This document shows, one piece after another, positions 1 to 64,000 of a stretch of DNA of 64,000 bases; the stretch's first letter is position 1; every line of letters starts with the position of its first letter. The position numbers and the translations under genes are program-made. This stretch comes from Undaria pinnatifida (lineage: Eukaryota > Sar > Phaeophyceae > Laminariales > Alariaceae). The notes below the pieces were generated by a model. The model saw only the letters and a list, made by a program, of their open reading frames with translations. It had not been told where the DNA came from and made no database searches. Location: contig JABAKD010000026.1 of assembly GCA_012845835.1 (NCBI GenBank), forward strand, positions 2,963,199 through 3,027,198, written 5' to 3'.

Positions 1-41
1 CGCGGGCGTGTGCGACATGAGAGCATCGCGCACAGGCTTAC

Positions 42-206
42 CCGGGGAAAAGGCCAAGTGGCCCAGAAGCTGCATGAAGGTGTGGCTCCTCTAAAGCTAT
101 GTTACGCCCCATGATGGGTGTGCTTGTCGTCCCAGCTAGGGTAACCTCCGAACTTGAGTGCACGGGAAAAGCTGAGCCCATGGGAATCGGCCTTGAAGGT
201 GGGTGC
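42..206 (-). CDS. Giant gene exon 19 (last one in the window)
   Basis: 165 nt, phase 2 to 2, acceptor TTCCCTCCAG, donor GTAAGC. It encodes [20 protein letters not shown] and ends GPLGLFPG. Of the three frames between these sites, the one open throughout is the one demanded by exon 18's phase. The donor is intact, so the gene continues past base 1. Confidence 0.6.
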
Positions 207-3200
207 CTGGAGGGAACGAGGTAGGATCGCGCAAGGTGTGGGTAGAGCGCGTTTATCATGCAAGTCACGGTGACTCGCCACATCTGAACCCGCGTGTACG
301 CAAACAGGACTGCACCGAAGTGCATCCTAGTTTTTTCAATGTTGTCACGCAAAAGACAGATCAGCATATACCTGTCGATGCGATGCCGTGCAAGACCTTT
401 GCAGTGCAAATCCAGCCCAGAAAACAAGTGCTACGGATAGATCATAGAAATCATACGGATCATACGGCAACATTGATTTATAATTTATGCAGATCATATA
501 GGCCACAAGTCTGCCCTGGAGTCATCCTTCGGCAGGGGTTACAGCTTTTTGGCGAAGCGAACATTCTGGGATAATGCTGATAGTGTTGATATTGTTGATA
601 GTGTTGATAGTGTTGATAGTGTTGATAATGTTGATAATGTTGACAATGTTGATAGTGTTGATAGTGTTGATAATGCTGATAATGTTGATAGTGTTGATAA
701 TGTTGATACTGTTGATAATGTTGATAGTGTTGATAATGTTTATAATGCTGATAATGTTGATAGTGTTGATGATGTTAAAAGTGTTGATGATGTTGATAGT
801 GTTGATAATGTTGACAGTGCTGATAATGTTGACCGTGTTGATAATGTTGATAATGTTGAAAATGTTGATAATGTTGATAATGTTGATGATGTTGATAATG
901 TTGATAGTGTTGATAATGTTGATAGTGTTGTAACGTTGATAATGTTGATAATGTTGATAGCGCTGATAACGTTGATAGTGTTCATGCTGTTGATAATGTA
1001 GGTAATGTTGACAATATTGATAATGTTGATAATGTTGATAAAATTGATAATGTTGATATTGATGATAATTTTGATGGTGTTGATAATGTTGATAATGTTG
1101 ATAATGTTGATAGTGTTGATGATGTTGATAATGTTGATAACGTTGATAATGTTGATGATGTTGATGATGTTGATACTGTTGATAGTGTTGATAATGTTGA
1201 TACTGTTGATAATGTTGATAATGTTAATAGTGTTGATAGTGTAATGTTGATAATGTTAATAATGTTGATAACGTTGATAACGTTGATAACGTTGATCATG
1301 TTGAGAGCGTCGATAATGTTGATAGTGTTGACAGTGTTGATAATGTTGATAGTGTGGATAATGTCGATAGTGCTGATAATTTTGATAGTGTTGATAGTGT
1401 TTTGATAGTGTTGATAATGTTGACAGTGTTGATAATGTGATAATGCTGACAACGTTGATAATGTTGACAATGTTGATAGTGTTGATAATGTTGATAGTGT
1501 TGATAATGTTGATAGTGCTGATAATGTTGATAGTGTTAATACTGTTAATAGTGTTGATAATGTTGACAGTGTTGATAATGTGATAATGTTGATAGTGTTG
1601 ATAATTTTGATAGTGTTGATAGTGTTGATAATATTGATAATGTTGACAGTGTTGATAATGTTGATAATGTTGATAATGCTGATAATGCTGGTAGTGTTGA
1701 TAACGTTGATAGTGTGGACAATGTTGACAGTGTTGATAACGTTGATAATGTTGATAACGTTGATAGTGTTGACAATGTTGATAGTGTTGATAATGTTGAT
1801 AGTGTTGATAATGTTGATAGTGTTGACAATGTTGATAATGTTGATAGTGTTGATAATGTTGATAGTGTTGATAACACTGTTTATAATGTTGATAGTGTTA
1901 ATAGTGTTGATAGTGTAATGTTGATAATGTTGATAATGTTGATAACGTTGATAGTGTTGACAGTGTTGATAATGTTGATGGTGTTGATAATGTTGATAAT
2001 GTTGATAGCGTTGATACTGTTGATAGTGCTGATAATGTTGATAGTGTTGATAATGTTGACAGTGTTGATAATGTGATAATGTTGATAATGTTGATAATGT
2101 CGACAATGTTGATAGTGTTGATATTGCTGATAATGTTGATAATGTTGATAGTGCTGATAATGTTGATGGTGTTGATACTATTGATAGTGTTGTTATTGTT
2201 GATAATGTTGATAATGTTGATAATGCTGATAGTGTTGATAATTTTAGTAGTGTTGATAATGTTGATAATATTGATAATATTAATAGTGTTGATAATGTTG
2301 ATAACGTTGACAATGTTGATAGTGTTGGTAATGTTTATAATACTGATAATGTTGATAATTTTGATAATGTTGACAGTGTTGATAATGTCGATAGTGTTGA
2401 TAATGTTGACAGTGTTGATAATGTTGAGACTGTTGATAATGTTGATAATGAATGATAATGTTGATATTGTTGATAATGTTGAGAGTACTGATAGTGTTGA
2501 TAGTGTTGATAATGTTGATAGTGTTGATAATGTTGATAGTGCTGATAACGTTGATAGTGTTGATTCTGTTGATAGTGTTGGTAATGTTGACAATGTTGAT
2601 AATGTTGATAATGTTGATAATGTTGATAACGTTGATATTGATGATAATTTTGATGGTGTTGATAATGTTGATAATTATGATAATATTGATAATGTTGATA
2701 ATGTTAATGATGTTGATAGTGTTGATAATGTTGATACTGTTGATACTGTTGATAATGTTGATAGTGTTGATAGTGTAATGTTGATAATGTTGAAAATGTT
2801 GATAACGTTGATAACGTTGATAATGTTGATCATGTTGACAGTGTCGATAATGTTGATAGTGTTGATAATGTTGATAATGTTGATAGTGTGGATAATGTTG
2901 ATAGTGCTGATAATTTTGATATTGTTGATAGTGTTTTGATAGTGTTGATAATATTGACAGTGTTGATAAAGTTGACAATGTTGATAATGTGATACTGTTG
3001 ACAACGTTGATAATGTTGATAATGTTGATAATGTTGATAATGTTGATAGTGTTGATAATGTTGATAGTGCTGATACTGTTGATAGTGTTGATACTGTTCA
3101 TAGTGTTGATAATGTTGATACTCTTGATAATGTTGATAATGTTGATAGTGTTGATAATTTTGATAGTGTTGATACTGTTGATAATATTGATAATGTTGAC

Positions 3201-6200
3201 ATTGTCGATAATGTTGATAATGTTGATAATGCTGATAATGCTGATAACGTTGATAACGTTGATAGTGTGGATACTGTTGACAGTGTTGATAATGTTGATA
3301 ATATTGATAACGTTGATAGTTTTGATAATGTTGATAATGTTGATAATGTTGATAATGTTGATAATGTTGATAGTGTTGATACTGTTGATAGTGTTGATAA
3401 TGTTGATAGTGCTGATATTGTTGATAATGTTGATAGTGTTAATAGTGTTGATAGTGTAATGTTGATAATGTTGATATTGTTGATAACGTTGATAATGTTG
3501 ACAGTGTTGATAATTTGGATGGTGTTGATAATGTTGATAATGTTGATAGTGTTGATACTGTTGATAGTGTTGATAATGTTGATAGTGTTGATACTGTTGA
3601 TAGTGTGATAATGTTGATAATGTTGATAGTGTTGATAGTGCTGATAATGTTGACAGTGTTGATAATGTGATAATGTTGATAATGTTGATAATGTTGATAA
3701 TGTTGATAGTGTTGATAATGTTGATAGTGTTGATAATGTCGATAGTGCTGATAATGTTGATAGTGTTGGTACTGTTGATAGTGTTGATAATGTTGATACT
3801 GTTGATAATGTTGATAATGTTGATACTGTTGATAATTTTGATACTGTTGATAATGTTGATAATATTGACAATGTTGACAGTGTTGATAATGTTGATAATG
3901 TTGATAATACTGATAATGCTAATAGTGTTGATAATGTTGACAGTGTTGATAATGTTGATAATGTTGATAGTGTTGATACTGTTGATAGTGTTGATAATGT
4001 TGATAGTGTTGATACTGTTGATAGTGTGATAATGTTGATAGTGTTGATAGTGTTGATAGTGCTGATAATGTTGACAGGGTTGATAATGTGATAATGTTGA
4101 TAATGTTGATAACGTTGATAATGTTGATAGTGTTGATAATGTTGATAGTGTTGATAATGTCGATAGTGCTGATAATGTTGATAGTGTTGGTACTGTTGAT
4201 AGTGTTGATAATGTTGATACTGTTGATAATGTTGATAATGTTGATACTGTTGATAATTTTGATACTGTTGATAATGTTGATAATATTGACAATGTTGACA
4301 GTGTTGATAATGTTGATAATGTTGATAATACGATAATACTGATAATGCTCATAGTGTTGATAATGTTGACAGTGTTGATAATGTCGATAATGTTGATAAC
4401 GTTGATAGTGTTGATAATGTTGATAGTGTTGATAATGTTGATAATGTTGATAATGTTGAGAGTGTTGATAATGTTGATAGTGTTGGTAATGTTGATAGTG
4501 TTGATAACGTTGATAGTGTTGATAATGTTGATAATGTAATGGTTCACCTCCTAAGAGTGGAACAATTGGTTAGCATGATGACTTTACGAGTACAATATTT
4601 GTGTCAGGACTATTCATAGAACTAGGGCATAGAACTGTTGGTCGGGTGGCGCGAACACATTTCTTCGAAGCCATCATTCGCGTGATGTTGATGCTGATGT
4701 TGACTTCCTCATGTTAGGCAGAGCTCAGATTCTTCTGCCGCATCCCTAGCGTAGGATGGCTCCCTGCATGAGATGTACATCATACATCTTACAGACCACG
4801 GCCATATCTGCCCCGCATGACGTATGGATCATGAATGGGGATCTGACCTGTGTAAAAGAAGTGTGAAGATTTTCACAACAACGGAACGGAAGAAGGCAGG
4901 GAAACAAACTCACCGACATATTAACTCTTTGGTAAGGTCGACAATGCGCTGCTGGTTGTCCTGGACTGCCATTGCGTCCAGTGTTTCTTGGGCTATCTTC
5001 ATGACCATTCCGCAATCTCCTCCGTCACTACCCCAAGAGTGACCGATGGATGTTGCACATGACACGGCAGCGCCCCCGTTTTTTGTGGGTGGGTCATAGC
5101 CCTTCGCGCCCAATGGCTCAACCCAACACCATGCTCGATTAGGTTCGGCTGTCCACATATTTGTTGCGCGCGGTGGACAGTTTGGTAAGCTTCTGATTGC
5201 CGCCCTGACATGAGACAGCAGATTAACAATCGCAGCGCGAGAAAAGAGGATCGACAGCGCCATGTCGAGGACGAGGCTTAGGGAAGGAAGGTCGTCTTCC
5301 TCGGCCGATAAGGCTGCTCTCATTAACCCGTGCTGGCCGTTAACTGCTACTTCTGCTGCCGATGCCTCCTGGGCTGCTAGCAACGCCACCGCACGTGAAG
5401 ACGCCGTTAAATCGTTTTCAGCACCCCATGCCGCCTCGGCGGCCGCGCTCAGTGTTGTGCTAGCACCCTGGCCGTTTTGGATGGGGGAACCTGCAGCCGC
5501 TGTTGCTGGAGATTGTCCGGTCCTGCGAGCAAGAAAGCTTCTCCTGACGGCGCTTTGATGCGTACGACACAGAAGTACAACACAGCGGGGGGCGGCGGCG
5601 GGAGCGTGATGGTGGAGAATGAAAGGGTATCACCGGGTGTGCTACCTGTTATGTTCGTGTGGGGGTGGAGTGATTAATTAATTTTCATACGTCGAGAGCG
5701 ACGGCGTGGGGTATGGTGGTGAGTGAAAATGTTATCACCGGGTGTGCTGTTGTGGAAAGGTGTCCTATCTTTTTTTTTCTTGGGGGGGCGGGTGGAGTAA
5801 TTTTAGAAATTTCCATCGTGGAGGGAGACGATAAAAAACGTCAAGAAACCAAACACCGGTACTTAGTCACAGTTTTCCGGTTTACGTCATGCCTTCTATT
5901 ATTTTATACGTTCCGAAGTTTCTGCATACATTTCGTTGACAAAAAAAAAACGGAGGGAGCTTGGTGAAAACGTAATTAATTCCTGATAATTCAAGACATT
6001 CGTTAATTTCCATCTTCGAGGAAGACGATATACGGCTTGCAACTGTTCAAACCGTTAACCACTGCCGATGGTATCATAGAACCGTGAAGCGTTATTCTAC
6101 AGGTAGTGATTTCGGCCAATGATGCTGTTGTTGCTGTCCTCACATTAACTCGCATAATCAAGTCCGTGGTTACAGAACAGGCTCCAGTCACTCTGGAGCT

Positions 6201-9200
6201 GAGGAATACCCCAGCGAAAAAACACAAACAAACCAAAGGTGGTACACGCATAAATCACAGCTGACGCAATTCATGCCTCCGCCAGAAACATGTAAAAGTG
6301 AAATCGGGAGTCAGTCTACGATGTGCCAGATCCATACTGGTGCATACGTCTCATTACTCGCGCCTGGAAAAACCGACTATACCGCTTGCCACCCAAGAAA
6401 AACTGCCACGTATATATTGTACGCAGTACCTATCACTACGCATACGCACGACAGACGCAAATCGATTGGACAAAAGAAACACAAAGAAAAGAGAAGAAGA
6501 TAAAGGAAAAGAAAGAAAAGACAAGGAAGCGAAAGAACGAAAAAGGGAAGGAAAGAAAAGGAAAGACAAGAAAAGCAAGAAAAGACAATATGAGAAGAGG
6601 AAGCGAGGGAAGGAAAAGAGAAAAAATGTCATACTAGCAGACCCTAGGAACTGACGAAAGACGGCATTGGGCTCATAGAGGATATCAAGTGCAAAAAAAA
6701 AAAAGAAAAGACAAGAAAAGCAAGAAAAGACAAGACAAGAAGAGGAAGCGAGGGAAGGAAAAGAGAAAAAAATGTCATACTAGCAGACCCTAGGAACTGA
6801 CTCAGGACGGCATTGGGCTCATAGAGGATATCAAGTGCATCATCAATGGTACCTGGGAGAGAACGCAACATGGCGAAGAAGTCAGGGCGGTCTTACGCTA
6901 TCTTGTGACGGCCATTGGAAGGCCCACAAATTTCAAGACGATGATGGCCAGACCCAGGCTTCAGTCTCTTGGGCATGACGCCCCCCCTCCCCCCCCCCTT
7001 CCCCCCCCCCCCTCCCCCCTCCCCCCCTCCCCCCTCCCCCCCTCCCCCCTCCCCCACTCCCCCCTCCCCCTCTCCCCCCTTCCCCCTCCCCCCTCCCCCC
7101 TCCCCCCCTCTCCCCTCCCCCCCTCCCCCCTCCCCCACTCCCCCCTCCCCCACTCCCCCCTCCCCCTCTCCCCCCTTCCCCCTCCCCTCTCCCCCCTCCC
7201 CCCCTCCCCCCTTTCCCCCTCCCCCCCCTCCCCCTCCCCCCCTCCCCTCTTCCCCCTCCCCCTCTCCCCCCTCCCCCCCTCGCCCCCTCCCCCCTCCCCC
7301 TCTCCCCCCTCCCCCCCTCCCCCCTTCCCCTCTCCCCCCTCCCCCCTTCCCCCTCCCCCCTCCCCCCCTCCCCCCTTTCCCCCTCCCCCCCTCCCCCCTC
7401 CCCCCCTCCCCCCTTCCCCCTCCCCCTCTCCCCCCTCCCCCCCTCCCCCCCTCCCCCCTCCCCCCTCCCCCCCTCCCCCCTCCCCCCTCCCCCCTTCCCC
7501 CCTCCCCCCCTCCCCCCTCCCCTATCCCCCCCTCCCCCCTCCCCCCTCCCCCCCTCCCCCCCTCCCCACTCCCCCCCTCCCCCCCTCCCCCCTCCCCCCC
7601 TCCCCACTCCCCCCCTCCCCACTCCCCCCTTCCCCCCTCCCCCCCTCCCCCCCTCCCCCCTCCCCCCTCCCCCCGGCTGCCTAGAAATGCCGACGGTGGA
7701 TGGTCCTGCCGCAGCCTTTGCACGTCGCTCTGCAGCTTTGCGTGTCTCCGTTTCATGCCAATCCCGCATGAACAACTCGGCTCCCTCCTCTACTCGTCGA
7801 AACCATCTGCCGGCCTTCTGAGCAGCCTTTCGCCATCCTTCGAATTTCATTCCAAAGACCGACACATCTTCCTTCAGATGAGCCAGCCAGTCCTTCTCTT
7901 GCCCCCCTGTGTAGCCCTTACCCCCAACAAGCTCCCCAAACATCACCCTCTGTGGCAGACGCTCCTCCCCCTTACGTGCTACGAATCCCGCAAACAATGA
8001 TAAACAAGTCTGACAGGGCACAAAAAAACGGGCCAAAACTTCAACAAATCCATATCCTCAAAATTGTGACAATGCGATTTTAGCGTATGTTGCCATTTTA
8101 CTGTTGACCGTTTTGGGCGCATGTATGATACAGCGACAAAACGAAGCACAAGCGCCTTCTTATCATGGTGCGATCATTCTTATCATGGTGCGATCATGCT
8201 CTTCATGCAGCACGCGGCAGTGCAAGCTATGCGCGTGTCTTACAGGTACTTGCATTGGAAGTCGACGGTAAAAATCGTCGTACGCTAATCTAGCAACCCG
8301 GGTTTGTTCGTATGAAGGATGCTGCAATCGCCAGTTCTATTAGCCAATGTGTCCCTCTGAAGCGCCAAAAGGGTCAACAGGCAGAAACACCGAACTTCCC
8401 ACGAATAAATCGATTCGCCACGCGCCAATCTCAAAAAAAGCAATACTATTCATAACTTCACCTGTACATATCGTGCCACCTACGGTCTCCCGTCTCGTCG
8501 TCGTCAGTTCGCCCTTCTCCTTCCCCCGCTCCCGTTTCAACTCCGGTGGCTTCCAGCTCATACCCAAACCCACCGACGCCGGCATCATTTCCATCGTCAT
8601 TTCCATCGTCGCTTTCTCTCTCTTCGTCGTTGTATTCGTCACCCGTGCCTGACGAGTGCAACGCAAGGGGGACAATCCGCGCATTTCGCGCCAAAAAACG
8701 CGCGCTTATCTATTAACGGAAACGAGTCACGCAAGAAGGAAAACAAGCGCTGGCACTCTGAATCAAGCATCGATGCTCATTCAGTACCATCTTCAACTAT
8801 GGCCAACAGTCCCGTTAAAGCGAAATTACATTCGGAACCAAAAGCATGCCGGGAAAATCGACGAACGGTGGGAATGCCGAATCGTATGCGCGAGAAAACA
8901 AAAGCACGTACCGAGGGGAAGAAACGACACCCGTACCACGGCGTGTTCAGAAGCTTGCTGGGGGTAACCTACTACATTAGTAGTGATCCCCCTAAAGTGA
9001 TGTTTGGATAGTACAGGCTGCCCGGTATAGTGCCTGTGAAATCGCTTGGCACAGATGGGAACAGCCAATAGTGCCGGTATGGGGAGTAGTGCCGGTTGCC
9101 TACATAGTGCTTGTATTTCCGACTATAGATACCACCGCTATGGCGGGACCACTACTGTACGAGTTGAGCTGTAGAGTACGAAGGTATAGTTGCTACCATC

Positions 9201-12200
9201 GTTGTTACTTGTATCTTTTCGTTGTTGATGTTCACCTTGGGAGTAACAGTCATATACATTTAAAGAATATACACACATGCGAAAACAAGCGGCCGGTGTA
9301 TCCATCACGCAACTTGAAAAATAGCATTCGGTCCTATATTTATTTTTCTCACTGCTGACTGACGTATGAACATTGTATATAATTTTTATTAAATATGCGG
9401 TGAAAACCATGGCATAAAAAAATGTTGATGGACATCGCACACCTGATTTTCCTCCGACGGAATCTCCCTCGCAGTTCTCCATGTTTCCCATTTCCTCTTC
9501 TATCTTGGTGTTCTCAATCTCCAACCGATCAATGATCCACGCGGTAGCGGCGCTCTCGCTCATCACTGCGCCTGTTGTGGGAGCGTCCAAACGGCGACGG
9601 ATACGATGGGAAACGAGTCAACGTTCGGCGGAGTGTTCACGTCAAGCGGAGTTGTCATCTCTTGAGACAGCCATGACGAACAGCTCGCAGCTGCAGCCAG
9701 CACAGCCGTTTGTTAGTAGAAGCATTTCGTCAAGAGGATCGTTCAAACGACACGGTGCCAATGGCAAACAGAAACTCGCCAGTTTGGCAAGCTTTGTTTT
9801 CAAAATCTTGAAAAATGAAATCAAAATAGCAAATACGCACGAGCCAAAAAAAACAGTTCCATAATATTGACCAACGAAGAACTGGGGAACCACACGTACC
9901 AAACAAATAGTAATTGGGCGAAAAATTGGCCTTTTCGGCAGGTCCAAGTCTGTCCCTAATTTCCCCATTATGCGTGTCGTTAAAAACGACCTTGACCTCT
10001 GTCAGTATTTTTTTTCATGCTCTTCTTGCCTGATCTTTCAGCGGCCCTGATCGCCCACTCAATGGGAAACCCCATCCCTATCAAAGTCTCCACCAAGCCC
10101 TGCCTTTCAAGCTCCGTTGGCCCACCGTCTCCACCAACCGCCCCTCTTCCGGCATCACCCCCACTGGCCGCACTAACCATCCCCGCGCTCCGTCTAGACT
10201 GAACGGCAGCAGTCCCATCGTTATGCCTCTGGCGAATCCTTGCCGGTGAACGCCGACGGATAATGTCGTTCTGATCACCATCTCCATTCCTATTACCCTC
10301 CACCCTATCCTCGCGGGTAGCTCTGGTGACGCCGTTGGGTAAATTCCTTTCGCCTAGCTCTGAAACGGTGGCGAAAACGGTGTGGTCTGCCATCGTTGTG
10401 TGTAGTACAGCCTCGGAGACGGGTCGAAACGGGGAGCCTTCGCTGTCCGGCGGACTGTACAAGAACGGGGAGTTGCCGAAGTTAAAGCTAGCTGCTTGGC
10501 CTACGTTCATGGACGCCGCAGGGTAGAGCCCCTCAGTGTAGACACCCGAAAACGCCACTCCGAGGTCACGACCATTCAGGCTGTAAATACGAAGGACATC
10601 GCAAGGCCGGAGGGGTTGTGGTTTCGAGTTTTGGCGCATGCTATATTACGGCAGGGAGTGAATCTACAGTTTTTGTAGCGCCTTTCTGGCTTGAGGAGCT
10701 TTAGACGAAAAAAGGTGCAACCCGGCGAAACTCTCTATGGCCTACGAGGTAAAGAAGGAATATAAGAATATGCGAGGACGTAATAAGTGGCATTGCAATA
10801 AACGGTGTTTGGCACCAGTTCCTCCGTTGAGAACTGGCGTCAATCAGAAGAAAAAAAAAAGGGAGAAAGTTTCACCCCTTTCATAGTACGCGTCGTTTTT
10901 CGCCCAAAGTTCTTCGTTCGAGGCGATCGAGATCAAGCACAACAGTTGGGCTTGGAGCGAGAGAGGCGGTCGATATGGGATGGGGTGTGTGCTAAAAGGC
11001 ACGGCGCGCTCTAGTGCAGATGACCGTGAAGCGAGGGAAGCAGTCGATACGGAGTGAGGATGTGCTCAGAGGATCGGTGCGCACGCTCTAGCGGGATCGT
11101 TATTTGCCGCAAAGACGGGGGTTGATTTTTTGGCTCAAGTCATATATGATTCTTATACCCCATTCCACCTCACCTGAAACGCATCTCCTCGAGGCCAGCA
11201 TCCAGGGACACACCGACAACGTCTCCCGCTCGCCACCGGTTGCCGTATGAAGCCGGAGACATACACCACCGCTTCTGCCGAAAGCCGTCAAAGGCCCACG
11301 AGTACACGTGATCCCCTACCCCCTGACCCCTGATCGGATTGCACTGGAACAGCGGTCCCGCCCATCCCAACTGCATCAAGCCTCCCGTAAGTAGCGTCAC
11401 CTCATAATACCACTTCTCCCCTGTTGAACTTGGACCTACTTCCACATGGGATAACCGTAGGGTAGGGAAATGAGAGGACGCGGTTACGCGGTTGCCGTCA
11501 ACTACAGCTTCGCCCCCCAGAACTTGCAACGCTGGACGAGAACAGCTGGCGGCGGCTGCACGATTTTCTATTTCCCTGTTGTTCGCGTCGTTTACTGATG
11601 GCGAGCTTTGCTGGGGACCTCTACGCAACCCACGCTCTCGCTTTGCCGAGCTCAGTCTACTCCACACAACCTGGCTCGCTGACTCCAAGTCGGCGAGAAG
11701 AGAAGTAGAGTGACTCGTCATGGCTGTTCTAGCTTGGTCGAGAGATAGCACGACGGGAGCAAAAGTTCCTCGCCGGCCGAATGCAACCGCAGCGTCTGAG
11801 CCTAGCGCTAGAACAACAGCCGAAGCTAAGTTAGATGAACCAAGCGCGAGAAGCGGCGGTAAAAGGTTGCCCTGTAGGGCTGCCCTGGCTCGGTGGGCGT
11901 TGCGAAGCTGCACCGCTACGGCTCGCACGAGGCGGCAGCGAATGTGCGCGTTGACGACGCTAGCTCCGAGCTTGCCGGGGAGGGTGGAAAGACTCGATTC
12001 TTCGAGGTCTGCAGACAAACCGATGTTTGTGTTTGGTAGTGTGGATGACTTGAGCAGAGTGTGGGTTGATGGTAGAGCAGCTTCGAATAAAAATGATGTC
12101 GCCGGCTCCTTAATCTCTGCCTGGAAGGCTACCCGCCGCGGCGATACAGCGACCACTCGGCAGCTAGTAGAACTAACGATTGAAGGATGATGGTCACCTG

Positions 12201-15200
12201 TCCTTGAACGAACACGATCTTGGAAAGCGGCACTACCATCCGAAGCTTCGTCAAGGCAGTCTTCGTGTCGTCTATCGACGGCCACAAACAGTGTCCCCTG
12301 TTGGGATGTTGGCTGCAAACTTTCGCGCTGCGTCCATCCCACGACAGTGCCACAGCATTCAGTTTTCACTGCATCCTCGCCGAGCAAGACAGTGCTTGCT
12401 GATACGCAGACGTTGGCGCACACGCCTCGTAATGTTTCGTCATTATCGATCGTCTTTTCTCGAGCGGACCCTCCTGCTTCCACCGACAAGCTCCCCGCTG
12501 GATGGGCAAGAGGCGGGAAAAGGACCACCTTAGCGCCTAACCGAGGCCCCTCGATGTGACCACCCCCGATGTAAGCGGCGGCAGTGGCAGCACCTAGCCA
12601 TGCTCGCAACTGCTCGCTTCGATCATCGGTATTTGCTCCGCTGTCAGCCTCAACTGACCCCGCTAAAGATAAGCCTTTGGCTGTTGCCGCAAGGCCGTCC
12701 GTCAACGCGGCAAACACGTGCTCTTGCCACCGGTTCGGCGCCTGCTCTACGAGTGACCTCAGCAACAGCATTATCTCTGACATTATCGCCGATTTCCGTC
12801 GTCGCATAGGATTCGATGTTCGTTCGCATGGCTCGCCGACGGTGTTGTTCACCTGCTCGCTATCACTTCCACGAACGATCCCGGAACCCCACTGACACTT
12901 CACCAAATGCATCAAGGGTTCACCTAGCAATCCGCACAAGCGGTCCACAACAGCGCGGTCATCAAACTGATCCTGCCCACCGGAACCGGGAGCTCGCGCA
13001 CCTCTCGCTTGGGCCCCGACATTCACTCTCACGCCATCCGCACTGTCGCTGTCAACAACACTTTGATCAGAAGCGCACAAGAGTGGACGAAGCAACCGCA
13101 AGATAGCTCTCTGTGCGTGCTGGTCGGCGACTTCAACGAGTTTAACCCAGAGAGATAACCAACGTGGAGATGACAGGGAAGCGGCCGCGCGCTGTGAAGA
13201 CGCAGCGATTTCCTCGGTGAACGCGACAAGGCGAGCAGAGTAGCTTTCGGCGGCTTTTTTCGCATCCACTCGCTGTGCTGGAGAGCCACCGCTTGCCAGT
13301 TGATGGGCTTTTTCGATCGAAACGCTTCGGGAATGCCAGCGAAGGTCGCAGATGGCGGGTTTCGCTTGCCATTGCCCGCACGCCTGGGGAGAGGTGAAAG
13401 TTTCACCCTCGTCATGTTTCTGCACGTCGGCACTCCGTACGCCGGGCATGGAGACCTGTGATGACTGTGGGGTTGCTCTCTTTTCATGTGTAGCGTTCCG
13501 TGGAAAGAAAACGTGTTTCGCAACGACGATCCCATCGAAAGAAATCGTGGCGACAGTTTGGTGGGGAACCGAGTCCCCACCAGAAACATTCCCGGTGACA
13601 TTATTACTGTTCCCGTCCTCTCCAACGTTCGAGTAAGCGCAGCAGACGTGAGTCCACCGCCCAGGAGGAAGCGGGTTTGTCGAAAAAAACTTGTCAGGTT
13701 CGGAGGTGGTCTGTGCGCTGCTACTCTTATCTTCGTCACCTCCAGGACTTTTTGAATCCTCGCGCTCTCCACCAGCGTGGGCAACGGCGCTCGAGGCAGA
13801 TGCTGTACCCAAAGCTTGCCTTCTTTCGTCAACCCCGCCTCTCCGAGCCACGTTTGCTGCTCCTAAGCGTTCACGCTTGCTGTCTTGTTCGAGCACCACC
13901 TCTACGTAGAATGCACCGATGTGGTCGTCGCCGTTACCGCCGGAGGCATTCATTAATTTCTCGGTCGTTTTCAGCTGTGTCACGAAAATCCCGGGACACT
14001 CATCAGAATCACAGAAAAACTCAGGCTGGGCTCCTTCCTTCGAGGACCGGCGTGCACGGGTGAAAACCATCCAACGCGAACGGGGCTTCGACCTCGCGCC
14101 GTGCATCACGGGATCACAGCCCTCTCCTCTCCGAGCGCACCTTTGGTCCGGAGAGTGGACCGAACATTCCGGTACCCAAACCCAAAAACTTGACGCGAAC
14201 CCCTGACCTCCCTCGTCTTCGAGGACTCCCGGAAAAGTTGGCGTTGCCGGTAGCGGGAAGTACGTCAAACCGGCGACTAGTCTTACCGCTCCTGTTGCCT
14301 CTAGCAAGTTTTCCTCGGCCTGTTTGCTGAGTAAAAGCTGTTCCAAGCGTTCTTGCACTCGTGTTACCTCGTGAAGCACGACCGACATGATGGCTTGTAC
14401 AGCCCGCCACCATTCTCGTGAGGCTCTGCTGCTGCTACTACTATGCTTGTTTTCGATCTCTGTTGAGATTGATGAGCCGGATGGTCGCCCATCATTTGCT
14501 GGCTGATGCGCGTGGTGGTCGATAGCGCTACTACTACTACCTCCACCACTCGCCTGCCGGGTCCGTACTGGTGCCGATGAAAACACTTGGATCCCAACGG
14601 CACTTAACGCTTCCCACGCGGCATGATGGACAGAACCGTTCATGCCATCACCGCCAAGCAGCCCCGCACTGGACATCAATACGTCCCCTCGTCCCCCCAA
14701 AATAGCACCCAAAACTGGAACGGCTGCCACAACTACCGAAAAAGTGTCCTTTTCTGGCACAAGGGCGGGTTTCAAGGCGTCCGCGTCTGAACGTACAATT
14801 GAGGGGTTGGGGGAAGCTCGGCCCGAACATCCTGATGTCGACCGTCCTTGAGTGCTAGTGGGAGTCGAGACGCCGCGCTCAGTCCGATAAGACGAAGCCC
14901 CGATCTTTACGTCCGTCAGACCTGGGGCGATCTGTTCCTCGGCGGGGCTTGGAAGTGCTTTGCTGCTATGGCGCAGGAAGGATGGAGGTAACATTTGGGC
15001 CAGTGTTTGCAGCAGGGGAAGAAAGACTAACAAGGTCGTCGATCTCCAGACGTCCTCATCTTGCCAGTGACTCCCGGCGTTTAGCTGTCTGGCCTCGTTG
15101 ACCACGTGACGGAATAGCTCGGTGAAAGCCGAACACACTAGGCCAGAGGCAGTCGAACGCCCCCCCATCTCGGCGCTGTTCAACAGAGCAGATTTTTCGT

Positions 15201-18200
15201 GAACATCGCAAGTACCGCTGTTCAAGAAGTGAGCGATGCGTGCCCCTACCTGCCGCCGTGCGGGGGCAATCTGGACGTCTTGGAGTATGATATGGACAAG
15301 CCGGAAGCCCGATGCGCGTACCTGGGGGGGGGGTAGCAGCCGAACATGAAAACAGATGAACAAACAACTCTGCGTCACATTAATAATCGGCTCAACGAGT
15401 TCAAAGTTACGTTTCGCGCAATAAATCGATGGGGGAAACCATCTTTCCCTGCACACGAGCACGCTTGATGTAGCCTGCTCTGTACGGATCAACAACGACG
15501 TCACTTTTTTTACTGCAATGATGTGTTGAGCTGTAAATCGTCGTTCGGCAGTATGTCGAGGAAGGAGACGAAAATAACGGGATTGGCACACGAGCAGAGT
15601 TACCTTCGCTCTCAGGGCGTTTGAACGCATTCGTGTCTCGAGGGCCCTGAGAACGATCGGGTTCGCCGCAAACGCCATGAGCGACTCCAAACTAGCGCTT
15701 CGTGGGGGTGGGGGGGGCTGCTGAGAAGCCACAGCTGCAGACAGCGCTTGCTCCACGCGTCCCTTAGCCATGTGCTGTACAATGTTCGCCAGCTCGTTTG
15801 TTGGCGCAAAGGAGGACGATGCTCTTGGGGTGGAGTTGATGGGACAGGCGTTTCTAGACCATCTGCGCAAGGGGAAATATAACGTGAAAAACAGCCAACG
15901 TCAACACATGGACCATCGGCTTCCAAGAAAAAACACCACGCCAGAAAAAAGTATAACCCAACGTATGGATCACTTGGACACAGGAGAAGATTACGTGAAA
16001 ACACTCAACTGTTCAACATGTGGCCACCATCGCAAGGGAAAAATATGACGAGAAAATGATGAATTTCAACGTACAGACGCCACCTTCATAGTAGGGAGAA
16101 AATCAGCGAAAATAGTAAACTTTTTAACCTAAGAGTGGCGTACAGACACCCTCTTGACGAGAACGAGGTAGGTGCACATACGGGCAATAAACCTGCGGCA
16201 AAGAACATACCAGTACATACGTCGTTTCCAAGACGAGTGAACAAATGTCTTCTCTGTTTCGTCTCGAGCTGCGTTACGCTAAGCCGTTCAGCGGTATGAC
16301 GAATGGTCATCCAAAATGTGGCCGACTTCAATAGCTTCCCCTGAATATGTGGCCGACTACAATCGCCCCCCCCCTTTACCAGCCCCCCATCCCCCCAGAA
16401 AACACTATCCAGCAGGGAAGCCAGCGCGAATGTGGACATGTATGGCACCAGAGGGTGGGCGCGCCATCGACATGCATGGACGCTAGCGTGTTTAGCGTGT
16501 TTGCGATTTCCAACCTCTGTTGGAAAAAACATAAAAATAGTATTAAAACCAACGAATGCCATACAGCCCAAGGCCACCCAACTCACGAAGAAATAAAATA
16601 AAATGGAAAATGTGTTTCTTACCCAATGTCTTCGCTAATCGTTTGGGGGTCAATTTGGCGTTAGATTTTGATGTTCGACGGCTTCATACCAGTCTGGTTC
16701 TAAATGTAAGCCACTTCTACGAACTATACGCCAATGTAAAAGTGGGTTATATTCGGACCCAGAGTGTACTATTATAATAGGTTTTCCTACCCAACTCCGA
16801 CCCTACCACTTACTGAGAGGAAGACATTGCGTAACCGCAGCTTTCCAATTGGTCAAAGTTTTGAGGGGCAATCTGACTGGCCAAACTTTAGAAACGGATA
16901 ATCTGATTGGTGAAAGTAGTGAAAGGATTCATCTGATTGGTCGACAAAGAATGGTTGGTAAGTAACGTCACTCACGGAGGTGTAGTCATCTCTGTAGACG
17001 GGTTTTTTCAAAGCTGTTCACCGGTCATGACCTCATCCTCGAGTCGGATCAAAAGTGTTTCAAAATATCACGAATCGGGTCGAGTCGGGCTGGATTAATA
17101 TTCACGGATCGGGTTTGGTCGGGTCACGGTGATCCGACCTGACCCTACCCTACCCTACCCTACCCTGACCGGACCCAACCCGACCCGACCCGACCCGACC
17201 CGACCCGACCCGACCCGACCCGACCCGACCCGACCCGACCCGACCCGACCCGACCCGACCCGACCCGACCCGACCCGACCCGACCCGACCCGACCCGACC
17301 CGACCCGACCCGACCCGACCCGACCCGACCCGACCCGACCCGACCCGACCCGACCCGACCCGACCCGACCCGACCCGACCCGACCCGACCCGACCCGACC
17401 CGACCCGACCCGACCCGACCCGACCCGACCCGACCCGACCCGACCCGACCCGACCCGACCCGACCCGACCCGACCCGACCCGACCCGACCCGACCCGACC
17501 CGACCCGACCCGACCCGACCCGACCCGACCCGACCCGACCCGACCCGACCCGACCCGACCCGACCCGACCCGACCCGACCCGACCCGACCCGACCCGACC
17601 CGACCCGACCCGACCCGACCCGACCCGACCCGACCCGACCCGACCCGACCCGACCCGACCCGACCCGACCCGACCCGACCCGACCCGACCGACCCGACCC
17701 GACCCGACCCGACCCGACCCGACCCGACCCGACCCGACCCGACCCGACCCGACCCGACCCGACCCGACCCGACCCGACCCGACCCGACCCGACCCGACCC
17801 GACCCGACCCGACCCGACCCGACCCGACCCGACCCGACCCGACCCGACCCGACCCGACTCGACCAGACCCCACCCGACCCGACCCGACCCGACCCGACCC
17901 GACCCGACCCGACCCGACCCGACCCGACCCGACCCGACCCGACCCGACCCGACCCGACCCGACCCGACCCGACCCGACCCGACCCGAGACGTTTGGCCCG
18001 ACCTCTGAACACCACTGATATGTTTTCATCGGCCGGTGGATGATTCGGAACCCCCCGGTGGTCTCACGGGTATCAATCACTACCCACTGTGGGCCGGACG
18101 AAGGCTACTGAATTAGTGATGACAGGCCTACTAACAGGGCCCTGGCTTTGTGGAATCCGCCGAGGATAGCCGTTAGCCGTCGTCGTCAAGATAGGGGAGT

Positions 18201-21200
18201 TATGTTGTCATGTTGTTATGTTGTTCGGTCCCTTGTTTTGCGGTGGATCGAACTCACTCGAGCGAGTGACCCCCCGTGCTCAATTGCAGTACTAAGGTTC
18301 CGCGCTGTTTGGATTCTTATGCAGTACTAAGATATGAATCTGAAATGGACTGGTTAGCTACGCTGTGCCAAACAAACCACCTAACTTATTTGTGGTCAGT
18401 AAAGTAAAGAGTCAGTCGTGCGAGTGCCTCAAACTCGGCAGTTAAAATTGAGATATATCATAACATCATCGTCATTTCATCATCATAACATCCCCTCTAG
18501 TAATAGCATACTGTACCGTGAACTCAAAAACCACGGTACAATCGCTTGCTGCTCTCTCTGTGTCACTGATGCCATTCGGGGTGCTTTGCTTTCGAAAGTG
18601 CGGGCCTTCTCGGTGAGCCGTGAAGGTGCAAGGCAGTACGGACATACGGAGTCGATTGTCACACTGCTGTGCAGGGGGTTGTCTCTGGCTCTGTGATGGT
18701 CAGTCACTCGAGGATTTTGTTTGGATGTTATGTCACTTGTGGTAGCTTTCTGCTGTCTTTGCCTGATGCGTTAGAGGAGGCGGTGCTACAACAGAGCGCT
18801 GCCTTGGAAAAGGTCTTACCTTTGCAATGTATGAGACAGCTGTCGACGAATCTGCTGGTCTTCGGCAGGTGTTTGAGGGGCGGAGCCTTGACGGCGACAA
18901 GTAGGCGCGTCCGACTGGCTGGGCATTTCGCAGACGCATCGAATATGGCGCAAACAAATGAGGGGGAACAATACGAAAAAAAGGGTCATGTTAGACTAGG
19001 GGGGGGGCATAGCGAATCAAGCAATCAACTATTTTCCACACCTGAGTGATACGATGAAAAAAAACTCATACATGCAAGGCGTACGAAGAGAGGGGATGGG
19101 TGGGGGAGTGATGACATTTAATCAATTCATGCAAAAATCGACCCGATAACTAGTTACATATTTGAGGGAGACGATGCACAAAAGGAGCAAATGGACAAGA
19201 GAGTACGTAGGAGGCAGCAGAAAACGTACTGGTCGCAACGCGTCAAGGAATTTCGTCAGTGCTCCCTCCCCACATGAACAACACGACCACCGCAACCATT
19301 ACGCTCGTCCTATTTCCCACTCATAGCTTTCGTTTGACAGCGCCAAAGTCGCTGTAAATAGAAAAGTTGGTTCCTTACTCCAACAGCCCGGGGGCTGAAT
19401 CGCGTGGCCAACCCTATGATCGTCACCTTTTTCGACGTTCTGTTTTCCCCTCTTAAGCCGTAAAGGGGTTCTACCATAGCCTGTGTCGTGACGGCGAAAA
19501 CTCCTCCACAGCTCACCGCATAATAAGCCCAATCTGTGGCAACCGCGTGCACTTCAGCAGAAAGCGACAGTTTTGCACAATCGTCGAGAGCGTCGACGAC
19601 GCCAACGCTAGGTCAGTCGCTGACTTCGATCGATGCCCGAGACAACTCTTGTCGCATCTCGCCTCGCCCAAGCTTTCGCACGCGGTGTTTCCACCAACGA
19701 GCATTTCTTCTTCGTTATTTTCTTCTTCGAGCGAGTCGGCGAGCCCAGCCAGCACTTCGCGCACTTCAACGGCCGCCCCAGCAACCAGCTTGAGCGTCGG
19801 AGGGGGGGAGCTAGAGCGGTCGAGCCGACACCTGAAGAAATCCACGCACGAGTGGCATGAATCGTTTTAATATTTCAAGATATTCTCTTTCAAAGGTGGA
19901 AACTATTTTTTCATGGCTTGAATTCGCACCAGGTGTACACTTATCGAAATAGCACTTCATTTAGTATCTCCCGAATATACAAGGTATCATATGACACACG
20001 GTACCGTAGCCATGCACCTTTTTGATTCAAAGCGTTTCTGGATCTCTGCAGTTAAAGAGCTCTATACATTTTTCTAGCCCAAAAGCGGTTTAGGTGTAAA
20101 AACGAAGGTGAAAACCGCTGAACAAAATCTCATGGCATAAGCATTAAAAAAAATTACATCGCAAATTAATTACATTGTATGGAATTCGGGCGATTTCGGG
20201 GTTAAGAAGCCCCGTGATTCAGAGTACAGTTTCGCCAAAAAACGGTATACCTTAATATCCCTATCGATACCATCATATTTAACTAAATTATTCTAACAAA
20301 CGTCAGCTGTGAGTTCGACGAATTTAGGGACGATACTCATCTGTACAAGCTGCGTGCTACACCGGTCGCTCGTTTTCTAGCAAGTTTTCGTATGTACCAC
20401 AAAACCTAATGTAAGATGACATTGTATTTTGTATTACAATACTTGTCATGCATGATTATATTTAGAAAAACAGCAATAGGTGTACTTTGTTCGTTACCAG
20501 TTTCTTCTTATTCGAGCGAGTCTGCCAGCCCAGCTAGCGACCCCAGCTAGCACTTCACGCGCTTCGACGGCGCCGACGGCAACCAGCTTTGGCGTCGGGG
20601 GAAGGCGAATTCGAGCGATCGAGTCGACATCTATCTGGAGAATTGACACGAGCCGCATGAAACCTTGTTCGTTTGTAGTATACGTTTGATGTTATATGCT
20701 TTATGCTGAACATTTTTTTTTGCGATCCGACGATGTGCGATATGATGAGGTTCAACGTCGATCACTCATAGCCATTCCCGAAAAGCAAAAGATAACCAAG
20801 GGAAACCCAAATAAATTCGTGAAGGAAACCTATGTTTACATCATCTCCCTTGATTGTGGAAAATGAAGTTTCGCCTCCTTTTGAGTCTTGATTGCGGGTA
20901 AGCATTGCTCTCGTCACAGTTAGTGAAGGGAAAAATATCATCTCCCAAGCAAAAACTATTCCTCCCTCTATCCGTCCAGCACATGCTATCTCTGGTGTAG
21001 TATTAAATGACGGCCCCTCAGAGCGCTTATAGGTGTCTTGCGGCTAAATGACGTTGCATGCTAAAGTGTTTTTTAGCGGGCGCAGCCCTCCTGTTAACCG
21101 CAACTTCTTCAGTGCGTAGAAAATCAAACGGTTTCCTTTTGTTTTGTTGCAAACAGGAACGCGAAAGACTTACCACGTCAAAAGTTACCTGAGGGCAAAC

Positions 21201-24200
21201 GCAGCTGCCCCATCCACCCCCTTATCTAGCTTACCTAGCAAACGTAGCAGCTTCGGTTACCGCCCCGTTGCACTTTATCATCACCGCGACAAGAGCCCGA
21301 GCAGCAGCATCCACATCCGAAGAAAGTGCCCTTGACCGGCGACGTCGATGAACCCCTGCCGACTCGTCGACTTTTAACGCCGTTGCAGACTGAGAGCTAA
21401 GCGCCTGGTAGCTACCCCAGCCCTGTCCCTGCGTGGCCAGGGATGTTGCGTGCAGCACCGGGAGTTGAGGCTCCAGTGGTAGCGCCATCCAGTGGTATAG
21501 AGCTTGTGCTACACCTTGCCCGCAGAGGAGGTCTTGAATGAAACCCTGTGTTACGGGTACCGCGTGTCAAACGGGGAGTCACAAACAACGAGTCGCGTGG
21601 ACCTTTTTTTTTAGCGTTTAGATCTTGTTGAGGATAGGGGTTTAGACCACCGCCTATCGAGGCAACGTCTAGTAGCGTTGGTTGGTTCATTGTTGTACTC
21701 GTAGTCGTAGCAGTTATCATGCTGCGTCACCATGGGAAAACCATATCGTCATATACACCAATATAGCTTTGCTCAAGGGTTTGGAATGATGTCGCCAAGG
21801 ACACGACAATGGCATGGTAACGAGAGGAACAGCGTACACAAGGAATACGCCACATGGTCGTGGGGTACTTGGGGCATACGCCGCGGCGCCGCGGAAAAAC
21901 CCCCAATATAGAGATACCGTGCGTCAAACGGGGAGCCCACAAGCGAATGGTGGACTTTTCTTTTCATGGGTGAATCAGCTGTTAATAGCGACAAGCGCAT
22001 GGTAGACGTCTGTTTTTGGGGTATACTTCGAAGTATCAGCTTAACCCATTACCTACTAAAGAGCTGACCCTACTCGTACGTCTAAGGAATTCGCCCCCCC
22101 CCCCCCATCGAGACAGGAATGGAACGCCATTTTTATGTTACAGGACTATTCTCTGTATACCTGGGACATGGGATAGTTGCTTTTATTGGGTTGCATTTTA
22201 CATTTCTTTGAAAAAAAAAAACGTTTTTGGGGGGTAAGGTACCAAGCTCCTTAACTCACACACACACCCCCAAGCTCCTTAAAAAAGAAAAGAAAAAAAG
22301 GCGTTCTACGATAGAGGTAGCGATTTTTATATCGTTGTTTTTTTTTTTTTTTTTTTTTTTTTGCTGAACAACAGGTTTCTTGGCTTAAACTCGTGTCGGA
22401 ACGAATGCCGTTGTTGTTCTGCAATGTGAAAAACAATTTACAGCCTGCAACTTTGAGATGAGTTTCGACCGTAATCTTCGATCTTACAGACGGAGTGTAT
22501 TTTTATTTTTTTACAATAATAGTCTATATATAAAAAAATATGTATGTAAATATATATATACCTGGGCCATGGGCTTGGTTCCTTGAGTTGCACTTTCAGT
22601 TTTACAAAAAAAAAATGCGATTTTTGGGGTGTGAGGTACAGAGGTCCTCATCCTGTTATCAGGTTACGAGCCTCAGAAAGATAAAAAATGGTGATGTCAC
22701 CTTACCGTAGCATGTGTCGGCATACTCAGTACTATGTACACTGGGGGTCCCCCGATAAGGCGGTCTGAGCAAGGGCTAGTTAGGCGGTGTCCCGATACAA
22801 GGTGGTCCAAAATCACTTGGCACGACCGGGAAATTGCACTCATAACGTGGAACGAATGAGGCGAATAAGGTGAACAAGGCGGCTTCCCCCAATAAAGCGG
22901 TCGCATTGCTCTCTATAGTGTATACCACACCACCGCATTACTGGGAGATCCCTATATAGTGCACTACTGCACTACCAATATTACGGAGGGGGCCATACAC
23001 AGTAATCAGCACTCACGATATGCACCAAAAACCATGTATTTCCCCTTTTTTTTTCTAGCCATATACGGTCCTGATTGCTATGAACATGTTCCCCCTTGAT
23101 AGCACAGCCTCTGGTCAACCCACGGGCTGCACGCAGAAACGAATAAAATATGTCACCTCCGCGCGATCCTCGTCCACGATGCTGTCTAGCTGTCTGCCCG
23201 TAGCCGCGCCGCTCTTCCCGCCATGCATCTCCGCCTCCACACCTGTCCCACGCCCCGCCGATCCTTGGTTTCCGCTATTATGTCCGTGTTTTTCGTCGCC
23301 GAGTCCCAAGTTTCCAAGCGAGCCCACAGACCTGATAGAAGCGTTGAACAACGGCCCTTGCCCGGATAAATCGTCTGCGGATGCGCTGCCGATGAGGCCG
23401 ATGGGGCTGAGCTTTGCGGCGTTGTCGCTGCTAGCACGGCGGCGTCCGTGGGACCAGCTGTGGTGTGCTGTGTGCTGAGTGTGCTGTGCTTTGTGCTGTG
23501 CGTGCTGTGCTGTGTGCTGCGCGTGCTGAGCTGTGTGCGGTTTGTTGAACGACGGGCTCGATGATGTCTGCTTCAGGGGGGGCGATGTCGACGCGGGGGG
23601 CACTGGGGAAGAGTCGCATCGTTCTTGCGTCAACCGCTCTTGAAATGCTATTACCTGCGATTATTAATAAAAGCAAGGCAGTACGTAATTCAAGGGAGGT
23701 AGAATACTCAGGGAAGGAGAAAAAGGATTGGCGTGAGAGTGGTGTCAGCTTTGGCATTCAGAGTTAGTTGTGCACTGTACATTGTCGGCAAGGATAATTA
23801 AATGTAAACGAGTAGTTTACTTAATAGCGGCTTGGAAACAATTTTCGTATTTTCTTTCATTGTTTGTTTCGAGGAGGAGGGGTGTACTCAGCTTATGCAT
23901 GACCGGCCGTAGCCGTAAGACCATAGACCCTCGCATCCCTACTATGCCGGGACGGAGCACGTCAGGTTTTCACCAACCAGGCTGACATTGCTTGCACCAA
24001 GCGCGAAGCGCCGTGAGGTGTTCGGCGAGTGGCATGAATGGTGACCTGCATCCTTTTAAGAACGGCTTGTAAGAAGGACTTCGGCACCTTGTGCCTACTT
24101 TCTTGCTTATGGCTGACAGCGCCAATGAGTTACTTTGTTTTCTGGTGTGGCCACTCCAGAGACAGCAAGGGGTATTGCTATGTAACTTCCTCGTGATTGC

Positions 24201-27200
24201 CTTACCATATTCACACTACGTGATGCGACCATTCCCCTTGTGCGGAGTTAGGGTTCTCCATCCCGCACAATATGACCTACAATAACTCGATTACCATCAT
24301 GGTGACCGCCAAAAAGAAAAAGAACGGTACCTTGGTTGTCGAGCTCGCGCAGTGATTGGCATGTTTTACAGCGTCGTTGCCAACCAACGCCAACCCCAAT
24401 ATACATAATATAATGTTTTACATCGCCGGTGCCAACCGAGGCCAACCATTATATACTTGAAGTATATATATTTCTATCAAGGGGGGGGGTGGGGGAGTGG
24501 GGGGCAGCAAATAGTTTAATTGTTTTCGAAACTGGGTTCGGCGATAATATATTCTGGTAGGCATTAAGAGTAGTGTGGTGTGAATTCATTGATTAATAGT
24601 AATTGAAAACATTTGTTAGTTGTTACCTTCAAGGGAGACGATAGCGAAGCGTGATAGCAGGCGCAACCGGTTAGATGCGGGGACGTTTTTCTCGGAGTAA
24701 CAGCTGTTGACCTCAGGCCATGAATACGTAAGCGCAGTGTTGGTGCCCGGTGACTTAAGCCTTCGAGATCCAACGGACTCGAACCGCACCTTGTGGAGTA
24801 TATCGCAGTCTGTGAAGGTATAAGGCGATATGGCCCTAGGGACCGACAACTGGTTTGTAGGGTGTCTCTGGCTAGGGTTGCTTTGCACTGGTCACTCACA
24901 CCAGGGTTGCTTTGGATATTTTATCGCTTGCATTGGTTCCTGCTGCGATATACCTGATGCCTTCTGACAAGAAGGAGGCGGGAAATCTCATTCAAGAAGG
25001 CGATAACGCCTGCCAGAAATGAGGAGACAAATGCGGTAAATAATAACGCCGCAAGCGGGGGAGAGGGGATGTCATAACAACTGCCTATTATTTATGGCCT
25101 ATTTAATGCATATGGCCTGTTTAATGCACATGGTGACGTGACTATTTCTTTTTTTCTTTTTTTGTTCTTCGAATTATCGCTTTTGCTCTCCAACTCAACT
25201 CGTAAGAGTTTTTATTCCCAGCGACCTTCTGGACAAGACGTTGCCGCAGGTGTCTTCCCTTCTTCCCCCCGGTACATAGTTGCCTTCATTTTTACCGCGC
25301 ACAGGGTTCAGCATTCCCATTTTTCAACTTTTTCTTTGCTTGTCGATTTTCATCGAATTTTGCTAAGTCACGCTCTCTCGCGCTTTCCGCTGTTAATAGT
25401 CAATTTTCACTCAAGAAAAGTCCCTGCGATAAGCACGAGCACCAGTATGTACTCCGTGAGATCGAAACCCACGACCTTGGCGTTAATATGGACAAGATTC
25501 ACCTACTACTCCATCGAGGACACCGACACCATGTAAGCAATGAATAGCGGGTAGTGCTACAAAATGAACAGTTTCACATAATTCCGTGGGCGCTTTACAA
25601 CCATCATATACATTTTTGACGTCGTTTCTCCCCGTTTGGTTGTTTCCTATCGCAGCGATACGCCAAAAAACGATAAGTTTTTCGACCCGCTCGAAAACAA
25701 ACACCAAACGAGCTTACCTCGAGAGCTTGAGGGAAATCCTGGCTGTCCCCATGTAGAGCATGTTCGCCTTCTGTGCTCGACCAGTCGAAATTTTCTCGGT
25801 CTTGGGCCAAAAACGGAGACGACGCCAGCAAGAGGTCGACAATATCCTCGTCCTGCGTCTCGTTACCGTCTCGCTCCGCCCCAAACGGTCCCTGCGAGTG
25901 AAGGCCCGCAAGGTTTTGAGTAGGGTTGATGTCCATTAAGCCGCAAGCAAGGTCCGATGCGAGCATCGCTAGGGATTCCTCGAGGCCGTTCAGCCAGCAT
26001 GTAGACGTAGGGGTGTTGCGCCGCGATGATGATGGTGACGGTGACGGTGACGGTGACGGTGACGGTGACGGTGACGGTGACGTGTTTTCGCTCCGAAGTG
26101 GTAAAGCAGCAGCGCATACAGAGCGGTTAAAGCGATCGACGGCGCCGATCAAAGGTATGACCATTGGCAACAGTACGGAGGCCTGAGACACGCACCCTTT
26201 CCACCCCGAGGGCACGGCTACGATAGAAGCGCACAGCAAAGGAAGAAGTGCGACGAAAGACTTTCTGACAGCATCGACGTCAGCATTATGGCTGCCATCG
26301 CTGTGGGTAACATTTCTACCCCCCTTTTGTTGGTCCCGGTCTCCTTTTTTCTCCCTGTCTCCCTTCTTCTCCCTATCTCCGGCTAAAGCGGTGAAGACCT
26401 TGACGCTTTCCTGAAGCAATCGCGACGCATGGACAAGCGACAGCTCACGAGCAGGGTTCGTATGGCCGGCATTGCTATCGGTGTTTCCCCAGTAGGCTAT
26501 GACGTGCACTTGAAGTGAAAGGAGCAGGCCAGAGTGTGGGCACCCACACGACCCCTCCCCCCCCCGCCCCTTGCGAGAGCGAGAGCACCCAGATTTTTCT
26601 GCCCCCCCGTTCCCCCCGGTATCGCCATCCCCTCGGTCACACACTCCCTCTACGCCAGCTTCTGCATCACTTGTTTCCCCCCACAGTCTATCGTTGAGGT
26701 CTTCGGTACAGTAGGAAAGAAGCGCTTGCATGGCAGCGTCGAGCTCTTCCGCACCGAAAGGGTCTATATTCTTAATTTCCGGTTTGTTTACCGTCGACAT
26801 TTTGCTGTCGAAAGCCCAAGCAACGAGAGCCGCGGCGTATCTATCTTGGGAGAGACCTTGCAGGGCAATTTGTACGAAGCTGCTGCTCCTCGGCATGAGG
26901 TAAGAGCGCGATTGCAGAAACGCTTGTTTGGATCGTCGGCGTTTTTCTTTGCTTTCGGCATTTGCCAGGGCATCTTGGGAGTGGAGAGGAGGAGGAGCAG
27001 TTTTGGTGGAGATGGTCTTGACTATGTCTTGTAGCAACCGCACACGTGCGAGGTTGGACGGAAAGAAAATGCTGAAGCCGGCGTCAAAGGCTTCGGCAGC
27101 TGCTCCCTGCCAGAACGCGTAAAAAACGATCACCAAGGAACCGTGAACACGCGTTCCGTTTACTCATCGCGGCTGCTGGTGTGCAATCAAATTATTGAGC

Positions 27201-30200
27201 ACGCGACAAGAGCGCTTAATAAATCTGGAGCTCATAAAATTTGGGCTCTTCTTTCTCATGAAACACTATTGTAGAGCGTCAATTTTCAAGAGTGAGCTTA
27301 GTGTAGGAAAACGTCCGAAAAATATAGTAACATTATCCTTGGCTCCCAAAACTATTGTATTAAGTGGTCTCGCATACTGCTGTACCACAAGGACAAAGCT
27401 AACCACAACACTGCTCACTTGCACGGCCTCGGCTGCTTTCCTGGTCTTCAGGCATTCCCCATTGTAGCCGCTTTCTAAGAGGGATCGTAGCGTGGCATAG
27501 ATATCTTGGATAACTCCATACCTATCGTCGGACTCGCCGCTCTCAGCGTGGCAGTCTTCTTGGTCCACAGCAGGCAAGACCATTATCCCTTTCCTCCCCG
27601 GCATGGCTTCGGCCTCCTCCTCCCCCTTGGTTGTGATTTTGCCATTGTCCTTCGATCTTAACGCTGACTCTTGGAATGCATCCGCTTTTCTGGATACTCC
27701 TTCTTTTAAATCGCGGTGCGCGTCGGTGCAAATTCCTTCAAGGCCGTCTTTAGCACCGCCTACTTGAACACCTGGCGTGTGAATATCTACGCCGTGAACG
27801 GCAGGTGTAGGGTTTATACCACGGGCACTATCGTTACCGCGGCAAGCACTTCGGATGGAGCCGACGTGAGTGAGATGAAACAAGTTCACCTTCAACAGCT
27901 TCAGGACACATCTCCACACCTCTGTTTCTACCGGGCCCGGCGCTAAAATGAAGTCATGTGAATCTGCCAAAGCAGTAGTACTACCATGCCGTATTTTAGG
28001 CTGACCATCAACAGATTTTCTGGCATCCGGTTCCATTTTGGGCTGACCGTCAAGCTTCCTTGCGTCGGAGTAACCGTTGGGGGAACATTCTCCAGGTGTC
28101 GAGCTCTGGGGTTCGATATCACCGCTGCCTGTTCTGGAAGAATGCTCAACACCCTCAAACGCCTCCGAAAAGCACCCAGAAGCTTTGGTTGCATCATTCG
28201 GGGTGTGGCCCGACAGAGCGTTCCCCGACCCCCTTGTCTCGCGAATCCCTCGCATAAGCGCAAAGAAAGAGAAAAACGCCTCCCATGACGTGTCCACGCA
28301 GAACGGAATAACTGACCTCGATGTTCCACACACATCAGTCAGCGTCTCTTGACCTTCCCGCGTTTTTTGGATGGTGACGGGTGTAGGTGGCGAGTCCGCG
28401 TTAACGCCGTGCGGCGGGGGTGCCAAAGTCGAAGTAGTTCCCGTTGTTAGGTGCCTTTTAGCCGTCCGCATAGATCTCACGGCCTGGCGCACGCTCCGCT
28501 CGACTTGAGTGGCAAGGTCCTTTGGGATGTGGGGGCTGGCTAACCGATCGAGGTGGCACAAGAGCGCCACTGCTGTTTCGACTCGGCCGACCTGTGACAG
28601 CAATTGGCGACGAAAAACCCAAAGCGGCGGGTGTGGAGAGTTAGAGGTTCAACACCACGCTATAGTAAACCTCGTGAACCGTGGCTCCCACTGTAGGCTT
28701 TCAGCACGCGCACAGGTGCATCGCCACGGTGGCAGTCGCGGTGTGCCTAGAAACGATGAGATCCCAAACTTGAAAATAGATTTGCACCTCACCCAAAGAA
28801 TGAGACCTGCCACCTCATTAACAACTCCACGGCCTTGTTCGCATATGTGGCACAATACAGGGGCCTTCCAACGATGACGGCTGCTACGATAGAAGGTACG
28901 AGCACTCTTTGGATTTTGTTTTCTTTTCTGCACTTGAGCACTCCTCAACCCAATATGTCGCTGGAACGTATTTTGTTTTTTTGGCATTTTTCTTTCGTTT
29001 TATGCCCTAGGACCTTGGGGTTGCTCACGGATTGAACCTTCATTTTTTTGTTTTTAAATAAGTTTTTGGATGGGGTTTTTAAATGGAGCCTCACCAACAA
29101 CAAAAAAATGGTGCCCCTTTTTCTGTAAGATGTGTTCTCAACACTCGATATGTGTCCTGAAAAACGATATTGGTATTGTGTAGACTTTAGCAGCCCTATC
29201 CGTCAGAAAAGTGTGTGTGTTTTTTTAGAGAAAAAAGGCTACCCCCATCGAAACACGCCTTCATACATCACCACTACACATCTCTCTGGTGTCCATACCG
29301 GTTGAGAAGGGTCGCCAGGCACGCTCAGGCCTGAACGAAGCAGCAAGTCGTTGGTAGAATGCCCACCCGTGTTTTCCTCCTCGTGTACGCTGTCTCGTGG
29401 CGATTTAGAGCCCGCTGCTGACGTCGTCTGGTCCACTATCACCATGTCTAGGTTTGCTCCCCCGCCTGGGCGCAGAGCGCGCGAGTCCTGTTGATGTAAA
29501 AGGTCCAAACAACGTTAATTCGGCAGGAGTTTGGGCAATTGCAGTGGCGCTTGGCCTTGTGTCTCACTAAAACACGCGACTTCAGCAAATATTTCCCATG
29601 GCTACGTATTCATGCCGTGAAAGAAAGAACAAAAACACAAAATCTTAATAATCTCAAGAAAAAAAAAAATTAGGATCGCCCTTGGTCGAATTTTCTTGTC
29701 GACCCCGGCAGCATCCAGGGCGGTCATTGACCTATATATTAAGAAAATAGCACACGTGTAAAAACGCGCAGCCAAGGTATCACGCAGCCTTGCCAAGACG
29801 AGCATCGAACACTAGAATTGATCGAACTCACAGCTGGAGTATTTGAAATATTTCCGTGCAATAGGGTCGACATTCTCGCGAGAGGGCCTGATTAGCCAAA
29901 GTAAAACGCACTAAACGTGACTATCGCCTTATCGTACCATGGGTTTGGGCTGAATCAGGCACCTATTAATAGCCATCTGCGAGGCTCTCGTGGTCCCATG
30001 GGAATTAATTTTGTTTCTAGTGTTTCTCGGGGTTTCTGTTAGTTGGAAGTCCAACCTGTTGGGCTGCTTCCGTCACACAGTTCTACCTATTAATAACGCA
30101 GTAGGTGCTTTTGGAATAACTGAAATAGCGTCAGGCTGGCGTGATCTCCGGGGGCCTTCCCTTGCCACGGGCTGCTCTATACTTTATGAAAAAACGCTCG

Positions 30201-33200
30201 AAGATCGTTGATTTCCCTAGCAAGGCAGTCCAATTTAAAAAAGAAGAAGAAGTAATTTTGCTTGCTTTGAAGTCCAAGCCGTTGGGTTTCTTGAGTCACG
30301 TGTTGACTCAAGGAGCCCACCAGCTTGGGCGTCTAACTAACAGTTTTCTTGGCCTTGACTTACGTAAATGCACAAGAAGGCGTGTGGCCGCGTCTTCTTC
30401 CAGAGGATATCTGGCGTAGCTCTGCAGACCATAAACGTGCTGGATGCGCGCGTTTACCGGTGTGTCACGTGAATGGGGTCAGAGAGTGGACTGTGTCTTA
30501 GGGCCGTTTCTAACGAAACCACGTTTAGATTTTTGGATTTATTCGTTCCCAAATTGGTAAGATCAACTTTGTGGAAACTCGTACTTTGGATATTACCCTC
30601 GTCCTTCGTTGGAAAATTTTATAAAGCTTTCGAGTGATTTATTCGCTATTTACTATTTGCAGCTTTTTATTTTCTATTTCGAGACTCGAGAAGAGATATA
30701 CCTATATTTTGATTGGCAGGCATTTTTCCATTTGCAACGTGTCGGTACTTATGGCCCTTACCTCCATGCCGACTCCAGCCACTTGACGGGGAGTGAAGAC
30801 TTCTATCGCAGCACCTCCAATTTCTTCGGTAGGATCGCTACCTGGTTCTTCACCCATGTGCTCGTCTGACAACGAGCGACTGCTGCCGTGGCTGTTCAGC
30901 CCCCACTTGAACAGCCTGCCGTCTGCTGTCGTTGCTGCGCTGCAGGTTTGACCTCCCGCGACAGAGCACACACGACCCCCAGAAGGCGACGAGAAGAATG
31001 CCACTCGCGTGGGACTATGGCGCGGCTCTTCCGTACGGCGGGCGGAGGCACGCGTATAGAAAGGGAAATACACGATCAAGGAAGGGCGGTGATGCATTAG
31101 ACTACGACAGGAAAAAATGGAGCACTGTACTGTCCGGTAGGAATTGTGGATTGTAGTTGGACCTGAGATTCACGATGAAGCTGGACACGCAATAGCGTTC
31201 GTCGATTTCTATCAAGAAGGCGATCCTGGCCAGAGACGATCGTGGACGGTATTACCTCACGACAGGGGCATGTGGGGTACCAGCCGGTGATGATTGTCTG
31301 AACCTGGTATTCACGGTGTTGTCGGATACGCATGTATTTCGCCAATTTGTTCAAATGGTATTCACGGTGTTGTCGGATACGCATGTATTTCGTCAATTTG
31401 TTCAAAAAACGCAATCTTGGCGAGAGACGACCGAGGACGGTTTTTCACTCTGCCAGTAGAATGTGGGGTATCAACCGGTGGGAAATTCTGAACTCGGGGT
31501 TTACGGTGTTGTAGGATACGCATCGATTTCGTCAATGTTGAATCGAAAAGACGATCCTGGCCGACGATCGAGGACGGTCATACATGATGACAGGAGGACT
31601 AGGGACACTATCCGGTGGGAATTCTGAAGCTTGGATCTTCGACATCGTCGGGTGTGGGTGGATCTCGTGTCAACTTGAATAGCAACGTAATCCTGGCCAG
31701 AGACGATCGAGGACGAAAATACATTCCGCTAGGAGAATGTGGGGTACCATCAGGGGGGAGATTTTCTGAACCTGGGGTATACCAAGGTGTCGGATACGCA
31801 TGGATTTCGTTCAAGTCTAAATAACAACGCGATCCTGGCCAGAGATGATCGAGGACGGTAACATGTTATGCTAGGAGAAATGTGAGATACCATTCGGTGG
31901 GAATTTTCGGAAGCCGGGATGCACGGTATTGTCGGATATTCTCGTCAATGTTGAAAACACCGACGTGTTTCCTGGTCCTTTTCACTACTATTCTAAAGGA
32001 AACCGTTGTCGACACCACAGCAAAACTCAAAAGACAGAGATATTTGGAGGGGTGGTAGGTTGGGGTGGGGGGATAGAGATGGGGCGGTTAACCTTAGCCC
32101 TAAGTGGGAACAAATCTCAACTCTCTAGGATGTCGCTGACGGCCATTTCAATTGCTGCTGACGGAAGGTCTGTCGACGCGTGCGTGGAAAACGGTAGCCC
32201 GTTTTTGACCAAAACAATTTCGACTCGCGCGGGGCTCCTCAGAAAAGGGACCACCGAATATCGACGCCATCCCGTTCGTATTTTACTGCATTATTCGATT
32301 CTCCATCGGGTTTATTGCACGCTCGTTTTTTACACAAGAAATGGTTTTGGTCGAGGTGTAGAGCTTCTGGAATGAACAAAAAAAAAGAAGCTTTAGCAAA
32401 AATACCTGTGCCCCTGCAGCAGCGATGGGCCTGTCTTGCCAATATTGGCCATTAATGCCTCGCGTTGGCGTTCCATGCGCGATCCCTTCTCGTGGAAAAA
32501 TCCCTTACATCTCCATGCCCCAGCTGCTCACCCCGTTTCAATCTTCATACCTCACCTACACCTCCATGCCCCAGCTGCCCGCCGCGTCATAATCTCCATA
32601 CCTCACCTACATCTCCATGCCCCAGCTGCCCGCCACGTCCCGATCCCCACGAAAACAGGGCGCCGTCATCAGTGACGGCCATGCAGTGATGCCATCCGGA
32701 AGCAATCGTTTTCACCCGCGCCGAGCCCAGGGCATCTCCGCCAACCCTGTTCGGCAAAGTTCCTTCTGTCTCGCCGACCCTCCCGCCCAGTGTCGCAGAT
32801 GACACGGAGTCCCCAAGAGCAGGTGTTGCCCACGTGCGACATGTATCTCGGTTGCCGCCACCGATAGTGAAAACCGCGCCACAGCGGGACAGGATGAGGG
32901 TGTGGCTCCAGCCGCCGGCCATAGCCGCCACCGGGAACTCCTCTAGGCCTTGTATAGTCCGAGGGGAGAGCTGTCACAACGAATTAATACACGTTTTCGA
33001 CGACAGGCCCAAGGAGCGACATTAATTATGCACTGCACATTGTCAGAAGACAAATCAAATCATGAACACGAACGGCGCACGTATTTTTTAGTAAAAGACT
33101 TTCGAGCTCCAACCATTTTGGGACGCGCACACACCAAGGCCCAACGACAACAAATTGATTTCGTTGGGTTACGTCGAGTTGGGGTTGGGGTTGGGTTGGG

Positions 33201-36200
33201 TTGGGGTTGGACCTTGGCCACGCAATGAGGGGCAAACCCTTTTTCCGTCTGGGTTTGATGTCCAATGCGGTTCATATTGTCACGTGCTATGGAGTACTGT
33301 GCGTATCTACTGTTGCTGCAGCTATACGAAGACAGTTCCCTAGAACGGTCCTTGTAGGCTTGATGTAGTATTTGGATGTTCTCGAAATTGTGTAGCGTGT
33401 GTTGTGTGCGTTGTGTGTGGTGTGTGGTATGTGTGTTATGTGTGTTATGTGTGTTATGTGTGCTATGTGTATTGTGTGTTATGTGTGTTGTGTGTGTTGT
33501 GTGTTATGTGGGGTTAGGATTACGGTTAGGGTTGGGGTTAGGACTACGGTTAGGGTTAAGGAGGTTAGGGGTAGAGTTAGGCCCCAAAGCGGCCTTGAAG
33601 ATGTGGCGGGAGATTGATGCGGTGTAGAGGGAGATTACTGTGGTATCCCGGGCACATCTTAGCGCTTGGAGTCTTGACCCTTCCCAAGCCTTTTGAGCTG
33701 AGAAAGGATCAACCAACGAGAAGGAGCTTAACAACGCGAAGCGGTGCCTTCCTGTACCAATACCTTCTGTGCCCCTTACCATACAGAAGTCAATCGCAAC
33801 CGTATCGATGATTTCCAGAGTAAAATAGAAGCCGCAGTCGTATCGAGGAACGTTCAGACAAAATCGAACTGGAATGGCGTTCCTCCGACCTGCATGTTGC
33901 TCAACAGCCTCCATCAGATCACTCATCAGATCACCGATCTACACGCACACGTCAAAATAAGGTGTGTGTCAGGCATCGTATGTACCAGGTATATGCTTTC
34001 TTGCTTCGTCAACAGCTCAGCGTTTTTGCTCGTATATTCAACGGCATTTGTCGCCCCTATTAATAATAAAAAGTACCGAGAACTAAATCTTGCAGAGTTC
34101 TGCGCCTTTGCGTCTGACGACACGTTTTGTGGGGCAGAAGAGTGGTGTTTATTCATAGCGACTGCCTGGCATGTCAGTTAGTTGGCGTTTATGTTTATCA
34201 GTTATCAGCAAGAGCCCCAACTCGCTTGCGTTTGCCGTGGCTTTTGCTGGTGTGCACGCGACGAGCTCCACCCGAGACTGGTCCTGGGGTGCTCGTTTGC
34301 TTTTTGTACAATGCACTCTGACTCGCATCACCTTCTCCCGCTACTTAATCCTCGCACGTTCACAGAAAATCTATCCTTTACTACACGCCACCCAAGTAAT
34401 AAAAAACCAGGGTTTTTCACGGGTCATGCATGACCCGACCGACCCGCGGGTTCGCGGGTTGGGTGAAGAAGGTTTCAAAATATCGCGGGTCGAGTCCGGT
34501 CGGATCAAGAGGTGCTCACAATGTCACTGGTCGGGCCAGGAGATTTTTCAAAACTCACGTGTCGGATCGGGTCAGGCCGACCCGAAACCGATCCGACCCG
34601 CAAGAAATGACTCGTGAAAAGCCCTGTTAATAGCTGGCCGTGACGTAAAAAAAAACTAGAAAAACTCAACTATTTGAGCACGCACCGTGTCCACGGCGAC
34701 GGTGTCCTTACGGCCGCACTGTCCAATGCTATTATTTCCCCAGGCATACGGCGCTCCCGACGAGCAAATCGCCATGGAGTGGAAAACACCACAAAATACC
34801 GCCTCGATGTCGACTCCCTGGAGGGCTTCGACGGGGCAGGCATATGGCCGATCTTCCGTGTGCCCTAGGCCGAGTTGGCCGTAGCGTCCACTTCCCCAGG
34901 AGAATACCTGCCGGAGATGTGGACGTGCTCGGGTTTGTGAAAGATAGAGAACTTGTTACATTATGGCGAGCGAATGCGAGGAGCCTCAGACAATTTGTGT
35001 TTATCCATACGGTAGCATGTGCCCCTCAACGTGGCGCGTTTCTGTGAAGGTATGTAGCAGTAGACCATGGTCCTAGCGAACAACTATTGCCATGCAGGGG
35101 TGCCTCTGGCTCTGCACTGGTCACTCACACGAGGGTTGCTTTTGATGTTGTATTTTTTGCTTTAGTTTCTTGCCGCCCGCCTGATGCCTTTCTGAGAGAA
35201 GGCACGGGTTCATCTCTTTCAGGCAGGCGATAACGCCTGCCAGGTAATGAGAGAACACTTGCTACAGATCGTAACACCGCAACAGGGGAGAAGGGATACC
35301 AACACCATAGCATGTTTTTACCTGTCCGGTCTCGAGGAGAGCGAGCGTGTGTTTGTGCCCGCAAGCAACGTCTGACACGCTGGGTTTACACGCCAAAGCC
35401 TGCCACACCGTGGGCGTGGTGGGGTGTCCGGCGTGTTCGCTGTTTGCGGGGCAAACAGAAGAAGAAAAAGAAGAAGAACTGTGACGCCTGGACCTCGTAC
35501 AACCAGCATCATCGTCCACGGTGAACCCCCTACTGCCTTGTGACTCCGGTGTCCATGCTTGAGGGTTGCGCAATCGATCCAGCATCGAGAGAGGTGCCGA
35601 TGGCTTTGTGGTCGTAGCTGTGCATCTCCACGTCAGCAGGTCTCCGTCAACCGTGAGAGCTGCGTTGTATGAGGCAGTAGAGTCTACCTGAGAGTTACGG
35701 TTCGGATTCGGGTTCAAGTTAGTGCTGAAAAGGGAGATTGGGGTTAGGGTCAGGGTTAAGCCCTTTAAGACTTTCAGAGGGCAAAACTGACCACTAAAAC
35801 TAACGATTACGGCATAACTGGCCACTGCCAGAGGACGGTAATAAAAATGGTGTCCGAACGACAACCATGCAAAGAAAAACACTACTCGTACGAGACGGGC
35901 GCAGCATGAATCCTGATCGTACTCCTGCATGTTCGCGCTACTGGTAAACGCTTGGAATATCGCAATGGTTGGGGGGTGGGGGGTCGTCGTTGTACTATAA
36001 CCAAGTCAAAATAGGATTAACGTCAGGTTCAGGGCTAGGGGTAGCATTACAGATAAGCGGTAGCAGAATCTGTGTCCATGAGACCATGTCGGAGGGCCGT
36101 TGTTGATACTGCTCTAACATGCACTCATTACCATGCTCTATTTAGTGCGTGATCAGAGGACAGACACAAGTACCTCTGGAGTGCAACAAGGGTCGTTCCA

Positions 36201-39200
36201 AACGAACGAAAACGAAAAGTCACGAATCCTACAACAAATGCCACGATTCCTGACAATTTGAAATTCTGAAAAGTAACAAATCACTCTTTCGTTTCGTTTG
36301 TCAGACACGAATCCTGACACTTTTTTTGAAGGAAAATGTCAAAACGATTTGACGTCCGGATTCCTGACAAAATGTAACGGTTCGCGAAAACGCCACACTT
36401 ACTTTGTGGTTACCATTCCTGACTTGTTTTTTCGCTCGTTAAGAATGGCCCTAAGTGGTGTTTTCGCACATTAACTAGTCGTCAGAATCTAGTCCGTCGT
36501 CACAGGACAGATTTCAACAACTCTGGAGTCAAGGAACAGAAATACCCCAGGAAAAAAAAATGAAACAAGCAAAAAAATGTCGGAGGTGGCCTTATGCTCT
36601 ACGAGCGTCTTGGCGAGCGACAAAGAAGTTGCAAATACTGCATGCCGCTCTTGGTACGCAGTGACACTCGCAGCCAAAACCATCAATTTAATGGAAGATT
36701 CGACGCTGTCGTCAAGTCAATCTACATACTACGGCCAATGAGAAAATAATTTTCAATTACGCGCGACGCTGACATGGAGCCTCTGTTATCGCGAGGACTA
36801 CAATGACAACCGCAACCACTGTAGTACTCATACTTCGACGGAAGTATCGTATGTTGCTGTTGTAACATGCGACGTAGCTTAATTCGTATATAGTTCGGGA
36901 TTAATGAGACCTCTCTGCACAATCTCCAAGTAAGACCAGGAGGCTTTCCCGAAAAGGAGACGCCCTGCTGTCGTCCCCTCTCTTCTGGTTTAAGAATACA
37001 GGCAGAAGTCAATACCACCAACGGCATGTCCACGACGCATGCTATAGTGCGGGTGGTCGTGCATTTTCCGAAGCATCTCATTTGACCAGCTGTAAACTCG
37101 ACGAAAATTGGCGAGCATGAAAAGCTAAATTGCGGGAACGCTGAAACCGTTGGGCGATACAAACGAAGGCAAGTTCCGGGCGGGGGGGGGGAGAGAGAGA
37201 AGGGAAGACGCCTGTGACCAGAAGGGTCGCTCACGGGAAAAACGTCTTACGAGTTGAGCTGTAAATTAACAAGTGATGGTTGAAAAATACAATAAAATAA
37301 ACTAAAAACACAAGAAAAAATCTCACCCAAACCTCTGGCTAAAAAATAAAAAGCGCAACCTGACGAACAACCGATTCCTTCCACGGCCTAGTGTCATGGT
37401 ATTCCCGTGGGAGCCTAACAAGGCGTAAGAACGGCTGGATATAAAAGGGTTTCACATGCCAGTGAAGGCATGTATGTGCGTATAGAAAAAAGGGGATGAT
37501 GCTTTTGCCTCGCGGAATTGAACGCTATTCAGTTCGTCCGTGGCGTGTGTGGAACTAAGACAAGAGCTTATCTAGTACTAATAAGTGAGTGACCAACGTG
37601 GAATCTGCCTAGTAGAGAAACCTGCAAAGGGTGGCCTGTGTCTGTAACAGCCCCTTAATCTTATCATACATGGCGTCGTCGGCAGGACAGTTTACGATGC
37701 GGGGGGTACCCCCATTTCCACCACCGGCTTTGAGCCATCATATCATATCATACTATCATACTCGCACGAGTGACTCCGTGTATCTCACGGGCAAAAACAC
37801 TCAACTTTTTTCAGCGCAACGTGGCGTACCACTCCTATCCAGATTCATATCGCGAGTTTTAACCAAACGAAAGCTTAAAACCACAGAAAAAGAACAGCCC
37901 AAAAGTGACCTCCCCAACCATCGTAGCCTGAGTCATAACAAACAATAATTTTATCGATGCAGAACACACAACAATGGTACGTTCCGACGATATTAGATTG
38001 AGTGGTTCCTCCGATGGGGAGGCATAAACGTGTTGGGCGGAAAGTTGTAGCCTTAATTATCGTAGCTCGCGTCCGACAGCGTTCTGCCCGCCGCTTACCT
38101 TTATCACTTTAACCCCTCCCAAAGCAGGTGCGGCAAACGGTGCCCGTGGTTCGCGGTTGTTGCGGGTGTGGCCCTCGGCTGGCGGGTGCCTCTCCTGGGC
38201 CAGGGCGCGGCAATCGAAAGCGAGCATAGCCAAACGTTGCCCTCCGTTTTTAGACAAAGCGCTGCTGCTACACACTTACTTATGTACCATATGCAAGTTA
38301 GGTTTGTCAGAGTTTAGTGTTTAAGGTGTTAGAAGGTGTTAGGTCCGCCGGACTGGCGGTGAAAGGCGAGCCGATTTTGCACCCCAAGACGCGTGCTACG
38401 ACGAAGTTGTCGGAGGTACATCACTTTTTGGCGAAGTTATTATTTTCTAGAATGACGGCGCTTTTTAGAGCCCCCCCCCCAATGCCTCCCTACACTGACT
38501 TGAAGAAAATTTGTAAAAAAAAAAAAGGGTTTCCAGCTGGAAAGGCGTTAATATCCCAAAATCGTCGGAATTAAGGTCAATATTGTTTCGCAATGTGTGT
38601 GCGTGTTTTTTTTTTTTACACCTAGTAGGCCAAGGGATGGTTTGTTTCGCCATCACAATGGTTGCACTTACTTTCCGTTTACTCGATTAATAAGTCATGT
38701 TTTGGGTGGGGTACAGACCTTCCTCACGGTAGTAGTGCGCGATCTCAGAAAGAAAAAAAAAATGCCCACCTTTTACACTACAGCAGTAGCGCGTGTCCCG
38801 AAGCAACCCTTTCAGGGACACACCCGTGTTTTTGGAGGCAAGCTGATCGGAATTATTGCAGGGTTGTTTGCTTTTTTTGCAGCGTGTTTTTTTTTTTGCA
38901 GTGATTAACACAGATAGCGATTTTGCGACGGGTTTTCTGTTGATGTGTGCGATCGCAAGCGCAGAGAGGAGTACAGAATACGGGACACCAAAATAAGAGA
39001 CATAAATACCGACACAGACAGGCTGAGTTCTTTTACTGGGAAGAGAGTGCGTCCCACACTGCAGTATCTTCGGTGTATCGGCTCCGCATGTCTCATACCT
39101 CTGGTGTTCCTGTAGACTAAATGGCACCCCTGTCTTTCTTTTTACCCTGTTTCTTGTTTAGTCGCCTGTACTGTATGTGAAAGCACGGTGATGGCCGCGA

Positions 39201-41009
39201 GTCGCTTTCCCCGGCATGGGAGGGCGCTGCTCTCATGTGGTGTATGTGTTCTTCACATTAAATCATTGTTTGGTTTCGACCCGTCGAGACTTGGCACATC
39301 CAGTAGCCGTAGGTTACGTCGCCTATACGGCCCCGGCACGCACACTGTTTATTAACGTACTGACTTCGAACAACTTCGAAGGCATACGCTGCGATTACGG
39401 CCTTGATTTCGATGCTCGTACAGCAAGCAGTACGGGGACTGTCACGTACGTTTACGAATTGGATTTGGGCTGTTTAGATATCAAGCAGATGTTGTTGTTG
39501 CAAGCTTAGCACGACCATCAATAAAATGTGTTTACCTCGTCAAGCGATAGCAGGATTCCCGCTTGGCAGCACTCTGAAGATAGCGACAACCCGGGATGTC
39601 TGACTCCAGCACCATCGGTAGGCGCAACAGATCGCGTCGTTTCTTCTAGCTCCTGAGGATCCGCGTGATGTTGACAACCAGTTAGTGTGCGATACATAAT
39701 GTATGACGCAAAGATCGAGGTACCTCTTACAACACGCAGCTTGCAATACTGCATTACCTGGTGCTGTGGTTTCGACGAAATTCTCGGTAAGATGTATTTT
39801 TCATGAAAAATTAATATGATACAGCAGCACTACTACCTTACTTAGCACGTATACTTCATACGTAACACACATGAATTCAGCCGCTTGGTCGGGTGGCTCT
39901 ATGATACTACTGAACAGTTGTACCTTGAGCCGGTGCCCCACGCCGTGGATTAGAAGCGGTCTATCCGCCGGGCTCGAGCACAGGAGGAGCTTCACCACGC
40001 GAAGACAGAGGGACAGAGATCCTCGTTTGACGGCAAGCCCCACGAGCGCTGCCAGCACATCTCCTTGCTGCTCATCCGATAGCTCGTGCTCGTCTCCTAG
40101 CAGCAGCTCTTCTGCTGCCGAGGTGATCGCCTCGACCACCCCATCAGGAGGATCTCTAGCCGCAGTTGCAACTCCACCTAGATCGCTGTGGGGCGTTCCC
40201 TCCGCGGGGGGCTGATTTTCTCGAGAGAGTCGGGGGTGTTCCGGCGATAAAAATAGCAACGGCGTGTTCGATATCATGGCTGGGACCTGCCTGATGAGCT
40301 TCAGGATTCCTGCAGTGTTTTTGTTCCGCCGAAGAGACCCAAGCAGGCGAAAAAACAGCAAGATGCCGATCCGAGCGCCGAGGCCCTCTTCGTCCTCCCG
40401 TTGTCGCTCGCCCCCGCTAACAGCCGCTGGCGACAGCAGCAGCTGCGCATTCGAGCATGCCGGCCGACCGTCAAACGCGCCCACTACATCCGAAGGAAGG
40501 ATCCCACCACACAGCGATCGATCTTCTTGCAGGTACTTGAATTTCGCCAGCAGTACCGTGGACAAATCCTGCAGTCGTTCAGGGAACGTTCGGACAAGTT
40601 TCAATCGCTCAAGATTTGAAAAGCAGGTCGGATCGTTGTAGCACGGAGACGACCCGCAAAAGGGGTAGCGCCCGGCTCCCACCACCATCCCGGTGCCTTG
40701 GGCGTAGTCGATGTCCCAGCACACCCCCCGTGAGAGAGTCGGGTGCGACAGGGCCAGCTTCCCACAGTGCATGCATGCATTGCCCTTGCTTTCATCGTCG
40801 TAGGATTCGATGTGGCGAAACAACGCCCGAGGAAATTCGCAAGAAGTCGGCTCCGCTGTCACTGCTATACTGATATTAGCGTGTTCGAGAACATCCGAGC
40901 AGGACGAGAAAGCGTCGCTCTCGATGGTCGACGTCTGCAGGCGTTGTCCGAGCACGCTGCGGTAGAGGGGACGGCAGCAGATAGCGGCGGGGCTTCCACC
41001 TGTCTCCAT
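42..41009 (-). CDS. Giant HERC1-like gene (RCC1, LamG-like, SPRY, UBA), 3' end off the window
   Basis: Joined exons, right to left: 41009-39837, 39652-39536, 38194-38099, 35687-35322, 34907-34686, 32970-32607, 31027-30762, 29487-29299, 28591-27419, 27106-25718, 21545-21235, 19831-19517, 15862-15604, 15321-11174, 10580-10030, 9571-9443, 8648-8480, 5522-4914 and 206-42. Every junction has GT-AG (one GC-AG) ends and matching phase. They total 12,011 nt, or 4,003 codons plus 2 nt. Domains by residue: RCC1-type repeats about 440-868, LamG/ConA-like about 2430-2760, SPRY about 3345-3508, UBA about 3619-3665. Known of the family: large HERC proteins are HECT ubiquitin ligases with RCC1 propellers, and HERC1 also carries SPRY. 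Inferred: a HERC1-like ligase or regulator whose HECT domain lies past base 1. It could instead be an RCC1/SPRY protein without HECT. Introns of 0.2-4.7 kb carry most of the window's repeats. Confidence 0.68.
549..4539. repeat. 4-kb minisatellite of a 9-bp unit (GTTGATAAT / GTTGATAGT)
   Basis: About 440 units of GTTGAT followed by AAT, AGT or variants. The array fills most of the 4.7-kb intron between giant-gene exons 18 and 19. Because 9 is a multiple of 3, long spurious frames stay open on both strands. Occasional 8-bp units (GTGATAATG) shift the phase. Higher-order structure is visible: a roughly 250-bp block at about 3668-3925 recurs almost unchanged at about 4090-4330, and a rare variant string (GATATTGATGATAATTTTGA) occurs near 1055 and near 2633. 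Confidence 0.97.
4914..5522 (-). CDS. Giant gene exon 18
   Basis: 609 nt, phase 2 to 2, acceptor CTTGCTCGCAG, donor GTGAGT. Ala-rich helices, then [20 protein letters not shown] and a Trp-containing segment [16 protein letters not shown]. No family recognised. It is separated from exon 17 by 3 kb holding the LINE relic and the C5-6T array, and from exon 19 by 4.7 kb holding the 9-bp satellite. Confidence 0.7.
5523..6473. other. Start of intron 17-18; part of a dispersed repeat
   Basis: No coding signal. AT-rich, with poly-A/T runs. Bases 6160-6245 resemble 36495-36580: both carry CTCTGGAG followed by AATACCCCAG and an A-run. This marks a dispersed repeat family of unknown type. Confidence 0.4.
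6474..6860. repeat. Polypurine tract with a tandem 145-bp duplication
   Basis: The + strand is almost pure A/G from 6474 to 6625. A segment beginning GTCATACTAGCAGACCCTAG occurs at 6627 and again at 6773, each followed by a segment ending ATATCAAGTGCA and separated by another purine run. A tandem duplication is therefore visible. It lies inside an intron of the giant gene. Confidence 0.85.
6976..7675. repeat. 700-bp array of C5-6T units
   Basis: Nearly pure pyrimidine on the + strand: runs of 5-7 C separated by single T, with rare A and TT. The transcript of the giant gene would carry the G-rich complement, (GGGGGA)n, a strong candidate for G-quadruplex formation. Long frames through it (Pro/Ser/Leu or Gly/Arg/Glu) are artefacts. 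One end lies directly against the LINE fragment. Confidence 0.97.
7684..8010 (-). mobile_element. LINE 3' fragment (end of a reverse-transcriptase ORF)
   Basis: The minus-strand frame reads ...[37 protein letters not shown] and [19 protein letters not shown]. This 'RLP-x-x-x-x-GEL-x-x-G...D/E-x-x-x-x-G-x-x-x-x-x-W-x-x-x-A' pattern is the tail that follows the RT domain in many non-LTR retrotransposons. The RT itself is absent, so the copy is 5'-truncated. The ORF runs directly into the (GGGGGA)n array, which sits where a LINE's 3' tail would be. The exact 5' limit is uncertain. Confidence 0.66.
8480..8648 (-). CDS. Giant gene exon 17: acidic linker
   Basis: 169 nt, phase 1 to 2, acceptor TGCACTCGTCAG. 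Rich in Asp, Glu and Gly ([17 protein letters not shown]). The donor GTGGCA after 8480 gives the phase exon 18 needs; an overlapping GTAGGT four bases earlier would give phase 1. No domain; acidic linkers are common in giant HERC proteins. Confidence 0.6.
8981..9154. mobile_element. MITE, family A (TAGTGGTCCC termini), without SINE insertion
   Basis: The left end TAGTGATCCCCCTAAAGTG and the right end (reverse complement TAGTGGTCCCGCCATAG) are imperfect terminal inverted repeats. The interior (TATAGTGCCTGTGAAATCGC, GGAGTAGTGCCGGTTGCC, ATTTCCGACTAT) matches the copy at 58343-58836. No coding capacity. It lies in the intron between exons 16 and 17. Confidence 0.72.
9443..9571 (-). CDS. Giant gene exon 16: third UBA helix
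   Basis: 129 nt, phase 1 to 1, acceptor CTCCCACAACAG, donor GTGTGC. It starts [20 protein letters not shown]. Joined to exon 15, the helix-MGF-helix-helix series gives a complete UBA of about 45 residues. A charged tail follows. Confidence 0.76.
10030..10580 (-). CDS. Giant gene exon 15: second half of SPRY, start of UBA
   Basis: 551 nt, phase 2 to 1, acceptor TATTTACAG. It continues SPRY as [13 protein letters not shown] and [16 protein letters not shown], the classic SPRY ending. A polar linker follows, then UBA helices 1-2: [20 protein letters not shown], with the MGF loop that contacts ubiquitin in UBA domains. The donor is GCAAGA, a GC-AG intron; this choice alone puts exon 16 in frame to complete the UBA. 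Confidence 0.86.
11174..15321 (-). CDS. Giant gene exon 14: LamG/ConA-like module and first half of SPRY
   Basis: 4,148 nt, phase 0 to 2, about residues 2081-3462, the largest exon. Helices come first. A jelly-roll region (about 2430-2760) follows, with an aromatic ASSFWVWV strand and [12 protein letters not shown], typical of laminin-G-3/ConA-like folds. A '[11 protein letters not shown]...CCGTVVGW' stretch comes next, then the SPRY start: [20 protein letters not shown] and [11 protein letters not shown]. The donor GTGAGG splits SPRY after EEMRF. SPRY domains bind partner peptides; the partner here is unknown. Confidence 0.86.
15604..15862 (-). CDS. Giant gene exon 13
   Basis: 259 nt, phase 2 to 0, acceptor CCCCTTGCGCAG, donor GTAACT. 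Helical: [19 protein letters not shown], a short Pro run, then a helix ending RSNALRAK. It joins exon 12 directly in phase across a 3.65-kb intron that holds the pentamer satellite, so no exon is needed between them. Confidence 0.74.
16998..17176. mobile_element. Remnant related to the CAGGG-end TIR element
   Basis: It contains CGGGTTTTTTCAAAG, TTTCAAAATATCACGAATCG and GGGTCGAGTCGGG. All are close to sequences inside the TIR element at 34408-34626 (TTTCAAAATATCGCGGGTCG). The pentamer array starts immediately to the right, after a short TACCC run at 17145-17166. Confidence 0.65.
17177..17987. repeat. CCCGA pentamer satellite, about 160 units
   Basis: Nearly perfect CCCGA repeats over 0.8 kb. 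One 4-bp unit near 17690 and a short variant patch near 17856-17873 are the main interruptions, which suggests recent expansion. It lies in the 3.65-kb intron between giant-gene exons 12 and 13. The frames through it (DPTRP or VGSGR repeats) are artefacts. Confidence 0.97.
18668..18790. repeat. Dispersed repeat family C, partial copy
   Basis: It contains GTCTCTGGCTCTG..GGTCAGTCACTCGAGG and, further on, CCTGATGCGTTAGAGGAGGCG, matching the first half of the copies at 24862-25072 and 35101-35297. The type of element is not clear. Confidence 0.55.
19517..19831 (-). CDS. Giant gene exon 12
   Basis: 315 nt, phase 2 to 2, acceptor GGATTTCTTCAG, donor GTGAGC. It encodes [20 protein letters not shown], an acidic stretch and a helical tail ending PQIGLIMR. 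A decayed partial copy of this exon and its acceptor lies 0.7 kb upstream at 20505-20665. Confidence 0.66.
20505..20665 (-). pseudogene. Decayed duplicate of giant-gene exon 12 (5' part and acceptor)
   Basis: Aligns with 19722-19865 over about 145 bp (for example TTCGAGCGAGTC then CCAGC..AGCACTTC.CGC). It includes the equivalent of the splice acceptor (here TTCTCCAG). An indel after the acceptor moves the copy out of the exon's frame and it soon meets a stop, so it should not be a working exon. It sits in the intron just upstream of the real exon, so it is probably a local tandem duplication. Confidence 0.62.
21235..21545 (-). CDS. Giant gene exon 11
   Basis: 311 nt, phase 0 to 2, acceptor CGTAACACAG, donor GTAAGC. 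It starts [20 protein letters not shown], a helical segment resembling the 'FL-x-D-L-x-x-G-x-G...L-x-x-W-M' pattern I associate with giant HERC-type proteins (from memory). An Arg-rich patch and another helix follow. It is separated from exon 10 by a 4.2-kb intron. Confidence 0.66.
21546..25717. other. 4.2-kb intron 10-11: repeats only
   Basis: I see no exon that fits phase 0 to 0 here. Contents: a duplicated segment (22135-22265 and 22540-22655, sharing CCTGGGACATGGG / CCTGGGCCATGGG, an A-run and GGGGTAAGGTAC / GTGTGAGGTAC), a CT/GT-rich stretch at 23450-23540, repeat family C at 24862-25072, and poly-T runs. No gene supported. Confidence 0.5.
24862..25072. repeat. Dispersed repeat family C
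   Basis: Shares with 35101-35297 the order: GTCTCTGGCT or CTCTGGCTCTG, GCACTGGTCACTCACAC.AGG, TGATGCCTTCTGA, then GGCGATAACGCCTGCCAG and a final GGGGAGA.GGGAT. The motif GGCGATAACGCC is self-complementary. It looks like a non-coding transposable element; I could not find its terminal repeats. Confidence 0.7.
25718..27106 (-). CDS. Giant gene exon 10: helical region with (Ser-Pro)n tract
   Basis: 463 codons, phase 0 to 0, acceptor GTTCTGGCAG, donor GTAAGC. Helical segments flank a basic charged linker containing a GDREKK repeat. A (TSP)/(SP)n tract is encoded by a pure 6-bp repeat at about 26030-26080, so its length may vary between individuals. The exon ends QDFPQALE. Confidence 0.75.
27419..28591 (-). 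CDS. Giant gene exon 9: helical/armadillo-like region
   Basis: 391 codons, phase 0 to 0, acceptor GCTGTCACAG, donor GTGAGC. It begins [18 protein letters not shown] and has long amphipathic helices, a low-complexity middle with repeated 'DGQPK' peptides, and a final helix [15 protein letters not shown]. Helical repeats of this kind fill the space between domains in giant HERC proteins. No catalytic motif is visible. Confidence 0.72.
29299..29487 (-). CDS. Giant gene exon 8 (63 residues, polar linker)
   Basis: Phase 0 to 0, acceptor ATCAACAG, donor GTATGG. The residues are polar and Pro/Gly/Ser-rich with no recognised domain. The exon links the propeller to the helical region. Supported by consensus sites and phase agreement on both sides. 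Confidence 0.6.
29672..29850. repeat. Dispersed repeat family D
   Basis: Matches 41930-42205: ATCGCCCTTGG, then TTGTCGACC.CGGCAGCATCCA, and downstream a TGATCGAACTCACAGCTG segment. Related pieces (CGTCAG(C/T)(T/C)GTGAGTTCGACGAATTT and GCAAGCTGCGT) also occur near 20305 and 41190. Non-coding; type unknown. Confidence 0.6.
30762..31027 (-). CDS. Giant gene exon 7: last RCC1 blade
   Basis: About 266 nt. It encodes [16 protein letters not shown] and then [15 protein letters not shown], an RCC1 core and turn. The donor GTAAGG is at phase 0. The acceptor is ambiguous: AG before 31027 pairs with phase 1, AG before 31025 with phase 0. Both follow a pyrimidine-rich stretch and keep the frame. Confidence 0.78.
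31200..31960. repeat. Tandem array of diverged units of about 130-150 bp
   Basis: Five diverged units each carry CGATCCTGGCCAGAGACGAT and CGAGGACGGT, then ATGTGGGGTACCA, a GGTGGGAATTTTCTGAA segment and TGTCGGATACGCATG. One 51-bp sub-block is duplicated at about 31302-31403. On the + strand the first part of several units reads ILARDDRGR, but other units shift frame or stop. It lies in the intron between exons 6 and 7. Confidence 0.85.
32497..32650. repeat. Three 51-bp tandem units covering the exon-6 splice donor
   Basis: The string CTCCATGCCCCAGCTGC starts at 32511, 32562 and 32613, exactly 51 bp apart. On the minus strand each unit encodes the RCC1 turn GQLGHG and is followed by a splice donor (GTAGGT/GTGAGG in units 1 and 2, GTAAGG in unit 3). 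Unit 1 is the end of exon 6; the other two lie in the intron. Reading on from unit 1 meets a stop. Confidence 0.9.
32607..32970 (-). CDS. Giant gene exon 6: RCC1 blades
   Basis: 364 nt, phase 0 to 1, acceptor TTGTGACAG. It contains [17 protein letters not shown] and [18 protein letters not shown], two RCC1 cores, and ends at the blade turn [10 protein letters not shown]. The donor is GTGAGG after 32607 (phase 1), or GTAGGT four bases earlier in the transcript (phase 0); the next exon offers an acceptor for each. The donor region is repeated three times in tandem (see the 51-bp repeat). Confidence 0.84.
33166..33590. repeat. Telomere-like and TG-rich simple repeats
   Basis: TTGGGG/TTGGG runs at 33178-33212, TGTGTTATG-type repeats at 33400-33505, then GGTTAGGGTTGGGGTTAGGA and related TTAGGG-like strings at 33515-33575. 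A shorter TTAGGG-like patch occurs at 35740-35760. All are degenerate and inside introns. No telomere function is implied. Confidence 0.7.
34408..34626. mobile_element. 219-bp TIR element (CAGGG...CCCTG ends)
   Basis: The left end CAGGGTTTTTCACGGGTCAT and the reverse complement of the right end CAGGGCTTTTCACGAGTCAT agree at 18 of 20 positions. The interior is rich in GACCCG/CGGGTC and holds no ORF of note, so this is a MITE. CAGGG ends occur in hAT and other superfamilies; no clear target duplication is visible, so the superfamily is open. It is kin to the flank of the CCCGA satellite. Confidence 0.78.
34686..34907 (-). CDS. Giant gene exon 5: RCC1 repeat (no in-frame Met needed)
   Basis: 74 residues, phase 0 to 0, acceptor CTCCGGCAG, donor GTGCGT. 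The peptide starts [16 protein letters not shown], the signature of an RCC1 blade, continues the blade opened in exon 4, and ends at [16 protein letters not shown]-type residues. An ORF caller that demands a start codon would miss this exon. Confidence 0.87.
35101..35297. repeat. Dispersed repeat family C
   Basis: Copy aligned with 24862-25072; it ends with CAGGCGATAACGCCTGCCAG and GGGGAGAAGGGAT. It stops just before the 3' end of giant-gene exon 4. Confidence 0.68.
35322..35687 (-). CDS. Giant gene exon 4: RCC1 blades
   Basis: 122 residues, phase 0 to 0, acceptor CTCTCAG, donor GTAAAA. It opens with an RCC1 strand ending LTW and closes with [17 protein letters not shown], a textbook RCC1 repeat core (V-A-C-G-x-x-H-T-x-A-L). 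Between them is a Ser/Pro-rich loop with a run of serines. RCC1 propellers bind proteins or small GTPases; which applies here is unknown. Confidence 0.82.
36188..36453. mobile_element. 266-bp TIR element (AGGGYCRTTCY ends)
   Basis: The left end reads AAGGGTCGTTCCAAACGAAC and the right end, reverse-complemented, TAGGGCCATTCTTAACGAGC. The similarity continues through CGAAAA and AGTCA.GAAT for about 40 bp. Inside, a motif close to ATTCCTGACA recurs five times. A similar end (TTAGGGCCGTTTCTAACGAA) occurs alone near 30498. Non-coding, so a MITE; target duplication not clear. Confidence 0.66.
37392..37685. mobile_element. LTR-retrotransposon fossil: one LTR plus primer-binding site
   Basis: An LTR-like segment starts TGTCATGG and ends ATACA. 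It contains a TATAAAAGG promoter-like box near 37440 and is followed directly by TGGCGTCGTCGGCAG, the form expected for a tRNA primer-binding site. No second LTR or coding part is seen, so this is an incomplete fossil. The left limit is uncertain. Its primer site resembles that of the miniature LTR element at 44452-44829. Confidence 0.45.
38099..38194 (-). CDS. Giant gene exon 3: start of the RCC1 propeller
   Basis: A 32-residue exon, phase 0 to 0. The acceptor CCCTGGCCCAG has a long pyrimidine run and the donor is GTAAGC. It ends in GGVKVIK. Joined to exon 4 ([16 protein letters not shown]) this gives the RCC1 strand pattern 'hydrophobic-x-x-V-x...AL-x-x-DG-x-L-x-W'. That match across the splice is the main reason for placing it here. 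Confidence 0.58.
39536..39652 (-). CDS. Giant gene exon 2 (39 residues)
   Basis: A short acidic/polar exon, phase 0 to phase 0, starting with peptide ELEETTRS and ending LLSLDE before a GTAAAC donor. The acceptor follows TCCTCAG. It has no domain of its own and joins the helical N-terminus to the first RCC1 strand. Supported by the open frame, both splice sites and phase. Confidence 0.5.
39837..41009 (-). CDS. Giant gene exon 1: Cys-rich then helical N-terminus
   Basis: This exon encodes residues 1-391 from the ATG at 41009-41007. The frame stays open upstream to about 41141, and an AG acceptor at 41115-41105 would also fit, so an earlier exon is possible. A cysteine cluster (Cys79, 82, 97, 118, 123, 129, with a CMHC motif) could bind zinc, but I do not recognise the fold. 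The rest is Leu-rich and helical. The donor is uncertain: GTAGTA after 39837 and GTATAC after 39855 both keep phase 0; the better-looking GTAAGG between them would shift exon 2 into a stop. Confidence 0.6.
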
Positions 41010-41384
41010 GATGCCTTCGCATGACGAGCTATAGACTATATATCCAGCGGCGTGTTGAAAGATCGTGATCGTGGAAGACAAGGACGAGCAGCGATCGAAA
41101 GATCTGAAAGATCGCGAGCAAAAAATGCACAAATAGTCCATGTGGCAGTTACATTTTTTTGTCGTTTTTTTTATAATACCTAATTTTCAAGGACGTCAGC
41201 CGTGAGTTCGACGAATTTCAGGTCAATACTCATCTTTGCAAGCTGCGTTGTTGGTACTCGTAATATACTACCAGGTACTTCGTATATGAGTGAGTTTTTA
41301 TTTGGAGCTGTCTTATTTTTTGTCCACTATAATGGTAAGTATTGGCATTTATACTTTTTTAGTTGGAGAATTTTGAGCTAGGTA

Positions 41385-41717
41385 TTTTGTTTGTTTGTTT
41401 GTTTGTTTGTTTGTTTGTTTGTTTGTTTGTTTGTTTGTTTGTTTGTTTGTTTGTTTGTTTGTTTGTTTGTTTGTTTGTTTGTTTGTTTGTTTGTTTGTTT
41501 GTTTGTTTGCTTGTTTGCTTGTTTGCTTGTTTGTTTGTTTGTTTGTTTGTTTGTTTGTTTGTTTGTTTGTTTGTTTGTTTGTTTGTTTGTTTGTTTGTTT
41601 GTTTGTTTGTTTGTTTGTTTGTTTGTTTGTTCGTTTGTTTGTTTGTTTGTTTGTTTGTTCGTTTGTTTGTTTGTTTGTTTGTTTGTTTGTTTGTTTGTTT
41701 GTTTGTTTGTTTGTTTT
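41385..41717. repeat. (GTTT)n microsatellite, about 83 units
   Basis: A 333-bp tetranucleotide run with a few C substitutions. It ends exactly at the T-run/poly-A side of a SINE copy, so it probably grew from that element's A-rich tail. Confidence 0.97.
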
Positions 41718-41718
41718 T

Positions 41719-41825
41719 CATCCTCCGGCGCATGGGGAAAAATAAAGCTTTAGCTCACCACACTTCCACGTATTTTCATACGCGTCGTGTGTCGATTTAA
41801 CTCAGTTGCTCTCGCAGCCCAACGC
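41719..41825 (-). mobile_element. SINE family S, 5'-truncated copy
   Basis: Matches the core at 58584-58715 in reverse orientation, including CATCCTCCGGCG.ATGGGG, AATAAAGCTTTAGCTCACCA and GTCGATTTAACTCAG. It stops after CCCAACGCT, about 25 bp short of the core's other end. Its A-tail side abuts the (GTTT)n array. Confidence 0.82.
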
Positions 41826-41929
41826 TTGTTTGTTGTTTCGCGTTGTTCGGTTTCAAGTTTGGTGGAGGTCGACGTTCTGTTGTATAAAAATAATAGTCGT
41901 TGTCCGTGTGCGCTGCGGAAATGGAATCG

Positions 41930-42205
41930 AAATCGCCCTTGGCAGGTTGTCCTGTCGACCCTGGCAGCATCCAGGGGGTTCTTTGGCCTATGGTCTATAT
42001 CTTCAAAGAGGAACACATCTATCAGCGCACGGCCGTCTGGAGTATCGCGCAGCTTTTAGATGGGTTTCGATCATTACTGTAAAAACATTGAAAAACGTCA
42101 GCTGTGAATACAACCGATCGAATGGTTAAAACTCAACTTTGCAAGCTGCGTGATACACCTTATCAAAAAGCTGATCGAACTCACAGCTGACGACGTTTTG
42201 AAATA
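41930..42205. repeat. Dispersed repeat family D
   Basis: Copy matching 29672-29850. It also carries AACGTCAGCTGTGAATAC, TTTGCAAGCTGCGTGATACACC and an inverted AAGCTGATCGAACTCACAGC. The first and last of these are inverted relative to each other and could be ends of a small element. Confidence 0.6.
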
Positions 42206-42239
42206 GTCGACAATTGTGTAACAGGTAAAAAAGAAGAGG

Positions 42240-42425
42240 AGACAGCCGGCGGCAGGAGATGGCGGCGGGTCTTCCACTGGTTTCTATGCCTTCGCACGGC
42301 GAGCGCTGTCGTATCCAGTGTCAATCACCGACGTGTTTGTTGAAATATCGTGTCCTTAGCGAAAAAAGGTCAAGCAGCAGTGCTCTGTATCTCTATCGAA
42401 AGATCGAAAGCAAAAAATAAAAATG
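42240..42425. repeat. Degenerate duplicate of the giant gene's 5' end
   Basis: Aligns with 40970-41125 over about 170 bp: GGCGGGGCTTCCAC / GGCGGGTCTTCCAC, ATGCCTTCGCA, GTTGAAAGATCGTG / GTTGAAATATCGTG, ATCGAAAGATC and AGCAAAAAAT. The start codon has no counterpart here. The SINE, the (GTTT)n array and family D lie between the two copies, so the region was duplicated locally and later spread apart. Confidence 0.75.
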
Positions 42426-43832
42426 CATGGAAGATAAAAAAATTGTTGATATGTGGATCCAGATCAAAATATCCAGTAATGGACTCGCACGAAAATCAGC
42501 TTCTCCAAACATGGGCCATTTCGATCGTATGAATCAGTTACAATGTGCCTACAGCATTCCTCTGCATAGTAAGACGTTACGAACGAGCGCGCGTACCCAA
42601 CCGGCGTCTTTGGTAACACACCAGCAAGGAGAGTACACTATTATTATGCTACTACAACACACAGCGTATGTACTGCGAAGTATGTACTTCGAAGTATGTG
42701 TACTACTACCGCTACTACTGTTAAGACTTATTTGTGGTGCTGTACTCTCGCTTACTTTTTTTACAAAAAAAAAGGCTACCATCAGCCGCCGGCGCACAGT
42801 CAACTAATTGTTTGTTTTTTGTCCAGATCACCTGCAACACTCTGTCCGGGGTCGAAACGCTAAATTTTGGAATCGTCGGTCGAACGAGGGTGTCCTACAA
42901 CCTGGTATTATCACGTAGTCTATATAATCTGTGACTTAGTAAGAAGGTGGTTCCCCTCATACATATACCGTCAAATGGCGCTATTCAGCCTCCCGTGAAC
43001 ATTCGACCACCTACGACGTACGTTAATGTATCAACGGTATTAATAGTACTGCAGCGCCAATTCATCGGATTGACCTCCTTTTCCCTAGATATCTATTTTA
43101 CTATGCGAGTTGCTTGCTGTGGCGGGTCCCAGCTATCTAAAAGCTCATGTTTTCGTAGAAAGGAAGGCAGGTAGGTATGACTCGTTTTTGTGGCGGGCTT
43201 TCATTCAGGAACAAGGGTACGTAGTGCAGTATAGAACCGCGTGTGTGGGGTTCGATGTCTCTAAAAAATCGAAGCACGCACATCATGATTAACTTACGAC
43301 AGCAGAACTTGCACTACACGAGCAATGTCAAGCGACCGACACCAAAAACAGACCACTAAAATAGCCACCCACGGATACGTGCAGCGACATTTTTCAAAAT
43401 AACAAACATTACCAATATACGTACTACTGTAACATTACCACTGAGTCTGGGGGGTCACTCTACCCCGCCATCCCACTCCTCCTGCAGAGTGCACATGAAC
43501 TCCTCCGGGAAGATGGACACAACGGGGGATACGTAATCTTCTCTGCACAACCGCTACCACAACCCCCCAACGCCATTGTTGCACTCCTTGTCCCCGCATT
43601 CGTCCACCGTTTCGACCACCGTTTCGACCACGACCCCCTGCTGTCATTGAACTATGATACAGGTACTGGGGTTTGTTCTGCTGGACTACGAGTACTCACA
43701 AAAGGTTAACCAATTACCTATTCAAACTATGCCTTATACATAACTGCACGCTCTCTGCCCTGGGTAAACCCCGACGTGCTCCGTCTCGGCATTGTAAGGA
43801 TGCGAGGGTCTATGATCGTACGAACTAATGCA

Positions 43833-44229
43833 TCATACGACGATTATCCCCCCCCCCCCCCGGGGGACCACCTCCACCCGCACATCTACAGGGTCGGTGG
43901 ACGGCAAGGAATCTGCCGGCAAAGGCAACGCCTCTTCTTCGGCCGCAAGACTCGAAACCAATTTCTCGCCCCCGTACAACACTTTAACCGGCCACGGCAC
44001 AATTCCCAGCCAGATCTTTAACGACTCTGCAATGGCCGTAGAAATTTCGGCAAGCTCTAGCCGCTTGATGTATTGACGTGTTCGAATATTCTCGACTGGA
44101 GTAACTTCTGTAATGGAGGAGAGTGCTGTCATCGAAGTAGGCGTGGCAGGACAATCCTCCTCCAACCCGGCGGTGTTATCGCCCCCTGATGCAGAAGCGC
44201 CCTTCTCGTTCTGCTCATCAAATTGATGC
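43833..44229 (-). CDS. Probable terminal exon
   Basis: 397 nt ending in TGA. Contains YIKRLELAEISTAIAESLKI and then WLGIVPWPVKVLYGGEKLVS, more protein-like than its surroundings. The acceptor region CTCAGAGAG offers three AGs; only the last gives the required phase. Ends in a Gly run encoded by a C-run, so the true C-terminus may differ. Confidence 0.45.
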
Positions 44230-47200
44230 CTCTCTGAGCGGAATACCTGCTGTGTGGTGTGGTTCGGGCATCAGAAAACAATGTTTAAACCCCGTACCAT
44301 GCACGATCGGAGCATCACATTTAGCTTGCGAGGACAAGATTCGACGGACTCCTCGATCGTACAGAGGAGCTATCTTTTGAAATTTGACAAAACCGCTGTT
44401 TGACGATACTCGATGCAGGATTGGACTAGACCGTTGTACCTAGGGTCCCCATGTTATAAGGCTTAGTTTGGGTAAGCTATTGGTTAACTTTTTGCACGTG
44501 GTCAAACGGACTAATACCCCACTAACTCCTTAACAAATGGCGTCGTCGACAGACCATGGGTTCTTTTGGTCGTGGGTTCAAATCCCACCATCCACAATAA
44601 TAAACTTTTTCAAACTTTCCCCATCCATAATCGAACTTGAAAAATGCTTTCCCCAGTATCCCCAGGAAATGAAACCGCTTGGATATTGACAGGTCCGCTC
44701 GTATATCCGGCCGACCTGGTATCCCGCCGTTTCAGGGGGGGAGCGTGTTATAAGGCTTAGTTTGGGTAAGCTGTTGGTTGACCTTTTGCAAGTGGTCAAA
44801 CGGACTAATACCCCACTAAGTCCTTAACATCCAACTGTGGCCGTCGGGCGACATCGCCGACCGCTTGAGTGTCAATTTTTTGCGGGGCGTGTCCGCCAAT
44901 GATTTTTTTGCGGCGATTCGAGTGGCGACCGGATTGTGACAAACGCTTACTTGACGATTTCAAAACTTGTGCTGGAACCTTCAGGGATCCACGAACATAA
45001 AAACGTACCGCACCGGTTTTGCTCTGTGCGGATTTCGATGAAAACCTGGCTTATTTGTAGCAAGGCTTACTCTGGGCTGTGAAATCGATGGCCTCCTAGC
45101 TGTCACCCCGGTGGCTCAGTAGGTATGAATAGTACCTTTACAGCTACTCACCTCGAGCAGCTCCTTTCTCCTCTGCAGCATGCCAACAATCTCAATTACG
45201 CCACAAAGAGCTGCCCACAATATGCTGAGCCTAGTGACCGTGGCAGCGTAGTGTCTGCTTTGCAAGTCATCGACATATTCCTTCGCGAACCTGTATCATC
45301 GCGGTCATGGAGACGGGGCGACTGTTGGCAGAATTTCTCATGGTTTCGAAAAACAAGCAATTCATGTATGGTGGGAAAATTATTAAGTAGTTGGACTGAT
45401 GGTTTGTTTCGGAGAGATAGTAATATCAAAGGGTTAACTAAACACGCAATTCGTTTATTACTAGTTAACTCTTGTATCATAGTCGGGAAGGTAATGATAA
45501 CTTTCAAAGAGAAATATTATTAGGAATCGGGAACCGATGGGAATAGTATGTTGTTTGTTATTCATAGAGAGAATTCGGCGTCATGGTCCATAGTTTTTTT
45601 AACGGAGTACCACTTTGACAGCATCAGTTGGCATTGTTTGGTTGATCGCGCTCGTGGGGATACCAAGTGGATACCGCACGGGACGGTGCTGGAAGACTGG
45701 TAGTAATAGAACACGCCAACAGACAGAGCTGTTGCTTACAACTGGACAGCGGTCGCCCACTGGACCCGATAATTCGTGATTTCGTGATTCTCGAGTTCAT
45801 CGCTAGACGGCGAATCGGGGAATTAGCAAGAGAGAAAAGCAACATCGAAGGCGAAGCGCGTCATACTAGGCACAGGAAGCGAGCGCGGAAGCGTCGACAA
45901 CGGGCCTTGCCTTGACCGGTATGATATTACGTGCAGATGCGGGTTGTTATTTGTCTCCTCAATCCCCGATACTGGTGGGCCGAGAGCGTGTGTGTGCGTT
46001 TGGAAACGGTTCGAGCGAGTTGTGTTGCATATGCAAAAAAAACAGAAACAAAAACGGGGAACTAGCGACTAATTGAACATAATGATCAAGCACATGCGCA
46101 TCACAGATTGCGGCAATGAGATATCGTCGGACTCTCCCCCCGATTGAGGCAGATATACGATAATGATAACTTTTAAAACTGTTGTTGTTCAAGGACACGA
46201 CATGTACGTATAGACGGGGGAGGCCTCGTACACGTACCTCTGACGCGACTATTAACCCTACCACCCATCACCGGCCAATCACCCAATCCCACCCATCAAA
46301 CGTCGTCAAGGTACCCACCTTTCCCTCTCCTCTTTCGGACACCCTAGCAGCGCACCAGCGGACACGACCAAACGCTGGGCTTCCCGGAAGCAATGTAGAC
46401 GGTGCTCCGCTGTTAGGTTACCCGTGACAGCAGCAAATAACTTGCCTTCCAGGGATGTCTCGATCTCATCCGCTACCTCGCGAGCACGCCTGGTGTCCAC
46501 CTACGGCAGCCCGTGGTATCCGCGGGTTAAAAGAGGCACATATAGCAATAAATTCAACAATTTCACAGTGTATTTTTGACGACGAGAAAAGCAAAAATAA
46601 ATGTACAGGGGGGTGACGTCGTCCCCACAAAGGTTGTGCGTTGTCGACGCCGAGAGAATAAAAATACAAGAAAAAAACAAATAAATAAATAATAGGGGAG
46701 TGAGGATGTCGTGACTAATCCTGTCCTCAGTTTTTTTCGGGTTGTTTATTTAAGCCTTCTAACGAAAACTACAAACAAGTCTGTGCAAGCATAAGTGTCG
46801 GAAGTAGTTTGGCCGTAGGGCGCTGGAAAATATAACGAAGCTAAGAGCTGATGTTCCGAAAACAAATAATTTGGTGGTTGTTCTCGCCCAACCAACCCGA
46901 AAATCCGCGAAAGTTCCTTGTCACCTCTTTCCAATCCATTTCCAGCGGGTGATCTGCGTCCGCAGCAAGCCGCTTCCGCCGATTTCGAGTTTTATGGTTG
47001 CGATCGCGAGTGCTGTACCCTTCTCCAGGCGAGGTCGTTGTCAAAGTCCCGCTCCTCTCCTTTCCCTCATTCCATCCTACATTGTATGGTCTAGGGCTTG
47101 CAGCATCGCGCGGTCTAGGGTTTGCAGAGTGGTGACCTTTGCTGTCCTCCTTGGCGTAGACAGGCGACTCAGGATCCCATACGCGCGACCGTCGCGACCT

Positions 47201-50200
47201 CTCCGCGTAGCCCCTGTCAGTGCAAACCGACGGCGTTGTGGCAGACGGGCGCCCAGACAAACACAAACGTGGAGAATGATAAGCTGCGGGAAAAAATATC
47301 GTTCCCCGCGGAGAAGGAATGGTTGGCACGGAAAATAGGGCTAATAACGGTTGACGGGGAAAGGCGCAGGCTTGGGCAGTGACACATTGACTCATTACGT
47401 TCCCTTTTCTACCACAGCGGTGGGGACCACGTTCTGATAAAATGCCAGTCTGCACCATGCAATTTTGTTTGGTTGCTGCTGGTCTTTTCCGACGCCTGTG
47501 TATCACACTAAAGGAAACCCACCCGATTACGCTACACCCTCACTTTCACGACGGGCCAACGGACCTGAACACACGATGTCTCTGATGTATTCGTCTCCAG
47601 CTGCTCACGAGCAGGCGGTCTTCCAGCTCTTCAAGGGGTGCAGCACCCCCCTCTCCCCGTCCGTTCAAACGCCTGACATCCCCCTCGCACATGCACTCAA
47701 CTTCGACAGGCGTGATGCACACAGCGGCTTCCAGCCCCCGCACATCGTTTCGTCCAGTCGGGGCCACATTCGCAACGCCGACCGTTTCCGTCCGTACCTT
47801 TCGCGAAATTTTACCTGTCGCTACTTTTCCCGATTGTTTATCCGTCGGTACCTTTCGCAAAGCTTTACCTCGTCGACGAGAGAGGTTGTGGGACGGACCG
47901 GGTCTTCTCGGTCTCGCCGGCCAGGCGGAGCGCTTGTAAGCCAAGTCTGACGACGGCTTACATAGCCGCGCCCAAAGCACCGTGACCCCGGGTCCACTTG
48001 GCACGTCAAGAGCCAGCGACTGGCTGCTACACTCATGCAAGGATTGGTTATTACAGGCCTGCAGGGGTTGGCGAAGACATTCCTTTTCTTCCTCCGGCGC
48101 AATGTCTTCATAGTGCCGTACGTCAAGCCCGTCCATGCCTTCGGGGGCAGCTTTCGTAGCTCCAGATGCAGTGGAGGGTCGTTGCGAAAGGGCGCGAAAT
48201 CGGCCCTGGGTTTTTGGCGCGGCGGAGTGGGGCCTCTTGGTGTTGCTGCTCGGTAGTGTCCGACCATGCGTCGAAGGATCTATCCTCGCCGACCAGACAC
48301 GCTGCTTCTTTTCATGGTCGGTACCCCTAGGACTTTCCTGAAGAGCCGTGTCAATGTCAGCGCATGCTCCAGGGATGCGGGGAGCTTGCACCGACTGCCA
48401 TGCTGGTCGGAGGGCGGTTTCAAACCGTGGTAACGGTTCGTTGCTGTAGCTACAGAATATCTTGTGCAAACCTGTGTCGGGGGGTTGAGCCGCCAACAGG
48501 CGCTTGGCGTTTGGACCGATAATATCTATGAACGGTTTGCGTCGACGTGCGGGAGCTGTGTGTGGTCTCTCTCCCCCATCCTTTCCTCCCCCGGATGATC
48601 CACGGTTTGGACATTGCCCTCCACCTTCTTGCGCTTTGAGACCTTCGTTTTCCCCATTTATATGGCCCCCTTTCTTTTCCGAAGCGGATCTGACAGGTGG
48701 TCGGTGATCCCGAGGGATCAACGCCTGCCATGGCTCGTGCGCGATGTGTTTGCCGCCAGGCCTCCAGGGGCATACTACTTTTTGCCTGTCTGCCGCGATC
48801 TCGGCCACCAACTGATTTCGGTGCTTCTGAATTTTCCTAAAGCTATCCGGATTTTGCCGCCAGCTGTCGGGCAGACATCTCGCACCTTTCCCGAGGTCGT
48901 CAACGACCTGCCATACGTAACGGGAGGGGCAATAGTGAGGCAAGCTGTCAATACGATTCGCTTATTGGGCCTGTTCGTATAATCATCCGACGGTTGCAGT
49001 TCTAAATGCGATCCAACCTCAGGAAAATGCGGTGGAACTTGAACCAATGAGCTTCAACACATATAGAGAATATGTAAAGGCGGAAATATCCGACCCTCGT
49101 GTGGCCGTGTTGACAATTTTTCGTGACGCCATCTACGACCATCGTTTCCATAGGCTGGATATACTTTTTGTAGGTATCACGCAGCTGAGATGGAGAGTGA
49201 GGGATTCGCTTCAGCCTGCTGGATACACGTAGAATAGCGCTCCCAGCCGGTGGCGAGGGACTGCTGGTCTGCGAAACTCGTCAAACCCGGAAGTGCATAC
49301 TTTTTTGGTCGTGTAGCACTATCCACTATGCCCTTCATAGTCCCGGGATTAGGCAGATAAGTCGGTAGTGCTATACGGGACTATATAGGCTGGTACGTGA
49401 TGTTACATGACCAATGCAGCCTAAAATACTTCGTGCCAATAGGCCTACGCTAATAGGTTTGATCTATGTCATACGAAGAAATAAAAGCAGGGTCGGAACG
49501 AGGACGTTTTAGGGCTGGAGGGAAAGAGGGGTACGCAAACCGTGGCTGAGTCTCAGTGGATCAACACCAGCAGTGAAATTGGCGCAACATCTCAACCCTT
49601 TTCCACTGCTATTCTTTTCCCACTTTAACTTTCAAGTAGTCTGTCTCCAAAATCGTGGGTTCAGTTCCGCCGGGGGTTTAAAAACGCCTCGTTGGGTCTC
49701 GTCGCAGACTCGCCTCATCGCGGACACATCCGTTGCCGTAAAATCGAGCACAGAGTCGTTACATCTAAGTTTGGCTTTAATGCTTTATGCACGCCTTCAT
49801 ACCCAATAGCCTCTGTTATCTAGCCTAAAATTAATGTTTAACATCTCCGTGTTGACATTGACTGAAGCTCCGATCGACGCCTGGCCTCCTAAACAACCGC
49901 ACCGAACCTGATTGGTTTCTTCCTCGTCCAAACCGGCGACTTTTTCCATCAGCGCGTTGTCCTTGCTCCTGACTTGAGCCTGGCGAGTTCGGCAGCAAGT
50001 TGGTACTTAGAAAGGGGAACACAAGGGGGGGATGAGGCATACGCGACCGACCCGACGGCAGGCCAACGTAAAAAGTGCCATTCTGGACGAAAATGTAAGG
50101 ACCGTTTGGCATTCGACGAACCCGGTGGATAGCAGGCGGACGTCAGCAGTACCACTATGGACATAAGTGTAAGGAACTTTTGATATTCATACATGAAACC

Positions 50201-53165
50201 TAACGTTCCTTAAGTTTTATGTCCAGAGTGGAGCATATTCATTAATTTACGTAGTTGTCATTATCGTACTGTACAGTACTGTAGCCTGATGTCCCTAGCA
50301 TTCGTCAACTCGCCTTGTCTTCGCGGCAATGTGGCAGCGGAGGAAAACCGCCCGCAATTTCCAACAATTGCCTGTTATGTTCCAAACCGTATCCGATACG
50401 GCATCATTTTTGTCTTCTATCGTTTTGCGCAGGCAGCGTACTGCGTTTTAACCCGTTCAGCACTGCACCCATGTTTTTGGGGACGGGCTACATGGAACAT
50501 TATTTTGGCGGAATCCTTTTTTCTGTGGTAAACGACCTAAGCTTGGACGCACAATACTCTATTTTTTTCTCTGCTATCACGCGTTGTTTTTTTACTCATT
50601 GGTCTTGGGAACGGCAGCAGCACTGACTAATCTGATCATCTCTCAATACCTCGAGGGATTGCGCGAATTTATCGCGGAGCTGTTCGGGGCTCTTTTTTCG
50701 TCGTGCGATGCTCGGGCTTTGCCGCCGAGGGGAACTCTCTCCGCCGACCCTCTCCTTTTGTCTGTAGATCCCCACCCCGCCTGAGCTGCTGACTGCTTTT
50801 TCCTCGAAGTCTTGAAGGGTAGCCGGATCGGTGTTCTTGAGCGCGTTGTGCAAGTCTTCATCTTTTTTGGAAATAGCATCCACGAGGTCGTCGTGTGCGG
50901 TCCGAAATCGCTGCCTAGCCTTGAATCCATACCTATGGAGAAGAAAAGAGGGTGTTTGTACGAAATTGTTAGCTCGCGTCGTAATAAACGCTCTCGCCGT
51001 ACGCTGTTCCCGTTTCATTATATATTTTGTTTCTGTCGCTGCGCTTCTCCGAGCAGTTGAAATTTGCACCCCTTCCCTCACAAAGTTGTTCCAAGCCTTA
51101 CAGCAAGACTGCTTCCAATACCGCTGTCGAGAGGCAGTCCCTTAGGTCGATTTATTGAAATTTCCATGTGCAATATCGGTTGAAACCACCTTCATCAGTA
51201 CTGCATTAGTACTTTGATGTTCCCTAATCTTCGAGATCGATGCTATGATTCGCGTCGATATTGCTGCTCTTTCAATGGACGATTTCATGACGCACGTTCA
51301 ATACACGCTGGACACATTACACGCCACTCACGAGCGGATCCTCTCTTTCTGCTCTTCGGTTCGGTGGAGCTCGTTCGAAACTGGCCAGCCTTCCTCGGTG
51401 ATGAGTCGACCGTCGGAGGCGTAAGCTCCCGGGTAGCTGTACTCCGCTTTTAGAAACTCCAGCTTTGTATGATCCTGACCAAAAAAAAAGGAAAACCAAG
51501 CAAGGAACAGGTCAAGCTGCAGGTCGAGCTGACCTCACAGTTAACCTTTTTGGAACTACAATCACGGTTTGGGGACAAATAACTTGGAAATAGAGTACAA
51601 AATTCTTGAAGCGGTATAAGGGTTAACGAACGTGGCTGGCCTGATGTTCGACTTAGTACCGCTGATGAGCACACGCACTTCATGCACGTGTTCCGAAACC
51701 GTAGCATCACAAACAGTTGACTTGGACGAGAGAACGCTTGAGTCATTTGTCGAACGTCATCCCATAGACTGCGGAAGAAATGTGCAAAAGTGTTGAAGGA
51801 CAATCCCCTCTACCCGCCGAGCGGGCGAAAGCTCATCTATCGTGTTAACTTGCACGAAGTGAACGTGGACTTGCACACACGGATTGGATAATTGCGACGG
51901 CGCGTAGAGTCCCAAGCGTGCAAAGCAAAAACCTAATCCTCGGCGAGGCCGTTGCTGTTGCACGAATCTTCAAAGAAAACTTGGCACCCGGAAGCTATAC
52001 GAGCACCGTGCTCTGACAGAGGGTCGAGGCTGCGGTACGGGAGGGTACCTCCGTTTTAACATCCGTGCACCACCACTATTATCGCAAAAATAGAAACACA
52101 AAATAACTTTCAAGACTTGCAAGGAATGGGGTAGTCACTCGCGCGAGTGGCCCTGAGCTGCTGACGTAACAAGCCCTAAGAGTCTTGCCTCTATCGTAGC
52201 CTTATCACCCTCAGTACCCTTAGCCAGACAGTACACCGAAGCCGCAAGCAAGCGCCAGCCGGTGAGCGAGGGCAAAAAAAAAACTTGCCTTTGTTGCCTG
52301 CACGATCGAGCTGTCCAGTTCGTTCTCCCGTTCGCTCAGCTCCGCGGCAAAACGTCTCGAGGCCGCGTGAGCAACTCTTCGGTTTTCAGTGTTTTCTCCT
52401 GAACGCTTGCTGAGAAATTGGCTGCGCAAATGGTCTTCGTACACCTTGTGATACCACAGGAGTTTCGCCCTGTCTTCTTCCTTCTTCTCCGACTTGGTCT
52501 GGCTTTCGGCGAGGACGGGGACGCGAGAAGCATCCAGCGCGAGGCGTTGTTGTGAAAAACAACCGAAAGCAGGAATAACGGCGACGGTCAAGAGGGGGGA
52601 GTTTTTTTTTTCACCTCCGACGGATGGCTAAAAATGAAGCTTAAGCTCACCACACGTCTACTTGCGTGTCGTCCATGTACCAGAGAGGAGAAGCAGTAAT
52701 CGCGATGAGTGCGGCACAAGAGAGCGCCCGCAAACGAAGCCCGTGTCAAGACTGCGGTGTGCGTGAAAGCTTAAAGATGTGAAACAGGTTAATCCTTTTA
52801 CAAGCGAATTCCAAGCAGTTTGTCGTGAAAAAGCGTGCACTTCTAAAGGGGCAAACTTCGGACGAGAACCCCTTGCGCTGACTCACGGTAACATCCTTTT
52901 CTCCATCCTTAATCAGCGTCTGTTCGTGGCCGCCGCAGCTGTTATTGTCCTTCAAGAACGCCGGGTTAGATAGCTTCGTCACCAGCGCCAGGGTGTGCGC
53001 GTCGACGGCTTGCTCCCTGTTGGAGAGAGTGGACTGGAACACTCGGGCGTTCCTTTGCGCCGCCAATCTAGCCGTGAGCGGCCGCCTTGCAAACGTTAAA
53101 GTTACCAAAGAGACGAGAGGGACAGAGACTGCAATGTGAGTGCAGGTGGCAAATATTACTATCAT
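43833..53165 (-). CDS. Eight-exon gene, about 1,061 residues, function unknown
   Basis: Joined exons: 53165-52887, 52498-52289, 51474-51332, 50932-50650, 48907-47575, 47283-46925, 46500-46319 and 44229-43833. All junction phases agree and the total, 3,186 nt, is a multiple of three with a terminal stop. One intron uses a GC donor (GCAAGT). The middle is helical and charged. The long fifth exon holds the motifs RPHTAP, RPHSAAP and RPSTASG (about residues 419, 530 and 548); Arg-Pro-x-Ser/Thr-Ala motifs remind me of protist ciliary proteins, but that is a weak guess. The start ATG at 53165 gives a hydrophobic N-terminus; an upstream exon joining at 53128 (phase 1) is possible. The last three junctions are the least certain: exon 47283 could instead read on to the stop at 46841. 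Confidence 0.52.
44452..44829. mobile_element. Miniature LTR element (TRIM-like fossil), structurally whole
   Basis: Two direct repeats of 84 bp (44452-44535 and 44746-44829) begin TGTTATAAGG and end CCTTAACA, so each runs TG...CA. Two bases after the first comes TGGCGTCGTCGACAG, a plausible tRNA primer-binding site. Just before the second is TTTCAGGGGGGGAG, a plausible polypurine tract. The 210-bp interior is non-coding and contains GTGGGTTCAAATCCCACC, the T-arm of a tRNA. The LTRs differ at only a handful of sites, so it is fairly young. No clear target duplication. Confidence 0.78.
46319..46500 (-). CDS. Probable exon: helical segment
   Basis: 182 nt, phase 0 to 2, acceptor GGCTGCCGTAG, donor GTGGGT. 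Encodes AREVADEIETSLEGKLFAAV and then EHRLHCFREAQRLVVSAGAL, convincingly protein-like amphipathic helices. Assigned to the eight-exon gene because phases match on both sides; it could belong to a separate gene. Confidence 0.5.
46925..47283 (-). CDS. Eight-exon gene, exon 6
   Basis: 359 nt, phase 1 to 0, acceptor TTTTTTCCCGCAG. Basic and Ser/Pro/Arg-rich, with another RPSATTPS motif, ending HPLEMDWKE before a weak GTGACA donor. If that donor is not used, translation continues to a stop at 46841 and the gene ends there. Confidence 0.48.
47575..48907 (-). CDS. Eight-exon gene, exon 5 (RPHTA-type motifs)
   Basis: 1,333 nt, phase 0 to 1. Starts VVDDLGKGARCLPDSWRQ, then EIAADRQKVVCPWRPGGKHI. Three Arg-Pro motifs (RPHTAP, RPHSAAP, RPSTASG) lie in a low-complexity basic stretch. 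The donor GTGTGT after 47575 is weak but gives the phase needed by the next acceptor; otherwise the frame runs to a stop at 47546. Confidence 0.62.
48908..50649. other. 1.7-kb intron with a small inverted repeat
   Basis: Phases 0 and 0 join across it. Near 50157-50228 GGACATAAGTGTAAGGAAC faces its inverted partner GTTCCTTAAGTTTTATGTCC, and a related direct copy lies near 50087. A tiny hairpin or MITE is possible. The rest shows no gene. Confidence 0.4.
50650..50932 (-). CDS. Eight-exon gene, exon 4
   Basis: 283 nt, phase 2 to 0, acceptor TTTTCTTCTCCATAG, donor GTATTG. Helical start YGFKARQRFRTAHDDLVDAI, then a basic linker RRQSPSIARRKKSPEQL. No family recognised. Confidence 0.7.
51332..51474 (-). 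CDS. Eight-exon gene, exon 3
   Basis: 143 nt, phase 0 to 2, with a strong acceptor TTTTTTTTGGTCAG and donor GTGAGT. Reads DHTKLEFLKAEYSYPGAYAS and then EEGWPVSNELHRTEEQKER. It has no start codon, so an ORF list misses it. Joining it to the flanking exons restores one frame throughout. Confidence 0.75.
51540..51627. mobile_element. Tiny MITE (GTTAACC ends)
   Basis: About 88 bp with GTTAACCTTTTTGGAACT at one end and AAGGGTTAAC at the other. The interior GGTTTGGGGACAAATAACTTG matches the copy at 57803-57893. It lies in the intron between exons 2 and 3 of the eight-exon gene. Confidence 0.65.
52289..52498 (-). CDS. Eight-exon gene, exon 2 (GC donor)
   Basis: 70 codons, phase 0 to 0, highly charged and helical: AKLLWYHKVYEDHLRSQFLS and RRFAAELSERENELDSSIVQ. 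Ends ATK before GCAAGT, a canonical GC donor. The next exon joins in frame only if this donor is used. Confidence 0.7.
52602..52672 (-). mobile_element. SINE family S, short old fragment
   Basis: A T-run followed by CACCTCCGACGGATGG, AAGCTTAAGCTCACCACACG and TTGCGTGTCGTCC. This is a diverged 60-bp match to the A-tail end of the SINE. It lies just outside exon 2 of the eight-exon gene. Confidence 0.6.
52887..53165 (-). CDS. Eight-exon gene, exon 1
   Basis: 93 codons from ATG 53165 to a GTGAGT donor. MIVIFATCTHIAVSVPLVSL is hydrophobic, then ARRPLTAR is basic, resembling a signal or targeting peptide. If exonic sequence starts instead at the AG before 53128 (CACATTGCAG, phase 1), that N-terminus would not exist. 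The remainder is helical (NAQRN-like, then LSNREQAVDAHTLALVTK). Confidence 0.55.
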
Positions 53166-53306
53166 TGCTCGCTATTTAAGGTAGTCGTTGTTCGTCGTCA
53201 TTCTACTGGATGATCTTGCTACAGATACTACTCTTTTTTACACATGGGTAAGATACCACCACAATTACATACAAATCGGTAGTACAATCGAACTATCTTA
53301 ACGGTG

Positions 53307-54534
53307 TCACACATACATGTCAGGTTCTTCAGCGTCGTTTTTTCCCTTGCGAGGACGGGTCTTGATTATCTTGAAAGGCCTATGCACCGGTCCGATGGGG
53401 CCCCGCCTGACTACCTCGTCGCCAGGACCAGCGTTCCAAGGGCGATGTAAGGGGACACGCTTTGCTTTCGTCCGGCGATCGACGTACCCCTCCACGTAGA
53501 AGCCAAGCCCTTTGTCTCCTAATCTGAACACGTACCCATGTTTAGCACAGTCGAACGTCTCAGAAGGGAAAAACACTTCAACTGTGTTTGGGTCTGCCTT
53601 GGTGCTACCGTGTACTCCATCTGCCTCCAGGGCCGGTGGGTGGTATCGCTCTTGTGAGGGCTCCAACGCGACAGGGGCTTCTTCAGTGCCATTGCCCTCT
53701 GTGCTGGGTGCATTATCGTCCTCGGCCGGTGGGATTTCTGGCTCTGGAACCCCCCCGTCCGCGATGCTGTCCTCCCCCATCCCTACTTCATTTGACGTTT
53801 CCAGCTGCGCGCCAACCTCAAAAACGTCGATCTCTGCGATTGGCACGTCGATCTCTGCGATAGACACGTCCATCTCTGTGCCTGAAGGTGTTGCTGGTGC
53901 TGATATCCTCCCAGCTGCTGTTGTAGACGGCGATTCAATTTCGCCGTCGATACATGCACCCGTTGGGAGGATTGCGGCCGAACCTGAGGCCTCCCCCGCG
54001 ACATGAGAAGATCTTGGTCGTGGCGGTTGTTCGTCTAGAGAGACAGAATGCTCGAGGTCGCCCTCTCCGGCGTCAGTACCTACACCTTCTCTAGCATCAA
54101 CTGCCTGCCCTTCACTTGCATTTGTAGTACAATGTTTCGCGCTGTCATTGATAGGCGCCACCAGGTTCGGTTCAACGGTGTTGGGGCGTCCTGCATGTTC
54201 ATCTTCAGTACGAACAACTTCTATTGATTGGCTAGTACTAATAGAGCCATGCACAACCACCATGTGATTTGAAGCCCCTAATGGTAGCGGCACCGAGCCT
54301 TCCCGTCTTTGTGTGTCTCCTTTGCTTTCCTCGCAACACCTCGCCCCCCCATAGCGGGTATCAACTGCTGTAGCCCTATTACTATTAATACTAACGGTTG
54401 GAACCTCCTTTGGAGAACTTTGACACTGCAATAATAATGCCGAACCATTGTTTGCTGCGTCGCCCACCCACGGCGGTACGGCTGCCTCTTTTGTTGTTGC
54501 ACTCTCTGCCTCTCCTGAGAGCAGCGACGCGTCT

Positions 54535-54589
<55 letters not shown>

Positions 54590-54938
54590 CTGCCACCACA
54601 AGCACACTAGAGGACGCGCTGGGCTTAGCATGATGGTTTCCCCGTGTCCGAATTTGCTCGATGCTTGTCTCCCCAGGTAACAGAGTCATGGAATTTCGGG
54701 CCGCTCCTGGCGGCGGCCATGGTTTAGCTGCTTCCGAGGAAATGACCACTTCCGAGACGCTCTGGCGCAACGTGGGCAGAGGTTTCGCCTCGCCGGGCGC
54801 CAGGGACGCTAGGACCCCCCTCACTACTACAGAACTACCCATTGACCTCGCTAGAATAACTGTGGCTGGTGATGCTCGGTCGTACGAGAGTCCTCGGGTC
54901 GGCGGTTCCTCGGGACCGAAACGCTCTTCCAAGAACAT
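53307..54938 (-). CDS. Single-exon protein with poly-Ala tract, unknown function
   Basis: 543 residues from ATG 54938; the frame is open a little further up to a TGA near 55000, and a later ATG at 54845 is possible. The start MFLEERFGPEEPPTRGLSYD looks protein-like. Then come a long low-complexity region, a pure GCT/GCA-type repeat coding about 18 Ala (54536-54590) and a duplicated IAEIDV motif. The C-terminus (KHGYVFRLGDKGLGFYVEGY, then RPWNAGPGDEVVRRGPIGP) is compact, basic and probably the conserved part. I do not recognise the family. Low-complexity composition argues for caution. Confidence 0.58.
54536..54592. repeat. (GCA)n trinucleotide repeat
   Basis: About 18 nearly pure CAG/GCA units inside the minus-strand coding frame, where they read as Ala. 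Length is likely to vary between individuals. Confidence 0.95.
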
Positions 54939-55085
54939 CGGTCTGTGTCCCCATTGTAGCAACGCGCCTGCAGGATGTAGAAACCCACGGTAGGATCATC
55001 CTGCCCCCTATGGGATAATTTTTAGCCTTTCGTGTAGGAGCTGAGGGCCTTCTACCGAGGGGCCGAGCAGCTAGAAGTTGCACGG
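54939..55085. promoter_or_regulatory. Short interval between divergent genes
   Basis: About 150 bp separates the inferred starts of the minus-strand one-exon gene and the plus-strand TPR gene, so a shared promoter is likely. No TATA box is obvious. Caution: 55038-55085 reads in frame with the TPR exon after a good acceptor (TTTCGTGTAG), so the TPR gene may have an earlier first exon. Confidence 0.35.
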
Positions 55086-55395
55086 ATGAAAGTGCTTGAT
55101 GGAGGTGCATCTGGGGCCGTTTTTTTTTCCACTGGTCGTTTCTCCGAGGCACTGAATGAGTACGAAAATGGCGAAAATCACATGCCGTCCACCTGCAGTA
55201 CCAAGGAGAGCTTGGATGCTACTCAAGAGGCCGGCGCTAAGAACCCAGCACCGATATCCAATGCGAAAGCCGTGTACGCCGCATGCAACCGAGCCGCCGC
55301 CAAGCTCGAGCTGGAGATGTGTAGATCGTGCCTGCACGATTGCGATGAGGCCATCGAGATGGAGCCCTTGTGTCTCCGGGCACACTTGCTGAAAG
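55086..55395 (+). CDS. TPR gene exon 1
   Basis: From ATG 55086 to donor GTTAGA (phase 1). TPR helices: AVFFSTGRFSEALNEYENGE, then KAVYAACNRAAAKLELEMCR and SCLHDCDEAIEMEPLCLRAH. The frame remains open upstream to 55038, where a good acceptor follows a TAG, so 16 more residues and an earlier exon are possible. Confidence 0.7.
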
Positions 55396-58300
55396 GTTAG
55401 AGCTGATTGTCCTTTTTCTCCGTCCGACGCCCTGCGAGCCAAGTTACACAGCAGCAGTTTGAAGTTTTTCGAGTACAGTAGCGGCTACGGTTTAAGAGAG
55501 GGTCGTGCGAGCCTGATATTTCTCTCTTAAACCGGGACTTCTCTTATATCGTATTGGTTACGATATTAGAGAGTATTCTCTTAAACCGACTACCCGCTGC
55601 GCAGGGCATGGTGTCTGCAGCTGTGTGGGTGTGTGTTCGTCTGTTGATGTGTGTGATGGCTGCGCGACTCTTCCAGAAAAAGTCCGTCTTGAGAGAAAAT
55701 CTCCGAAAAATGACCAATTATCTCTTAAATCGATTTTAGTCGTGTCACGCCAGTTTGACTCTCTTAAATCGATACCTTCTCTTAAGCATTTTCTCTTAAA
55801 CCGTAGCCGCTACTACTGTATCGCATAATTATATCCTGCTTGACGTACCATGCACGAGCAATAGACTTACTTAATTTTGTCTTTCTCAGGGATTGCCCAT
55901 CCCTGGCCTCTCAGACCTCCAACTTCCACATCACTTGCGGAACCTTTCCAGCTTTTCTTTGCTTTCCAGCTTCGTTCGATATACGAAACGCCAATATAAT
56001 ACTAGTAGTACATACCGGTACTACTACACCAGGTTTGTACGTACCATCAGATACTACGCTGTTGGATCACATGCACGCCCAGCTCAGATCAATCCGGCTA
56101 TATATGGCCCAGCAGCGCAGCGTAGCGCCGTGCGGAGCCGTGCGGAGCCATGCGGTGCGGTGCCGTGCGGAGCCATGCGGTGCGGTGCCGTGCCCTTCGC
56201 TGCGGTGCTGTGTCGCTGCGCTGTGTGCTTTCTTTCGAACATAGAGCAGTACCGGGTATAATGCGTGTGTTGTTGTGTACGGAGTACTACTTTTCCTCTT
56301 TTTTCTCTTCCTATAGACTATGTATTTGATCTTTCACGGCCCCCTGTTTTTTCCCCCACGCAAATTACCCCCGTACTGCCGATCAGAACGTAACACCGGT
56401 AACAAAAGCACACAGCACAGCTGAGCACAACAGGGCAATTTGCTCTGCACAAGCAGCTCTTGGCATTATCAAATCGCTGTTCGCACCAAATCGTGGGCCT
56501 CTTCTTTCTGCCCCCTTTACATAGTCTATGTTTTTAGTTGCATTCTTCCTTGCCTTGCGCGAGCGTAGCGGGCGGCGTCAGCCGCCCGCGGAGCGGAGCC
56601 CTTGTATATGATACGAACTTGCGGCTCGGGCATATATACTCGTAGCGCCGTTGACAAAGGCTAGACCTAGCCAGGTACATAGTACACAGTCGGCACCATC
56701 TGCAACGAGCGCACCGGAGGGCGACTGGCAGCTTGATGTTCTTGCCGGTATGCCGCACCTGAATTTTGTTGTGTTCGTGAGAGATTTTCGCCACCACCCG
56801 CGATCGGTATGTTTCCCTTCACAAACTTCGAGTCGAACAGAAGCACCCTTTCGCAGATCAGCTCTCATGCACGACCAGTCTGCGCGCACGACCCACAACG
56901 TATGCATACATGATGAAAGTGACGCAGAATCGTTCTACCAGTACAGCCAGCAGATACCCGCCCAATGTCAATGAACATGTTATAGATCGTTTTGACTTTA
57001 TTAGTCTAATATTAATAGTTTTTTTTTTTCTTTCTTCATCCTCCGGCGGATGGGAAAAAATAAAGCTTTAGCTCACCACACTTCAACGTATTTTCATACG
57101 CGTCGTGCGTCGATTTAACTCAGCTGCTTTCGCAGCCCAACGCTAGCTGGCGCACCCTTCGGGTCCCATCCTTGAGAAGGGTGGTGTCACACACTAACTT
57201 CAGTGTAACATATACATCGAATTTCTTACTTCCCCTTGCTTTTTGAGCGCGTTTTCGTGTGGAGCTCTTATATGAGGGGCGGCATCGTAGTGTATTGTTA
57301 ACCCTTGGGGAACCCTTACTAAAATTAACTACGTATCACCGCCTCGAGACAGGCCATTTCTTAGGTCTTCTCTCCACGTTTAGTCTTGTTTAGCAAGTAC
57401 CAGGTATTCCAGAAGAGATTATGAGAGTAGCCCCCACTATTATTGTATTAATAACTCCAAATACTCCTATTAATATTGTACATGGCAACAGTAATGTTTT
57501 GTTTTACCTCGTACCTGGTATTAAACTAGTCTATTGAAGAACAAACCGACTTGCCTGGTCTTATCCCTCGGAGCCTCCAACCGGTTAGTTTTTCTACTGC
57601 TGTAGCGGCCAAATATGCGACGAGTGCGATCTCATCAAGCGACCATCATAGGAAGAGCGCCCAGCAATACAACTATCGCCATGCCCCGCGCGTGTGGTCA
57701 AGCTCCAGCTATTGCAGCTCGAACACCCCCCACATCCCGGCAGCGCGGGCTACTTCATGCGGCTGATGTTTTCATAGTTACTTGTTTTCGATATTTTTCG
57801 CTCTTAACCCCTTTACAACTGGAAACATGTTTTGGGGACAAAATCACTTAGATATAGTATGGGGAGGGGTTCGGGGACTCTGAAGGGGTTAAGCCCCCGA
57901 AAATATTAAGCTCTCATCATACTCGTGTGGCTTTCGTATCACATGATATGCATGGACACTCGTACGATGATCCCAAGGGCATGGTCGGTAGGGTATACTG
58001 TACGGATACCGGGGGTATAATTTGGTACGTACCCTACCAAACATGCCCTTGGATGACTCGATGCTGCCGCTGTCCGGCACAGAGTGCGTGTATACGAGCG
58101 CAGCATGTACGACAGCATGTAAAAACGTAAGACAACATACGAACACTGCTGTAGTAAGAAACAGAGTAAGAAAGGCTGGCTGATCTTCACAGAAATATAA
58201 GAAATCCGGGAGCCGTTACACTAAAGTTAGCGTAACACGCATCCTCTCCCAAATTGGAAACCCAGCCTGGGTCAGTGTTTATGTGTCTTATTTTTAAAAG

Positions 58301-61300
58301 ATGACGTGTAATGTACCAGACAAACGAGTAAATCGAGTGCCGTAGTGGTCCCTCTATAGTGTCGTTTGCTCGCTATAGTACCTGTGAAATTGCTTGGCAA
58401 ATATTGGAAAAGCCAGTCCCACACTACCCGGAAAGATGACATTCCGGGTGGCTATCTCCACCGAAACTGACCCTTAGGGGACAGGCCGGGTCGACATACA
58501 CACGCATCCGTATACATGGGCAGCTTGCGCTGCCGGGGTTGTAACGAAGACCACTGATAGGGACAGCTTACGCTATACCTACAATGGGACCCGAAGGGTG
58601 CGCCAGCTAGCGTTGGGCTGCGAAAGCAACTGAGTTAAATCGACACACCACGCGTATAAAAATACGTGGAAGTGTGGTGAGCTAAAGCTTTATTTTTCCC
58701 CATCCGCCGGAGGATAAAAAAAAAAAAAAAAAGCCAGTAGTGGCAGTATGCGGAGTAGTGCCGGTTGCCGCTATAGTGCCGGTATTTCCGACTATTAACA
58801 ATAATTACACGTACGGGCACCATAGAGGGACCACTACAGTACCAACTGCACTGCAATTGTTGCTGGAAAACACGTATTATTGAGGTGCTCTGATTCATAG
58901 TTCCAGTGTCTAGGGATTGCTCCTACGCACATACCAGGTACAAAACGCGAAGAGCTGCGGTTCTCAAGTGAAGCTGCTGCTGTGGTGTATCTTCGAGCTT
59001 TACTGTTCAAGCCTCCTTCAACAGGTTGCGTGTATGGTATGATTCCACGTCAACACGTGAACCTTTCTGGTCAGATCCCTACTGATGATCTATTGATCTA
59101 TTTATGTTCAGGACAGACAATCACTGGCCTAAACGGTCTGCGTGATCTATAGCTCATGTTTCCTGGTGTAGATCTGTACTACACAGGTTCTGCACAAAAA
59201 TATCATAACGACTCATACAGGATCTAGGTTATCTAAATCGTGATCTGTCCGATGTTTTTTTTTTTCAACTTTTCGAGCCGTAACCTCAACCTTGCAACCT
59301 TAAAGAGTCAGAGCATTTCGGCTTGAATTGCCCGATTTTCAATATCCAATGTCGTTGCCCGCCGTGCCAGCGTAGATACCGACGCACCGACTTGCGACGA
59401 TGCTGGACTTTTCGCGTCCGTCTGAGGCAAGCGGCCTAGTACCGAGGCAGACAATGGTCCAACCCAAGTGCTTCTTTAGCAAAATATATACTCGAAATAC
59501 ATACTCTTGGGTGCCTGGGTACCAAAATTGTTTTTTATTGGTGATACTCCGGTATGTACCCGGGTACCCGCAGAATATGTTATTGGTGATACTCAGGTAT
59601 GCACCCACAGAGTATATTATTGGTGATACTCGCGTATGTACCCGGAAACCCGCAGGATATATATCGGTACCCTACTAAACACATCCTTGCAGGATGGTTA
59701 CACGCTGCGTGGACGCTATGTAACCGTACCTGGCTGTTGTCGTACATACCAGGTACTATATGATACCCAACCGGAATATTCTAGCCGTTCTTTGTTGTCC
59801 CTCCCAACGAAATCTCGTTGTTGTTGTTCTTTGTTAGATGAAACTACCTGTTGAGCTATATCAATTTCAGTTTCAGTCGTTTCAGTCGTCGTAGGGTGAT
59901 ACCGTTCACATAGGCGAAGACTTCCACATGTCGGGACAGATAACCGATCCCCACTTGATTATCTAGGTATTTCATGGAAGATTGTATGGTGTAACTCATG
60001 CTGCCTGGTTGGTGGGAGCCGTGCGATGTGCATGATCTATCACATGTTTCGTGGGTTGGGCCTGTACTTTACCTAATAGATCCTGAGCAACATTTTATAT
60101 TGGCAATAAGAGGATCCATCTTATCTACCAGGTATTACCAGGTACTACTATAGATGATCTAGATGATCTAGATGATCTAGATTATGTAGATCGTGATTGT
60201 TGTCCATGTAGATAAAAGACTCCGACTCGTTCCCCCTCGAGCTCCGAACGGAAGCGCTTCAGCTCCGACCGCAATGAGAAACAGAACATGGCTCTCTACG
60301 TGCCACGGCTCTAGCCATGTAACGCGTCTCGCCGTGGCCCTGTTGCGGCTCTCGCCGTGAATGAAGTACAGTAGTGACCCTTCTATAGTGCCGGTATGTG
60401 CCAGCCGGAAATGCCGGCAATGTAGAGGCAGCTGGCACTCCTTCGCATGCTATCATTACTGGTTGCTACTGTCTGTGCCAAGGGAATCCATGGGCATTAT
60501 TGCGGGCAATTGGCACTACTGGTAGTACTCAGCCGGGCACTGTAGAGGGACCAACTCTGTCGTTCAACAGGTAGTTCCTGAACATTAGCTCAACAGGTAG
60601 TAAGGTAGTTCCTTCCTTCACGACTAAAGTAGGTGAACAGGTAGTTCTTCCCTTCATGACTGAAGTAGGTGAACTGGTAGTTCCTTCGTGACTCAAGCAG
60701 GTCAACAAATGGTTCATTCGTTACTGAATTACAGTACTAGTAGGTCAACAGATTGTGATTTCATTACTCAATTAGGTCAACAGGCGGTTCCTTCATGAAT
60801 GAAATGGTTCAACAAGTAGTTCATTCGTGACTGAAGTAGGTGAACAGGTTGTACCTTTGGGCCTCAAGTAGTTCAACAGGTGATTTGTTCGTGCATGCCT
60901 GAAGTGGCTCAATGGGTGGAACCTTTTTGGACCTTTTTGACTGAAGTAGGTCAACAGGTGATTTGTTCGTGACTGAATTAGGTCAACAGGTACTTCCTTA
61001 CTTTTTGTTGAAAAAAAACTCACCGTCGTGCTCGCATTGTTTCCGCTCCACTGCCGTTCTTACTCCGCTTTTTATATCTACAATTGTATATATGTATCAG
61101 GACAAGCTTTCCAGCGTCTGGGTAAGCCCGCCCAAGCCCGCCAGGCATTCGAGGCCGGCGTCATCGCAGGGAAGGAAGGCGGAGACGTGCTCATCTTCGT
61201 GCAGCTAGTAGACGCCCTCGCGCAGCCGGCTGCTGCTGCCGCTGATACCGAAGCGCCTGACGTCGCAACCGGACGCGGTCCCGCGCCAACACCTCACGCT

Positions 61301-63181
61301 AAAAGCGGCAACTGCCTGGGTGTACCTGCCAGTACGGCAGAACACGCCATTACGACGGGCGTGAAGGTAGAGATTGCTTCCTCCCCGGAGATGGGGGGTA
61401 CCTCTCGCCCAGAGCTACTGGGCGCTGGCTCGTCCGCGTGTGTAGTAGCGCTGGAGAAGCTGGCACCTTGCGCGGAGTGTGTTTCTGCGAGAACAAGCCA
61501 TAGTGGGGACGGTGGTGACGTCAGTGCTGAGGCCATCGCGGCGCAGGAGGAGGAAGGAGAAGCCAGCGAGGAGGAACAGGAGTTGGGGAACACCGAAATG
61601 GTGGGAGCTGCTGTGGGCGCGGTAGAGGAGGGCGCTCTCGCAACCGCAAAGAAGAAGAAGAAAAAAAAGAAGAAGAGCCGGAGCAAGCGCAACAAGGCCG
61701 GGAAGGCGACGTGGGCGGGGGAGGAGGACGAGTACGGGCATCGGCTGACGCTCAGCGCCAACACGGAGGGGGGTGGGGTGTCGGTAGATGGGTTGTCAGA
61801 GGTGCTGGCCGCGAGTAACATCACCCACTCTCTTTTGGAGGCGGCGAGGGCGCAACTTTGCCACTCTGTCGGCAATCCGGACATCGATAACTTGATCGCT
61901 TTGGGATATCTTCAGGTAATGCTACGGGAGCCTGTCCGAGGTGTATTTGTCTTCTTCCTGACAGTGCAATTCCACGAGGGTAAGCCGTATTGCCACGAGT
62001 GTGTTTCTTGGCGTTGTAGTATGTCACCCTATTGGGCACTGCAGAGGGAAAAACAAGAGGGGAAACACGTAAAACGTTTTTGCAGCATCGATCACACGAA
62101 ACAGCTCGGGCTGCTGGGGTAGATAGAGCATGTGCCTGGACTGCAGCATTGGGAGGTGTACGACGCGCGCGCGGCACTGCTGATACATTGTACCTGTTGC
62201 ACGCTTCTTTCTGGAAGATTGATGTATCTCGTTTCGGGCTTGAGAGGGAAAACAATCAAAAATGACGACGAAAATTGATGATTACAGCGCCGGGCACTGC
62301 TGATTGAATTGATTGGGGGATGGTAAGCATTGATGTCCGAAGTGCAACAATGCAACAATGCAAGGGGTCGTACAGGACGGGTGCGGTTCTAATCGTTCTG
62401 CTGCGCGCTCACACTACTCATAGACGCTTGAAAATGCCACAACCAGCCTTGTTTGGTCGCTGCTACACATGGCCCCTGAAATGTTTAGCACGCGACTTGT
62501 CGCTTTGTAGGTCGCGCTGCCTGGGTCCCAACATGGCTAAAATCGCTGCTGTTGAGGCAGGAGGGCTTTGTTTTTCGAACGCCACACTCCTCCTATTTGT
62601 AATAGCCCAGACAAGGGGGGGGGGAGGTAGACTCTAACCTTTTTTTTTATATATGTCTTTTTCGCGACTCGTACAGAAGTCGCAACGCGCCGATGTATAT
62701 ATTTTTTTATCTTGGCCTTTCTACGAGTGTGACGTCTGGGACTCCGATCCGCGTGCTCCGCTAGTTGAGGGTTCTTTTTGGTGTGATTTTGCAGAGTTGC
62801 AGGAAAATGTGTTGCATTTCGTGCTATCGGCCGAGTTAGGCATGTCGTTCACCATAGAGGACTGCCTCATGAATATGGCGCTCACTTTCGCTTTTTTTTT
62901 TCTCCATGATCGCAAGTGAACATTGGCAGCATGCGGTCCACTGTAATCGCCGAGCTTTGCCAGTATGAAAGAAGGACGCATGGTATGGCTGCTCATTTTC
63001 TGTGTTATTTTCCCGATAATTGCAGGTGAATACAGGCAACTACCGCAAGGCCGTAGAGCTGTTCCGCGGGCTGCTTTCGATTCGACCTGGACTTGTCGGT
63101 GCCCACCTCGGCCTCGGTAGCGCGCTGGCTCTATTGGGCGGCATGGAGGTAGCCGTGGCGTCTTTCAGCTCTGCTATCGAG
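55086..63181 (+). CDS. SRFR1/TTC13-like TPR protein, 3' end off the window
   Basis: Joined exons 55086-55395, 61101-61915 and 63026-63181; phases 1 and 0 agree. About 427 residues are present. Two TPR pairs match the layout of plant SRFR1 and animal TTC13 as I remember it: 'CNRA..KLE....HDCDEAIEMEP...AHLLKG' continuing 'QAFQRLGKPAQARQAFEAG', then a charged linker, then 'GYLQVNTGNYRKAVELFRGLL'. SRFR1 is known as a negative regulator of immune and transcription responses in plants; the role here is unknown. The linker has a run of nine or ten Lys followed by SRSKRNK, a likely nuclear signal. More TPRs should follow past base 64000. Confidence 0.62.
55474..55820. mobile_element. Tc1/mariner-like MITE with repeated subterminal motifs
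   Basis: The left end TACAGTAGCGGCTACGGTTT and the right end, reverse-complemented, TACAGTAGTAGCGGCTACGG are flanked by TA, as expected for Tc1/mariner. Both continue TTTAAGAGA. The motif TCTCTTAAA(C/T)CG or a close form recurs about seven times inside, on both strands; these could be transposase binding sites. No transposase ORF, so non-autonomous. Confidence 0.78.
57019..57169 (-). mobile_element. SINE family S copy
   Basis: T-run (tail) at 57019-57036, then the full core 57037-57169, reverse orientation, near-identical to 58584-58715, ending GGCGCACCCTTCGGGTCCCA. Sequence beyond the core differs from the longer copy, so this one is 5'-truncated or has a different head. Confidence 0.86.
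57803..57893. mobile_element. 91-bp MITE (CTTAACCCCTT ends)
   Basis: CTTAACCCCTTTACAACTGG at the left, GAAGGGGTTAAG at the right: terminal inverted repeats of 10-12 bp. The interior GTTTTGGGGACAAAATCACTT is shared with 51540-51627. Confidence 0.72.
58343..58836. mobile_element. MITE family A carrying a nested SINE
   Basis: Ends TAGTGGTCCCTCTATAGTG and CACCATAGAGGGACCACTA are inverted repeats. Removing 58418-58728 leaves a sequence that aligns along its length with the uninterrupted copy at 8981-9154 (TAGTACCTGTGAAATTGC, GGAGTAGTGCCGGTTGCC, TATTTCCGACTAT). Confidence 0.82.
58418..58738 (+). mobile_element. SINE family S, longest copy, with target-site duplication
   Basis: Flanked by AAAAGCCAGT (58408-58417 and 58729-58738), a 10-bp target duplication overlapping the A-tail. 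Core 58584-58715, poly-A 58716-58731. The head (58418-58583) is not in the other copies; it has GGTGGCTATCTCC and GGCCGGGTCGACAT about 35 bp apart, loosely like pol III A and B boxes, which is weak evidence for a tRNA-type head. Confidence 0.82.
59535..59662. repeat. Tandem repeat, about 45-bp unit
   Basis: Three units around ATTGGTGATACTC(C/A/G)(G/C)GTATG, each followed by (T/C)ACCC and a CCCGCAG/CCACAG segment. Inside the first intron of the TPR gene. Confidence 0.75.
60372..60553. mobile_element. MITE family A copy
   Basis: Left TAGTGACCCTTCTATAGTGC, right CACTGTAGAGGGACCA (inverted). The interior is rich in GCCGG and GGCACTACT strings, as in the other copies. Confidence 0.66.
60555..60990. 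repeat. Degenerate tandem array, 35-40-bp unit, about 12 units
   Basis: Unit close to GGTCAACAGGTAGTTCCTTC followed by (A/G)TGACTGAAGTA. Many substitutions and a few insertions, so it is old. It ends about 110 bp before TPR exon 2. Confidence 0.85.
61101..61915 (+). CDS. TPR gene exon 2
   Basis: 815 nt, phase 1 to 0, acceptor TGTATCAG, donor GTAATG. Second half of a TPR (QAFQRLGKPAQARQAFEAGV), a helix LIFVQLVDALAQ, a low-complexity acidic linker (QEEEGEASEEEQE), the Lys run with SRSKRNKAGKATW, then helical NITHSLLEAARAQLCHS and DNLIALGYLQ leading into the next TPR. Confidence 0.8.
61916..63025. other. 1.1-kb second intron of the TPR gene
   Basis: GTAATG donor, GATAATTGCAG acceptor. Poly-T runs and no repeat family I recognise; no ORF with protein-like composition. 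Confidence 0.55.
63026..63181 (+). CDS. TPR gene exon 3
   Basis: 52 codons, phase 0 to 0: VNTGNYRKAVELFRGLLSIR, then GLVGAHLGLGSALALLGGME and VASFSSAIE, one TPR and the first helix of the next. The donor GTGAAC after 63181 is chosen because reading on meets a stop within 11 codons and breaks the TPR spacing. Confidence 0.7.
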
Positions 63182-63279
63182 GTGAACACTCTCAATGGCT
63201 TCGCCTGCTCATAAGCGCTAGTGTGAGGGTGCTCTGCTATGGATGAACTACCCCAGTGGCCTACTAGTAGGTACATCAG

Positions 63280-63494
63280 TAGTGGTTGTCTTCCTATATT
63301 GCCGGTATGTGCTAGACAACAGTACCGGCACTATGCCCGACACCGGTACTATTGGATATAGTACCGACCGGCATATACCAGCAATAGGCACTACTCAACC
63401 GGCACCATACCGGACACCGACACTATTGGGTATAACACCGATACCCGTATACCAGCAAAAGGCACTACTCAACCGGCAATATAGAGGGACCCCG
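63280..63494. mobile_element. MITE family A copy with an internal duplication
   Basis: Left TAGTGGTTGTCTTCCTATAT, right CAATATAGAGGGACC. An interior segment of about 85 bp (CACTATGCCCGACACCGGTA / CACCATACCGGACACCGACA, each ending GGCACTACTCAACCGGCA) occurs twice in tandem. Confidence 0.7.
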
Positions 63495-64000
63495 AGTGTA
63501 GTCTTGTGGGGGTGAAATAATTGTTTACTTTGCATGTTTGTAGGGATCGGTATAATGTAGTTGCCATAGAGTCGGTCGTCGTGCGTTATAATGTGATACC
63601 ACGACATGACAAGGTTGTCGCGGTCAAGGTTGTCGCGGTCATTTCGTTATGTTGGTTATACAAGTCTGTTTACGAGAATACGCAGTCACCGACACGGCGA
63701 CGTGGGAATGTTGTCGGCGTTATTTCGGTACAGGTTGGTTATAACACTTTACCCACTAGACCACACGTTCACGGGACTTTAGCTTGATGGGCGTCCGCTT
63801 CTGTGCAAAACGTTAGCCAACTCTTTACTGTGATCGTCTAGTGGCCGGCCGCCACGCATTCGTTCGTGTGTTTGACCAGATGTGCTAGTCTCTCGTGGAG
63901 ATTTTGACGTTTTTATCTGTGTGTCTTGTGTGGTGTCGAGTTCAAGTTGACGCGTAGTGCATGCCCAGCTGTATATCTCGAAGTAGTTCTCCTGTGTCAT
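63495..64000. other. Right edge, no supported gene
   Basis: Presumably intron of the TPR gene. It has a small direct repeat (AAGGTTGTCGCGGTC twice near 63610-63640). A minus-strand frame at 63779-64000 runs off the edge but has no recognisable motif. Confidence 0.4.

Follow-up and report, generated by a model that had tools for sequence, protein, structure and literature searches.

A giant minus-strand gene of Undaria pinnatifida with a probable, unusual HECT-type layout

Large HERC proteins are described as combining more than one RCC1-like domain with a HECT domain (PMC6692442) and as carrying two RCC1-like domains together with one or more SPRY domains (PMC5666861). In the former source, the first propeller of human HERC1 begins at residue 371, and the HERC1/HERC2 set is traced to animals and choanoflagellates (PMC6692442). 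A giant non-animal SPRY-HECT protein that lacks the full HERC propeller set is Dictyostelium HectPH1, in which a PH domain replaces the RCC1-like domain and whose HECT domain is homologous to that of HERC1 (PMC5666861, in part). No paper on HERC1 in brown algae, or on HECT or HERC proteins in stramenopiles, was found in the literature, and none on the gene described here was recognised from titles and the opening lines of abstracts.

A giant gene with many introns lies on the minus strand of the window, by which we mean the whole stretch of 64,000 nucleotides analysed (C33:2963199-3027198); most of the gene is within the window, and it extends past the left edge. The encoded protein resembles HERC1 and HERC2 in its giant size, in an RCC1-like domain that begins roughly 400 residues into the protein, in having SPRY and in a HECT part at the end. 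It differs from them in that one RCC1-like domain was detected where HERCs have more than one, in having two SPRY domains of which neither is nearest to that of HERC1, and in that a HECT C-lobe was not found. With HectPH1 it shares the giant SPRY-HECT form. The nearest solved relative of its HECT N-lobe is HECTD3, for which the solved chain has 864 residues and the likeness covers the HECT part; likeness to UVR8 and to the ryanodine receptor (RyR) is confined to single shared modules, the propeller and the first SPRY domain, respectively.

Gene model within the window

Exons were chained with a script that combined codon usage with splice-site scores, joined exons in phase and charged a penalty for each exon. 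Low penalties gave over 100 tiny exons and were rejected. The best chain begins at 41009 even when the start is left free (penalties 14, 20 and 22); with the start fixed there, 31, 25, 24 and 21 exons were obtained at penalties of 16, 18, 20 and 22, and these chains share a core. An upstream in-frame ATG, at 41141, is followed by sequence with a non-coding score (−4.9). The window model was derived from the 24-exon chain at penalty 20 by removing two exons that lie in low-complexity sequence (6897-7729 and 7794-7978) and two doubtful ones (24954-24963 and 24627-24809), and by altering four ends according to reading phase or domain fit (23602 to 23567, 9997 to 10030, 8484 to 8462 and 38 to 42). 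Note that the GC donor at 10030 was picked by eye, the scripts having chosen 9997 or 10126, and that the left end at 42 is the chosen donor of exon 20. The resulting model has 20 exons, 12,353 nt and 4,117 codons with no stop; 17 of the 20 exons are identical in the free-start chain with low-complexity sequence blocked (penalty 20). Its exons are as follows.

Exon 1, 39924..41009, minus strand: ATG at 41009, 362 codons; without Pfam match
Exon 2, 39536..39652, minus strand: no in-frame ATG; weak alone; no domain
Exon 3, 38099..38194, minus strand: no ATG; weak alone; RCC1-like match starts here
Exon 4, 35322..35687, minus strand: RCC1 blades
Exon 5, 34686..34907, minus strand: RCC1 blades; three decoys as good without domain evidence
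Exon 6, 32607..32970, minus strand: RCC1 blades; end and donor duplicated by a 51-bp tandem repeat
Exon 7, 30762..31027, minus strand: RCC1 blades
Exon 8, 29299..29487, minus strand: from chaining and codon score
Exon 9, 27419..28591, minus strand: from chaining and codon score
Exon 10, 25718..27106, minus strand: from chaining; coding signal drops at the donor
Exon 11, 23157..23567, minus strand: alternative acceptors at 23602 and 23654
Exon 12, 21235..21545, minus strand: from chaining and codon score
Exon 13, 19517..19831, minus strand: from chaining; partial diverged copy at 20537-20629
Exon 14, 15604..15862, minus strand: a 282-bp intron, within a single open frame, divides it from exon 15
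Exon 15, 11174..15321, minus strand: weak laminin-G-like match; SPRY 1 begins here
Exon 16, 10030..10580, minus strand: SPRY 1 ends and the UBA-like match begins here; GC donor
Exon 17, 9443..9571, minus strand: end of UBA-like match; two decoys as good
Exon 18, 8462..8648, minus strand: acidic stretch
Exon 19, 4914..5522, minus strand: from chaining and codon score
Exon 20, 42..206, minus strand: uncertain; weak alone; nine more exons follow outside the window

Across the intron between exons 14 and 15 the codon score dips from 15600 to 15360. The 19 introns comprise 18 of GT-AG and one of GC-AG type and have a mean length of 1,506 bp, which, together with a GC content of 49.7%, is closer to Saccharina japonica (48.72% GC, mean intron 1,203 bp; PMC6507550, in part) than to Ectocarpus (54% GC, intron 740 bp; PMC6418280, in part).

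Several of these introns hold repeats. Most of the exon 19-20 intron is taken up by a 4-kb minisatellite at 570-4537, made up of some 443 copies of GATAATGTT; in the exon 13-14 intron CCGAC recurs about 171 times (97% match) at 17134-17987, and diverged tandem units of about 140 bp lie at 31223-31912 in the exon 6-7 intron. A 198-bp repeat (76% identity) occurs in two introns, at 24880-25070 and 35109-35297. The intron before exon 13 contains, at 20537-20629, a diverged copy of part of that exon (79% over 94 bp), perhaps a decayed duplicate exon. The end of exon 6 and its donor are duplicated by a 51-bp tandem repeat of 2.6 copies (32506-32639), so that spare donors lie beyond the one used. 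TTTG is repeated about 83 times at 41386-41716, roughly 380 bp before the ATG at 41009.

Chance agreement was assessed on control sequences. An earlier strand control was set aside as flawed: its chain on the minus strand ended near 6933 in a low-complexity frame, and the reversed sequence scored as much as 447.5 in it. With low-complexity sequence blocked and a penalty of 20, the minus strand gave a chain score of 901.2 (22 exons, 12,618 nt), the opposite strand 73.3 (21 exons, 3,534 nt) and the reversed sequence 110.7 (19 exons, 4,161 nt); the 20-exon model scores 898.2 at this penalty. Since the opposite strand also yields 21 stop-free exons in phase, phase agreement obtained by selection is weak evidence. 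Exons were also chosen with phase ignored, and at penalty 22 phases matched at 14 of 19 junctions (P 0.0004 against one third), or at 13 of 18 without the junction pair that lies inside one open frame (P 0.0009). Matches numbered 14 of 22 at penalty 18 (P 0.003) and 12 of 14 at penalty 26; on the opposite strand they were 0/7 and 11/23. Fifteen of the 20 exons outscore every opposite-strand decoy exon. The remaining five, with the number of decoys as good, are 39536-39652 (six), 38099-38194 (four), 34686-34907 (three), 9443-9571 (two) and 42-206 (five).

The original prediction of a single gene of at least 41 kb is borne out by this reconstruction, in which exon chaining rebuilds a minus-strand gene from the ATG at 41009, apparently with about 15 kb more outside the window. 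The in-phase, stop-free chain that it proposed also holds, but its 19 exons and 4,003 codons become 20 and 4,117. Matching phases had been claimed at all 18 junctions; they match at 19 of 19 in the rebuilt model, by construction, and alone prove little. Three exons singled out as short or lacking a start codon (34686-34907, 38099-38194 and 39536-39652) were all recovered identically by free-start chaining, and all three belong to the five that fail the decoy test; the latter two have no in-frame ATG, but the first has one.

Extension past the left edge

The assembly (511,146,479 bases in 68 contigs) was searched, and one of its 41 HECT matches, C33:2948431-2948613 (minus strand), falls 14.6 kb beyond the left edge of the window. 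The 40 kb left of the window are sequence without N, and nine added exons fit in phase there (contig C33:2948436-2961650, minus strand). Coordinates left of the window are given as negative numbers, 0 being contig position 2963198, and codon scores were trained on the window exons only.

Exon 21, −1548..−3150, minus strand: codon score 132.9; above every opposite-strand decoy
Exon 22, −3498..−4303, minus strand: codon score 67.9; above every opposite-strand decoy
Exon 23, −6029..−6155, minus strand: 19 decoys as good
Exon 24, −7196..−7356, minus strand: nine decoys as good
Exon 25, −8397..−9635, minus strand: codon score 91.3; above every opposite-strand decoy
Exon 26, −9925..−10149, minus strand: one decoy as good
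Exon 27, −11453..−11603, minus strand: one decoy as good
Exon 28, −12529..−13276, minus strand: codon score 53.6; above every opposite-strand decoy; HECT part
Exon 29, −14586..−14762, minus strand: three decoys as good; HECT part

Four of the nine added exons thus beat all decoys, and in the same test exon 20 had three decoys as good. The full model has 29 exons, 17,590 nt and 5,863 codons without a stop and spans 55,772 bp. Exon ends around the second SPRY domain were set by hand to fit the domain, one exon of which was missed by chaining with phase ignored. With phase ignored, the new junctions match in 4 of 8 cases at penalty 22, 5 of 9 at 18 and 4 of 7 at 26, which is not clearly above chance, so the link to the extension rests on coding strength and domains. 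The last donor, that of exon 29, has a poor score of 0.4, and a TGA closes the frame within two codons, right after the HECT N-lobe.

The weakest link of the one-gene model is the window edge, where exon 20 has a codon score of 4.2 and cannot be tested by phase because its length is divisible by three. Two adjacent genes would be an unlikely alternative reading of the locus: an RCC1-SPRY-UBA gene ending at a TAA at 40-38 and a SPRY-HECT gene starting in exon 21 or, with still less likelihood, a pair with its break between exons 8 and 14. Unspliced, exon 20 does end in that TAA, and a Met occurs early in exon 21, but a good donor (9.2) overlaps the TAA, and with phase ignored exon 21 is joined in phase by exon 19 or 20 at all three penalties. 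A break further upstream would suit the lack of any recognised domain (Pfam) in exons 9 to 13 and the in-frame ATG at 15771 in exon 14, which costs only 2.4 bits; with phase ignored, junctions of exons 8 to 14 match in 5 of 9 cases at penalty 18, but in 5 of 6 at penalties 22 and 26 (P 0.018). The coding signal is moreover negative past the donors of exons 8 to 11, and exons 9 to 14 are preceded by no open upstream ATG. The locus is probably one minus-strand gene that runs from 41009 past the left edge to about 14.8 kb beyond it and encodes a giant modular HECT-type protein.

Domains and relation to HERC proteins

Pfam families were sought in the whole spliced window protein, with aa 1155-1176 and 3201-3286 scanned within their exons instead. 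An RCC1-like propeller matches WD40_RLD at 196.1 bits (cut-off 150), from aa 416 in exon 3, and RCC1 at 146.7 bits in four stretches, and RCC1-type matches span the junctions of exons 4-5, 5-6 and 6-7. The first RCC1 blade, scanned apart from the rest, gave no family. The blade joined at exon 6 scores 49.5 bits, versus 41.3 for the alternative junction. SPRY 1 scores 45.7 and 21.6 bits in the separate exons 15 and 16 and 83.9 when they are joined (profile 1-120 of 121). A putative UBA follows from UBA_7 matches of 18.6-23.5 bits, below the cut-off of 27, the score being 23.5 with the GC donor at 10030 versus 21.8 with the donor at 9997. SPRY 2 rises from 43.8 bits in one exon to 65.3 when exons are joined in phase, and the HECT N-lobe (48.4 bits, profile 96-187 of 306) runs across exons 28 and 29. 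A PDB search with the region before the propeller returned nothing credible, and two structure predictions made without relatives gave mean pLDDT values of 33.6 and 45.2.

A HECT C-lobe with its active cysteine was not detected in the 70 kb left of the window on both strands (best E 3.2) with a profile built from HECT C-lobes of the same genome. Left-out C-lobes of four other loci of that genome (L005, L006, L008 and L009) were recovered at E 1.7e-35 to 3.4e-11. The null result, obtained despite these controls, leaves several readings: there may be no catalytic lobe, its exon may lie at a distance or have changed strongly, or the assembly may contain an error there. For a second RCC1-like domain, a profile of the protein's own blades was run against all ORFs of at least 15 aa on both strands of window positions 1-45000 and the 70 kb to the left, a search that could overlook a copy that has diverged greatly or is broken into small pieces; only the four known exons matched, the next hit having an E of 0.44.

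Among PDB chains, the propeller is nearest to UVR8 (192.9 bits), followed by HERC1 (4o2w, 156.7) and HERC2 (130.4). The nearest solved domain to SPRY 1 is that of RyR (80.9 bits), the HERC1 SPRY (4qt6) not being among the best 60 of 66 chains; SPRY 2 is nearest to TRIM9 (50.5 bits), with HERC1 SPRY 22nd (30.3 bits), and the HECT part to HECTD3 (38.8 bits). The HERC1 identity implied by the original prediction is thus not upheld: a single RCC1-like domain was detected in the sequence searched and its propeller is nearer UVR8, and the SPRY and HECT parts are nearest other proteins. Because a HECT part was found and a second propeller was not detected in that sequence, the identity favoured here is a separate HECT-type layout rather than a large-HERC-like one; judged by its domains, the gene would not be filed as a HERC, and its layout looks like that of a giant HECT ligase.

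A true large HERC of HERC1 or HERC2 type, with a second RCC1-like domain and C-lobe missed through divergence, assembly error or distance, would suit the size, the SPRY (a HERC1 mark), the terminal HECT part and a propeller match from residue 416 (371 in human HERC1; PMC6692442, in part), but is very improbable given the null own-blade search, the nearest solved domains listed above and the finding of no WD40 family in the parts of the extension scanned.

Two of the other HECT loci in the U. pinnatifida genome, L005 and L006, have a C-lobe of the form RSRLP..TCFF.(I/L).LP.YSS, which we take to resemble HERC1, and from this motif they appear to be better candidates for a true large HERC in this species. 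A scan of a collection of genome contigs for the SPRY 1 region turned up no relative. The same region found four loci among viral contigs (IMG/VR), two of which (L001:4491-5900 and L004:175-1671) encode proteins that, as read by eye, combine a LamG-like stretch with a SPRY-like one containing FNFGNSPF. These viral LamG-SPRY proteins were rejected by eye as relatives, on the ORFs of two of the four loci.

Proposed role and significance

The protein of about 5,860 residues would consist of an N-terminal region, the RCC1-like propeller, a laminin-G-like stretch, SPRY 1, a UBA-like segment, a long middle, SPRY 2 and the HECT N-lobe. Of these, the propeller, the two SPRY domains and the HECT N-lobe are shown by the analysis, as are most exons. 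Its most likely role would be that of a large HECT-type ubiquitin ligase or of a scaffold derived from one, in which the propeller and SPRY domains may bind partners, the UBA may bind ubiquitin and the HECT N-lobe may bind E2. Because the C-lobe with its active cysteine was not found, ubiquitin transfer is a step that we infer only. The RCC1-SPRY-UBA-SPRY-HECT protein may be seen as a variant form among large HECT ligases, and it may lack ligase activity. That the catalytic C-lobe has been lost is a tentative reading, which we hold to be rather doubtful; the protein would then bind ubiquitin, substrates and perhaps E2 without being a ligase, and would serve as a scaffold or regulator derived from a giant E3.

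Genes with strong coding signal flank the locus at 53317-54967 (minus strand), 47609-48907 (minus strand) and 61101-61979 (plus strand). Ten flanking ORFs gave no Pfam match, and Rfam and tRNA scans of the whole window were empty.

The gene first predicted here is real, larger than claimed and of an unusual giant HECT-type layout. At 41 to 56 kb it is five to ten times the brown-algal mean gene length, reported as 5.6-7.9 kb (PMC6418280 and PMC6507550, each in part). Automatic annotation may split such genes, and giant ubiquitin-system proteins can therefore be under-counted. Should the C-lobe really be lost, the protein would be a naturally occurring giant E3 that lacks the catalytic half; should it be a full ligase, it would represent a giant RCC1-SPRY-HECT arrangement distinct from the HERC1/HERC2 set.
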